From positions 210,001 to 274,000 of the forward strand of contig JAODUO010000153.1 in the NCBI GenBank assembly GCA_025642075.2: DNA of 64,000 nt, read 5' to 3'. The translations under genes were made by a program, and so were the position numbers. Source of the DNA: Ridgeia piscesae (taxonomy: Eukaryota; Annelida; Polychaeta; Sabellida; Siboglinidae). Each line of letters starts with the position of its first letter. The first letter of the stretch is position 1. Positions 1 through 64,000 of this stretch are shown one piece after another. The notes beneath the pieces are model-generated. The model had not been told where the DNA came from, searched no databases, and worked only from the letters and a program-made list of their open reading frames with translations.

Positions 1-416
1 GTGGCGGCAATATTTTCAACTGACACTAGAAGGAACTATCGGGTACACTCCAAACGGTAGGTGCAGTAACACAACAACACTTGTACCAATATTAGTATTT
101 ACACTCAGGACAAAAACAAAATCACAACTAGATGATTGAAGCTGGATATGTTTTCTTATAGAAGTAACCAATGAAAGTAAGATGTGATGGTTTTTTACAT
201 GAAGTACCTGGTGAGTAATGGTACAGATCTTAAAGATGACACAACTGATTGTGACAGGTAACAGGTAACTGTAATGATCATATGACCATTTATGAGTTCA
301 TAGGTCATGTTCGGCAGGTGCTGGCTACACGTCAAGGACTGTGGTCACTCAAGATGGACAGTCATCCAAGCGAGGTTCAAAGAGAGGTTCAAGTGTACAT
401 TTGATGTCTGTCGTTC
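1..416. other. Intron, left edge of window
   Basis: Intron downstream of the RGS-domain exon. No open frame with plausible borders was found on the minus strand, so the next RGS exon is probably outside the window. Confidence 0.4.
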
Positions 417-1934
417 TGTACAACACTACCTGTACAACACTACCTGTACAACACTACCTGTACAACACTACCTGTACAACACTACCTGTACAACACTACC
501 TGTACAACACTACCTGTACAACACTACCTGTACAACACTACCTGTACAACACTACCTGTACAACACTACCTGTACAACACTACCTGTGCAACACTACCTG
601 TGCAACACTACCTGTGCAACACTACCTGTGCAACACTACCTGTACAACACTACCTGTACAACACTACCTGTACAACACTACCTGTGCAACACTACCTGTG
701 CAACACTACCTGTACAACACTACCTGTACAACACTACCTGTGCAACACTACCTGTGCAACACTACCTGTGCAACACTACCTGTACAACACTACCTGTACA
801 ACACTACCTGTGCAACACTACCTGTACAACACTACCTGTACAACACTACCTGTACAACACTACCTGTACAACACTACCTGTACAACACTACCTGTACAAC
901 ACTACCTGTGCAACACTACCTGTGCAACACTACCTGTACAACACTACCTGTACAACACTACCTGTACAACACTACCTGTACAACACTACCTGTGCAACAC
1001 TACCTGTACAACACTACCTGTACAACACTACCTGTACAACACTACCTGTACAACACTACCTGTGCAACACTACCTGTGCAACACTACCTGTACAACACTA
1101 CCTGTACAACACTACCTGTGCAACACTACCTGTGCAACACTACCTGTGCAACACTACCTGTACAACACTACCTGTACAACACTACCTGTACAACACTACC
1201 TGTACAACACTACCTGTACAACACTACCTGTACAACACTACCTGTGCAACACTACCTGTACAACACTACCTGTGCAACACTACCTGTGCAACACTACCTG
1301 TACAACACTACCTGTACAACACTACCTGTACAACACTACCTGTACAACACTACCTGTGCAACACTACCTGTGCAACACTACCTGTACAACACTACCTGTA
1401 CAACACTACCTGTGCAACACTACCTGTACAACACTACCTGTACAACACTACCTGTACAACACTACCTGTGCAACACTACCTGTACAACACTACCTGTACA
1501 ACACTACCTGTACAACACTACCTGTACAACACTACCTGTACAACACTACCTGTGCAACACTACCTGTACAACACTACCTGTACAACACTACCTGTGCAAC
1601 ACTACCTGTACAACACTACCTGTACAACACTACCTGTACAACACTACCTGTACAACACTACCTGTACAACACTACCTGTGCAACACTACCTGTACAACAC
1701 TACCTGTACAACACTACCTGTACAACACTACCTGTGCAACACTACCTGTACAACACTACCTGTGCAACACTACCTGTACAACACTACCTGTGCAACACTA
1801 CCTGTGCAACACTACCTGTACAACACTACCTGTACAACACTACCTGTACAACACTACCTGTACAACACTACCTGTACAACACTACCTGTACAACACTACC
1901 TGTACAACACTACCTGTACAACACTACCTGTGCA
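417..1934. repeat. 14-bp minisatellite, about 108 copies
   Basis: Head-to-tail unit TGTACAACACTACC, with an A/G variant at its fourth base (TGTGCAACACTACC) scattered through the array. It ends 8 bp from the donor of the exon at 1943-2091. Read on the gene strand, each unit presents CAGGTAGTG, which resembles a 5' splice site. The array is open in all three plus frames because the unit has no stop and 14 is not a multiple of 3; these frames are not genes. Confidence 0.97.
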
Positions 1935-1942
1935 GCGCTCAC

Positions 1943-2091
1943 CTGAAGAGAGAGTTTCTCATGGCCATGTGATCGTGTTCATCCAACTCCACCATCTCAT
2001 CCTGGAAGAGTTCACAGTCGAGCCAGAACTCATACAAATGGCCCCCTGCTGTCCCGCGCAGGAACTTCACAAGGTCTTGCATTCCTTTCAC
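1943..2091 (-). CDS. RGS22: RGS22-like exon, start of an RGS domain
   Basis: 149 bp. Acceptor GATTGTGCAG|GTG and donor TTCAG|GTGAGC. Encodes VKGMQDLVKFLRGTAGGHLY, EFWLDCELFQDEM and ends HMAMRNSLFR. The L..FL....G..L..FWLDCE pattern is the first helices of an RGS fold. It leaves two bases of a split codon, so the next exon must begin with one base; I could not find it in positions 1-416. Confidence 0.82.
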
Positions 2092-5000
2092 CTGCACAAT
2101 CAACTAATCGTCAAATATACCAACACACGTTAGGTGTATCTGATTGACCATCCTGAACGTCTAGCTCTGATACATGTGTGCTTAATGATTTCTGGTCTAT
2201 TTTTGTTGCTGGACGTTTATGGATTAGCCTTAGTAGCTTTACAGGTGATATCAATGACATAGCATCACAGATAGTGTCTCAGTGATGCGGGATCTTCCAG
2301 ATAATACCTCATTTATACAAGTTTCATCATATATCAATTATATATAAGTTGCCTCACAGGTAACCTATCAGTGATGTAAGTGGCCTCACAGGTAACCTAT
2401 CAGTGATGTAAGTGGCCTCACAGGTAACCTATCAGTGATGCAAGTGGCCTCACAGGTAACCTATCAGTGATGCAAGTGGCCTCACAGGTAACCTATCAGT
2501 GATGCAAGTGGCCTCACAGGTAACCTATCAGTGATGCAAGTGGCCTCACAGGTAACCTATCAGTGATGTAAGTGGCCTCACAGGTAACATATCAGTGATG
2601 TAAGTGGCCTCACAGGTAACCTATCAGTGATGTAAGTGGCCTCACAGGTAACCTATCAGTGATGTAAGTGGCCTCACAGGTAACCTATCAGTTATGTAAG
2701 TGGCCTCACAGGTAACCTATCAGTGATGTAAGTGGCCTCACAGGTAACCTATCAGTGATGTAAGTGGCCTCACAGGTAACCTATCAGTGATGTAAGTGGC
2801 CTCACAGGTAACCTATCAGTGATGTAAGTGGCCTCACAGGTAACCTATCAGTGATGTAAGTGGCCTCACAGGTAACCTATCAGTGATGTAAGTGGCCTCA
2901 CAGGTAACATATCAGTGATGTAAGTGGCCTCACAGGTAACCTATCAGTGATGTAAGTGGCCTCACAGGTAACCTATCAGTGATGTAAGTGGCCTCACAGG
3001 TAACCTATCAGTGATGTAAGTGGCCTCACAGGTAACCTATCAGTGATGTAAGTGGCCTCACAGGTAACCTATCAGTGATGTAAGTGGCCTCAGAGGTAAC
3101 ATATCAGTGATGTAAGTGGCCTCACAGGTAACATATCAGTGATGTAAGTGGCCTCACAGGTAACCTATCAGTGATGTAAGTGGCCTCAGAGGTAACCTAT
3201 CAGTGATGTAAGTGGCCTCACAGGTAACATATCAGTGATGTAAGTGGCCTCACAGGTAACCTATCAGTGATGTAAGTGGCCTCAGAGGTAACCTATCAGT
3301 GATGTAAGTGGCCTCACAGGTAACCTATCAGTGATGTAAGTGGCCTCACAGGTAACATATCAGTGATGTAAGTGGCCTTACGGAGCCAAGAATCTGTTCC
3401 TTCATCTGTTGCAGACTCATCTTATGCTTGTTCTCGAGTTGTTTCATGTCTGACTCTGTCTGTTGGTCGCTGATGACATCGCTGCTGAAGGCAACGTATT
3501 GTTCCCCAGCCTCTTCCCCTTCAGCATCCTCGTCCTCCTGTGACCTGGACAGAGAGATGGGGAGATAGGGAGATAGGAAGATAGGGAGATAGGGAGATAG
3601 GGAGATAGGGAGATAGGGAGATAGGGAGATAGGGAGATAGGGAGGCAGGGAGATAGGGAGATAGGGAGATAGGGAGATAGGGAGGCAGGGAGATAGGGAG
3701 GCATGTATCGTCATCATACGTACGTAATATGAAACATAGTCAAGGATTTTGTTGATAGTGACATAACTATAAGATAAGTTGACAAATAAGTCACATTCAA
3801 ACAACTGTTCATAAAACGTTTTTTAAATGTATTCAATTTGTAAGTTCACTGATTTAGGGGTCTAACATCAATAATTTCCAACAATAGTAGCAACATTATC
3901 CAACATTTCACCATTTTAGGAAATAAATGTATGGCACAACATATCTATTGATTATATTTCGGGACTGTTTTTCATGTGAATTTCCCGATTGATAATACTG
4001 CTGCAATAGCTATGACACTATTGCAGTAATATCGTATCCCAATATAGTTAAGTAGTCAGACCATCAGTGGGCTAAGGCTGGTGTGACAAAGTATACTTAT
4101 GTTTTGTCTCTAGAAAATGTGTTTTATATGATAGCTGTTATGGCTTGGTAGCCATCTGTAAACTGGCTGTCAAATCCTATTTCCTCCTGTCATAATAACT
4201 ACATCACATAGAACCATACTTTTGGTGTCAACATATAAGTAATGGAGGCCACAGATTTTCAGTAATTTAGTTCTGAACTTTTGTGATTTTCTCATCTGTC
4301 ATTTTTAAAGATGGTGATCATCAATACAAATGTCACAGTATATCATAATATATCATAATATATCACATACAGTAGTTTTCTTTATGACATTGCAAAGCTT
4401 AGTGGATAACAATATTAAAAACTGGCTAGGTGGCCTGCAGGCCATTGGACTATGAGTTGATAGTTATAAATGAAATATGTGTGGTGAATCACAGTCACTG
4501 CCTAGTTTCTTCACTGTAATCACCCAATTGGCATTTTTTCTGGTTATTCATATGAGATGACCAGAAACACTCTAATTGGTTTGATCAGCTCCTATAATTA
4601 TATTAAATATAAATGTTCACAACTTTTCTCATTTACTTCAACGGACAATTTTGCACAAAAATATGAATATGGCGTCATGTAATATATGGCAAGCATTGTA
4701 CAGATCAACAAATCAGTTCTATACGTGTTAAAAACAACAAAGTTAAATTTAATTACAATGATTTATAATAAATGAAAGCATTTAAATGGCACGGTCTGGT
4801 AGTTGCTGAATGGGGAATTCCCCTTAGTTTGGGAATTTCCTAACTGATTCCTGTGGGGACAAGTTTCAAATAGCCACACCAAAATATTCAATCTGTTGTC
4901 TTTTGAAGTTACTCAAAGTATGCTTAACTTTGTTTATTTAAGTTTAGTGGGAAATACTGATGGAGTATGTACGAATTTGTGCGTGATTATTTCATGAATA

Positions 5001-8000
5001 TCAATGAGGACCACCTAGTGTGGCATTTGAGACTCTTCCATTGATTGTAAATTATTGCAATTTAATTTAACTTTTTAATTTTGAACATGCATACAAATGA
5101 TTTGTTATCTATATAATGCATACCATATATATCATATTCTTGTTTTTGCACAGAAATGTCTATTGGTGTCTATTGGTATAATCGGGAAGAAAAAAAAATT
5201 ACATCCAGTAGATAGGAGCTAGTCAAACCAAATGAAGCAACGTAATATGGTCAGTGGTCAAACATGTCCAAGTTTGAAAAATTATTTAATAATTAATTAA
5301 GCGGTTGCTCCATGGCCATCAAGTCATGGTCACATATCCTCTCAATGGTATGTTCTTATATTGGTTAAAGCATTTCAGCTCCCTTTTAAAGATGGTCACC
5401 AAGCCAATCAGATGCCCCACCATAATGGCTATCATATGTTCCAGACACTTCCACAGACATATATCTTATCAAAACATTTGTCACCACGGGTGGTACCGAC
5501 ATCTCACCCTTGAAATAGCTGATGAAAGTGGTGCATGTTTCCCAGGAATCATAGATTTGTGGAATAAAATAGTTGTACTTGTGGAGTAAAATGCACTCAT
5601 TTACCATTCGTGACACTTCATCTACCCTACCCCTGGGTCATCTACATAAAATTATATTATATTTTCTCAACATAAAAACAATTCTGACCATCTACTGTCT
5701 GGAAGTAAATTTACATCACTGCCACACTTAGTAGTGGCTCTTGGAGGTGTAGGTCACTGCAACCACAACATGCACATGACTGCACATGACTGCACATGAC
5801 TGCACATGACTGCACATGACCCATTGAAAAGAGGCAAACGAACTTAGTAAAATTGCAAGTTGACTGGGGATGATATGCATTTATATTGCTATAAAGTTAG
5901 CTTATTAATACATGCACATAGCTTTTGTACTACTTTTAAAGCATGTCAGTATATTTGTATATCTTAATTATGGGTAATTTTATATTGTTATGTTTGCCCA
6001 GGTGCTTATGACTACCGGGGTATGCCTGAGTTAAACTGTATTGTGACACCAGGGGGTTTGAGACACAAACGACTGACTTGTTGCTAGCAGAATCACTGTC
6101 TGCCTCTGTTGTATGATCCACAAGGTTCAGCTTCGGAGTCGCCTTCCTCAGTCTGATGGCTGACCTCTTGTGGTAGCGACCGTGGGTAGTAGACATGTCT
6201 GAGATGAAGGCGAGGAAAAAGGTTATCAGTCTCTACTCTCAGACACCTCAAATGTCTCGGTGTTCTACCAGTCATATCTCATACAAACCTTTTGATACAA
6301 TGTTCCTGAAGGTGTCAGTGGCACCGTCTAATGATTGTCAAACTAGCATTGGTGTGTTAAACTTTTCCTCCAACACACTTTGCATTTCTGGATATCGCCT
6401 AAGACCCTTTTGAGTAGAGTTTGCAATTGGAAGTTAATGATTGTCTGTAACATTACACATGTAGTGTTCTGCCACCATGCAGTGTTAAATAACCACCCAC
6501 CATGCAGTGTTAAATAACCACCCACCATGCTGTGTTAAATAACCACCCACCATGCAGTGTTAAATAACCACCCACCATGCAGTGTTAAATAACCACCCGC
6601 CATGCTGTGTTAAATAACCACCCACCATGCAGTGTTAAATAACCACCCACCATGCAGTGTTAAATAACCACCCACCATGCAGTGTTAAATAACCACCCAC
6701 CATGCAGTGTTAAATAACCACCCACCATGCAGTGTTAAATAACCACCCACCATGCAGTGTTAAACAACCACCCACCATGCAATGTTAAATAACCACCCAC
6801 CATGCAGTGTTAAATAACCACCCACCATGCAGTGTTAAATAACCACCCGCCATGCTGTGTTAAATAACCACCCACCATGCAGTGTTAAATAACCACCCAC
6901 CATGCAGTGTTAAATAACCACCCACCATGCAGTGTTAAATAACCACCCACCATGCAGTGTTAAATAACCACCCACCATGCAGTGTTAAATAACCACCCGC
7001 CATGCAGTGTTAAATAACCACCCACCATGCAGTGTTAAATAACCACCCACCATGCAGTGTTAAATAACCACCCGCCATGCTGTGTTAAATAACCACCCAC
7101 CATGCAGTGTTAAATAACCACCCACCATGCAGTGTTAAATAACCACCCACCATGCAGTGTTAAATAACCACCCGCCATGCAGTGTTAAATAACCACCCAC
7201 CATGCAGTGTTAAATAACCACCCACCATGCAGTGTTAAATAACCACCCACCATGCAGTGTTAAATAACCACCCACCATGCAGTGTTAAATAACCACCCAC
7301 CATGCAGTGTTAAATAACCACCCACCATGCAGTGTTAAATAACCACCCGCCATGCTGTGTTAAATAACCACCCACCATGCAGTGTTAAATAACCACCCAT
7401 CATGCAGTGTTAAATAACCACCCACCTTGCAGTGTTAAATAACCACCCACCATGCAGTGTTAAATAACCACCCACCATGCAGTATTAAATAACCACCCAC
7501 CATGCAATGTTAAATAACCACCCATCATGCAGTGTTAAATAACCACCCACCATGCAGTGTTAAATAACCACCCACCATGCAGTGTTAAATAACCACCCAC
7601 CATGCAGTGTTAAATAACCACCCACCATGCAGTGTTAAATAACCACCCACCATGCAGTGTTAAATAACCACCCACCATGCAGTGTTAAATAACCACCCGC
7701 CATGCTGTGTTAAATAACCACCCGCCATGCAGTGTTAAATAACCACCCATCATGCAGTGTTAAATAACCACCCACCTTGCAGTGTTAAATAACCACCCAC
7801 CATGCAGTGTTAAATAACCACCCACCATGCAGTATTAAATAACCACCCACCATGCAATGTTAAATAACCACCCATCATGCAGTGTTAAATAACCACCCAC
7901 CATGCAGTGTTAAATAACCACCCACCATGCAGTGTTAAATAACCACCCACCATGCAGTGTTAAATAACCACCCACCATGCAGTGTTAAATAACCACCCAC

Positions 8001-11000
8001 CATGCAGTGTTAAATAACCACCCAACATGCAGTGTTAAATAACCACCCACCATGCAGTGTTAAATAACCACCCACCATGCTGTGTTAAATAACCACCCAC
8101 CATGCAGTGTTAAATAACCACCCACCATGCAGTGTTAAATAACCACCCACCATGCTGTGTTAAATAACCACCCACCATGCAGTTTTAAATAACCACCCAC
8201 CATGCAGTGTTAAATAACCACCCACCATGCTGTGTTAAATAACCACCCACCATGCAGTGTTAAATAACCACCCACCATGCAGTGTTAAATAACCACCCAC
8301 CATGCAGTATTAAATAACCACCCACCATGCAGTGTTAAATAACCACCCACCATGCAGTGTTAAATAACCACCCACCATGCTGTGTTAAATAACCACCCAC
8401 CATGCTGTGCTAAATAACCACCCACCATGCAGTGTTAAATAACCACCCACCATGCAGTGTTAAATAACCACCCACCATGCAGTGTTAAATAACCATCCAC
8501 CATGCAGTGTTAAATAACCACCCACCATGCAGTGTTAAATAACCACCCACCATGCAGTGTTAAATAACCACCCACCATGCTGTGTTAAATAACCACCCAC
8601 CATGCAGTATTAAATAACCACCCACCATGCAGTGTTAAATAACCACACACCATGCAGTGTTAAATAACCACCCACCATGCAGTGTTAAATAACCACCCAA
8701 CATGCAGTGTTAAATAACCACCCATCATGCAGTGTTAAATAACCACCCACCATGCAGTGTTAAATAACCACCAACCACACAGTGTTAAATAACCACCCAC
8801 CACGCACTGTTAAATAACCACCTACCATGCAGTGTTAAATAACCACCCACCACGCAGTGTTAAATAACCACCCACCATGCAGTGTTAAATAACCACCCAT
8901 CATGCAGTGTTAAATAACCACACACCATGCAGTGTTAAATAACCACCCACCACGCACTGTTAAATAACCACCCATCATGCAGTGTTAAATAACCACCCAC
9001 CATGCTGTGTTAAATAACCACCCACCATGCAGTGTTAAATAACCATCCACCATGCAGTGTTAAATAACCATCCACCATGCAGTGTTAAATAACCACACAC
9101 CATGCAGTGTTAAATAACCACCCACCATGCAGTGTTAAATAACCACCCAACATGCAGTGTTAAATAACCACCCAACATGCAGTGTTAAATAACCACCCAC
9201 CATGCAGTGTTAAATAACCACCAACCACACAGTGTTAAATAACCACCCACCACGCACTGTTAAATAACCACCTACCATGCAGTGTTAAATAACCACCCAC
9301 CACGCAGTGTTAAATAACCACCCACCACGCAGTGTTAAATAACCACCCACCATGCAGTGTTAAATAACCACCCACCATGCAGTGTTAAATAACCACCCAC
9401 CATGCAGTGTTAAATAACCACCCACCATGCAGTGTTAAATAACCACCCACATGCAGTGTTAAATAACCACCACCATGCAGTGTTAAATAACCACCCACCA
9501 TGCTGTTAAATACCACCCCATGCAGTGTTAAATAACCACCCCCATGCAGTGTTAAATAACCACCCACCATGCAGTGTTTAACACACCTGCATGTTAAATA
9601 ACCACCACCTGCGTGTTAAATAACCACCCCATGCAGTGTTAAATAACCACCCACCATGCAGTGTTAAATAACCACCCACATGCAGTGTTAAACACCCCCA
9701 TTCAGTGTTAAATAACCACCACTATGCAGTGTTAAATAACCCCAATCATTTATTATGGTGTGTGTAAGTGACAGCATGCATGTCAGTGTGAGTTTACATA
9801 AGTACCTTTACATGCAGTGTAAATAACCACACCAGGTACAGTGTTATTACCTGTTGTATCCCACATGCAGTGAAACTTTAAGTCCATGCTGTGTTAAATA
9901 ACCCCCTCACATGCTGGTTAAATACACTCGACGGTGTTAAATAACCTGCACAATGCAGGTGAATTTAGTTATGGTGGTTAAATGCCTCACATGCAGGTGA
10001 CATTTAGTTATGGTGGTATACCACTTGCTGCACATGCAGTGCTTTAAACCCCCATGGTGTTAAATAACCATCCCCTGCAGTGTTAAATGACACCAGCATG
10101 CGGTGTTAAATAACCTGCCATCATGCATTTAATACATGGTGGGGTTTAATAGCCACCCACCCTGCAGGTTTAATAACCAGTTATGTGTGTTAAATAACCA
10201 CCCACCATGCAGTGTTAAATAACCACCCCATGCTGTGTTAAATAACCACGCCACCATGACATTTGTTAAATAACCACCCACCATGCAGTGTTAAATAACC
10301 CCCACTGCAGTGTTAAATAACCACCCCCATGCAGTGTTAAATAACCACCCACCATGCAGTGTTAAATAACCACCCATCATGCAGTGTTAAATAACCACCC
10401 ACCATGCAGTGTTAAATAACCACCCGCCATGCAGTGTTTAATAACCACCCGCCATTCAGCTGCGAACATTTTTTACATATGCAACTATCACAGAAAACAT
10501 ATGCAGCCATTGTGAATTTCTTCCTTCAATTTTTTTGGTGTGGGTGTATAGTGTACAGCATGTAGTGTCAGTATGAGTATTTTACTAAGTATTTTAAATG
10601 CAAAGTAAATATTTCCACAAAGGTTTACTTGGTGTTTTACCTGTTGTTTCCCCTGTCGAGTCTTTGAAGTCCTGCGTTGGGTCAAAGCTGACCTCCTCCT
10701 TCATCTTGACTGGGATCTTGGACGGTTTACCATCATACCTGCACATACAGGTGACATTTAGTTATGGTGGTGTAGATGCCTGCACATGCAGGTGACATTT
10801 AGTTATGGTGGTGTAGTTGGCTGCACATGCAGGTGACATTTAGTTATGGTGGTGTAGATGGCTGCACATGCAGGTGACATTTAGTTATGGTGGTGTAGAT
10901 GCCTGCACATGCAGGTGACATTTAGTTATGGTGGTGTAGTTGGCTGCACATGCAGGTGACATTTAGTTATGGTGGTGTAGATGGCTGCACATGCAGGTGA

Positions 11001-14000
11001 CATTTAGTTATGGTGGTGTAGATGCCTGCACATGCAGGTGACATTTAGTTATGGTGGTGTAGTTGGCTGCACATGCAGGTGACATTTAGTTATGGTGGTG
11101 TAGATGCCTGCACATGCAGGTGACATTTAGTTATGGTGGTGTAGATGCCTGCACATGCAGGTGACATTTAGTTATGGTGGTGTAGATGCCTGCACATGCA
11201 GGTGACATTTAGTTATGGTGGTGTAGATGCCTGCACATGCAGGTGACATTTAGTTATGGTGGTGTAGATGCCTGCACATGCAGGTGACATTTAGTTATGG
11301 TGGTGTAGTTGGCTGCACATGCAGGTGACATTTAGTTATGGTGGTGTAGATGGCTGCACATGCAGGTGACATTTAGTTATGGTGGTGTAGATGCCTGCAC
11401 ATGCAGGTGACATTTAGATATGGTGGTGTAGATGCCTGCACATGCAGGTGACATTTAGTTATGGTGGTGTAGTTGGCTGCACATGCAGGTGACATTTAGT
11501 TATGGTGGTGTAGATGCCTGCACATGCAGGTGACATTTAGTTATGGTGGTGTAGATGCCTGCACATGCAGGTGACATTTAGTTATGGTGGTGTAGTTGGC
11601 TGCACATGCAGGTGACATTTAGTTATGGTGGTGTAGATGGCTGCACATGCAGGTGACATTTAGTTATGGTGGTGTAGATGCCTGCACATGCAGGTGACAT
11701 TTAGTTATGGTGGTGCAGATGGCTGTACATGTAGGTGACATTTAGTTATGGTGGTATAGATGCCTGCACATGCAGGTGACATTTAGTTATGGTGGCGTAG
11801 ATGCTGTACATGCAGGTGACATTTAGTTATGGTAGTGTAGATGCCTGCACATAATGTCTTTCGACACTTCAGGAGTTTTTTTGAAAATCAGTGGCATAAG
11901 TTCATTGGAACGTGACATGCAAACACTATTGACCAGGTATTCAGCAATATGTTTGGATCTGGAAGGTCTAGATAGCCACACTTGATATCAATTCAGCCGC
12001 GAATTGTCATTCATTCCAGAAATGCCTGTCCTATCTGTTTTATGCTTTGATGTCATTTTGGATGAGAAATTTAACATGGCCACTCATCCATGACGATCAT
12101 CGACTGCAGGAATATGATCAGCCATAACTTGGGAACTGTTAATATTAAACTTACAATGCAAGTTTCAAACAAAATTCTAGTATTGATTGGTACCAAATAA
12201 ATCTGGGGGTAAGTGACAAGGAAGCTGTTTTAATAAAAACTGTTCATCATTATGTTTAATGAACACTGTATTGGAGAAAACAATGGTACAACTTACTTTT
12301 ACTTGTTCCACTGACATTAATGAAAAGAAAAGACACCACAGAAGATCAGGTAGAACAAGGGCTGCAACCGATGATAACAACAGGGAAAAGAAGACGGGGT
12401 GTAAGGAAGACGGTACAGACAGAATTAGGGTGGGCCAAATTAACCCTGACACAAACCTGATTTCTTTCTTCTTGCCCCTGGGTGGGGTGGCGGGGTGTGC
12501 AATATGTTTGTTGCTACCCTCACTTGATTCCTTTGATGGGTCCGTCTTTGTCTTACTACTGAGGCTTTGACTTGACCCTCCTGCATAAGACATGAAGCAG
12601 CATTCACACGTACGAACATAGACAAACATTACTGGCTTTGAACTGTGAATCTGTTTAGCTATTTATTCAATTGATCTATTTTATACTAATTTAATGAGTT
12701 GTTATTTTTAGTCATGTTGTATGTTCCATTTATAATAATATAGTTTGCTAAATATTTTTATTTTTATGCTTTAATTTATCTAAATGTATATATTCATATT
12801 AGAGAACATTAACAGTTTTACTATCCGACATTTTTATCATTTTAATTTTACTAGACATTCTAATTAGTAACACTTTCATATATTGTTATGCTTTCATAAA
12901 TAGTTTTACTAATATACATTAATGAATTTGTTATCAACCATAATGTTCTTATTGTACAACTCAGCCGCTTTGGCTGCCAGGGAAGTGAATAAACGTTTTT
13001 ATATGTAGGGTTGTCCTGATCACTTCTAAATGTATGACTTCACGTCTACTCCTTTCAAAGCATATTTCTTCATAATTGTATATCATACCATGTGACTTAT
13101 TATTAAGTAGTTAGTTACTTGACTTGTTTTGTTTTTTCATGTTGTGTGTTTTGAAATGAATTGATTGAAATTTATTAATTAACCGATTTTGTTGATGAAT
13201 TGGTGGTTCATATTTCTGATTAGTAAATCAATTATTATCTTGGGTGATTGATGAACATTTTCATTGTGCAAAAACAATCTTTGAATATATTATGCATCAT
13301 GATTGAATGGACCAAACCTGCTTTGGTTTTCTAATAATGGCACCACCAAAAGTGTCACATTACACAATGTTAAGAAATTTCACAACATGATATAGTTTGG
13401 TCAAATATTCTGTATGAATCGATTGTCAATTGATGGGTTACATTAGGAATAAAACTGTCAAACACAAATTAATTATAAAATCAATCATCAATCCAAAGAT
13501 CTTCTATGAAATTCAAACTAATTCCAAACACTAGCATTATCATAAATAATAATATATTTTATTTCATATAGCACTACATCCAATACAAAAAAATTTGATG
13601 TAATTTTTTATATAAAATCTCTAATTTAACCCACCATTTGAGGTTATTTTGTTTCATCTCTATCAACTCTATTACTGCAGACTGTGTATTGTATTTGCAG
13701 CCATGACTAAAATTATAATAATTGTGAAGCAGAACTCTTAAAGAGAATGCTATAGTTGGGGTATGGTTCAAAAAGGGTTATTACATGTACCCAGACAACT
13801 TTAATTGTAAGATCTCTGGATTGTCAAAAAGACTCTACATCAACCATAATGCAAAAACGTGTGCGATTTTCAGTCAAATCATATCAAAGATTCAATATTT
13901 AATCCTGCGGTGCCCTTTGATTAAGTGTTTGCCTTTATACAAATGCACACTTAAATCAACTATTTAACAACAGATAAGATAAGGATGCAAGTACCTAGTC

Positions 14001-17000
14001 CTATCTTGGCCGGAAGGCTAAATGCGCGACTTCCTGGTCGCTGGTACCGATAGAGTGCAGATCGGCGGATGTCTCCCCATGGTAGGTTGAACTCATCAAA
14101 ATCAGGCGTCATTGGCACTGTTGTCGACGGTGTTGCTCAGACTCGAGATGTAGCTCTCCGTCTGTCTGCTGTACCCCCTAAGCTGCCGACTACTGCTACA
14201 GCGGGCAGAGCCGCGGTCATCCAGGGGGCGCAGCAGCAGCTTGCATAACTTCAGCTCACGGAAGAGTCGCGTCCTGCAGAGGAAATTGTCCAGGTATTCA
14301 CTGGTAATTATGTCGTAAGAAATTATTTTATTTTGGAGCAAAATGTGTAGACACGTACAACGTTTCGACCTGTCACCTCCAGGTGTTGGTCACGTACTGG
14401 TGTCACGTGTGTTCGCTCAGGTTTCGGCGGGATAATTTGGTTGTAGATGGCTGCCTGGTGGTATCCCTGGTCTCTGGTTGGCATGGTCAAGATAAGATCA
14501 TAGAACAAAGATAGGTATTCCCCTACCAAGTTATATGACAGGTGAACAGAGGACCACAATCCACACTGACCCACAGGGATACTAGAGGTAACACCAGGGG
14601 AGGTGGAAGCAGCACTTCAATTTAAAGATAATTTTTCCTGTTATCCACATCAGAAGACCAGAAATACAGCCAAATTGTGTGACTGCAGCAACAAGACGGG
14701 TCATTAGTGGTTTTTATTCAAGATGGAGTTATTTACTTCCAAACCACTCAGCCAGCCAAGTGATCAGAATGTAATTGATATCAATAAAATGTGTGATATT
14801 TCATTATAGCTGTTCAGAATATTAACTTTACATATTTGTCACCTACAGACAATATACCAGTCACACCAGTTTTAAGATAATTAAATAAGCATCAAAATAA
14901 CCTCAACTTGCATTTACAGAAAATCAATAGATACAGTGAAAATACAGTTTAATTGATGGAATACCAATTAGCTGCCGTGCTTTCCAGTCACACCAACTGG
15001 CCTTCAGTGCATGGCAGTGGGCACACACAATAGTCATGGTTAGCCTCCAGAGATGCAGTCAAACCAGGCTGTCCCAAGTAAACAAGTATTCTTTCCAAAG
15101 CCTTAAAAAGGGGGTCAATCAAATTTACATTTCTTGTGCACAGTGACACTACCCTAAGAAACATCTGTGCAAAATTAGAAAAACAGATCTTCAACAGTTT
15201 CTGAGATCTGAGAGCTAATAGTAAATAAATGTAAGTGTTTATTGATTTATATAGCACCATATTTATACAGTAATATTCTATGGTGCTGCACAATATATGA
15301 ATCAATATAAACATTCAACACAATAGACATGTATTGATATCATATAAAATATGTGGGTGGGTGTGTGAGTGAGTGAGTGAGTGAGTGAGTGAGTGAGTGA
15401 GTAGTAGTGAGTGAGTGAGTGAGTGAGTGAGTGAGTGAGGGAGTGTATAACTAGGTAATGGTTTGTACTTATACTCACCTAATCTAATCACAAAGAGTTA
15501 ACTTAGCTCTTATAAATACAGCAATTCATCTGACTTATGTCAACAAACCAGCCATGATTCCGAGTGTTAAATATATCTGGTAGTGTTGTCAAACATAAAA
15601 CAATTCTAATAAGGTGTCAAGATGATTTCAAAAACTCAACTTTATGGGTAAGCTAACAAATCAATGTTGAGTGATTGTAAAAGTGTTAGCTATGGTAGGA
15701 AATCATCTTCCGGAATGGTTACATTTTATTTTTTATTCATTTTCCTTTTTAATGAAAAAACCTTCTTTTTGTATCTGGATCTGGATGTCAGGGCAAAACG
15801 TGAAGAATTCCATTTTTATTTCGCCCCATGAAGAAGCCAACATTTACTCAATAACATGTTGAGCTAGTTCAATATTTTATTTAAACCCAAACCCATTAAA
15901 TCTCTGTCAAACGAGTTTAAAAAATGGTGCAGACATAAGAGTGCTTGCTTCCAAAACACTGTGTATCTTATGAGAATGTCCAGCCCTCAGAACGTGCCAA
16001 TGTCTCACCCAACTTACTTGAGGAAGAATGGTAGACGCTCCTCCCGTGCCCATTCCAGCATGGCTTCCCTCTCCTCGTCCGTCGCCCCATAAGGTGGAGT
16101 GGAGGGACAGGACACCTCGCTGCAGGAGAGGGTGTGGTTGATCCCTTCCACCTCCAGGAAGGTGCTGGTGAGACGGTTGTACCACAGAGCCTGAGGGAAC
16201 ACCTGCAGGGGAAACAAACAGAGTGGGCAAAGTTATAGCTCAGAGCCTGCGGGAACACCTGCAGGGGAAACAAACAGAGTGGGCAAAGTTATAGCTCAGA
16301 GCCTGAGGGAACACCTGCAGGGGAAACAAACAGAGTGGGCAAAGTTATAGCTCAGAGCCTGAGGGAACACCTGCAGGGGAAACAAACAGAGTGGGCAAAG
16401 TTATAGCTCAGAGCCTGCGGGAACACCTGAAGGGGAAACAAACAGAGTGGGCAAAGTTATAGCTCAGAGCCTGAGGGAACACCTGCAGGGGAAACAAACA
16501 GAGTGGGCAAAGTTATAGCTCAGAGCCTGCGGGAACACCTGCAGGGGAAACAAACAGAGTGGGCAAAGTTATAGCTCAGAGCCTGCGGGAACACCTGCAG
16601 GGGAAACAAACAGAGTGGGCAAAGTTATAGCTCAGAGCCTGCGGGAACACCTGCAGGGGAAACAAACAGAGTGGGCAAAGTTATAGCTCAGAGCCTGCGG
16701 GAACACCTGCAGGGGAAACAAACAGAGTGGGCAAAGTTATAGCTCAGAGCCTGCGGGAACACCTGCAGGGGAAACAAACAGAGTGGGCAAAGTTATAGCT
16801 CAGAGCCTGCGGGAACACCTGCAGGGGAAACAAACAGAGTGGGCAAAGTTATAGCTCAGAGCCTGCGGGAACACCTGCAGGGGAAACAAACAGAGTGGGC
16901 AAAGTTATAGCTCAGAGCCTGAGGGAACACCTGCAGGGGAAACAAACAGAGTGGGCAAACTTATAGCTCAGAGCCTGTGGGAACACCTGCAGAGGAAACA

Positions 17001-20000
17001 AACAGAGTGGGCAAACTTATAGCTCAGAGCCTGTGGGAACACCTGCAGGGGAAACAAACAGAGTGGGCAAACTTATAGCTCAGAGCCTGAGGGAACACCT
17101 GCAGAGGAAACAAACAGAGTGGGCAAATTTATAGCTCAGAGCCTGTGGGAACACCTGCAGAGGAAACAAACAGAGTGGGCAAACTTATAGCTCAGAGCCT
17201 GTGGGAACACCTGCAGAGGAAACAAACAGAGTGGGCAAAGTTATAGCTCAGAGCCTGTGGGAACACCTGCAGGGGAAACAAACAGAGTGGGCAAAGTTAT
17301 AGCTCAGAGCCTGCGGGAACACCTGCAGGGGAAACAAACAGAGTGGGCAAAGTTATAGCTCAGAGCCTGTGGGAACACCTGCAGGGGAAACAAACAGAGT
17401 GGGCAAAGTTATAGCTCAGAGCCTGAGGGAACACCTGCAGGGGAAACAAACAGAGTGGGCAAAGTTATAGCTCAGAGCCTGTGGGAACACCTGCAGGGAA
17501 ACAAACAGAGTGGGCAAAGTTATAGCTCAGAGCCTGAGGGAACACCTGCAGGGGAAACAAACAGAGTGGGCAAACTTATAGCTCAGAGCCTGTGGGAACA
17601 CCTGCAGAGGAAACAAACAGAGTGGGCAAACTTATAGCTCAGAGCCTGTGGGAACACCTGCAGGGGAAACAAACAGAGTGGGCAAACTTATAGCTTAGCC
17701 TCGGTTACCCAGGCTCCATGAGGTGGCAGCACTTTTAAACCCCTCCACTTCGCCTGGCGAATTAATGGGCTGCAGTTATAACTGCCAGGGCAGCCTTACC
17801 ACAGATTAGGGTAGAGACACTGATTGGCTCACAGGTCGAATTTGAAATAACAAATTAAATAACGATATTTTCAGGCCACTTTTCAGTTGTATTTTTCTAT
17901 TATTAGCCGTTTGTTTTACTTCGCCCTTTCAATTTTAACATAATTGTAAACGGCGGCGATAATCTTCCGAACAAGTGTCTCTTATCACGATATTACAGTC
18001 GACAACAAGTATGACACTTGTTCCCAGTGGACTGATTAAGTAGGGAATGGAATAGTATAGAAACGTCACGCCGTTTCAGAAACGCAGGTGTCTAACAGCA
18101 TGTAAACATCGCTACAACCCGCGCTGATAGATGTGCAGCCACAAGCGGGCTAGCCTACAGACATGTAGCATATCTCGCGGCAGCTTTCTTGGGTTTTCTC
18201 CGGTGCCATCCCCGGAGATGGTCCAAGACTGTGACCGTTAGTCCATGTTGGAAGATATTCTCAACCGTATTTGCGAACAGCGGATATTACCAACGCGCTA
18301 TTAGCGACGGTTCAATCGTCGTTGATAGCGCAAATAATCGGCCCTGTTGTGTTCCCAGAGGCCCAATTTCGACCTGGGCGGTTGAAGGAACTGTGCGGAC
18401 AATAGTCCCGCCAGTTGGATTCCCAAAAGAGAATCTGAGCACATACCCAGCAGTCCATGTCATAGGACTTGCGCCGGCGGGCCTGGCCCAAGCGGAAAAC
18501 CGGTGACATTCCTCCGGATTGAATGGAGACGAGACTGGAGCCCTGAGGGCCGGAGCTTGAAGGGCCGAAGCCGGAGACCCGGCCGGTTCTCCTGAGAGCC
18601 GGAGGTTGCCCCGTTCGGCGCAGGTCACCGATCGAACTGAAGAGCCAATCTGAAACCGCCGCACGCGGATTTAGTAGCTGCAGCCTTAACCCTAACCGGG
18701 GGGTGATCATAACCTGGTGCCCGTCACGTTCCAACAATTGCGTTTCTCAACCTAGTCGAGGTCGCCCGAGGTCACTAGTACCCACGCCGTACACCGGCAG
18801 CAGCTGCCGGTTCTGCCCAGCAGCGTGACACCGACAACAATGTTTTCTTGCCATTCTCCTATTCTGGCACTCACGCGGTATTTAATGATCAGCTTGAGTA
18901 TTCCTGTTCAGAAGATGCCTCGAGTTCTGTACACTAATCCAGCTCCACAATCAGTTGCCGTACAACCGGACGAACAGTCTGACACGATTCACATTCAGAA
19001 TGGGTCATCCTGGCCCACACGTTTCTCTCTGATGAATTACCGGTGACTGACAGTCTTGTCCCTCGCACAGTGCCACATCTGTCAACACTGACACAAGCTG
19101 ATTATATCATCATGGTCACTCCACCAGCCTGGTTTTCCTTTTTTTGAGGCAATGATCAATTACTGTCATAAAATTTAGAAAAAACCCTCCGGTGGGAAAA
19201 TCATACCAATTTGCTTCAGTACTTCGTTCCAGAGGCCCTGCGCTCTCTGTTACAGCTTTCTTCTAAAGGTTTTCTGTTTTCACAGGACTCCCCTAATAAG
19301 GGCTTCAACAAGATTCCTCGGTCGCAGCTGGGGGTAGAACATGACTCAGCAGTGTCAGCACGGAGCAGAGCTATTTCCGTGACCTCGCAGCCATGACATG
19401 TGACAGCTGTGTATCTCCTCCTTCCAGGATTGGACAGGAACCGCCCTCAATCGGTCCATGCATGGACTAATTGATCACGTGGGCATCGGAAACGTGTCCA
19501 CAGAACACCTATTGGAGCAGCTGAAGGCAACATTACAGTTGTCGCAGTCAGTGGCAACTGCTTGGTCCGATGGCGTTACCTTGGATTGCGCTATCGCCTA
19601 CAACATCTTGCTACATCAACGGGACCAAGCTCTATGAGGAGTCTTCCCTAGTGTCACAAGATGAATGGGAGCGCCTTCGCACTGCTCCATTTGGGGCTTC
19701 GTCACTGTTCGAAGATCGAAGCAAGCTACAGTTGTGGGACAAGGTGGCCAGTCGGCAGCGAGACAATGTCCTATACAGGGGCTCGGCACCTTTAGCCGTC
19801 GGTAAACACGTGCTGCTCCACATCGATCAGCACCGGCTACATCCGTGCCACGACGGCATGCTTCTATGCCGCTGTCATCCTCACGTCCACATCCCTTTCT
19901 GGCCAGTAGGGGACGTAGTTCAGGAAGTCACTTTCACCAACCAGGAGAACGACGACACAGGTCGTGACTACCTGTGTCCCAGAACTCAGGCACTGGTCAA

Positions 20001-23000
20001 CCCAACTGTTGCACGACCTTTGACCCTCGACCCTCTACACAAACCATGACAAGTGGTCTTGTTACCTCTTTTGTTTACAAGAAAGGTGGGAGCTCGATTG
20101 TACCTGTTCTATGATGTCTGGAGACGAAGGAGATGCAGCAAGTGGATGTCCGATTTCTGGAAGTCGGTTTCCGTCTTCAATTCCGAGTGCCCCCTATGAC
20201 TGTTGACTCATCTGCATTTGTAGACAAGGGTTCTATCGTGAAGCGCACAGTCCTCCAATCTTTGATACAGTCCATGCAACAAAACTACGTTGTAGAGGTA
20301 GTCCGCGACCGGGTTTTACTGTCACCTCTTCCTTGTCCCGAAGAAGTCAGGAAGATGGAGACCAGTCATCGACCTCTCATTTCTCAATTTCTTCCACTGA
20401 TTCGCTCATTCCTGCTCAGCAAGGGGGATATGCTCATACATGGCAGATCCAGCTCGGTCTCTTTGCGTCCACAGAGAAAATGGTTCCTCTGGGATGGCTG
20501 CACTCTCGACATTGGGATTTCAATGCTTTAACCAGCAACTTGTGGATATCTCTTTTCCCCACGGCGGAGGAGGATGTCCAATGGTGGACGTCAGCACACA
20601 ATGTTCTTAGGGTAGCACCAGTTACCCCGACAGAACCAGACACTCAGTTGTTCACGGATGCTTTGAACATCGGCTGGGGACCACATTCGAATGCATTGAC
20701 AGCGTCCGGTGTATGGACAACAACCAAGAAAACACTTCACATCAACATGCTCGATTTGGAAGCCATACACAGAGCCATGCTCCACTGGCTGTGGAAGCTT
20801 ATGGGTCTGACAGTCCTGGTTGCATCAGTGGAACACGGGCAATACAGCTGTACAGACGGACCAAGAGGCTACTCCTCATGTGTCAGGACAACCAGATAGT
20901 GTTCCGGGCACGACACATCTCCGGGAGATCCTCATTGCCACACACTGGCCCCTGGTGATGTGCTTCCCACTACTCTTAGGAATATTGGTTCAATCTCCAC
21001 TCCAGATACCCAACAATTCTCGGTTACTATGAACAGCTACCTGGTTGATCCTACCAGTAGTTATATGCTTGTCTCAAAGATTAAGCCATGCATATCTAAG
21101 TACATACGTCGACACCCAACCTCGAGGTCTCATCCATCACAATCTGTCCAATCCCCAGCTAGATGCGTCAAGAGTATCCGGCATGCTCTCTGCATCAGAG
21201 GCTTTTCGGTCGACGTTGCCTCCCATGTCAGTAGATCCCAATGAGAGTTCTGGTAATCTACAAGTCCAAGTGGAGGATCTTCTCTTCTTGGTGTAACATA
21301 CAACACATTATCCACTCTCTGCTACTGATGAGAGTATACTGTCGGATTTTCTCCTCCACCTTCACACGGAGAAACATTTGGCCATCTTGACCATTGCAGG
21401 CTATCAGATGGCAATTGCCAGCACTCTTCGTGCCACTTTCTGCATGGAAGTAGGACAGAATCCTGCACTGAAGTCGCTACTTTGAAATATCGAAATGGAA
21501 CAGGGGCAACATCAACATTATAACATTATATTTCCAGCGTGGAATCTTGCCTTAGTTTTGTCAGCATTGACAAAACCACCTTTCGAACCGCTAGACCAAA
21601 CATCGGATCAGCTGCTTACATGGAAGACAGTTTTACTCATCGCGTTTGCTTTCTGCAAATGTCGGGGTAAAATCCATGCTTTCGGACGTGCCCGACTATA
21701 ACAGACCGCAGGCTGGACACAGGTGACTCTCCGAGTAGGCCTGTCATTCATATCAAGACGCAAGTGTTGAGCAAAAGCCCGAAGTGCGTACTTCCATGCA
21801 TTATTCCAGCACTTGACCGTCATTTGAGCAATGGCATGGCTGAAGATCGACTCCTGTGTCCAATCCGGGCACTAAGATTCTACCTAGAAATGTCTATGCC
21901 ATGGGGGGAGCACTAGCGCCTCCTCTTTGTGTTGTTCGAACCAGGGCATAAATAAGACATTATACCATCCACAATATCTGGGTGGATCCGAAAAACGATT
22001 CTGGGGTGCTACACAAATCCCCTACACCTTTCCTCGAGTCCCACAAGCTTAAGACACACCAGGTACGATCCATGGCTGCATCGCTCGCATTCCACAGACA
22101 GGCCTCCATGGAACAAATTCTGCGAGCTGATACATGGCGCTGTCTTAACACTTTCACCGACTTTATCTGAAGGACCTATCTCTCTATTCCACTGATCTCA
22201 TTCAACTAGGACCGGTAGTGGCTGCAGAATCAATTCTGCACCCAACAGAAAATCACTACAGGTAACACTGTCTATATCCCACCATCCATTCACCTAGATT
22301 CTGTACCTTGTGAAGCGACGGAGCCAGGCTAAGTCTATGTTAGGTAATAAATTCTATATTTTTTGAATTAAAATATATATTTATAAGTAACATACTTAAC
22401 TGGCTCCGTTGCTTCACCATCACCCTCCCTCCTTCCCCACTATAGGGAGATTACCTATCACAGTATGAGCGTTTTTGCCAAGTGCGAAGAGAAGAGACTC
22501 AGTGATTGGATGGGGTGGTGGGAGCTGTAAGGATAGGTAATTTTTTCATTTTATTAATTATGACAAGCAACTTGGGCACGGCCAAATCTATTGCCTCTTG
22601 TGAAGCGACGGAGCCAGGTAAGTATGTTACTTATAAATACATATTTTAATTCTAAAAAATTTCATCAATATTAGCTATATTGAAAGGCACAACAGTGTCT
22701 TTCAATGGTAATTTCAGTTATGTTGTGTGCATGCAGAGCTGTGCAATGAAGATACCCTCAGACATGTCTATGCAAAAATAGAGGAACAGCTACAGAACAG
22801 GAGACAACTTCAAATGTACCCGTTTTTAGGCCCTAAAGGACCCTAGGAGGCTTTGAAATGTGTTAATCAAATTTACATTTTGTGTGCATAGTTACAGTTT
22901 CGAAAAATTAATTTCCAACAGTTTCTGATATCTGAGCACAGCACACACAGAATGATGCCATAATTCCACTCCACTTTTGTCCTAAAGGACTAAAAACTGA

Positions 23001-23576
23001 TTTATGTACAAAAGTCAATTTTTTTAAACCCTCCAATTTTCATATAAATCTCCAGCATTGGTGTTTCTGAAACTTAACAGGTCTAATATTTATTTCATTT
23101 AATTTGTAGTATCCTTCAGCTTTACATAACATTAAGCATTATATATAGATTTCTGAAAGAATGATACCTATCACGCAATCAGAGAGCATAAAACAGTACT
23201 GTGTTTGGCATAGGTGTGACTATGTATACACATAAATATTACTTAGCTTTGTTACATTTGTAACAATATAAAATACAAACAAAAAACACCACATCTGGAA
23301 CAACAGAAATGACTCAATTGGATTCTGATCCATGTTTCCATGAAACCCTCTCTTAACCCTGCATACTACAGTTTTATTAGGATTGTTGTGGTCCAATTTC
23401 TCTAGGTTCCTATAGTTAGTTAGTTTGTCCAATGTTTTCTTGATGGAATACGACATAAGTGAGACAGGTGCTGGGTGAGTTACTCACCGGCAGAGCAAGA
23501 AATGCATTGAAATAATCCAGGAAGAGATCATCATAAGTTAGCAGGTCCTCCAGGTTATCTTCGGTGATGTCTACGC
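1943..23576 (-). CDS. RGS22: RGS22-like gene, eight exons, incomplete at both ends
   Basis: Spliced coding region read on the minus strand. RGS22 proteins are large RGS-domain proteins of testis and ciliated cells thought to bind G-alpha subunits; that role is family knowledge. The eight exons have GT donors and AG acceptors and matching phases across every join, giving about 400 residues. The N-terminal part has an acidic-aromatic stretch (DLFLDYFNAFLALP) followed by VFPQALWYN and REERLPFFLK, the order I recall for the vertebrate RGS22 N-terminus. A basic, Ser/Thr-rich linker follows, then an acidic, Gln-rich segment. The last exon in the window (LVKFLRGTAGGHLYEFWLDC) opens an RGS fold. The first exon and the C-terminal RGS repeats are not visible. 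One exon carries a frameshift. Large tandem repeats abut several splice sites. Confidence 0.8.
2344..3380. repeat. 32-bp minisatellite, about 32 copies
   Basis: Unit of 32 bp containing CCTCACAGGTAACCTATCAG followed by TGATGTAAGTGG. Variants include CAT for CCT after GTAA and CAGAGG for CACAGG. The array runs into the donor of the exon at 3382-3544: the intron begins GTAAGGCCACTTACATCACT, which is already repeat sequence. Confidence 0.97.
3382..3544 (-). CDS. RGS22: RGS22-like exon, acidic and Gln-rich helix
   Basis: 163 bp. Acceptor CTGTCCAG|G and donor GGCTCC|GTAAGG. Encodes SQEDEDAEGEEAGEQYVAFS, then a probable helix QLENKHKMSLQQMKEQILGS. Ends in phase 0, in register with the RGS-domain exon at 1943-2091. 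Tandem arrays flank both of its splice sites. Confidence 0.8.
3551..3703. repeat. 8-bp GGGAGATA array
   Basis: About 19 copies of GGGAGATA with occasional GGGAGGCA variants. On the gene strand it is a pyrimidine-rich TATCTCCC run ending a few bases before the acceptor CTGTCCAG at 3545, so it forms the polypyrimidine tract of that intron. Confidence 0.93.
3704..6077. other. Intron, mostly unique AT-rich DNA
   Basis: Intron between the exons at 6078-6198 and 3382-3544. Nothing gene-like seen. It contains a short 10-bp array (TGCACATGAC, five copies, 5768-5820). Confidence 0.5.
6078..6198 (-). CDS. RGS22: RGS22-like exon, basic then acidic linker
   Basis: 121 bp. Pyrimidine-rich acceptor ending CATCTCAG|AC and donor AACAA|GTCAGT. 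Encodes MSTTHGRYHKRSAIRLRKAT, then LNLVDHTTEADSDSASN. Chosen because it is the only candidate that repairs the phase mismatch between the exons at 10641 and 3544 (needs two bases in and two bases out). The internal ATG is not a start. Confidence 0.7.
6470..10454. repeat. 25-bp minisatellite, about 4 kb
   Basis: Unit CATGCAGTGTTAAATAACCA plus CCCAC, about 155 copies, within the intron between the exons at 10641 and 6198. The left 3 kb is regular; variant units repeat in blocks with offsets of 350 bp (7391 and 7741) and 450 bp (8771 and 9221), which shows higher-order duplication. From about 9449 to 10320 the units are broken by many indels and mixed with foreign sequence. Confidence 0.96.
10641..10738 (-). 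CDS. RGS22: RGS22-like exon, linker
   Basis: 98 bp. Acceptor TATGTGCAG|G and donor CAACAG|GTAAAA. Encodes YDGKPSKIPVKMKEEVSFDP and TQDFKDSTGETT. The split first codon is completed by the AG of the exon at 12457, and its last base joins AC of the exon at 6198. A 41-bp array starts exactly at its acceptor. Confidence 0.78.
10739..11851. repeat. 41-bp minisatellite at an acceptor, about 27 copies
   Basis: Unit contains GCACATGCAGGTGACATTTA then GTTATGGTGGTGTAGATGCCT. On the gene strand each unit ends in CTGCATGTGCAG followed by G, like the real acceptor CTGTATGTGCAG|G of the exon at 10641-10738, which forms the edge of the array. Each unit is therefore a potential 3' splice site. Confidence 0.96.
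11852..12456. other. Intron, no feature seen
   Basis: Intron between two RGS22-like exons; unique sequence with no open frame or repeat that I could support. Confidence 0.4.
12457..12580 (-). CDS. RGS22: RGS22-like exon, Ser/Lys-rich linker
   Basis: 124 bp, 2 + 120 + 2 phase pattern. Acceptor CTTATGCAG|GA and donor ATCAG|GTTTGT. Encodes GSSQSLSSKTKTDPSKESS, then a His/Pro segment and a basic RGKKKEI run. Low complexity and probably disordered, so family assignment rests on the matched phases on both sides. Confidence 0.75.
12581..13994. other. Intron, AT-rich
   Basis: Very AT-rich intron without recognisable coding or mobile sequence. Confidence 0.4.
13995..14273 (-). CDS. RGS22: RGS22-like exon with internal frameshift
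   Basis: 279 bp. Acceptor CTCTGCAG|G and donor CTAG|GTACTT. The first part reads TRLFRELKLCKLLL and a Ser/Arg-rich stretch to YISSLSN. The second part is coding in a different frame: VPMTPDFDEFNLPWGDIRR, continuing to FSLPAKIGL. Entry and exit phases demand 278 bp (or 278 plus a multiple of 3), so there is one base too many or two too few, near 14110-14140. The borders match both neighbours perfectly, so the exon is real and the shift is either an assembly indel or a mutation. Confidence 0.8.
14274..16017. other. Intron with dispersed repeat and GAGT microsatellite
   Basis: Includes a TGAG/GTGA microsatellite (about 15358-15440). It also holds a dispersed repeat at about 15100-15215 whose second copy lies at 22855-22945 in another intron of the same gene; both contain CAATCAAATTTACATTT and CAACAGTTTCTGA.TCTGAG. 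Confidence 0.6.
16018..16202 (-). CDS. RGS22: RGS22-like exon (VFPQAL to RLPFFLK)
   Basis: 185 bp, phase 0 in, two bases out. Acceptor CCCCTGCAG|GTG and donor AA|GTAAGT. Encodes VFPQALWYNRLTSTFLEVEG, a Cys/Ser/Pro-rich loop, then MLEWAREERLPFFL, which resembles the EEGIKW..ERLP.FL stretch I recall from vertebrate RGS22. The 56-bp tandem array upstream consists of copies of this exon's acceptor together with its first 18 or so bases. Confidence 0.85.
16191..17695. repeat. 56-bp minisatellite made of a splice acceptor, about 27 copies
   Basis: Unit length 56 bp. On the gene strand each unit holds CTATAAC (branch-point-like), a T/C-rich tract TGTTTGTTTCCCCTGCAG and then GTGTTCCC(G/T)CAGGCTCTG. 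These last bases are the first bases of the exon at 16018-16202 (VFPQAL). The array is therefore a tandem duplication of the whole 3' splice-site region plus the exon start. Confidence 0.97.
17696..17736 (+). repeat. 40-bp dispersed motif, copy 1
   Basis: TAGCCTCGGTTACCCAGGCT followed by CCATGAGGTGGCAGCACTT. Other copies lie at 33096-33134 (plus) and 57129-57170 (minus). Flanks differ, so it may be one end of a mobile element. Confidence 0.75.
18189..22675 (+). mobile_element. Degenerate DIRS-type tyrosine-recombinase retrotransposon
   Basis: Broken plus-strand frames in the order expected for DIRS elements. A gag-like region (18.8-20.05 kb) comes first. Then reverse-transcriptase remnants (20.1-20.5 kb), RNase H (LFTDALNIGWGPHSNALTAS, then LHINMLDLEAI at 20.65-20.77 kb; after a frameshift CQDNQIVFRARHISGR), and a tyrosine recombinase (IYKSKWRIFSSWC at 21.25 kb; AWNLALVLSALTKPPFEPLD at 21.54 kb; THQVRSMAASLAFH and ILRADTWRCLNTFTDF at 22.05-22.17 kb). 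Inverted repeats follow at 22.35-22.68 kb. Many stops and frameshifts show it is dead. It lies inside an intron of the RGS22-like gene. The left boundary is uncertain. Confidence 0.82.
22345..22675. repeat. Inverted repeats at the DIRS 3' end
   Basis: 22345-22421 is the reverse complement of about 22593-22675 with few mismatches; the core is GAAGCGACGGAGCCAG followed by GTAAGTATGTTACTTATAA. A partial direct copy of the core lies at 22306-22342. DIRS elements typically carry inverted termini and an internal complementary region, which fits. Confidence 0.75.
22676..23487. other. Intron with dispersed repeat
   Basis: Intron sequence with the second copy (22855-22945) of the repeat seen at 15100-15215. 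Otherwise nothing supported. Confidence 0.45.
23488..23576 (-). CDS. RGS22: RGS22-like exon, N-terminal segment
   Basis: 89 bp. Acceptor TTCTTGCAG at its upstream edge and donor CCG|GTGAGT at 23488. It encodes VDITEDNLEDLLTYDDLF then LDYFNAFLALP and ends in phase 0, joining directly to the exon at 16018-16202. It begins with two bases of a split codon, so an earlier exon must exist; none was identified upstream. Decayed copies of the same exon lie just upstream (23590-23830). Confidence 0.85.
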
Positions 23577-23589
23577 CTGCAAGAAACCA

Positions 23590-23830
23590 AGAGGAAATGA
23601 AAACATTATAAATTAACAGACTCTCTAAATTATCTTCGGTGTTGACCATGCCTGCAACAAACTAATTAATGGATCATCATAATTTATTTTATACTACACA
23701 TCGATACATCGATACTCTATGTTTTATTCTGTGATTTCAACTCCACAAAGAAACAGAATTATAAGTCAACAGTTCTTCAGCTAAAAGTTATTTTCTATGA
23801 TGTCAATGGCTGTAAGAACCCAAGGACGGA
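23590..23830 (-). pseudogene. Decayed tandem copies of the RGS22-like exon
   Basis: Minus-strand 23655-23600 reads TTGCAG|GCATGGTCAACACCGAAGATAA and matches the start of the exon at 23488-23576 (TTGCAG|GCGTAGACATCACCGAAGATAA). A more decayed copy at about 23816-23760 reads TTACAG|CCATTGACATCATAGAAAATAA with an in-frame stop. A fourth trace may lie near 23735-23715. Neither copy has a matching donor. Confidence 0.75.
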
Positions 23831-23925
23831 ATCACTGTAGACCAATAAATCCTACTGGTTATCCTAAACAACTGTTCCTGTAGGAATTCCATGACATTGA
23901 AGATGTCAAATCAAAACAATCATAG

Positions 23926-24008
23926 CTTTATGCAGAGATCCGTCCACCCATCATTTGGACGGGTAAAACCTGTTTTGGACGGGTAGTAATATGGGTGGAC
24001 AGGTAAAG
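23926..24008. repeat. Dispersed repeat, copy 1 (inverted partner at 31736-31822)
   Basis: About 83 bp with CATAGCTTTATG, several GGACGGGTA boxes and ATATGGGTGGAC. A close reverse-complement copy lies at 31736-31822. Confidence 0.8.
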
Positions 24009-24017
24009 TCTACAAAA

Positions 24018-24051
<34 letters not shown>

Positions 24052-27000
24052 CAATTATGCCTTATGTGCCTCAGAAATTAGTGTAAATGGTGTCACATGA
24101 ATGTTTTTAGTCAATTTCAGGTAATAAAAACACATTTAAAGTTTGTAAACTGGCTTAACAGTTGACATCCATGTGTCCACCATAACATGTGTGACTGGCC
24201 AAAAAAATTCCTGCATAAACAAATGTCCCCGATAACAAATGTAGCATCATGCCAGTACATGTCCATGACAGTAAGTTCGCAAGTAGATTGAACGTACCAG
24301 ATCACAAACATGACATTCCCCAGAGCATTAACTGACACTAGCAATGTCAGGCAATATTGGGATGGCAATGTATAATTATGTACATATAATCAAATGTTAG
24401 TCTACCTAGAACTGACATAGTGATAGTGTCAAACAGTAAGAATCACTCCTGTTGAAGGATGGAAAACCCTATTTACAAACATGTGCCACATTGGGTATAC
24501 ACCTGTGTGTTGAGCCTGAACAAACACAATACTGGGAACACATCAGCATGGAAAAGTACAATGAAAATTTATCAAATCAGTACTTATTACAGTGTACTGT
24601 GAACACCAGCAGATTACACATGCAGACCTGTCTGAGCAAAGCCTAGAGAAGTCTGTTCTAAAATAGTGGAGCCCTGTTTAAACATGAAGGAATAAAGGTG
24701 AAAGCTAGTCTGAGTAACTGGAAGACGCTTGATTACTGGTGTTGTGTGGGAAAGAAACGCTGTTATAGAATACCAAAGTACAGTTGAGATCATTTCTGTC
24801 ATTGCTGGATCTATAAGTTGCAGTTTGCTGACACGATAATCAACTGTATGCCTAATGACCTCTGTTAAGCCATACCTACAAAAAGAATACAATACATATA
24901 AAATGGTTCTGGACCAGGCTTTCGTTCACTGCAGGCAGGCAAAGTGACGCGTTGCTTATAATTATACAGACAGTCATTAAATGGAGCACATGTTATCGGT
25001 GGTATCTGCATTCATATCATGCAAATTTGTCTTGTACGCCTGATCCAGGCAATAACAGCGTTAGCATTCAGCCTCAGGCACAACCAACACCAAGAAATAC
25101 TTTTCATGTGCTGAAGACAGCCTGCAAAGCCTAACGTTTCAAGCCCCACCCCAGTATATTACTACATACCTGTCAAAAAACATCTACCGCTGGCAGTCTT
25201 TACTTTTGTCTCAGTGCAATTATGCGAAATAAAATATTAATGGAATTTCAGAGTGAGTCAGTTGTCAGTATTAATTATTAAGTATGAAAAAGTTCTATCA
25301 TGTTCACCTTCAAAAAATGGCCTGCAATTAAGGCTATAACTTACTGTAATTTTTTATCTTTTCGTTTTACAGTATTTTTAATTTTAAAATGACTTTATTA
25401 CGTGATACGTAGAAGAGACAATACAGACAGATGACTGACTGTTGTCACTGATGCAGATGTATGATTTCTCGTAATATGTAATAATCCATGTAACAAAGTT
25501 GTTGAATTAACAGCAGATTAGCACCACAACTGATTATCTTCATTTAACTTTGCATTTTCTCTTGTTATAGTCTCAGCCTTAAATTTTGTAAAGTACATAT
25601 GCAACAGTTCTACCAGTTCAAATATGTCTGCGTGATCATGATGATTGGGTGACCATGTAAATATCACACTCGAAAACGGCACATGGGGGCAGCTTCGTCT
25701 TTTTTCCCATGAAAAAAGGACTTTGTTTTGTTTTTGGTTGTAAATTGTGCTCATGAGTTTCTTTTTCCAAAGGATAATTACAAGCAGAAGTAGAGAGAGA
25801 CACTTTACCAGTAACAATGACCATGGAAATCATCATCTTAATGGATTATTATGGTGGCTGCCATGGCGTCGGCGGCTACTAGTTTGACAGTTTGGCAATC
25901 TTGATATGTAATGAAGAATGCCACCTTTTGCACAGTACACCCTGTTTTGGTGTAAATGTGTTATGAATGTGTGCATTTACCTGGTAGACAACTTATCAGG
26001 TATAAGCGAACTAACTGTTGTGAAACCACAATGTACAGCAATGTAACATTCACAGTTTTGATCACGAGCAACGATCCATTGTACAATAATCCCGTAATTT
26101 TGAGAGAAAAAGATACATAATTTATTATAGACTAATATCGTTAATACTATCTGTGCTGCGTAAATCACTATGTCTGTGATAATGTGGTCAACGGAATATT
26201 AAATCCGACAGGTAAGAAAGCTGTAACACGAGATATTCATGACCTGATTTCCTAATACAATGTAACAGAAACCGAGCTGATGACATTAGGTTATAATCCA
26301 TATTTTATAAGCCTTTATCAATCCGGCGCTTTGCCTTTATGTAATTCTGCCATCTAGACGGTATTACTGGTGTCCAGCCATGTAACTATACTGCTAAAAG
26401 AATGACCATAATATAGAAGCACTAACATTAACCTTCCCCAATCGTCTTAGTTTATTTTCGTCAGTCGGAAATTACAACTGATGTTGTTGATAGGATGAGG
26501 GAGTTTATAAGATTGTTGCCAGTGAGTCGGCTGCACTTCCAAGTACTGGATGGTCAATTTCTGTGTAACCCACTTGGGGAAACTGTTTCTTTTGTAAATG
26601 ACATTTGGGCAATTTTAAAGTACTGTTCACCTAAAATAAGTGCTAAACGTATGCAATATGAATGCATATCTACATGAAACGCTATTGACATATATTTGTA
26701 GTTATTAGTACTGCCTACATGCATAGTAATATAGTATACATATATGGTAAAAATAATATCATTAGATATCCCACTAGGTCATATCTGAATGGCGTAGTAC
26801 CCGTGGTAATAACATCACATAAATCACTACATATGATATGTACAACGTGTACAATGCAGGTATTAAATCATTATGACAATCCTTCTGGATCACTAATCAC
26901 CTCGTAAGCAGGCCTTGTAATTAGTAATCCTACTTACACTAATGAGTGACTGGATAATATTAGCTACTGCCAAGGAAAGTCAACTTGGCCGAATGGTCAA

Positions 27001-27479
27001 CCGGGAACACTACAAACTGTTTGTAAACTTTAAGAATGTTCCAATCAAAAGTCACGGTTGTTTGATTAGTTCACCAACTCTCCTTCTACAGCTGATAAAT
27101 ATTGTTTGACATCATCTTGTATGGTATGCAGAAAATGTCACATGCCATCATACTGGTAATTGAGAGTTTGTAACTTAGCCTAATTCTGATTTATAAAAAT
27201 GTCTTTCCATAATTTGAGCAAACAGTACTTAGCATGACAGGTGATATCGTCTCACAGCCTGCAATATATACTGTATGTGTTTCTGTAATAAACTAATATA
27301 TAATGTAACTGAGTTTCTATGTTAGGCTTCATTCAAGACAACCTGGGTTCAAGTCCATTTAATTTTATCAGCCGTTTTAATACTTTGGCAGTGTCATTTA
27401 TCCTGCAGCGTGCTGAATCAGGATGAATGCAGCACAGGGTTTTTGTTAAAGCCACCCAATTCATTCGTTTGCCCAACAC
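24009..27479. other. Intergenic, no gene recognised
   Basis: An AT microsatellite (24020-24048) and otherwise unique-looking DNA. Short open frames here show no family resemblance and no paired splice sites. Confidence 0.4.
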
Positions 27480-28790
27480 CAACTCGGTTCTTTTATGTCC
27501 AAATGTGTAATGTGTTAATGGTTTAAAGGGAACCAAAAGAAAAAATCGACATGCTATGCACATGAAAGAGTTAATATAAACCAACCATTTCGAATGGTAA
27601 TCACATTTTATTGGCCGATGACGTATCCGGTGGTTTCCCGTTCAATGTTGTAAACACAATGTTATGAGATATGCACATTCGGTCTTTGTGTGTTGATTTG
27701 CGTGATACATTATGCCAAACTGCTCAGCATTTAGCTTAACAATACACATGTAAAAAACAAAAGCTGTCATAGTTTCACTCCCTGTTGGAATGACCACAAC
27801 TGAAGCAGTGCATAGCTTCGTAACTGTGGACGGGCTAGATCATGGATGGAACTAATCATGGAAGCCCTCAATATACAGTTTACTTTGTTTGCCGTACTTC
27901 GAAGAAAACTGCTTCGAAGAGGATGTTTCTCATCGTATAGATCTGCAGAAACGATGGCGATGTTGAGATTTCAAGCATCGATCTGTGCAAACGATATTTA
28001 GTCACCGACCACAGTCAAACCCCCACATTTTCCATCGAGCACGCAGACAAGTCAGAATGCAAGAAGGTTAGTAAATATCAAATCTTTGGTATCTAAATGA
28101 TTTAAATTGTGTACCATTAGACACACTGAGGTATCTGTCGTTATGACTTATGTACATCATTATATTGTTTATAAATGTGAGCCACAGTTAACGTTCTAGA
28201 AGGTACTAGGTAAACACAGCAAGGATTGAGGCTGAGGCGGGCGCCGGCCAGCTAGGTCTAAGTGAGTTAGGCCGTCTGCCGCCACGACAATGAATGCCTT
28301 CACTGTGACTTTGCTGGTTAATATTCAGTACTATTAGTTTTACTTAATCCTACTTTGAATGGTATCACATGAACAGAGGCATAGGTACGTTAGAAATAAG
28401 GTAAAACTACGTGACAATAAGGCTAGAACACAGCCGAATAGGCTAGCAGGGCCAAGCCGGATCGGGGTTCTTTGACATCACTCACTAAATCAGTTTTCAA
28501 AACTACTGCCTTTCTAAGCTTCCTCTTTATAGGTTGACCACTCGAAAAATGCCAGCATGACAGATGTGCCAGGAGTACTTGTTATGTCAGACATCAACAA
28601 TGGCACATCTCATGTAGTTTGACAGACAATGTGTTAAAAAATGTTTTATCTATAAACCAGTGACAATAAAAATGTGGTTGTAGTTCGAATTGGTTGGTTT
28701 CTATTAACTATTTGACGTGCATAGCATGTAACGTTCCCTTGTGGTTCTCTTTAACTAGTAGGCACAGTCAAAAAAGAACCGTCATTACAC
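27480..28790. repeat. Long imperfect inverted repeat
   Basis: About 105 bp at 27480-27605 is the reverse complement of 28684-28790 with scattered mismatches; shared blocks are TGGTTGGTTT, TATTAACT, GTGCATAGCATGT and AAAAGAACCG. The loop is about 1.08 kb and shows no gene I recognise. It could be an old DNA element or two inverted copies of a dispersed repeat. Confidence 0.65.
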
Positions 28791-29139
28791 CGGGTATAAC
28801 TGACAAAACAATCTGCAGCTGTCAACGTCCTGCGCTTTTTCGGCCACATGCTTGTTGCATGATCGGCATCCTATGGCACAATAACAAATGCTTTTGCCCA
28901 TCATGACGAAGATTCTGAAGTGTTTCGCATATGAAGGTACGTATTAAGTGTATTATTGCAGTTAGCAACAAGAGCGAGTAGTCGTGGGCTAATTCAACGA
29001 GAACTGCAACTTGCGAATGTCTACATTACAGACCAAGTCAATACGGATTCTCTGACTTGTAAGATTAGCTAGTTTGGTAGTCACCATCACCTCGGCATCA
29101 CTCAGTCAGATACAGTTTGTATTGATATGTACTTAGTAT

Positions 29140-30022
29140 CAGACATGTCAAATACATTGAAATGTATTTAAATACAAATACTATTGAGGGATTCAAATAT
29201 AAATACAATTACAAATACTTTTTAAAGCAAAAGTATTTAAATACAAATACATTGACAAGTATTACAAATAGTTTTTCAAATAGTTTTTCAAATACTTTTT
29301 CAGAATATATTACTATAAAATCTTATATCGAGACATCTCGTTCATAGGCATAAGTGTTTTGCTCATAAGATGACAGGCAGACCAGTGCTAGGGAGTCTTG
29401 ATATTGCTAACTATATAACAGTGACAACTGACTCAGAAACCTCTATCCACCAGCCAGGAGGTCTATAAAAATCCTATGTTGCCATCAGAAGACACAATGC
29501 TAATGACAGCTAGGATCTTGTGAGGAAGTGTAACAACTCAACTTGAAAGACAGTCTGGAGGCCAGAATAGCCTGGTGCCAGCTTAAAGCCTGACTAAAGA
29601 ACAAAGGGGATATTGACCTATGGTCACTGTCAGGTGCTAATCCACCCTCTGGCCCTGAGCAAACATAATTTGTGCTCACTGCCAGTGCCTTAGGGGACAA
29701 CTGCTGTCAAATGTCTTCTTCAATAATTAGCACTGTTGGGTGAAAGACAGTAATGTTGCCTTCAGTGGGTATTTTGAAGCTTGAAAACAACTGGTTTGGT
29801 GATTTGCAAGTGAATATAATCAGTTTGGCAGGCATTGCATGTGATCTTGAAATAGAAATGTTGATACTGACAATGAATTTGAAAATGTCCAATACCTTAG
29901 GAAAGTATTTAAATAAAAATATACTTTATACTTTTAATTCCTAAACATCAAATACAAATACAAATACTTTAAAAAAAATATTTAAATACTTTCAAATACA
30001 GATGTATTTGACCCCATGTCTG
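29140..30022. mobile_element. Non-autonomous DNA element with AAATAC-rich ends (hAT-like)
   Basis: Left end CAGACATGTCAAATACATTG, right end ATGTATTTGACCCCATGTCTG in inverted orientation, each followed by blocks of ATTTAAATACAAATACTTTT. The CAG..CTG ends suggest hAT, but a clean 8-bp target duplication is not visible. No transposase was recognised in the interior. A partial left-end copy lies at 31125-31300. Confidence 0.65.
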
Positions 30023-31124
30023 AGTCCAGTATTGTATTTAATTACGCAGGAACTTGTTGTTTTGCAAAAGTACACATCTAGAGAGAGAGAGCCTAGACTG
30101 CCCTGAGGGATATAGGCACTGTAGAAGTTTTACAATTATTATTATAACTTATAATAATAAGTAGTATTGGTTTGGGGGCTTTGGCAGTAGGCTCCTATTG
30201 ATCATGCAAGAAACTTGGTGCTTTTAGGGGAGCATTCATTAAACCCTCTCATTATTTGACTGGACATTTGATGATCTAAATCACCTTATTTTACCAACTA
30301 AGTTACTTAAAGTTTAAGATAGTAATGTAATACGTAATTGAAAAGTAAGTGAAATTCTGAGTTTATAATTATCAAAATCATTTATTAAATGTGTGATTTA
30401 CATACAGCTTAACTTAATTCAACTACAATGATTATGAAATTTATTACCTGTCCTGCTTACAGCGACTCCCAATGATTTTGTGTTCTGCTTTCAAATGAAT
30501 GCTATTCTTGACCCTCTGATGAGGTGAAACTGTGAGGGTACCCTCATCCACCACTATGAGGTTTAGTGGGCTAAAAGTAACCAGAATACAAATGTGCATT
30601 GTCTGACTAATTTGTTATCTTTTCAAGGCTGTTGGATCACAGGCTCCTTATTTGTAATGAGCTGGACTTTGACTTTCTAATTTTTGTCCTCATCGTTTTC
30701 ATAACAGTTATCTCCCTATCCATTTGTGTGTGCTTGGAACATGCACTTTGAAATTACAATAACTCGATCTTGGAACACCCATATAATCCCCATGTGTAAA
30801 TGAGATTCGTAGATGTAATGGCTTGAATCTCAGAAAGTTTACACAGAAAGCTATATATTTTCATCTTGAAATATTTTACATTTCTATGCTCATTAGACCC
30901 AGAGATTAAACTAATGTCACTTAAATCTGCTTATAATTAAAAATCAGCTTTAATTCATAAGACTATGTTTATATACATCATAATAATACATTTTTAAATC
31001 GCCACAGATCCATAGAATAATTTTATTTCCCCCACCCCAAGCGCACAAGCTTCGATTGGACTTTTAATGCCCTGAAAGACGCCAGTCCATTGTATATGGA
31101 AGAACAAGATACAGCCTATATTGC
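30023..31124. other. Intergenic, no feature seen
   Basis: AT-rich DNA between two AAATAC-rich repeat copies; nothing supported. Confidence 0.35.
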
Positions 31125-31300
31125 CAAATACACTGAAATGAATTTAAATACAAATACTATTGAGGGATTCAAATATAAATACAATTACAAATACCTTTAA
31201 AAGCAAAAGTATTTAAATACAAATACATTGTAAAGTATTTCAAATACTTTTTCAAATACTTTTCAAATACTTTTCAAATACTTTTTATTTTCAGGATATA
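31125..31300. repeat. Fragment of the AAATAC-rich element
   Basis: Shares ATACAAATACTATTGAGGGA and following sequence with 29165-29290. Only the left part is present. Confidence 0.75.
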
Positions 31301-31735
31301 ATTGCTACGTACCGCATTCCAAGTGAATGTACAATTAATGCTACAAACACATATATACTTACATGTTAACTTGTCATTTCTGTCCCCACTATATGCCAGA
31401 GAATAGGTAAAAACACACTTTATAATACATGTACAATTTTTAAGCTACCCTCTGCATATTTTTCAAACAGCTTTCCCAAGGGGCATGCCCCCAAACCACC
31501 ACATTTTGTGTCTGACACCTGCTCAGCTCACCCTACCACCTCACTCATCGTTTTACCCCGGGAAACACTAAAGAGGGATGTTAACAAATTTCGGAATGTG
31601 TGATAATCAGCAGATCTTTAAATGTGTCTGATGACCTAAAATGGACTACAAACACACATGTGACACCATTTACACTCACTTTTGAGGCATAACTGACAAT
31701 ATCTATGGTTTTGAAAGACCTTTTTTCCTCTTTCA

Positions 31736-31822
31736 TTACCCGTCCACCCATATTTCTACCCGTCCACAATGGTTTATACCCATCCAAATGAAAGGTGGAT
31801 GGGTCTCTACATAAAGCTATGG
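31736..31822. repeat. Dispersed repeat, copy 2 (inverted)
   Basis: Reverse complement of 23926-24008, with TACCCGTCCACCCATAT and CATAAAGCTATGG. Confidence 0.8.
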
Positions 31823-32440
31823 TGCAGTATCCAATCCTCAGGATTGCTCAAAGTCCGAAGCTCTACACCGGGTCTGAGCCACTGTGCTCTACTCATTCGA
31901 GCCATTGTATTATAGTATACTATAGTTACTATGTGTACTGTTATAATAATAATAAACTTTTTTTAGACACTTTACTCAAAGAGCTTTACACTGACTCTCA
32001 AAAAGCCAAATGGCTTCCTAGTCCACCTGCCATCTAGAGTTGAATCTCTAGGTGGCAATCTTGTTAAATCTTGTTAAATCTACTTCCCTGACAGACCTGT
32101 TCATTCAGACACCATGTCAGCTTCTCCGGGAAGCATCAATGCAGCCATATGCTGCAATTAATACGCGAAGGCTGCTCGTACACATATCCACCACTGTCTA
32201 TTGCAAGGTACTCGTTTATACAGCTGAGTGAATTAGAGCAATGCAGAGTGAAAGAACTTGCTCAAGGTTTTAACACTGCAGTACAGGATTCGAACCAGGG
32301 TCCTCTTAGTCGAGAGTCCGAAGCTCTACACTGGGTCTGAGCCACTGTGCTCTACTCATTCAAGCCATTGTACTATAGTATATACTATAGTTACTATGTG
32401 CATTGTTATAATAATAATAAACTTTTCTTAGACACTAAAA
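31823..32440. repeat. LINE-tail/SINE-like repeat with a 462-bp-spaced direct repeat
   Basis: About 105 bp (GTCCGAAGCTCTACACCGGG to AATAATAATAAACTTTT) at 31856-31960 recurs at 32318-32426. Between them are AGAGCTTTACAC, CTTGCTCAAGG and GGATTCGAACCAGGGTCC, the signature of tRNA-like/L2-type SINE tails. TGCAGTATCCAATCCTCAGG at 31822 is the reverse complement of the tail of the SINE at 55855-56172. Confidence 0.65.
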
Positions 32441-33095
32441 TCTTCAGTTGTGGACACCCTTGTTCAGCAGCGTCGACAATAAAATTTAGTAGTTAGTAAA
32501 TCAATCAACCATAGGTCATTAACACAGTAGGAACCCTGATTACATAATAGAATAGACCGGTGTAGATAAGCTGGGCGCCACACACCTGACACGATCCACG
32601 TCTATATATGACTACAATTAGGTTGACATGTATGCACAACTCACTTCACAAGTTACTGTAAGTTTTGAGTAAGAGGCACGACCCACCTTTCATTGCGCTC
32701 GTTTGGGTTGAGAGCAGTACTCAACTGCAATGCTCGTAGACTGGCTGTGCTGTCGCCGCTCTGTCGAGTGTAGTTGTATTCCTAGCCGGCCTAGGAGTAG
32801 GTTTTAACTCTAAACCAAGTCCAAGTCCGTATCCATGTTCACATGTTTGCTGTGTTTTCATGACACATACGCCTGGGACCACATCGATTTATTTGGTGGG
32901 TGCAAACGGTGCTTATTTAATATCAGACTTATAGAGCACTGCAAGCTGAGCGTGTGTACTCACTCACGTTGTTGCTATGTTGCTTTAGCTTAGCTGCCCA
33001 TTTGGCGGTTACCGAACCGCGACGCGAACGCACGGTTGCTATCGGCTGATACATCTCCCTCCCTCCGCCGCAGAAGCGACACGGTGAGTATTGAG
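32441..33095. other. Intergenic, no gene recognised
   Basis: Unique-looking sequence, more GC-rich near 32.7-33.1 kb. Nothing supported. Confidence 0.35.
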
Positions 33096-33134
33096 TAGCT
33101 TCGGTTACCCAGACTACGTGAGGTGGCAGCACTT
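33096..33134 (+). repeat. 40-bp dispersed motif, copy 2, cut by an LTR
   Basis: TAGCTTCGGTTACCCAGACT then ACGTGAGGTGGCAGCACTT. The other copies continue with TTTTA, whereas here the sequence changes to TGTGAATATTG, the probable start of an LTR. Confidence 0.7.
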
Positions 33135-33409
33135 GTGAATATTGTGGAAGTGTAAGTCTACGCTGATCACCAGATGGCGGAACTGGAAGGGGAATTTCCA
33201 GTGTACTGGACATAATCAGTCACCGTCACTGACCAGCAGGGGCCGGGAGTTTATAAATAGGCGCATTTACCATCACGACTGACTTGAAAGCTGTAAGGTC
33301 TGAGTTAGACTGACGTTATTGCGACACTACAAATCCACAGATAACACGGAAGATACCCAGGTAAGCAAGCCTTCAGAGTAGTCGTCCGCATTGGTGTCAG
33401 AAGTGGGAT
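33134..33409 (+). mobile_element. LTR retrotransposon fragment: LTR plus tRNA-Leu-type primer-binding site
   Basis: A segment starting TGTGAATATTGTGG and ending GTCGTCCGCA (33390) has TG..CA ends and an internal TTTATAAATAGG TATA box at about 33250. It is followed by TGGTGTCAGAAGTGGGAT (33392-33409), an 18-base primer-binding site complementary to the 3' end of a tRNA-Leu. No gag or pol follows: the sequence passes into an unrelated non-LTR element at about 33460. Probably Gypsy-like. Confidence 0.7.
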
Positions 33410-34061
33410 ATCTGTGTCTACGGCTTGCTATAAGCTGCATGCTGTAAATAAGGGTTAATCGAGTTGCCTCAAAAATATTGGAAATTATATTGCTGGAACT
33501 TTTGACACCATATCTTAATACAACCGACACTCAGTTTGGATTTAAGAACGGACACTCTACTGACCACTGTATATTTGCTTTAATTTTTTTATTCAGTACT
33601 ATAAAAGTAACAATAGCCCGGTGTATTCATGCTTTCTGGACGCTTCAAAAGCATTTGACAGAGTCAATCACTGGACGCTTTTTAGAAAATTGCCTAATCG
33701 AGGTGTGCCTGTTGTACTTATCCGTATCTTGTTGTACTGCTACAGAACCCAAACAGTCTGTATCAAATTGGGTTCTACAACATCAGACTTTTTGAATGTT
33801 TCGAATGGTGTTCGACAAGGTGGGATTTTGTCCCCATATTTATTTATCGTATACATTGATGATCTGAGCAATATGCTCAATAGTGCTGGTACAGGTTGCC
33901 ACACACACAACTGCTGCACTAATCACGTGCTCTATGCTGATGACATATGTGTTATTGTTCCCATGCAGTCATATAGTGGGCTTCAGGGTTTGCTGAACAT
34001 ATGTGCAAAGTTTGGTCTGGAAAATGATGTTGAATATAACCCTATCAGGTCGTTATGTATG

Positions 34062-36507
34062 ATAATAATAATAATAATAATTTGGTATAGCGCCACATCC
34101 ATAATCATTCGTGGCGCTTCACAACATATTACAATTTAAACGACATAAAAAGATATATGTATACAATAAGACAAATACTAGTGTGTTAAAATAAATGTAA
34201 ACAAATGTATATGTATATGTATATAAATAAATAAAATTAGTACGGTATTAAATAGCGTAGCACTTTTAAATAAATAAATAAATTACGTATTAGTCATAAA
34301 AATACATAATAATCGGTCTAGTGTATAATTATATTACAATTATACTGATAACTGACGGTATAGGTATAATTTATTAGTAATAAATAGTTTAGTAGATGTT
34401 AAAACTGTTAAAATAATAATAATAACAATTACGTAACAATAATGCCAATAAATAAGTGTATAACTATGTATTGATAATATTACCAAATAATCTAGTAAAA
34501 AAATGATATAATGTTCATGTCGAATTACATTAATATGCAATACGACAAAAAATGCGTCTTCGGTAGACGTTTGAAGCTGGTGAGATTGTTACAAGTCTTA
34601 ATGACCGTTGGTAAATTGTTCCATAGAGGGGCAGCAGCGACAGCGAACGAGCAGTCTCCAGCTTTGGTACGAGTACACTTCACTTCTAACATGTTATTGT
34701 TCGCAGAGCGCAGTGTTCTTGTCGATTGATACGGGCACACGAGTTCACATAAATACACTGGCGAGTCGTTGTGCATGGCTTTGTAAGTGAATACAAGTAG
34801 CTTGAAATCAACTCTGCACACAATGGGCAGCCAGTGGAGTTCGCGTAACAAGGGTGTGGCACTGTCGCTACGCGGGCTACGCATAATCAACCTGGCAGCC
34901 GTGTTTTGTATTCGCTGTAGACGGGCGATGTTAATTGCAGACGTAAGAGCGCGTTACAGTAGTCAAGCCGTGATGTGATAATGGCATTGACAACGCGTTC
35001 CTTTGTCGGTCTGGGAAGAAAGCGGCTAATCTGATAGCACTGATAGTTTGCGACACTTGCTTTTTCATATCAAGGTGCTTATCAATGCAAACACCAAGAC
35101 ACTGCACACAAAGCGAAACCGTAATTGTAGCCATACCAACGCGAATCACACTTTTATCCACGATTGCATTTGCAGACTCGGCACAATCGGAAGATATTGT
35201 GTCTTGCCATCGTTCATGAACATATAATTCCGTGCCATCCAGACTTTTACCTCATCTAAACAATCTTCCATTTGCTTAACTGCAGCCAATAATGCAGAAT
35301 GGTTCAAGTCAAAATGAGCATATACCTGTAAATCATCGGCATATTGATGGGAAAATTGTCCATGATGTCACCGATAGGTTGGACGTATAATGAAAAGAGC
35401 AGTGGCCCAAGCACAGAGCCTTGCGGGACACCTCTCGTTAGAGTAGTTGTACTCGATGACTGGTCACCGATTACTACTCGCTGCTTCCTCTCCTTCAGAT
35501 AAGATATCATCCAATCCAGTGTTTTGCCAACAAAGCCGTAGCGCAAACGTAACCGCCTAATCAAGATGTTATGGTTGATCGTATTGAAGGAGGTGTGGTG
35601 GTCCCAGATTCGACCAGTCCAGGATTCGTACGAATCTGGGGCCGCGACGGTAGCGGATTCGTACCGAGTCAGGATTCGCCTTTGTTACTAACGTAGTTTC
35701 CGTTAGTAATACATCAAGTATTGAAATAATATTGTTATCACGCACATCTTAAATAAAAAATGGATTAACTTATGTGATCATTTTCACTCATTCGAACGTC
35801 TTGTGTTATTTAGTCGAATCTCGGTCCGGGCATGACGTATGCCGTTGCCACTACGTCAGAGCGCGTCAGAACAGATAAAAGCGATCATTGCGCATGCGCG
35901 CGCATGCGCGATATGCGTTTAGACGAATCCTGGACTGGTCGAATCTGGGACCACCACAGCGGAACTGAAATCAACGAGAAGCAAGATGGTTCCTAGTTTT
36001 TTGTCCATTGCTGTTTTGACGGCACTTGTAACATAGAGCAGCGCAGTTTCTGTTGAATGGTTTTCTGATACGCCGACTGAAAGCACTCCACCATTTGCTG
36101 ACCAGATACATGCGTCATTATGCTAAGCGCGACAATTTTCTCAATTACTTTGTATAATTGAGTGAGGTTACTCACTGGTCGGTAACTGCTCAGGGTGTCT
36201 TTGTCCAGTGATGGTTTCTTTAAAAGTGGTCGAACAATTGCACGCTTCAACGACTTCGGCATCACTCCCTCGTCCAGAGAAGCATTTGTGATCCGTGTGA
36301 TGGCAGGCAAAATACTGGTGATTTTGTCAGTGAGCTGCATGATTTGCAAGCAGAGGATCCAACACGCATGTTTTCTTAGTAGCACAACAAATCGCTGTGA
36401 TCTCTGTGCTCATTGTTCGATCAAACACATTAATACAGTCAATGAAACAACGTCTTTCGTCTGATGGCCTATCGATGTCGTTGAGACACTGCATACCAGA
36501 TAGGAGA
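34062..36507 (-). mobile_element. CR1/L2-type LINE nested in the opposite strand
   Basis: Minus-strand RT pieces: LDEGVMPKSLKRAIVRPLLK and SSYRPVSNL (36.15-36.3 kb), VDFSS (35.97 kb) interrupted by an inverted-repeat element, INHNILIRRLRLRYGFVG, LTRGVPQGSVLGPLLFSLYV (35.4 kb), LGVCIDKHLDM (35.08 kb) and LLRELHWLPIVCRVDFKLLV with PLWNNLP (34.65-34.85 kb). On the plus strand it begins with ATAATAATAATAATAAT, the microsatellite tail typical of CR1/L2 3' ends. Flanked by a 9-bp target duplication TTATGTATG (34053-34061 and 36508-36516). The YADD region seems deleted or frameshifted. Confidence 0.85.
35594..35958. mobile_element. 365-bp MITE with perfect 36-bp terminal inverted repeats
   Basis: Left end TGTGGTGGTCCCAGATTCGA followed by CCAGTCCAGGATTCGT; the right end is its exact reverse complement. 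It interrupts the LINE reading frame between VDFSSA and FNTINHN. Removing it with one copy of a 4-bp near-duplication (GAGG/GCGG) restores that frame. Identical ends suggest a recent insertion. No coding capacity. Confidence 0.9.
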
Positions 36508-36550
36508 TTATGTATGGTCTTCAAACACGTGGTTTTAACCAGAAATGTCC

Positions 36551-36615
<65 letters not shown>

Positions 36616-37107
36616 AACGTAAACAAGCTTGCATATGTCAAAGGAGCAAAATATTTAGGTGTGATAATATGCAATGACCTGAAAGATGACGGAGAAATTT
36701 TGAGACATCTTCGTAATTTTTATGCTAGGTCTAATAGCATTATCAGAAAATTTCACCACTGTTCCGTGGGTGTTAAACTATGCCTGTTTCATGCATATTA
36801 CTGTACAACTTATTGGGCCAATTATGGGTTAACTTTAATAAGGGCTCTTATTTGAAAGCTAAAGTTGCATACAAAAAAATGCATAGACGGATTTGGGGAT
36901 ATAACCGACGGGACAGCGCGAGTAGCATGTTTGCTAATAATGCTATTGATACATTTGGCGCCCTATTGCGTAAAACATTTATGGTTTATAAAACGCATTT
37001 TTAACATAAATAATGACTTCATTAGGGTTATGTACAATTGCTTTGAAATAGTAAATGGCCCAATGTGGATTAGCTGGGCCAATTCGTTGTACAAAGTAAA
37101 TCTGTAA

Positions 37108-37634
37108 GATAGTCATCATGTCTCGCATATAACTTTATAATTGTTTATTTATTATTATATACATTTCTAAAGTCAGTAAGTTGTTTATATAACTTACTTT
37201 TCGAACGGTGTTTATTTATCTGTTCATTTTTTTAACATATTTGATCTGTTATAGGCTACAATTAGATGTACCAATTTTATATGGGTTTTTACCTGAAATA
37301 AATGTATTCGTATTCGATATCGATAGTCAATTGTCAATGGACCCCGTTTCACCCCACTGACCTTGTATACAAGATTGAACAATATTGCCACCTAGAGAAT
37401 CAATTCTAGATGACAGCTTTAGGTGGACATGCAAGGAAGCCATTTGGCTTATCGAGAGTCCAACCCATATATTTAAGTGTATCCCGCCCTTCTGAGGTAT
37501 ATGTCGATTTTAAATATTTTAAAACATATTAACACTACTAACACCTACACAATCACCTGCTAATACGTTCCATTCTTTTACTGTTCTTTGTGAAAATGAG
37601 GTTGTCTGTGTAGTCCCTCTAACAATTAGACGAT
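37108..37634. other. Intergenic, old retroelement debris
   Basis: AT-rich. At 37510-37620 the minus strand has TTSFSQRTVKEWNVLAG, resembling the C-terminus of non-LTR retrotransposon proteins. Too degraded to name. Confidence 0.4.
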
Positions 37635-37825
37635 GTAAGACCACAATAAGGTGCTCGTCCGCCATTACCCGTGTGACCAAAGAGTACACTATAAAAGCAG
37701 CATTATGCAGGTTGTCTGAATTTCTGTGAGCACATTTGTAGTGTGGAGTGAGTAGAAATGATGCTTTTGTGCAGCGTGGCATCAGAGCTGTCAAATTATG
37801 ACAGCTGTCAGTCGGTGCATTTCTG
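37635..37825. repeat. 190-bp dispersed repeat, copy 1
   Basis: Shares GATGTAAGACCACAATAA, GCAGGTTGTCTGAATTTCTG and TTATGACAG.TGTCA.TCGGTG with 63480-63665 in the same order and spacing. An identity with a known SINE or element cannot be assigned. Confidence 0.75.
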
Positions 37826-38340
37826 CGTAATAATAATATAGTTGTAATTTTGCTTGGTGGTGTAATCAGGGGCAATCCGTGGGTGGTTCAAGCAGAAATG
37901 GATGGGTGTAACGTTTGAAAGAGGTTTGTGGGAGCCTGAGGTATGAGAAGTTTACGAATTTTTCACAGAACTTCTGTCTATGGAGGGTAAATATGCTGTG
38001 AAATTGTCAATAACAGAGCTCATCAAGTTAGTAGGAAATGAAGGAAACGTTATAATGGTCGCCTATGGAAAATGCAAATGTGGTCTGATTCCAGACAGTA
38101 GTCGATCTCAACTACACGTAACAATATTTATTTACAGTCCATTGGAGCTGAGGGACTCCCAGCTGTTTGACGGCGATTTACAACCGGTGATTCACTGGAT
38201 GGAGGGAGAGGCCCCAACACAAAACAAAGTGCAGCTCCATGGCAAAACCACCCGCATTCTGTGGAACTGGATGGACCGGCTTCGAATGCAAAATGTGGTC
38301 CTAAACGCGACAACCCTCAACACACAGGCCTGTGTGTTAA
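37826..38340. other. Intergenic with an unassigned plus-strand open frame
   Basis: An open stretch from 37980 (start MEGKYAVKLSITELIKLVGN) runs into the inverted-repeat element at 38341. It looks like unassigned, possibly retroelement-derived sequence; no family recognised. Confidence 0.3.
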
Positions 38341-39037
38341 GCGGCCCGCACACCGCGAAGACTCGCTCACGACGCGCTAAATACGCAAGCATCTTTCGTC
38401 GTGAGCGGGTCTTCGCGGTGAGCAGATTCCCCAAGACCGTCTCGAGGCGTCTTGAGCGCGTCGTGAGCGAGTCTTGAGGATCAAACATGTTTGATTTTTC
38501 GGAAGCGTCTTGAGGTGTTTTGACCTCGTCTCGACCTCGTCTCGACCGCGTCTTGTCTCAAAACTAGGTATGCAGGCAATTTGCGGTTGAGACGAGACAC
38601 AAATATCCCATTTGCCAATGAGGAGCGGGTCTGAAGTTATATGATACATCGTACAAAGTTGAATATGGCCGATACTTGGTCAGAAGAAGTTAAGGCTCGA
38701 CTAATAACATCTTGGCAAACATTCCCGCTATTGTATGACGTAACTGATAAGCATTATCTCAGTCGTGTATTAACAGAAAGGGCATTTCTGGAGATTGCGG
38801 AGGTAATAAATATGACAGGTAGCTTATGTGTACAATTTACAATAGATCTTCCTAACCTGAAATTATAAGACGCTGGTATCATACTGGTGTTATAGTTATA
38901 GTAATCATGGGTCTAGTGGTTGTTTTGTAATTTGTATTAAAACGTCTTGTCAAATTCTACAGTAAGATGATATTTATAAGCTAAATCTGTAACATAAATA
39001 TGATATCATGTGTCAATATGAAACAGTTGGAGATCAC

Positions 39038-39107
<70 letters not shown>

Positions 39108-39381
39108 GTACCAAGAAAGGTATATAAAATGTGATGTTTTCACCACAATGCCATAACTATGGTTCATATGTCCATATTAATTTTATAATTACACCGGGCT
39201 TGTCCTACATTACGTATTTTTGACAAATACAATCCACATTTTTCAGCACAAGGGGTGAAGAGAAAAATGCATTCTCTTCGCACTCAGTTTGGCAATTATG
39301 CTATCCACGTTGTGCACATAAGCGCGCGAATCTACCCGTCTTTAATACGTCGTGAGCGAGTCTTCGCGGTGTGCGGGCCGC
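38341..39381 (+). mobile_element. DNA transposon remnant with 34-bp inverted ends and MADF coding exon
   Basis: Left end GCGGCCCGCACACCGCGAAG followed by ACTCGCTCACGACG; the right end at 39348-39381 is its reverse complement. Subterminal copies of the same CGTCGTGAGCGGGTCTTCGC words occur at 38397-38475. The interior codes at 38665-38820 for MADTWSEEVKARLITSWQTF and PLLYDVTDKHYLSRVLTERA, a MADF/Myb-SANT-like DNA-binding fold, ending at a possible donor ACAG|GTAGCT. MADF plus inverted ends suggests PIF/Harbinger. No DDE transposase was found, so it is non-autonomous or internally deleted. An AT microsatellite (39041-39103) sits inside. Confidence 0.75.
38665..38820 (+). CDS. MADF-like DNA-binding exon of the transposon
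   Basis: Short coding exon in the element at 38341-39381. It begins ATGGCCGATACTTGG, and the protein has W..E....LI..WQ..P.LYDV.D..Y..R..R.. spacing as in MADF domains, which bind element ends in PIF/Harbinger. It continues only to a probable donor at 38820. No downstream exon was found inside the element. Confidence 0.55.
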
Positions 39382-40311
39382 GCCCTGTGTAAGACGCACT
39401 TTGTGGGGATGGGGGACATTCACTTCGCCTAACCGAGCCGAAGTACGGCGGGATCAGTAATATATAAAATGTTTATATTCACTTTTCTGTACCAACTTGA
39501 TAGAACAAAATTATTAATGTCGTAGAATTTAGTTAGCTAGTGTTCATACTTGTCAAGAATGTTAGCCTGCTAAAACATAACGGCTTAGGGGCAGATACAT
39601 TTCCTCCCTTCCCGCGGCACGTTTGAGTTGTGAGGGTTGAAGCCAGGGAACGTTGTAAGGAGCAACCAATGCGGTTTCTGCGCCCCAGTAGTGCATTAGA
39701 TTGTACTATAGGTTATATGTATCCAGTGTGTTCCACTTCCGGATTCCCTCCTTTTTCATTTTTCTAATTATGATATATGGTACATATTAAAAGGCTAATC
39801 TTTTTTGATGTTATAACATTTAATATAATCTTGTACTATTCAAATATTGTGTGCGCTTTTATTTATAACAACTGATGAGCTATTATTAATTATATGTAGG
39901 TTTGTTTGTGGAAAACTATATTATTGAAAGATATCAAAATGCTTGAACTTTTATTTGTCATAAATGTGGAACTTTCACCCATATGCGTTGTAGTTACTAC
40001 TTAATTTTAACTTGGAAGAGTTTAAGGGAGTCAATAAAATAAGTTTAAAAAATATATCTAATGATGGATTTAATTAATCATTTTTGTTCAATATATAATA
40101 AAAATATATTTCTTATGTAGGATTCATCCAAATAACCGTCCTGGTGTGCATTATAATTACAAAGTTTATTTTTTTTTTTAATAATGAAATCAGAACTATC
40201 TATAAATTGTAAAATACTAAGATATACAATCATTACATTGTCTTTAAAAATCAGTAAATAAATGCACATACAGTATATAATAATAGAAATACATTGCATG
40301 TATATAATATA

Positions 40312-40315
<4 letters not shown>
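39382..40315. other. Intergenic, no gene recognised
   Basis: AT-rich sequence with no supported feature. Confidence 0.35.
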
Positions 40316-40352
<37 letters not shown>

Positions 40353-40391
40353 TGTATATATATGCACACATATATATATATCCTAAAGCAT

Positions 40392-40459
<68 letters not shown>

Positions 40460-40506
40460 CTAAATGAGGCTATCTGCTATTCCAAATATATATATATTAT
40501 ATTAAC

Positions 40507-40601
<95 letters not shown>
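40316..40601. repeat. Cluster of AT microsatellites
   Basis: Three long TA dinucleotide runs (about 40318-40350, 40392-40455, 40506-40601) separated by short unique bits. Open frames of alternating Ile and Tyr here are artefacts. Confidence 0.95.
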
Positions 40602-40604
<3 letters not shown>

Positions 40605-40706
40605 AGCTACGAGAATATATATATATTACAAAAATATATGTATATATCATATACTATTTCACAAATGCTTTGCGATTGGATCAAATAAATACTATTATAA
40701 AATGAA

Positions 40707-40955
40707 ATAATGAACAGAAAATGTAGGTGGATAGGACACATGCTTAGTATACCTCCAAAAACTATCATCCGTCAAACCAACAAGGGAAGAGACAAAGAGA
40801 AAAGCCACCTATAAAAAATACACTGAAAGTCTTGTATTCAAGAAAATGGGATAGACCAGGAGAGAGATGGAGACGAAGGCCACAAACAGACAACCGTGGT
40901 GTTTCTTAGTCGATGGCCCATGCTCCAAGCGAACAAACAGTCATAAGTAAGTTAA
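40707..40955 (+). mobile_element. C-terminal fragment of a non-LTR retrotransposon
   Basis: Translates as RKCRWIGHMLSIPPKTIIRQ followed by a degraded region with a final remnant before SEQTVISKLS. R.WRWIGH is the classic C-terminal zinc-like region of RTE-type and related endonuclease-RT proteins. Several stops. Confidence 0.65.
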
Positions 40956-41750
40956 GTATTCCTCCAACATTTTGTAAACTTATTTGACATAACAACATAT
41001 CGGTAGTCAAAATAATATCATGTACACATTGTAAATAACACATCATCAAAACACACACACGCACACATTAAACCTAATGAGTGTTGGAGGTGTTATTAGT
41101 CATATAGAAGATAACGAACCAGAGAAAATGTTGGACATTGATACACAATGCAACATGTTCTGATGTAATAACCACCACTAAAACTCGTGCTTATAGGGAA
41201 AGTTGTACTCGTTTTGTAATTTATAAAGTTCCAGACAGAAACAATCGTTCAAATAGGGTGTTGGGGCAGCTATGGTGATGAAGGATGTGGTTCCTCAAAA
41301 GAAGCTTAAAATCACAGTTAGCAGTCTTATCCAGAAAAGTCAGTTTGTGCATGGTTTTTTTTCTTCAGATAATGCACTAATAATCATGTATTCCTGTCAG
41401 ATTATATCAATTCACTCTTTCTAATTGTATTTTGTACTTTGTTAACTTGCACAGTTTCTGGTAATGTTGGTTCAGTGTTGTGTGTGGCAGGTTCACACCC
41501 TGCTGGTGTTCCTTATGCAAACACTACATGTTGTGTGCACATACATTGATTCCATTTCATAAGAATAGCTGGTTTTGTGATATCTCGGAAATGCTTCGAA
41601 CTATAGTTACGATAGTGCATGTATAAATGTATGTATGCAGTAATAATAACTGTCCTCATATATTGCATGCACTTTGGTTGCCAAACAAGCAGGGAATAAT
41701 ATTCAACCCCAGAGAGGGAGATAGGTGGGAGAGAGAAAGAGACAGAGAGG
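40956..41750. other. Intergenic, no gene recognised
   Basis: Unique sequence; no supported feature. Confidence 0.35.
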
Positions 41751-41872
41751 AGAGAGAGTGAGAGAGAGGAGAGGAGAGGAGAGGAGAGGAGAGGAGAGGA
41801 GAGGAGAGGAGAGGAGAGGAGAGGAGAGGAGAGAGGAGAGGAGAGGAGAGGAGAGGAGAGGAGAGAGAGAGG
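41751..41872. repeat. GGAGA microsatellite
   Basis: Purine-only run of GGAGA/GAGAG repeats, about 120 bp. Overlapping Arg/Glu-rich and Ser/Leu-rich frames are artefacts. Confidence 0.95.
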
Positions 41873-43424
41873 TTATGAGTGTGGCTGAAGAGAAAGATAC
41901 AATGAACCCATCTGAACAAGAAAGAGCTGGAGAACACTATTAAGAATAAAACGTGGTAAACATGACAGTGGTGGAACAGATTATGACTATGGATTCTAGT
42001 AACCTGACTTACACCATCTTACGAAATTGTGAAACTGTGGATATGCATGAAACTGTAGACATCGTTTTGCCAGTGTGTATGTATTGCTTTATCACACAGA
42101 CTCTGCTGCATGCGTTTAATGATCTTTATATTTCTACAAATAAACATTTGCCACTTATGAAATGTTTTGACAATTATGTGTCAGTCAATTTGAAACTTCC
42201 TTCCTAGGGATAGGCCTTATTTGTGTAAATTCACACATGAACATCCTCACAACAGAGTTGAGAGAACTGAATAAATATAAAACTACACAGTATGTTAAGG
42301 TGTTTATGAAATAGCTGCTTTTTATGGTCTCAATGTTGTACTGTTTGTTACACAAAAACACAATACTACAGTCAGTACTCAACCCCTGGCACATATACGT
42401 ATTGTGCAGAGAGAGGGAGAGAGAATCCCTAAAATAATATAATCAGCAAAAATAGATAAGGAAAACAACTTAATTTGACTGCACGTTAATCTAATAATAA
42501 CTATAGCACAATGTGAATGGGTAAATGAATTTTATCATGATATTTCCATGACAAAAATTATTTGTCCACATGAAATTTAGATTCACCTAGATATCAGTAT
42601 AATACATATTTGGTTGTAAACCATTAATATATAAACACATCAAATTATTGATTGTATGATCTCAGCCGTGATTACAGTAATCAATATAATGAGAAAATGT
42701 GCTCACAGATTATAATATTATTCACAAAAACATGTACTGCTGCTGCTGTCTTGTCAGATCATATGGAGGGAGGAGGCACTGAATGACCTGTGACAGATCA
42801 TTTTATTTTGTCATAATTTATTTTTGATAAAACCAATAAAACAAACATTTTGTTGTATGCTGTGCAAAGTGTGCCCACGCAATTTGTAACAAGTGACAGA
42901 AATAGTCAACTATTTCAGTACACATCCCACATCAAAACACTGACAGTTCAGCCACGCTCAATTTTAAATTTAAATTTCATTTTGAAGATCACAAAGTCAA
43001 CTGGAGTCATCTTAGTTTTATTTTCTTGATGAATTGAAATCTGGTTGAGTAATCTGAAGAGGTTTGCTGATAGAGAGTTAACGATAAATGAAAATGTAAA
43101 TTCACTGAGAAATATATCAGTATCATGCAGCATCATGTCCTAACCACTTCACCCAAAAGCACTTCACCCCGACATCTCCAGTTATCTGTGAAGCATTGAG
43201 CTCATGTAGCAACTTCTACACAGGCTGTATCACTCCAGCCATTTAACCGGTGTATAGAAGCAATGTGGATTAAACAATCTTGCCCATGGTCCAATGTAGC
43301 AGCAGGCAAACATGTTCTATCATATTGCCTATTAACACAAAGATCCATCATTTACAACATTGACATGTTTTATTGACAAACACAACATTTGGCACTGAGG
43401 TAACTTAGACATAGCATGCATATT
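41873..43424. other. Intergenic, no gene recognised
   Basis: Mostly AT-rich. Around 43140-43310 there is SINE/LINE-tail-like sequence (AATCTTGCCCATGGTCCAATG), too decayed for a firm call. Confidence 0.35.
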
Positions 43425-43545
43425 TGACACAGAATAGTACATATTTGACACAGAATGGTACATATTTGACACAGAATGGTATATATTTGACACAGAATGG
43501 TACATATTTGACACAGAATGGTGCATATTTGACACAGAAAGGTAC
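43425..43545. repeat. 21-bp tandem repeat, about six copies
   Basis: Unit TTTGACACAGAATGGTACATA. 21 is a multiple of three, so frames through it are periodic; no gene inferred. Confidence 0.92.
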
Positions 43546-44480
43546 GTTTCAGCTTTAGCATTAAATACACTGAACGGGGGCTAGGTTTAATCAAATTAAA
43601 GTTTTTCACCAAACATTCTGCACAGTTGTACAATAGATAACTTTGCATCGTGACACATTTAGCAAATTACAACACACCAAATAAAAGTTGTTAACACACT
43701 AATCAGCAAGAATCACAACTCACACTGGATATTCATACTGTAAGCGAGTTTACAGGATTTAAGGAAGCAAAACCGTTTAGTACTAAAGTAAATTTTAAAA
43801 ACGAATAATACTGAATAACTGACCATTTACGTTTAATACATAAATAAAAAATGTACACCCCCACAGTGGGCAACACAATTATATAAATAAAAATGTGCAA
43901 AATAATTCATGTATATTAATATCACAAATACAAAACATGCATACGTTCAACTGTGTGGACAATAGAGGCCGTCCAATATGACTTACAACATGCAAAATCA
44001 GTGCCCATAAGTTGTGAAAATGTGTGATAATCTGGTAATTAAAAGACGTCAAAAAGTGAGAGATAACCGAGGGTGGAGTTTATAAGCCGGATTACTTGTA
44101 ATTAGATTCTGTACAATTTTGCTTTTTTGCAAGTATATATGTTTCTTAAATGTTCTGCAATGTCATATGAATTGATAATGGTGTCGCCATCATTATAAAC
44201 TGACTGCGCCTGAGTACCGGAATGTAGCCTTTGGATGGGATAATTTTCTGGAAAACCACTGCAGATGAATCAATTATAATAACACTAACATTTCATTACA
44301 ATAAGATCAGACAGCAATATATAAAGAAGTATTAAAACATTTAATGGAATGTGGATTATGGTAAGTCACAGTGATCTGACTATTTATGGATTACTACAGA
44401 GATGACCTGTCATATTTGTTGTGTTTAAGACACTCCGAAATACATTCTTATTGACTGTGGATGACCAGTGTAACAAAAGG
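43546..44480. other. Intergenic DNA downstream of the dynein gene
   Basis: AT-rich, no supported feature. Confidence 0.35.
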
Positions 44481-44486
44481 TTTATT
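44481..44486 (-). terminator. Candidate polyadenylation signal of the dynein gene
   Basis: AATAAA on the minus strand (TTTATT on plus) about 460 bp past the dynein stop. It is the nearest canonical signal I noticed; use is inferred. Confidence 0.4.
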
Positions 44487-44611
44487 GGCCAAAAATTAAG
44501 TCAAGTTGGTCTACAGACCAAGTCATTTGTATCGAGTTGTATCTCTGGGATTAAAAAACAAATTACACATAACTACTGAATGCTTGGAGTGTCTTAACTA
44601 TATCAAACCTG

Positions 44612-44945
44612 ACAGGCACTTGTCATTCTCAACTAATGGGAATGTAAGTAACACATACATGTCATGCTCAACAAATAATAATGTATTAATATTTGTCACT
44701 CTTACCCTGTAAAAATGTATGTAACAACTGTTCTGCTTAACCAAATGGAACGTATTTTTAACATGTTCTCCCACTGAGAATGTATTTAACATTTTATGCT
44801 CAACCAATACATAGTACATATACTTGTCTTACTCAACGAATATGAAGGTACATAGCATTGTGTCCAGTGGACAAGAATGTATATACCACTTGTCGTGTTC
44901 AACCAATCGGAATGTGCATAACACTTGTTGTCCAGTGAGATTCTC
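44612..44945. repeat. Degenerate tandem repeat in the probable dynein 3' UTR
   Basis: About nine diverged units of roughly 36 bp around ACTTGT..TGCTCAACCAAT followed by GGAATGTA..TAACA. The block ends within a few bases of the dynein stop codon. Confidence 0.6.
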
Positions 44946-44947
44946 CA

Positions 44948-45193
44948 TTAGGTGTCTAGTTGACAAAGCAGGGCCACACCACGCATCACCCAGAACTCAG
45001 GTACATGGTCACTGGGCAGACTGACCGTTGTGATGAAGTTGGTGGACATGCCAGTGGATGAGAGAGTACCTGCCCGACTGGATGTCCGATAGAGTGGACA
45101 TTCGTACGTGCGTTTGTCCTCATTCCCTTGTTCTGAGCTCTTGAACATCGCTAGAGGCGACTCAAAGTTGGTTGATGTAGTCCGACTGAGATT
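44948..45193 (-). CDS. Dynein heavy chain last coding exon
   Basis: 246 bp including TAA at 44948-44950. Acceptor TATTTCTTCCAG|AAT. Encodes NLSRTTSTNFESPLAMFKSS, TYECPLYRTSSRAGTLSSTG, then MSTNFITTVSLPSDHVPEFW and RGVALLCQLDT. The ending is the standard dynein C-terminus. Confidence 0.94.
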   Translation of the reverse strand, partial: NLSRTTSTNFESPLAMFKSSEQGNEDKRTYECPLYRTSSRAGTLSSTGMSTNFITTVSLPSDHVPEFWVMRGVALLCQLDT

Positions 45194-48100
45194 CTGGAAG
45201 AAATACAAGTCAAAATTCCTCAAGTTTGACAAAAGTCGACAATTAAATAATCATGTATTACAACCAATTTCATCATCACACTAAGAAATTACTTTTAAAT
45301 GAAAGTCTGAAGATTGTTATATGATACAAAGTAACGGCATAGCACCAACGTAGGCAGGATTTACCAGTAGTTTTCTAGCATAATACATATCTATGAGCCA
45401 TTCACTATATACTATAATATGCTAGTCAGTTTGTCCATATAGTTTTTAGTTAACTAATATTAAATTAAAGAAGTATTTTGTAAATTATACTAACTTAACT
45501 GTTAACACATTACACATGTGGACGTACACAAATTGGGTTTATGCTGGGAAAATAAGCTGAGGAAATAATAACCATAATTTGTGGTCAAATGGAGCCTTGC
45601 ATATACTTTTTAAATAAAGACCCTGATTGCTTCACGTACCGCATTGGGGATGAAGTGAACTTGTGGGAGTTTGGAGAATCTATTTCCTGGGAGTGCGTCT
45701 GACAGTGCCCCTGCATTCACGTCCCACCTGGCGCCATCTATGTACAGGCCAAATACCAACACGCCATTTATAGGCGGTGTATGGCCCTGCAATTAAAACC
45801 ACCATACATTATACAACAGTTGATAAAAACATTACACACCTTACATTGAATGGATAGAAGTTTATGTCAGTTTATAATATTTGGAACTAAAGTTATGATA
45901 ACGGCTCTTACATTTTATCATAACAAATCATTGAAATATTGTCACCATTGAAACTTGCAAGTTGGTGTCATTCACCGAGTCACGTTTTGTCCCTAAAGTC
46001 AATGCCAGTACTGGACTAGGGAGTTTGCTGTAGTCTGTGTCTGCATTTACACTTTCAAATATACTACCTCATAGTGGTAGATCAGTGGAAAATATTGCTA
46101 AATTCCACCATCATTCAAAAACATCCATTTACAAACTTGTCTATCCACCATAGCTCCATGTCATATCAATCAATCTGATGACAACTGAAATAGTTTATTG
46201 ACTCTGAGGTTGATTAACTCCTTTTATATTGACATGTCTCTTATAATTATTACTATATCTTATTCATGTTTTAATAATAATAATAATTGTAAAGCGTCTA
46301 TAGCACGTACAGTGTATATCCTTAAAAACAAAAATTCAGAGTGCAACAAACAAAGTCTTTTGGTGTAATTATAAACGGGGACAGGCAAAAGTCGTCATTG
46401 GATCATGGAACTGCCAAAATATATGGTGGAAAAGCAATTTCAATCAAATATGTTTTGAGGTATTTTTTTTACAAAAGGTGTCTATGCAGTACTGTAGTTT
46501 CAGAAGGTTTAATTGTAATAGAGAGTTGATACCAGATTGTTGGTGCAGCTACTAAAAAAGCATGTTTGCCAATATTGAGCTACATTTTAGGAAAACATTT
46601 TTTTAGCAACGGATGATCTAAGGGTCATAGAGATGTCAGAGAAATGTAGCAGATACCTAAGTATGTCAGTTGTTGAGTTGAAACAGTAAGGTATGTAACA
46701 GCAGCCAGTTTAAATGTCATTCGGTATACAATTGGACGCCAACAAAACGGCTTAAGTAGTGATAGTGATGGTGAGAAACAGGGGGCCTTAAAAATTGCAT
46801 GCACTGTTTGTGCACAGGAAGGAAAGCGTTGCGGACACGCCATCATCTTGCAGCTGCTCAATCTAAGTTTCTAACCTACCGTGAATGCTAGCTGTTGAAT
46901 GTCAAGTTTTCGTTGAATGTCATTCAGTGAGTCATTGGTGTCTGACGAATTGTTCATGACAGCAAATTCGAAGGTGAGTGAGTCAACGGAGATGCCCAGT
47001 TTGCGGGCGTGATTCTGCAGCACCGCAGTCAAGAACCCTGCAGCAGATGACAAGTGATTACCATCTAAAAAATTTTATATTATAAAATGTCACTTTGTAT
47101 TAGAACATTTATCTGCAATACATCTCTCAGCCTTTGCTACCTTTCTCTTTGACTTTGGATTCTTTATAAATTCCAACATCAAGTTTCCATAACTTTGAGG
47201 ATGTAACAAACAACTGAAGATTTTTCCAAGACCAACGAAGATATATAACACGTTTTGCCGTCAAAACAGTCATAAGACAGGTAAGATCAAAGTGTTGACC
47301 AACCCTGTGGAAAGAAGAACCCAGGACAGCCAGAAACTACTGGGCTGGGTGTGCCAAGCCCTGCCAGGTGAACTCTCCTGGTCGTTGCTACTGCGAGACA
47401 TCTGCAGCCGCTGCAGGTATGTGCCGATGAGCTGTGACCTGAGAGCTTTCTCACTGGCCGCAGTCACAAGTTTGGCCCAGCCCGAGAAGAAGGTCACACG
47501 CTGGATGAGGTCTGATACCCACTGTGCCAACGGCTTGCATGACTCGTATGCAAATTGCTGCAACATGCCATGTAGACTCCATTTAAATATTTACACTTGG
47601 ATCAACAGTATATACTAGTTAAAATATTCACATAGGAAATACAGATTTTTTCATTTAAAGACCTTTAATTTTCCACCTTTTTGATTATTTACTACAACAA
47701 TATTCACTGTAAAATCAATCGATTTGTTGCGCCCTGCTTACAAGGTACAAGATCATTCTTGGCACATCATTTCTTCTGTCACTGGTGATTGTACATTTTC
47801 CTATGCGTGCTTTCATCACAAACAAGACTAGCTTGTAAAAATCACAATGCAGAAACAGAATGATAAAATTACAACAATGGAAACCAGAGCACAAAACCAA
47901 GTACAACAAAATCTGTATTGCAGAAAAAGGCAGAATTGGGAATTGTTCATTATAGTGGCCTGGCCTGCACCCTATAAACTCCCCATTACAAAAAAATCTG
48001 AAACTATAGTTACTTCTTGTTAAAACATTCAAAGACTTACTTTAAGCAAAACGTGATCGAAGAAAACGAAGAAAAATATAATATACACCTGTACATGATT

Positions 48101-51100
48101 TTGCTGTATTGCAATTTTTTTTAGATTTATGACATGAAATATTCGAAACTAGTTAAGTTATTTCTCTCGCCTTCCTAAAAGTCCAGGATTCACTTCCACA
48201 CATGCTAACTGGAAATACAAATGCATTCATATATCTGCTCTTCATCTTTGTCTTTCCACGTCTTAATTAGTCTCGCCACAGCAGTTCTATTGAATACCAA
48301 ACACCTACTGATACTTGTAGTGGACTGACTAATTCTAGAAAAGGACAAGAACAAGAACAAGATGTTAATTTTTTGACCCCAAAATAAGTATACATGAATA
48401 AAATAATCATAAGGTGAAACATAAACAAACCGTCATACATCAGTAATTTAAAACAGTGAAATGGGGTCAGTGACTCCTGTTAAGACTGAAAAGTCGCTAT
48501 CACAGGAGCCACTCGTAGTAATTATACATTTAGTTAACCTCTCAATATACGTATGTATAGTAATTTTTACTTCAATAGTAATTTTTTCATCAATACGATT
48601 TGTTTTCTCTTAATAGTTTATTCTATCTCTGATGCATGCTTCTCTGTAGTATAAGTAAGTATAAATAATTAAGTAACAATAAAAAATACATATAACAATT
48701 CATTGCATCTATCCATATATGTGCATATTAAAATTCTAATGACTTTGTGTATTAAACTTACATATGTAACAATCAGATATTGTACATACGTTTTGATATT
48801 TTTGTTAGAGATACATTTACAACTCCTGTGTTAGCTGGGCTGTTTGATGAAAACCACCGGAGACAGTGAATGGTTACAGAGGTGGTTACTAGTTAAAATG
48901 GAATGAAAATAAAACCAATGTGCAGTCTCACCCGCCAGTGGGCAGGCACTTGCTGCTTGAGGATGGCGTTGTAAGCCTCGTCCAGCTTCTCCGACATGAC
49001 CACCTCACCCTTGATGGCAAGCTGGAGGGACTTGAGGGACTGGTGGATGACCGACAGCAAGTGGTTGAAGCGGTCAATCTCCTGCCGCAGCACTGTGAAC
49101 AGGGCTGACCGGTTGATGGACCGGATCTTGTCAACAGCCATCTCCAGCGACTGACTCGCCTCATCACTGGATCCTACAGGGACAATCACAGGAAATGGGG
49201 ACAGATCAGTATGAATGTGTTTCCACGTCACAGGACACATGACTCGGGGACAGATCAGTATTTATTTTTCCACTTCACAGGCAGGACAGATGACATGGGG
49301 ACAGATCAGTATTTATTTTTTCCACTTCACAGGCAGGACAAATGACACGGGGACAGATCAGTATTTACTTTTCCACTTCACATGCAGGACAGATGACATG
49401 GGGACAGATCAGTATTTATTTTTTCCACTTCACAGGCAGGACAGATGACATGGGGACAGATCAGTATTTATTTTTCCACTTCATAGGCAGGACAGATGAC
49501 ATGGGGACAGATCAGTATTTATTTTTCCACTTCACAGGCAGGACAGATGACATGGGGATCAGATCAGCATTTATTTTTCCACTTACAGGCAGGACAGATG
49601 ACATGGGGAAGATCAGTTTTATTTTTTCCACTTCACAAGCAGGGCAGATGACATGGGGACAGATCAGTATTTTTTTCCACTTCATAGGCAGGAAGATGAC
49701 ATGGGGACAGATCAGTATTTATTTTTCCACTTCACAGTGGACAGATGACATGGGGCAGATCAGTATTTATTTTTCCCCTTTGAGGCAGGACAGATGACAT
49801 GGGACAGTCAGTATTATTTTTCCACTTCACAGGCAGGACAGATGACATGGGGACAGATCAGTATTTATTTTTTCCACTTAACAGGCAGGACAGATGACAC
49901 GGGGACAGATCAGTATTTATTTTTTCCACTTAACAGGCAGGACAGATGACATGGGGACAGATCAGTATTTATTTTTTCCACTTAACAGGCAGGACAGATG
50001 AAATGGGGACAGATCAGTATTTATTTTTCCACTTCGTAGGCAGGACAGATGACACGGGGACAGATCAGTAATTACTTTTCCACTTCACCGGCAGGACAGA
50101 TGACACGGGGACAGATCAGTATTTATTTTTCCACTTCACAGGCAGGATAGATGGCATGGGGACAGATCAGTATTTATTTTTCCACTTCACAGGCAGGATA
50201 GATGGCATGGGGACAGATCAGTATTTATTTTTCCACTTCACAGGCAGGATAGATGACATGGGGACAGATCAGTATTTATTTTTCCACTTCACAGGTAGGA
50301 CAGATGACATGGGGACAGATCAGTATTTATTTTTCCACTTCACAGGCAGGACAGATGACATGGGGACAGATCAGTATTTATTTTTTCCACTTAACAGGCA
50401 GGACAGATGAAATGGGGACAGATCAGTATTTATTTTTCCACTTCGTAGGCAGGACAGATGAAATGGGGACAGATCAGTATTTATTTTTCCACTTCGTAGG
50501 CAGGACAGATGACACGGGGACAGATCAGTAATTACTTTTCCACTTCACAGGCAGGACAGATGACACGGGGACAGATCAGTATTTATTTTTCCACTTCACA
50601 GGCAGGATATATGGCATGGGGACAGATCAGTATTTATTTTTCCACTTCACAGGCAGGATAGATGACATGGGGACAGATCAGTATTCAGTTGCCCTCTTCA
50701 CAGGAAACATGACATGGGAACATAATCAGTATTTAGTTTTCCGTTTCACAGAATGCATGAAATGGGATTACATCAGCATTAATTTGTTCTATACTTGATG
50801 GTGCACAAAGTAAGGAGCTCAGTGATGCTCCCAGAGAACTCAGAGTGATGACTGCCGACCTTTCTCCTTCTTGCCCTGTGTAGGTTCTTTGTACTTTGTC
50901 TTGGCGAAGGCCATATCAGTGCTCATCCCGATCTTGGCAACATCTGCAAGAGACAGTGGGTGCAGCATCTTGAGAGCGGCACACACTTCTTCGTCATAAA
51001 TGTCCACCTCCGTTGGTAGAGAGCGAGTCATGTCTGCCGCGATCTCCAGCGCAATTTGATCACTGCTACGGCCGTCCCTATACCAAACAGACACAGTTTA

Positions 51101-54100
51101 ACTCACCGTAGACAACTGATACATTCATCACATGAGAAACTCCCTCAAAAGGTTCATCAAGCCATCAAAACATGGGTGCCAAACTGTTGTTTTATTGACA
51201 TTATAAAGGTTACTTGTCATGACAACTGCATGCATGGAAATAAAATCTATGAAATGTCATAATGTTAATGTTATCATAATAATAAGGTAACTTCTGTTGT
51301 GTTTAATCCTTGGAAATCAAGTTCATAGGTACATTAAAACATCAGCATTGATCAGTATCGAATATGAATATTAATACAAATACATTTATTTAGGGTAAAA
51401 AACATACAGTTGGTATATACACAAACATAGCCTTTAGAAGGTAAATATGTTAAACAATGAGTAGATAAAAATAAATAAGGTTATAAGTGTAAAAGTGTAA
51501 TATAACAGATAAAACAATGAGCAATATATCTCACTGTATATAAATATGCAATTTATACATGTTGAGAAACACAATTTGAAAATAAAAAAGGAATGGATAA
51601 AATAAATAAATTGATAAGCTGTATAAACGAAGTTAATAACTAAATAAATAATAATAAACATATATGCAAGATATGATATCTATCTTACTGGTTTACAGTG
51701 TACAGTGATTAGGCCCAGCTGCACCACATTGGGTCATTAACTATATCTATGCAATTTACTGGACTAAATCACATAAGTCCATTTTGATTAATCATGAATA
51801 TTGTAATCACCACATCTAAAATATCTTGTCTTGCCATTTCACAACCTCAACAGACAAAAACCTATCTGCTATGTTGTCAGTTGTCACAGCAAATGAGACA
51901 ATCAGTCATGTGACAATCAGTCATGTGACAATCAGTCATGTGACCAATCAGTCATGTGACCAATCAGTCATGTAACCAATCGGTCATGTGACCAATCAGT
52001 CATGTGATCAATCAGTCATGTGACATACCCTATGAGACCCTTCATGATGCGTGGTTGCACTCCAAGGATTGTCTCAATGAATGTGCCAGCCTGCGACACA
52101 AGGTAGGCTTTCTCTGCATTCTCATTCATCCCAAACACCTCTGGGTCATCTTGGGCAGGCAACGTCTCGATGTACACCTTTGCCTCAGTGAAGCTGAAGC
52201 CTTGAGGCAGAGGGTGGTACAACTGGGCAACAAAAGGAGATATGGGGTACAATCACACGTCATTTACATTTCTTTGTTTATAGAATACCATAAGTGTTTA
52301 AACAAATATAGTGTTTGCTCATATAAAACAGATCAGGCTAAAAATAAATAATACGGTAACTTCTAAATCAATCCTAAATCAAGAAAAGCAAGAAAACATG
52401 GATACGTATTCACAAATACTGCTAAGAAATTTCGAAAGTATGGTTATTATGTGACATCGTAAAGGGCACTATTGTGAGAAAAAAGGAATTACAATTACTA
52501 GTAATCAGCATAGTTGGAATAGTTTTTGCGACAGAAAGATGCAAATATGGGTGATAGTGGCTCATACATCACGGACACCTGAAATGAATGGCAAATATGA
52601 GAGCGGCAAAGAAATAATCAGAGGCAGACACAGGCTGAGATGAGAGGACTGGAAAGAACAGCTGGGCTGACGTGAACCGTCATAACTGGTGGTGACTGCA
52701 GAAGAGACAGGACCAGGGACGGAACTGACAGGTGAAGCAGGAGATGCAACTAAGTTGCCCACACCCCAACCCACAAGGGGAGGGGGAGGAGGAGAATGAG
52801 TGTCTGTGAGCACGTTGTGGTGTATCCATAATAATGATGTGTGACTGTTCATTACTAAGACATCCCATCAGGGGATAGGACATTTTGCTATTTAATATAA
52901 TAATTTAACAAAATTGACACAAACAAATGTGAGACTTACCTTGTCTTTGGAGTAGTAGTAGCCATGCTGTAGGATGTTGGGATGGTAGAATTTCTGCAGG
53001 AGGCTGTGGAGACAACGCCGGTCCATGTCGTCTGTCACCCTGCCTCCATATGTCACTTCCCCAGTTAGGTACCACAGCGCCGGCCACGGGATCACTTCCT
53101 GCTCCTCTAGTAGCATCTCAAGCTGAAGGACTGACACCTGCAACACACACTGACACCTGCAACACACACTGACACCTGCAACACACACTGACACCTGCAA
53201 CACACATGACACCTGCAACACACACTGACACCTGCAACACACACTGACACCTGCAACACACACTGACACCTGCAACATACACTGACACTTGCAACAAACA
53301 CTGACACCTGCAACATACACTGACACCTGCAGCACACACTGACACCTGCAACACACACTGACACCTGCAACACACACTGACACCTGCAACACACACTGAC
53401 ACCTGCAACACACACTGACACCTGCAACATACACTGACACCTGCAACACACACTGACACCTGCAACACACACTGACACCTGCAACATACACTGACACCTG
53501 CAGCACACACTGACACCTGCAACACACACTGACACCTGCAACATACACTGACACCTGCAGCACACACTGACACCTGCAACACACACTGACACCTGCAACA
53601 CACACTGACACCTGCAACACACACTGACACCTGCAACACACACTGACACCTGCAACACACACTGACACCTGCAACATACACTGACACTTGCAACAAACAC
53701 TGACACCTGCAACATACACTGACACCTGCAGCACACACTGACACCTGCAACACACACTGACACCTGCAACACACACTGACACCTGCAACACACACTGACA
53801 CCTGCAACAACACTGACACCTGCAACACACACTGACACCTGCAACACACACTGACACCTGCAACATACACTGACACCTGCAGCACACACTGACACCTGCA
53901 ACACACACTGACACCTGCAACACACACTGACACCTGCAACACACACTGACACCTGCAACACACACTGACACCTGCAACACACACTGACACCTGCAACACA
54001 CACTGACACCTGCAACACACACTGACACCTGCAACACACACTGACACCTGCAACATACACTGACACCTGCAACATAACACTGACACCTGCAACATACACT

Positions 54101-55507
54101 GACACCTGCAACACACACTGACACCTGCAACACACACTGACACCTGCAACACACACTGACACCTGCAACATACACTGACACCTGCAGCACACACTGACAC
54201 CTGCAACACACACTGACACCTGCAACACACACTGACACCTGCAACACACACTGACACCACAAAACACACTGACACCTGCAACACACATGACACTGCAACA
54301 TACACTGACACCTGCAACACACACTGACACCTGCAACATACACTGACACCTGCAACACACACTGACACCTGCAACATACACTGACACCTGCAACACACAC
54401 TGACACCTGCAACATACACTGACACCTGCAACACACACTGACACCTGCAACAAACACTGACACCTGCAACACACACTGACACCTGCAACACACACTGACA
54501 CCTGCAACACACACTGACACATGCAACACACACTGACACCTGCAACACACACTGACACCTGCAACACACACTGACACCTGCAACACACACTGACACCTGC
54601 AACACACAATACCACCTGTAACACACACTGACACCTGCAACACACACTGACACCTGCAACACACACCACTGACACCTGCAACATACATGGACACCTGCAA
54701 CATACACTGACAACTGCAACACACATTGACATCTGCAACATACACAAACACCTGCAACACACACTGACACCTGCAACATACACTGACACCTGCAACACAC
54801 ATGGACACCTGCAACACACACTCACACCTGCAACACACACTCACACCTGCAACACACACTCACACCTGCAGCAAAGATCTAACTAAGAAATGTTAATACA
54901 GATCACTGAGACAAGTATGCATCATATACATCACTACAATCTGTAGCACTATAAGTCACTGATACTTACATAAAGTGCAACACTGAAATCTTAACCAATA
55001 CAACAGCAATTCTTGTCCACATGTACAACATTAAAACCAAACACTTCACATTGTGAAATTTGCTGCATTCATTAATGAATGCAGCTCATACATCACTAAA
55101 ACTTGCATCATAAATATCATTGAGCCACACAGCTAGCCTTGTACTGAACTACAACACAAGAGACACAAGTCATCACAAAACATGCATCACACAACAAACA
55201 TACAAGTGACACAAACATAACCTACAGCCACAACACAAACATTAAACACAACTGCTACAAACATGACACTGCCCACCTCAAGATCAGAGTCACTGAACTC
55301 GTAAGGTATGTTCCAACCGAGCCGGCCGTATTTCTTCCTCTCGTGGATGACCGCATTGAAGAAACACAGTCCAAAGAGAAGTGTCCGCCATTCTGGGTGG
55401 TCCGCACACGACTCCTCGTACAACTTCTGGGTGATTGCTCCAGAGCCCCCACCCCCAAAAGATCGGAGCAGGTTTGCCTTCAGGCCCTGCGGTGGCTCCA
55501 CTGTCAT
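44948..55507 (-). CDS. Axonemal dynein heavy chain, C-terminal nine exons
   Basis: Minus-strand spliced region giving about 628 residues of the motor C-terminus (end of the AAA ring and the C-terminal domain). Dynein heavy chains are ATP-driven microtubule motors of ciliary arms. Diagnostic motifs in order: PPQGLKANLLRSFG, GLCFFNAVIHERKKYGRLGW, NIPYEFSDSDLE, TGEVTYGGRVTDDMDRRC, DDPEVFGMNENA, VLRQEIDRFNHLL, SFWLS, GFLTAVLQNHARKLGISVDS, DALPG, CPLYRTSSRAGTLSSTGMST and RGVALLCQLDT-stop. All joins are in phase except for one extra base in the exon at 47304-47557. The DNAH subtype is not settled; an insertion before SFWLS and the LKANLLRSFGG stretch make me lean toward DNAH14-like, from memory only. 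Exons encoding the rest of the motor were not found to the right. Confidence 0.92.
45640..45786 (-). CDS. Dynein heavy chain exon (GVLVFGLYIDGARWD)
   Basis: 147 bp, 49 codons, phase 0. Acceptor TTTTAATTGCAG|GGC and donor AATGCG|GTACGT. Encodes NGVLVFGLYIDGARWDVNAG, DALPGNRFSKLPQVHFIPNA. Confidence 0.92.
45787..46879. other. Intron with an old LINE 3' end
   Basis: From about 46260 to 46830: AATAATAATAATAATTGTAAAG then GCGTCTATAGCACG, and further along AATTGGACGCCAACAAAACGG. This layout resembles the 3' end of the CR1/L2 element at 34062-34900. Degenerate. Confidence 0.5.
46880..47037 (-). CDS. Dynein heavy chain exon (GFLTAVLQNHARK)
   Basis: 158 bp, two bases in, phase 0 out. Acceptor CATCTGCTGCAG|GG and donor TTCACG|GTAGGT. 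Encodes FLTAVLQNHARKLGISVDSL and TFEFAVMNNSSDTND. Confidence 0.92.
47304..47557 (-). CDS. Dynein heavy chain exon with one extra base before GFFFPQG
   Basis: 254 bp. Acceptor ATGTTGCAG|CAA and donor CACAGG|GTTGGT. Encodes FAYESCKPLAQWVSDLIQRV, an unusually long insert (LVTAASEKALRSQLIGTYLQ and more), then QPSSFWLS. After TTCTGGCTGTCC one extra T throws the invariant GFFFPQG out of frame. Correct phases need 253 bp, exactly one fewer. Confidence 0.88.
47558..48931. other. Intron, AT-rich
   Basis: No supported feature. Confidence 0.4.
48932..49173 (-). CDS. Dynein heavy chain exon (VLRQEIDRFNHLL)
   Basis: 242 bp, two bases in, phase 0 out. Acceptor TCCCTGTAG|GA and donor TGGCGG|GTGAGA. Encodes ALFTVLRQEIDRFNHLLSVI and MSEKLDEAYNAILKQQVPAH. 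The V..QE.DRFN.LL and QVP..W motifs are typical of the family. Confidence 0.92.
49196..50722. repeat. 51-bp minisatellite near a dynein acceptor, about 30 copies
   Basis: Unit contains ACATGGGGACAGATCAGTAT, TTATTTTTCC, ACTTCACAGGCAGGACAGATG. A diverged partial unit reaches to about 20 bp from the acceptor at 49173. Units around 49550-49810 have many 1-3 bp indels, probably consensus errors. Confidence 0.95.
50860..51077 (-). CDS. Dynein heavy chain exon (variable segment)
   Basis: 218 bp, 1 + 216 + 1. Acceptor TTTGGTATAG|G and donor AAAG|GTCGGC. Encodes DGRSSDQIALEIAADMTRSL, then a less conserved stretch ending TKYKEPTQGKKEK. The donor is weaker than the others, but phases fit on both sides. 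Confidence 0.85.
51078..51895. other. Intron, AT-rich
   Basis: No supported feature. Confidence 0.4.
51896..52024. repeat. 16-bp tandem repeat at a dynein donor, about eight copies
   Basis: Unit CAATCAGTCATGTGAC. It begins about four bases into the intron after the donor of the exon at 52029-52222 (GTATGTCACATGACTGATTG on the gene strand). Confidence 0.93.
52029..52222 (-). CDS. Dynein heavy chain exon (DDPEVFGMNENA)
   Basis: 194 bp, phase 0 in and two bases out. Acceptor TTGCCCAG|TTG and donor ATAGG|GTATGT. Encodes LYHPLPQGFSFTEAKVYIET and DDPEVFGMNENAEKAYLVSQ. Confidence 0.92.
52223..52939. other. Intron, no feature seen
   Basis: Unique sequence; open frames here are not supported by splice sites or similarity. 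Confidence 0.4.
52940..53137 (-). CDS. Dynein heavy chain exon (IPWPALWYLTGEVTYGGRVTD)
   Basis: 198 bp, 66 codons, phase 0 both sides. Acceptor GTGTTGCAG|GTGTCAGTC and donor GACAAG|GTAAGT. Encodes VSVLQLEMLLEEQEVIPWPA and TGEVTYGGRVTDDMDRRC, near-universal in axonemal dyneins. A 19-bp array upstream repeats its acceptor and first bases. Confidence 0.93.
53128..54872. repeat. 19-bp minisatellite made of a splice acceptor, about 91 copies
   Basis: Unit CTGACACCTGCAACACACA; on the gene strand TGTGTGTTGCAGGTGTCAG. The real acceptor is TGTGTTGCAG|GTGTCAGTC of the exon at 52940-53137, so each unit copies the acceptor and about eight exon bases. Units with CATACA, CAGCAC or AAACA variants are interspersed. 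The Cys/Val-rich frames across it (up to about 650 codons on the minus strand) are not proteins. Confidence 0.97.
54873..55276. other. Intron, no feature seen
   Basis: Between the 19-bp array and the dynein exon at 55277; short ACAACACAAACA-like stretches only. Confidence 0.4.
55277..55507 (-). CDS. Dynein heavy chain exon (PPQGLKANLL to NIPYEFSDSDLE)
   Basis: 231 bp, 77 codons, phase 0 on both sides. Acceptor GTTCTGTTCCAG|ATG and donor CTTGAG|GTGGGC. The first codon is ATG but follows an acceptor, so it is internal. This is the most upstream dynein exon found in the window. Confidence 0.93.
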
Positions 55508-55744
55508 CTGGAACAGAACAACAGCTGATTTTTGAAGCGATAGGCTGCAGGTGAAAAGGAATAAATGCAAATTTGTGACTGACTTTTGATTGGAAATATT
55601 TTGATCTGACTATTACAGTGACTTTGTATGTTTAAGAGAGACCCCAATATCATGTACCAGTTTTCATTTATGATCTGATGACAATTACAGTTTTAAATGA
55701 GACTGTCAAAATCTATAATAAAAAAAACATGTGACACTGTGGCT

Positions 55745-56490
55745 TACAACTTGGATGTCTCTATGCAGGCGCTATTATGAATCATTTGATGTATGCAGAT
55801 GACCTTTGTATCCGTTCATTTAACGTGTCTGGGTTAATTGAGAAAACTAACTGTGACTCAGTGGTTCCACGGTAGAGCTTTGCACTCTGGAGTAAGAGAA
55901 ATCGGGTTCGAATCCCCAGGTATTGTGTTAAGCAATTGGGCAAGTTTTTCCACTCCACATTGCTACATTTCACTCAGTTATATGAATGAGTATCTGGCTA
56001 TAGACAGAGGTGGATATTTGTATGAGCAGCCTTCACACATTAATTGCAATGTGGCTGGATACTTCCCAGAGAAGTTGAAATGGTGTTTGATTGCACAGTT
56101 CTGTCAGGGAAGTAAAGGCTTTGCGCAGTCCTGAGGACTGGATACTGCGCTATAAAAGGACTTACCTTTTTTAACTGACTGTTGTTCTTATTATGGTGAA
56201 AGTTTAACATAACATATAATGCCAGCAAGTCATACTGTATTGTTATGGACAAAAAGCATCAGGACATGAAAAATATTCATCCTATCACGCTCAATAATTG
56301 TCAGTTATCTCACACTATTAAATATAAATATCTGGGTCATATAATTAACAATAATCTTACTGATGTGATGACATTGCCAGACAAAAACTCAACCATTAAA
56401 ACTTCTAAATTGTACTCATGCTGTAGCATTATGTACACTGCAAGTCTTTGGTGTACAAATACACATTTTTAGTGGTAATGGTATTATTTA
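55745..56490 (+). mobile_element. Non-LTR retrotransposon RT fragment split by a SINE
   Basis: Before the SINE: NHLMYADDLCIRSFN (YADD box, 55775-55825). After it: SYYGESL, CIVMDKKHQDMKNIHPITLN, and HTIKYKYLGHIINNNLTDV (56230-56370). The same RT lineage as 33460-37107 (KYLG thumb motif). Internally deleted and frameshifted. Confidence 0.75.
55855..56172 (+). mobile_element. tRNA-derived SINE with target duplication
   Basis: 318 bp. Head GACTCAGTGGTTCCACGGTA GAGC (A box) and GGGTTCGAATCCCC (B box). The tail contains GCGCAGTCCTGAGGACTGGA and CGCTATAAAAGGACTTACC, ending in a T-run. Flanked by AACTAACTGT (55845-55854) and AACTGACTGT (56173-56182), a 10-bp target duplication with one mismatch. Sits inside the RT fragment. 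Confidence 0.85.
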
Positions 56491-57128
56491 TGTTAGTGTT
56501 GCATTAGTTGCATAAAAACGTATTTTTTTACACAATTTGCCATCATGTTGTAGTACAAGTTTAATGTTTGTTATAAACCATGTTAAATCTTAAAATAAAC
56601 GTACGCATTCATCCATTCCATATACACTTTACTGTATGCTGTGTCATCTTCAAAATACTGATAATCCACTTTTTGTCAGTTAATTATTTTATACCAATGT
56701 ACATTTTTACTGGGCCCCACACATATTGCACTATACATTAACATTTTTATGGTTAAAACAAATGTTTACATACAGGTGTATGTTATATATAATTATATAT
56801 TTTATATGTACATATAATTAACTATCTTATTTTTTACTAATTTATTATTATTATATATTTAATGTCTGTCTATAATTAACCTTGTGTTACATTTTATATA
56901 TTTTGTTTATCGCTTATATATTTTGATTTTTTTTATGTAACACCTTATTACATTTTATTTTATATATTTTGTTTATCTCTTATTTGTTTTTATCTACTGA
57001 CTTTTTTCTACCTTATGAACAAGTGTAGTTAAGATACTCATGGTTAGCTAAAACCACTGAGCAATTATTTTATGAACATGGAAATAGTTAAAAGATAGTC
57101 TTTTGAACGTTATGCGTGTGAAGAACTA
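56491..57128. other. AT-rich non-coding DNA
   Basis: Very AT-rich, no supported feature. Either the dynein upstream intron or intergenic. Confidence 0.4.
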
Positions 57129-57170
57129 AAAGTGCTGCCACCTCACGGAGCATGGGTAATCGAGGCTACC
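57129..57170 (-). repeat. 40-bp dispersed motif, copy 3 (inverted)
   Basis: Reverse complement reads GTAGCCTCGATTACCCATGC then TCCGTGAGGTGGCAGCACTTTT. Next to it the minus strand is open from 57487 to 57143 without a recognisable product. Confidence 0.75.
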
Positions 57171-58255
57171 TGCAAAAATGCTGTGTAGACCAGTGATGTC
57201 ATCGACCTGTGACCTGGTAACGAAACTGGAATCAGTGATTCATTGTGCTTATGTTTAAAGCACAGGAACTTGGCAGTCTGGACTGCTGTCAGTGAATTAT
57301 ACAACTTAGAAAGCCGTTCAAAGTACGCGGTACTCGACTTCAACGAAAATTCCGACCAAGGCAAGCTGTGTACCGAAGCCAAACTTGCCCAAACAAAGGC
57401 AAAGGCAAAGCCGAGCCCGAAGCAGATCATCCTGCTGACAGGAACTTTTAGTTTTACGTCAGCTTGATACAAAAGGTAAATATGCAAAGAATAGCTCTAT
57501 TCTAAAATAGTGCCTGACATAATTGGTACGGGGATCCCAAAACTGTTATACACGTAAATCGGTTAGATCAATAATGGTGTAATTATTCATAATAAAATTA
57601 TTAGCTACAGGTAAGCAAGTTCAGGGTTTCGCTGCCGCAATGCATCGTGGGTAATGTCATAGGTCAATCGACATAAACATCTCACACGTGCCCGTTTAAG
57701 AGATACAGAAGTTCGAGTTTATAGTCTTGTTTCTTGGTTTCCGTAATTATTTCGCGCATATATAGACAACGAAATAAATCATAAATGTTTACGACACTGA
57801 AGGTGCCAACAATTGGGAACAACGTTGCACATGGTTGCGCAGGCATTCGCCAGGGCCCCATTCGCAAGTCACTCGGCGTCTCGTATTACTGCGTTCCTTC
57901 GAAGGCAAGCGTGAACGAAGGTGTACAGAAAGCGAAACAATATATCGCAGGTTTTTGACAATGTCATGTTTTGCGAAAATCATTCTCTGATCTGGACAGA
58001 AACATTTGTCTTGGTAGCTGACAACAGTATATGTGAGGAATGTCGTTAAACACTGATTGGATTTTGGGCTGGGCCTCAGTTGTTAAATGTTATTTAATAT
58101 TTCCTATATACAGTGCATCTGTTATAATGCATGACACACTCTATTTAATATTTGTACAACTTGGTTACATCCTGATTAGATCTAATATTAGAATAGCTTT
58201 ATACATAACAATCGTAAGCTTTGTCATATCAGAATCTGAATGGGGTACGTCGTAA
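57171..58255. other. Non-coding region upstream of the RING-NHL gene
   Basis: May hold the promoter and first exon of the plus-strand RING-NHL gene, since its 5' UTR is spliced at 59171, but I could not locate either. The sequence at 57630-57655 (CCGCAATGCATCGTGGGTAA) looks promoter-like without proof. Confidence 0.35.
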
Positions 58256-58926
58256 TACAACAGTGTATGTGGAGGTGATACAACAGTGTATGTGGTAGTG
58301 ATACAACAGTGTATGTGGTAGTGATACAACAGTGTATGTGGTAGTGATACAACAGTGTATGTGGTAGTGATACAACAGTGTATGTGGTAGTGATACAACA
58401 GTGTATGTGGAGGTGATACAACAGTGTATGTGGTAGTGATACAACAGTGTATGTGGAGTGATACAACAGTGTATGTGGTAGTGATACAACAGTGTATGTG
58501 GTAGTGATACAACAGTTATGTGATATACAACAGTTGTTATGTGGGGAGTGATACAACAGTGTATGTGGTAGTGATACAACAGTGTATGTGGTAGTGATAC
58601 AACAGTGTATGTGGTAGTGATACAACAGTGTATGTGGTAGTGATACAACAGTGTATGTGGTAGTGATACAACAGTGTATGTGGTAGTGATACAACAGTGT
58701 ATGTGGTAGTGATACAACAGTGTATGTGGAGGTGATACAACAGTGTATGTGGTAGTGATACAACAGTGTATGTGGTAGTGATACAACAGTGTATGTGGTA
58801 GTGATACAACAGTGTATGTGGTAGTGATACAACAGTGTATGTGGTAGTGATACAACAGTGTATGTGGTAGTGATACAACAGTGTATGTGGTAGTGATACA
58901 ACAGTGTATGTGGTAGTGATACAACA
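58256..58926. repeat. 23-bp minisatellite, about 29 copies
   Basis: Unit TGATACAACAGTGTATGTGG TAG with a GGAGG variant. The stretch 58510-58555 is scrambled by indels. It lies upstream of the RING-NHL coding exon. Confidence 0.96.
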
Positions 58927-59171
58927 GTATGTAATTATGATAAGTTCTGCTGTAGTTGCTTTGTTACTGCAGGATACAGTATTTAGTGCCAGTGGAAAAT
59001 ATAGTTTCTGCCCATCGATATGAACCTGTTTTGACAGAACCTGTAATGACCTACTTTTATAAAGGAATATTTATCTGTATCAATAAGATCTATATATATA
59101 TATATATATATATAGATATACAGCATATTATATGTTTACCGTTGGTGTAACGTAATCATCTTGTTTGACAG

Positions 59172-59418
59172 GAACTGGACCCTGGACCTTACTTCAGCAG
59201 CTGATGAAAGATCAGAAAAAATGACTGACTACACCTGGCTTTGGTCAACCATGCACATCACTACCAGCATCCAGGGAAGTTGACCAAGCCAACTCCAGTC
59301 TGCTATGACCAGTGTCGAGAATCACAACAGTGACTGGACAGTTGTGAGGACACAGAGCTAGTGCTGTGTCCAGACTCTGACGGCATTTGACCACCGCCAT
59401 AATCAGTGAAGCGCAGCC
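59172..59418 (+). other. 5' UTR part of the RING-NHL exon
   Basis: Acceptor CTTGTTTGACAG|GAACTGG at 59171, then 247 bp of leader before the ATG. An upstream non-coding exon is implied. Confidence 0.55.
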
Positions 59419-61293
59419 ATGACGTCTAGAACGACACAACTGTCCAGCCAGTTGAAAGAAGAACTTCTGGTGTGTGGAATCTGCTACAACCACTACACAC
59501 TGAGGGTGCGGCCACCAAAACTTCTCACTTGTTCACATACATTCTGTGCTCCGTGCATCGAGTCGTGTGCATCTGGTGACTCGGGGACTGTCCCAACATC
59601 TTTCATGTGTCCTGTCTGTCGCCAGGAGACACCATTCAGCGTTGACGGCTCAGCAGGACTGCCCAACAACATCTCACTGATCAGTCTCATAGAGATATTG
59701 CAGGCACAACGAAGAACCAGTGCAAAAGACGGGGGGAGTGAGCCAGTCTCACCACAATGTAGCTCATCGATATGTAGTGCCGCATCACCAGATGGCAGCA
59801 GTGTCGGCGCACCCAGAGTGGTGTTTGCGCTGTCTAGTTCAGAACTGGGGAGCTCCCCAGAGAGCTGCCAGCAGCAGTCGCCCTGTCAGTCACCCAAGGG
59901 GCAATGTGCGCCTGTGTCACGTGGGCCAGGCACAGTGCTGTGTCGGTGTGCGGATCGACCGCCCGCGTTTAACCCTGACTACAGCAGTGACGCCTCAGTA
60001 GACACCAATATGCCCCACCCCCCTTCATGTCCCCACTCCCCCTCCTGTCCCCTCTTTGTGCAACCCACAGAACCAGTCCCTAAGCCACATACAAGAAATC
60101 CTTTCCCATCCACACAACCTGCCCAACCCACACGACCTGCCCAAACCGCACGACTTGCCCAACCCACACAGCTTGTCCAGCCCACACGACCTGCCCAGCC
60201 TACCCGACCTGCCCAACCTACACGACCTACACAACCTGCCCAACCCACACGATCTGCCCAGCCTACACGACCTGCACAGCCCACACGACATGCTCCGCCC
60301 ACAAGATCTGCCCAGAACATCTCCCCACCTCAACAGAACACAGAGCACATGGGTGGACAGGCCCCAGTGGTGTCTCCCATACGCAGGAACTTCCTCTCGG
60401 CATCGATGCCGTTCCGCAGAAGGAACCCTACAAAGTCCACACGGCGGAGTTTCCATCATTCAACCTCTGCGTTAGAAGCACTTAAGTGTACACGTAAGAT
60501 CGGCTGCTACAGCGACATTCCAATGACTGTGAATGCATTCAAGAAGCCAACCAAGGTGGCTGTGTCTGAAGACGGAGAGATTGCTGTCCTGGACGGTGTC
60601 TATATGACGGTGCAACTGTTCACTAGCACGGGAGAACACATCTCTATGTTCACTGTCCCCGGCGCTTCTTCTATATGTTTCGTTGGCTCAGAGAAGATCA
60701 TTGTAGGCACACACCAGGGCATCGAGGTCTACCGCCACGATGGCACGCCACAGAACAGCATGCGTCTTGAGTCTGTCGTCACAGTCAGCATGTACAAGTT
60801 TGGTTTCATCGTCTGTCAACCGAAACAGTTGACCATCTTCCGCGCTTCAATGACCGTTTACCGAAAGATCAAACGCCGTCACTACCATAGCATGTTCCGA
60901 CGGAGCCTCGCTTTCAAGAGCCTTTGCGACGTCACCATGACGACCCAGCGTGACATTGCTGTCCTTGACGGTGGCTCAGGCAAGGTGTACGTGCTGGACC
61001 AGGACGGTTATGTTCTACTGTCTCTTAACCCCCGCCATGAGACCTGTGGTCCTCTACTGTCTCCACACAGCATTGCTGTTGACAACTGGAACTGCCTCTA
61101 TATCTCTGACACTGGCTCTAGACGGGTGCTCAAGTTCTCTCCCCAGGGTATGTTCTCGCGGTGTGTTCTCAGCTTTGGTCTACACACTGTTCCCATAGAC
61201 TTGCAAGCACGGGGCCTCACTGCCACTGGTGGCCACCTGGTGGTCATTGTTGGTGGCCACGAGTTTGCAGAAGTTCGTATGTATGCAGTGTGA
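59419..61293 (+). CDS. RING-NHL E3 ubiquitin ligase (TRIM/NHLRC-type), single coding exon
   Basis: 624 residues. RING finger of C3HC4 type at residues 19-67: C19, C22, C38, H40, C43, C46, C64, C67 (LLVCGICYNHY, LLTCSHTFCAPC, FMCPVCRQ). RING fingers recruit E2 enzymes to ubiquitinate substrates. No B-box or coiled coil follows, unlike classic TRIM32; instead there is a Ser/Pro/Gln linker (100-350) with a (QPTRPA)n-like repeat at about 219-310. The C-terminal 270 residues form an NHL-type beta-propeller with blades such as KPTKVAVSEDGEIAVLDG, RDIAVLDGGSGKVYVLD and SPHSIAVDNWNCLYISDTGS. The start has a good context (GCAGCCATGA). Intact, unlike the surrounding transposons. Substrate unknown. Malin/NHLRC1 and TRIM2/3/32 are the nearest architectures. 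Confidence 0.9.
   Translation: MTSRTTQLSSQLKEELLVCGICYNHYTLRVRPPKLLTCSHTFCAPCIESCASGDSGTVPTSFMCPVCRQETPFSVDGSAGLPNNISLISLIEILQAQRRTSAKDGGSEPVSPQCSSSICSAASPDGSSVGAPRVVFALSSSELGSSPESCQQQSPCQSPKGQCAPVSRGPGTVLCRCADRPPAFNPDYSSDASVDTNMPHPPSCPHSPSCPLFVQPTEPVPKPHTRNPFPSTQPAQPTRPAQTARLAQPTQLVQPTRPAQPTRPAQPTRPTQPAQPTRSAQPTRPAQPTRHAPPTRSAQNISPPQQNTEHMGGQAPVVSPIRRNFLSASMPFRRRNPTKSTRRSFHHSTSALEALKCTRKIGCYSDIPMTVNAFKKPTKVAVSEDGEIAVLDGVYMTVQLFTSTGEHISMFTVPGASSICFVGSEKIIVGTHQGIEVYRHDGTPQNSMRLESVVTVSMYKFGFIVCQPKQLTIFRASMTVYRKIKRRHYHSMFRRSLAFKSLCDVTMTTQRDIAVLDGGSGKVYVLDQDGYVLLSLNPRHETCGPLLSPHSIAVDNWNCLYISDTGSRRVLKFSPQGMFSRCVLSFGLHTVPIDLQARGLTATGGHLVVIVGGHEFAEVRMYAV
60095..60315 (+). repeat. Coding minisatellite, TRPAQP repeats
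   Basis: In-frame array of 12- and 15-bp units (CAACCCACACGACCTGCC and variants) coding for QPTRPAQPTRSAQ-like proline-rich linker inside the RING-NHL gene. Confidence 0.9.
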
Positions 61294-61665
61294 TTTCTGC
61301 GCAATGTCTTCCGGTTGATATACAAACAGTTTCCTTGTACAGTATTATAGTTATACCTGTAGACGGATAATGTTATGCTAGTTAGTGCCTGCACTAAGGC
61401 CCTGCACTAAGGCCCTGCACTGTTGTTTTATCTCGTTGCACTCTGCATGATACTTCATACCTGCTCTTATTTACACACCAGGATACGTTTCCAATATACA
61501 TAATCTTGCCGTGTTACGTTTCAGCATTATACATTATTACATGCATGTATTATTATTATATATACACGTCATTGCAGAAACCTGTATTGTGCTTTTAGAA
61601 TGTCACAAAGGCAGTGCGGTGTATTTATTTATTCTTAGATGTTAGATAAAATATGAATTCTATTT

Positions 61666-61671
61666 AATAAA
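61666..61671 (+). terminator. Polyadenylation signal of the RING-NHL gene
   Basis: AATAAA about 370 bp after the stop. Another run at about 61852 (AAATAAAATA) may be an alternative. Confidence 0.55.
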
Positions 61672-62379
61672 CAAGACAATCATTCTAGATTTGGTGCTGG
61701 TAAACCACAATGGAGATTATTTATTGTGCCTGCCTGATCACAGTGTAACTGTGCTTAATAGTTTAATAGTTAGTTAACTATTATAGGCAAAGCTTAGTAT
61801 CTTTTGTATGTTGCGTTGCTATTTTATTTAATGTAAATTTGTAAATATTTTAAATAAAATATTGGACTATATATTATATTTTAATTACTCTGCACAAAAA
61901 TGAATCCTGTATTTTATCTGTAATATCGTCAACAAAGACATAGACAATGCTTCCAATTACATATAAGCTGTTGGACTTTTTTACAATACAAAAAGCATTG
62001 TGTTATCGTTTGCACTAAATTCAATTCTGGGAGGTACAATTGATAAAACAGTTCTGTTACAGAGCAATCTGTCTTGCTCGTAACTCTTGTTCATATACTG
62101 TGATGATTTATTTCACTTTTATAATATTATATTGATTTGTATATTGTTACATTGAATGTCATTAAAGTTACAAAGTAACTGGTATTCTCTTCTAGTATTT
62201 GCTATTGTGTAGTTGTAACTGAATACAACAAAACAAATACTAAGAATCACACATGATTAAACTAAAAATAAATAGCACAGTTAGGAAACATCATTTGCAT
62301 ATCAGTCACCAAGTACTCCAATGTAGCGCAGAAAACTAGATGGTATTTTTCCATCATGTATAGTATTTTATGGAATCTA
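61672..62379. other. 3' flank of the RING-NHL gene
   Basis: AT-rich, possible 3' UTR extension; nothing else seen. Confidence 0.4.
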
Positions 62380-62840
62380 GCCTTTACCTTTGATCATAAC
62401 TTCAACTTTAGACAACATATCTCTGAAACAAGTCATTCGCCGCCTATGCCGGTATATCTCTTAGTTGCTAAAACTATCGCTACAGAGTGTACACTGTACT
62501 TGGTTACTGTCATTCCCGCCTTTTTCATAATATTGCCAGTAAAGACATTGCCAAACGTCAACGCATCCAGAATTATTTGGCTAAGATAGTAGTTTCCCAG
62601 TCTCCTCGCGTCTCTCGCTCAGTGCCACTCCCCTTGCTCAGTGCCACTCCTCTCACTCAGTGCCACTCCTACAATCACTGCATTGACTCCCCGTGCGATT
62701 CTGCATCATGTTTAAGATCTGTATATTATACTTCCTGACAACAATAATTGCAGAAAACATTATTACAGTTCGCCATCACCTGAAACCCTGTCTGTTTAAT
62801 CTCACCTGTAACTTCTTAGCACACTCATCCAATTGACAAC
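62380..62840 (+). mobile_element. C-terminal fragment of a non-LTR retrotransposon
   Basis: Frames give FRQHISETSHS, then SRLFHNIASKDIAKRQRIQN and YLAKIVVSQSP, and FRHHLKPCLFNLTCNFLAHS near 62770-62830. The order matches the thumb and C-terminus of CR1/L2-like RT proteins. A 12-bp CTCAGTGCCACT repeat (62615-62670) interrupts it. Confidence 0.7.
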
Positions 62841-63479
62841 GACCTTTGCATTGCCCTTGACAATGACAATGCTTAATCCACTGGTTTTGTTGCGCCACTG
62901 AACTCAGATTGTGATAATATTGGCACCACAGAAGTTAGTTATTATTATTAGTACAACATACACCACATACACACATACTTCCCTACATGTAATGAACACA
63001 CATCGTCAAGTGGCTAGACAGGCACTGTTGAGAGAAGGGAATGAGGTAAATCTGCCGAGAGAAAGTTGTTGCTTTTTAAGAAATACACTATTTGAAAGAA
63101 ATCATTTTACTTCTCGTGGCAGAATTTCTAGCGGAAATTGCCCTGTGTAGTTCCGAATATTCCAAAATATATACAAAATGTAACCATGAATGTAGTTGTA
63201 ATAAAAACCTAGCCTTGTTCACGGGAACTTCTCTATAACTTCTCATTCTACAGAGAACATGTTAAAAGACCCCTGATCTAGAAAATACTGTTAGTACAGA
63301 TAGTGCACCCCGGTGGTAGAGGGTGAGAGACCGAGTCTCAATTGAGGCAGTAAACACCACAGCCTGATGGTGACAGATTACAACAGTCATTTAGAAGGTG
63401 GTCTGTGTCCAGATAAATCTGTACTCCTGTGCTCTCTACCTTCAGCCTGTAGAGGTCGTCCTCTCTCACCATCTTGCTG
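62841..63479. other. Intergenic, no gene recognised
   Basis: Nothing supported beyond short low-complexity stretches. Confidence 0.35.
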
Positions 63480-63665
63480 ATGTAAGACCACAATAACGGA
63501 TTCGTCCGCCATCCCCAGTGAAAGAATACCCAATAAAAATAACATTTTGCAGGTTGTCTGAATTTCTGTGAGTGAATGTAGTGTTGGGTGAATGGAAAAT
63601 GATGTTTTTTATGAAGGGCGACATCCACAGTGTCAGATTATGACAGATGTCAATCGGTGTTATTC
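63480..63665. repeat. 190-bp dispersed repeat, copy 2
   Basis: Same order of blocks as 37635-37825 (GATGTAAGACCACAATAA, GCAGGTTGTCTGAATTTCTG, TTATGACAGATGTCAATCGG). Confidence 0.75.
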
Positions 63666-64000
63666 TTTTCAAGTGTACCATTCACGTCCACTGCGAATAC
63701 ATCGATAGATGGTCTGCCAACCGAATGTGAACCATTTTGTGCTATATATGTTAGATTCATCATTTGTAAGATTTCTAAACAAATCTGAATCCAAAATGTC
63801 ATAACTGAAGTGTGTATATATCCTTTTGCGATATCTGTTGTGTTCTAAACATTTTAACACCAACAATTACATTGTGACTGTCTTATAGCCATCTGAAACA
63901 GTAGATTCTCTATAGGCTGAACAGGTTATCAAAAGGTCACGCCAATGGTCATGTGCATGTGTCAAAAAGGCAACATGTTGTTTCAAATCAAAGGATGTTA
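63666..64000. other. Right edge, no feature seen
   Basis: Unique-looking DNA. Confidence 0.35.

Follow-up and report, generated by a model that had tools for sequence, protein, structure and literature searches.

Minisatellite arrays anchored at the exon-intron borders of two neighbouring genes of the annelid Ridgeia piscesae

The window analyzed here, a stretch of 64,000 nucleotides from contig JAODUO010000153.1 of Ridgeia piscesae, contains 17 modelled exons on the minus strand, eight of them belonging to part of an RGS22-like gene and nine to the C-terminal part of DNAH6. The DNAH6 identity is backed by a match to a PDB sequence (E 2e-98, with an approximate joined peptide as the query), and that of RGS22 by a PDB sequence match (E 7.9e-10) whose alignment crosses the first modelled junction, R0/R1, with LALP/VFPQAL (slash at the junction) aligned to LSLP/TFSEAV of RGS22. 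The reading frames over the modelled junctions agree with homologues. Scans of the window with Rfam (gathering threshold) and for tRNAs returned no matches, nor did Rfam on L033, L047 and L051. The gene parts and exons are as follows:

1943..23578, minus strand: RGS22-like gene part, exons R0-R7
R0, end 23488, upper end not set, minus strand: RGS22-like exon
R1, 16202-16018, minus strand: RGS22-like exon
R2, 14273-13995, minus strand: RGS22-like exon, with a frame break
R3, 12580-12457, minus strand: RGS22-like exon
R4, 10738-10641, minus strand: RGS22-like exon
R5, 6198-6078, minus strand: RGS22-like exon
R6, 3544-3382, minus strand: RGS22-like exon
R7, 2091-1943, minus strand: RGS22-like exon
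44948..55507, minus strand: DNAH6 C-terminal part, exons D1-D9
D1, 55507-55277, minus strand: DNAH6 exon
D2, 53137-52940, minus strand: DNAH6 exon
D3, 52222-52029, minus strand: DNAH6 exon
D4, 51077-50860, minus strand: DNAH6 exon
D5, 49173-48932, minus strand: DNAH6 exon
D6, 47557-47304, minus strand: DNAH6 exon, with a frame break
D7, 47037-46880, minus strand: DNAH6 exon
D8, 45786-45640, minus strand: DNAH6 exon
D9, 45193-44948, minus strand: DNAH6 exon

Tandem arrays were called with TRF, whose 44 rows reduce to 33 arrays once overlapping rows are dropped. The large non-coding minisatellites among them are:

A1, 416..1931, minus strand: 14-bp unit, 108 copies, in the RGS22 intron following exon R7
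A2, 2345..3378, minus strand: 32-bp unit, 32 copies
A3, 3554..3700, minus strand: 8-bp pyrimidine-rich unit, immediately upstream of acceptor 3544
A4, 6472..10459, minus strand: 25-bp unit, intron R4-R5, unanchored
A5, 10738..11852, minus strand: 41-bp unit, 27 copies, terminating in the R4 acceptor (TGTGCAG/G)
A6, 16185..17695, minus strand: 56-bp unit, 27 copies, across the R1 acceptor
A7, 43419..43545, no strand assigned: 21-bp unit, past the DNAH6 stop codon, no modelled junction nearby
A8, 49195..50751, minus strand: 51-bp unit, 31 copies, occupying most of intron D4-D5
A9, 51899..52024, minus strand: 16-bp unit, 8 copies
A10, 53130..54870, minus strand: 19-bp unit (GTGTCAGTGTGTGTTGCAG), 92 copies
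A11, 58255..58928, no strand assigned: 23-bp unit, no modelled junction nearby

A first-pass annotation had placed arrays with units of 8, 14, 16, 19, 32, 41, 51 and 56 bp at eight splice sites of these 17 minus-strand exons. TRF recovers all eight with the same periods (14, 32, 8, 41, 56, 51, 16 and 19 in order of position), and all eight named coordinates are ends of modelled exons. Their claimed start about 5-25 bp from the junction holds as to closeness and is corrected in detail: the edges lie 1-21 bp away and three arrays overlap the exon, all at acceptors, namely A5 by 1 bp (exon R4, 10738), A10 by 8 bp (exon D2, 53137) and A6 by 18 bp (exon R1, 16202). The edge of A1 is 11 bp into the intron from donor 1943, that of A2 3 bp from donor 3382 and that of A3 9 bp from acceptor 3544; A9 starts just past donor 52029, at 4 bp, and A8 stops 21 bp short of the exon at acceptor 49173. 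The ends of A4 are 181 and 273 bp from the junctions of its intron.

Such placement had been held unexpected for randomly positioned minisatellites, and the counts agree: eight of the 11 large non-coding minisatellites are anchored, against 0.24 expected (P 7.4e-12). Anchoring is a property of the large minisatellites (8/12, one of the 12 being coding); none of the 14 short minisatellites or seven microsatellites, and hence none of the 21 small repeats in the window, is anchored (Fisher P 3.6e-5). It could be argued that short introns place any array near a splice site by geometry, the arrays having later filled the introns; indeed, among the eight arrays whose introns are complete, five (the unanchored A4 being one of these) have less than 610 bp of unique intron around them, in one case just 129 bp. 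We consider this improbable. When arrays are placed at random inside their own introns, a null in which the 1.55 hits expected arise from confinement alone and which omits the array at 1943, whose intron runs out of the window, seven of eight are still anchored (P 6.8e-6). Moreover, the introns of two anchored arrays offer 2.4 and 5.8 kb of free room, and confinement does not predict exon bases within the units.

The same excess recurs in unlinked genes elsewhere in the assembly (628 Mb, 4875 contigs), in a sample of 60 exon loci plus six stretches of genes that covers dynein and chaperonin genes. Of 26 large arrays, 13 have an exon-match end no more than 60 bp away (3.7 expected, P 9.7e-6) and eight no more than 30 bp away (2.1 expected, P 7e-4). 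Inspection of 14 edges of those 13 arrays showed that six cross a splice junction, one crosses a stop codon (in a dynein gene) and six are devoid of the junction. In this sample of large arrays near conserved exons, about half adjoin the exon edge, and about a quarter cross a splice junction or, in a single case, the end of the reading frame at a stop codon. With refined junctions for 14 chaperonin introns, exon bases are included in three of four arrays (7, 15 and 9 bp; 0.50 expected, P 0.0065); these three also figure in the preceding count. Chance placement is ruled out by three counts, namely the window, the size-class control and the loci outside. A common repeat family is likewise ruled out, the units of different arrays sharing only the 8-9 bp of the splice consensus, in keeping with the earlier description of their sequences as unrelated. 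The suggested link to cilia genes falls away: chaperonin (CCT) genes carry an equal pattern, and the association is incidental.

The splice signal lies inside the unit in five of the eight anchored arrays of the window (1943, 3382, 10738, 16202 and 53137). In A6 every full unit runs from a pyrimidine tract through CAG into 18 bases of exon R1, counted from the exon start, of which one varies; the AG is intact in 26/26 full units. As the R0/R1 junction is backed by the RGS22 alignment across it, the exon bases in these units (16185-17695) are copies of real coding sequence, and as units join intron and exon bases, the duplicated segment crossed the border. The AG is intact in 26/27 units of A5, and in A10 the signal is intact in 86/91 units, with TTGCAG counted 80 times. 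Two further arrays hold the donor in register: the units of A1 are donor-like (CAG/GTAGTGTTGTA), with GT kept in 108/108, whereas copy 1 of A2 starts at the donor itself (GTAAGGCC...), the remaining copies mostly reading GTGAGGCC..., with GT intact in 28/32. Most of these decoys are thus intact, and they are located on the intron side.

Crossing of the border does not, however, account for all anchoring: three of eight arrays in the window and six of 13 outside lack the junction. A3 is the pyrimidine tract only, its unit devoid of AG, and A9 lies past its donor. Derivation of A8 from its acceptor by divergence is unsupported, as its terminal 41 bp score 12 while shuffled sequence reaches 13; junction-remnant scoring found no echo of the A8 acceptor, and the AG-like copies in A8 score lower than every authentic acceptor (on splice scores computed, as throughout, from general splice-site frequencies). 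At junctions without arrays the same remnant scoring gave two unexpected echoes among 31 junction scores: that of the D1 donor is a 16-bp intron-side match within A10, and that of the R4 donor is the blended stretch of A4 described below.

Taken together, we propose that these arrays are very probably 'mirage' minisatellites, the kind known from amphioxus, arising by tandem duplication of segments across or at exon-intron borders. A short segment across, or directly at, the border would have been duplicated in tandem, and its copies then expanded and homogenized on the intron side. In the strict cases every unit bears its own acceptor or donor signal, at times with a few exon bases, and growth would move spare signal copies into the intron, leaving the exon and its own junction unaltered. 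The spliceosome would then have to choose the exon-proximal copy, most simply through exon definition. It counts against this model that copies become clearly older with distance from the exon at 16202 alone (rho 0.54, P 0.005); the trend is weak at 53137 (P 0.03) and does not reach significance at 10738, 49173, 1943 or 3382, and A4, although unanchored, is likewise graded (rho -0.37, P 1e-5). We infer in which direction copying went, that the proximal site is used and that the arrays evolve in concert.

Assembly quality bears on the lengths of these arrays. About 300 bp of A4 (9760-10060) reads as a blend in which the A4 repeat is mixed with a stretch about 790 bp away that spans the end of A5, exon R4 and intron; one or other of the two sources accounts for 99% of its bases, whereas none of 100 controls exceeds 90%. 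Judged from the sequence, this hints at alleles differing in length by about 790 bp, and its resemblance to a blended consensus renders array lengths unreliable. That mis-assembly made the arrays or their lengths might also be read from the frame breaks in R2 and D6 and from the aberrant draft assembly of one amphioxus globin mirage (PMC3087553, in the part available). Nevertheless, we regard this as scarcely credible: the border-spanning design repeats on several contigs with differing units, the blend in A4 suggests alleles of different length rather than missing arrays, and the available text of PMC3902484 reports PGBD5 repeats confirmed by re-examined Sanger and new Illumina data.

The arrays might alternatively be maintained by selection, with spare splice signals or pyrimidine tracts making splicing robust or tuning exon inclusion. 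Most decoys are uneroded, the array at 3544 is itself the pyrimidine tract, and all 29 scored decoys of A2 exceed the authentic donor at 3382; those of A1 fall below donor 1943. Yet within-array homogeneity explains the intact decoys, most columns outside the signal in A6 and A1 being equally invariant. Decoy use would also usually damage the protein: of 18 cases tried across five junctions, three remain open and in frame (two of them at 53137 and the other at 49173), 14 run into a stop codon, and the last is frame-shifted with no stop within the exon. Furthermore, 28 of the 29 copies of the outside array C497:227321 read CTGTATATCA, which lacks the AG of the authentic acceptor. Hence, we think selective maintenance unlikely. 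The earlier proposal that extra splice signals are tolerated fits the mostly intact, intron-side decoys and does not extend to the three of eight arrays without a signal.

As for the proposal that duplication starts at borders, the units joining intron and exon fit it; the enrichment is compatible with borders as duplication hot spots, and equally with better survival or maintenance of arrays there. It is conceivable, and we advance it tentatively, that minisatellites in this lineage are born at functional gene borders throughout the genome, through duplication tied to them, for example by coupling to transcription or splicing. If borders truly seed repeats, a mutational process would be linked to gene structure, one by which introns grow and new introns may perhaps arise. 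Introns that hold 20 to 108 near-identical copies of a splice signal are natural tests of exon definition and of how the spliceosome decides among equivalent sites; they are also a warning for annotation, as gene predictors can choose decoy sites.

Minisatellites across exon/intron borders, termed mirages, are described in the available portions of PMC3087553 and PMC3902484 from the amphioxus genes for Adh3, the globins BflGb6 and BflGb9, troponin C and PGBD5; they occur on donor and acceptor sides, with units of 10-160 bp, AG/GT in many units but not all, and copy numbers varying between haplotypes. The kind is further characterized by undisturbed regular splicing. The window arrays fit as further cases of this kind: units cross the border in three of eight arrays in the window and six of 13 outside, and many, though not all, keep AG/GT (C497 being the exception). 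A search of the genome for the GFP family (PF01353), of which amphioxus has many genes, returned 0 matches; such a negative does not prove absence and speaks weakly against an amphioxus source. Unlike the globin and PGBD5 mirages, reported there with 2-7 units, the arrays here reach 108; eight occur in two neighbouring genes, their placement was tested against chance, and one outside the window crosses a stop codon. The accessible text of PMC2206037 and PMC5802833 makes no mention of border-spanning repeats. The Rogers model of intron gain by tandem duplication of an AGGT proto-splice site, and the internal tandem repeats of human genes, likewise involve duplicated splice signals at borders (PMC3087553, PMC2812944, as far as available); unlike in that model, the introns here are in place and the duplicates lie inside them. 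Similarly, the intronic minisatellite CeRep25B of C. elegans is over-represented near alternatively spliced regions, as the present arrays are near junctions, but it is one dispersed family with a 24-base unit (PMC4039745, in the part available); in the strict cases described here, each array draws its unit from the junction at which it lies.

Gene models for the placement tests comprise 17 exons and 32 junctions, drawn from two genes on the minus strand of the window (G000:C153:210001-274000, in an assembly of 628,048,202 bases): the C-terminal exons of DNAH6 (match to a PDB sequence, E 2e-98) and those of an RGS22-like gene (E 7.9e-10, or E 9.5e-5 when a longer joined peptide is used). Two exons contain frame breaks, which might be either sequencing errors or real:

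14273-13995, minus strand: exon R2 of the RGS22-like gene
47557-47304, minus strand: exon D6 of DNAH6

Other coding features of the window are as follows:

59410-61290, plus strand: long open frame matching RING-finger and NHL, which may be nested within an intron of DNAH6
60110-60314: 18-bp coding repeat inside the RING-NHL frame
33564-34133, plus strand: reverse transcriptase fragment (Pfam RVT_1, E 8e-19)

TRF returned 44 rows for the window, which reduce to 33 arrays. Twelve are large (period 8 or more, length 100 bp or more), and setting aside the coding repeat of the RING-NHL frame leaves 11. For eight of these, a modelled junction falls within 25 bp of one edge, and they are precisely the eight that the first-pass annotation had placed at splice sites; the other three are separated from a junction by 181, 1648 and 2747 bp. 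If arrays fell at random across the window, 0.24 would be anchored (P 7.4e-12), and random placement of each array within its own intron predicts 1.55 against the 7 of 8 seen (P 6.8e-6), though the window was picked because the pattern had already been noticed, so that neither value is a blind test. Anchoring was found in none of the 14 short minisatellites or 7 microsatellites of the window.

The objection is met by a sample from outside the window, namely 60 exon loci (30 Dynein_C and 30 chaperonin family) spanning 150 kb with 30 unique large arrays, in which exon-match ends serve as approximate splice sites only. With the window's contig excluded, 15 of 29 arrays lie within 60 bp of such an end (4.2 expected, P 1.6e-6). 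On further excluding two near-duplicate contigs, the counts are 13 of 26 within 60 bp (3.7 expected, P 9.7e-6) and 8 of 26 within 30 bp (2.1 expected, P 7e-4). Anchoring beyond random placement recurs elsewhere in the genome. At refined junctions of 14 chaperonin introns, a set overlapping the 60-locus sample and hence not independent of it, three of four arrays extend into the exon, by 7, 15 and 9 bp (0.50 expected, P 0.0065). On reading the sequences, we found six outside arrays whose unit runs across a splice junction:

C525:520289: unit across junction
C17:986356: unit across junction
C17:989170: unit across junction
C564:256541: unit across junction
C564:265259: unit across junction, donor side
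C497:227321-228684 (L005): 25-bp array across an acceptor

Six of the 13 exon-near arrays adjoin exons without carrying the junction. At C4045:1494-2197 (L023), a 39-bp unit takes in the last codons of a dynein heavy chain and its stop codon, with copies continuing beyond the stop; similar arrays occur in C4725 (L025) and C4402 (L024). A 35-bp array at C497:228982-229772 (L005) nearly fills a dynein intron, leaving about 10 bp on the acceptor side and a few tens of bp on the donor side.

The claim that arrays often contain the splice signal holds for five of the window junctions. At acceptor 16202, all 26 full 56-bp units hold a pyrimidine tract and CAG followed by 18 bases from the start of the exon, one of them variable; the 19-bp array at acceptor 53137 overlaps its exon by 8 bp and the 41-bp array at acceptor 10738 by 1 bp. 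The GT of donor 3382 itself opens the first 32-bp copy, and each 14-bp unit at donor 1943 reads CAG|GTAGTG. The arrays at 3544, 49173 and 52029 merely adjoin the junction. The units are indeed unrelated, the longest stretch common to different arrays being 8-9 bp of splice consensus. The borders seem sound, and the lengths should not be trusted: within the unanchored 25-bp array A4, positions 9760-10060 (minus strand) interleave the repeat with sequence from the end of the 41-bp array A5, exon R4 and intron about 790 bp away. There, 99% of bases fit one or other source (mean 85%, maximum 90% in 100 random intron controls), suggesting a consensus blended from alleles differing by about 790 bp in length.

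The AG or GT dinucleotide is intact in most units (16202, 26/26; 10738, 26/27; 53137, 86/91; 1943, 108/108; 3382, 28/32). Scored with general splice-site frequencies, decoy copies equal or exceed the authentic site in 20/26 cases at 16202, 14/25 at 10738, 57/79 at 53137, 29/29 at 3382, 0/108 at 1943 and 0/18 at 49173. Of 18 trial translations through decoys at five junctions, 14 hit a stop, one shifts frame and three keep the reading frame open and unshifted. In the C497:227321 array, the copies are junction-like, but T replaces the G of AG in 28 of 29 matched copies, leaving the real acceptor as the sole good one among them.

Most likely, a border segment was duplicated by slippage or unequal exchange, and growth into the intron would be harmless as each copy would bring its own signal or leave that of the exon in place. 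To this extent the earlier idea of tolerance survives; by itself it fails to account for the excess at borders, as mid-intron positions are tolerant of repeats too. The excess calls either for a junction-linked duplication bias or for spare signals being maintained, and the data do not tell the two apart. The exon-distal third is the most diverse in all four acceptor arrays tested. Nevertheless, given that the rank correlation has P below 0.05 in only two, that the two donor arrays display no such trend, and that A4 has a gradient too, these data do not fix which way the arrays grew.

Our search of the literature, largely of open-access papers, found no test, on a whole-genome scale, of where arrays lie relative to junctions. 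In the accessible text of two reports, amphioxus "mirages" are tandem repeats across exon-intron borders (Adh3, globins, troponin C, PGBD5), with regular splicing apparently undisturbed, haplotypes differing in copy number and an origin mechanism that their authors call unclear (PMC3087553; PMC3902484). In structure, the arrays described here fit that definition. Introns of amphioxus VCBP3 are reported to hold whole or partial exons along with splice sites (PMC2632668), which may be related. A search lacking a positive control gave no match to the GFP family, an unexpected outcome for Branchiostoma and weak evidence against an amphioxus host. Provided that the host genome is not that of a cephalochordate, mirages are more widespread than reported.
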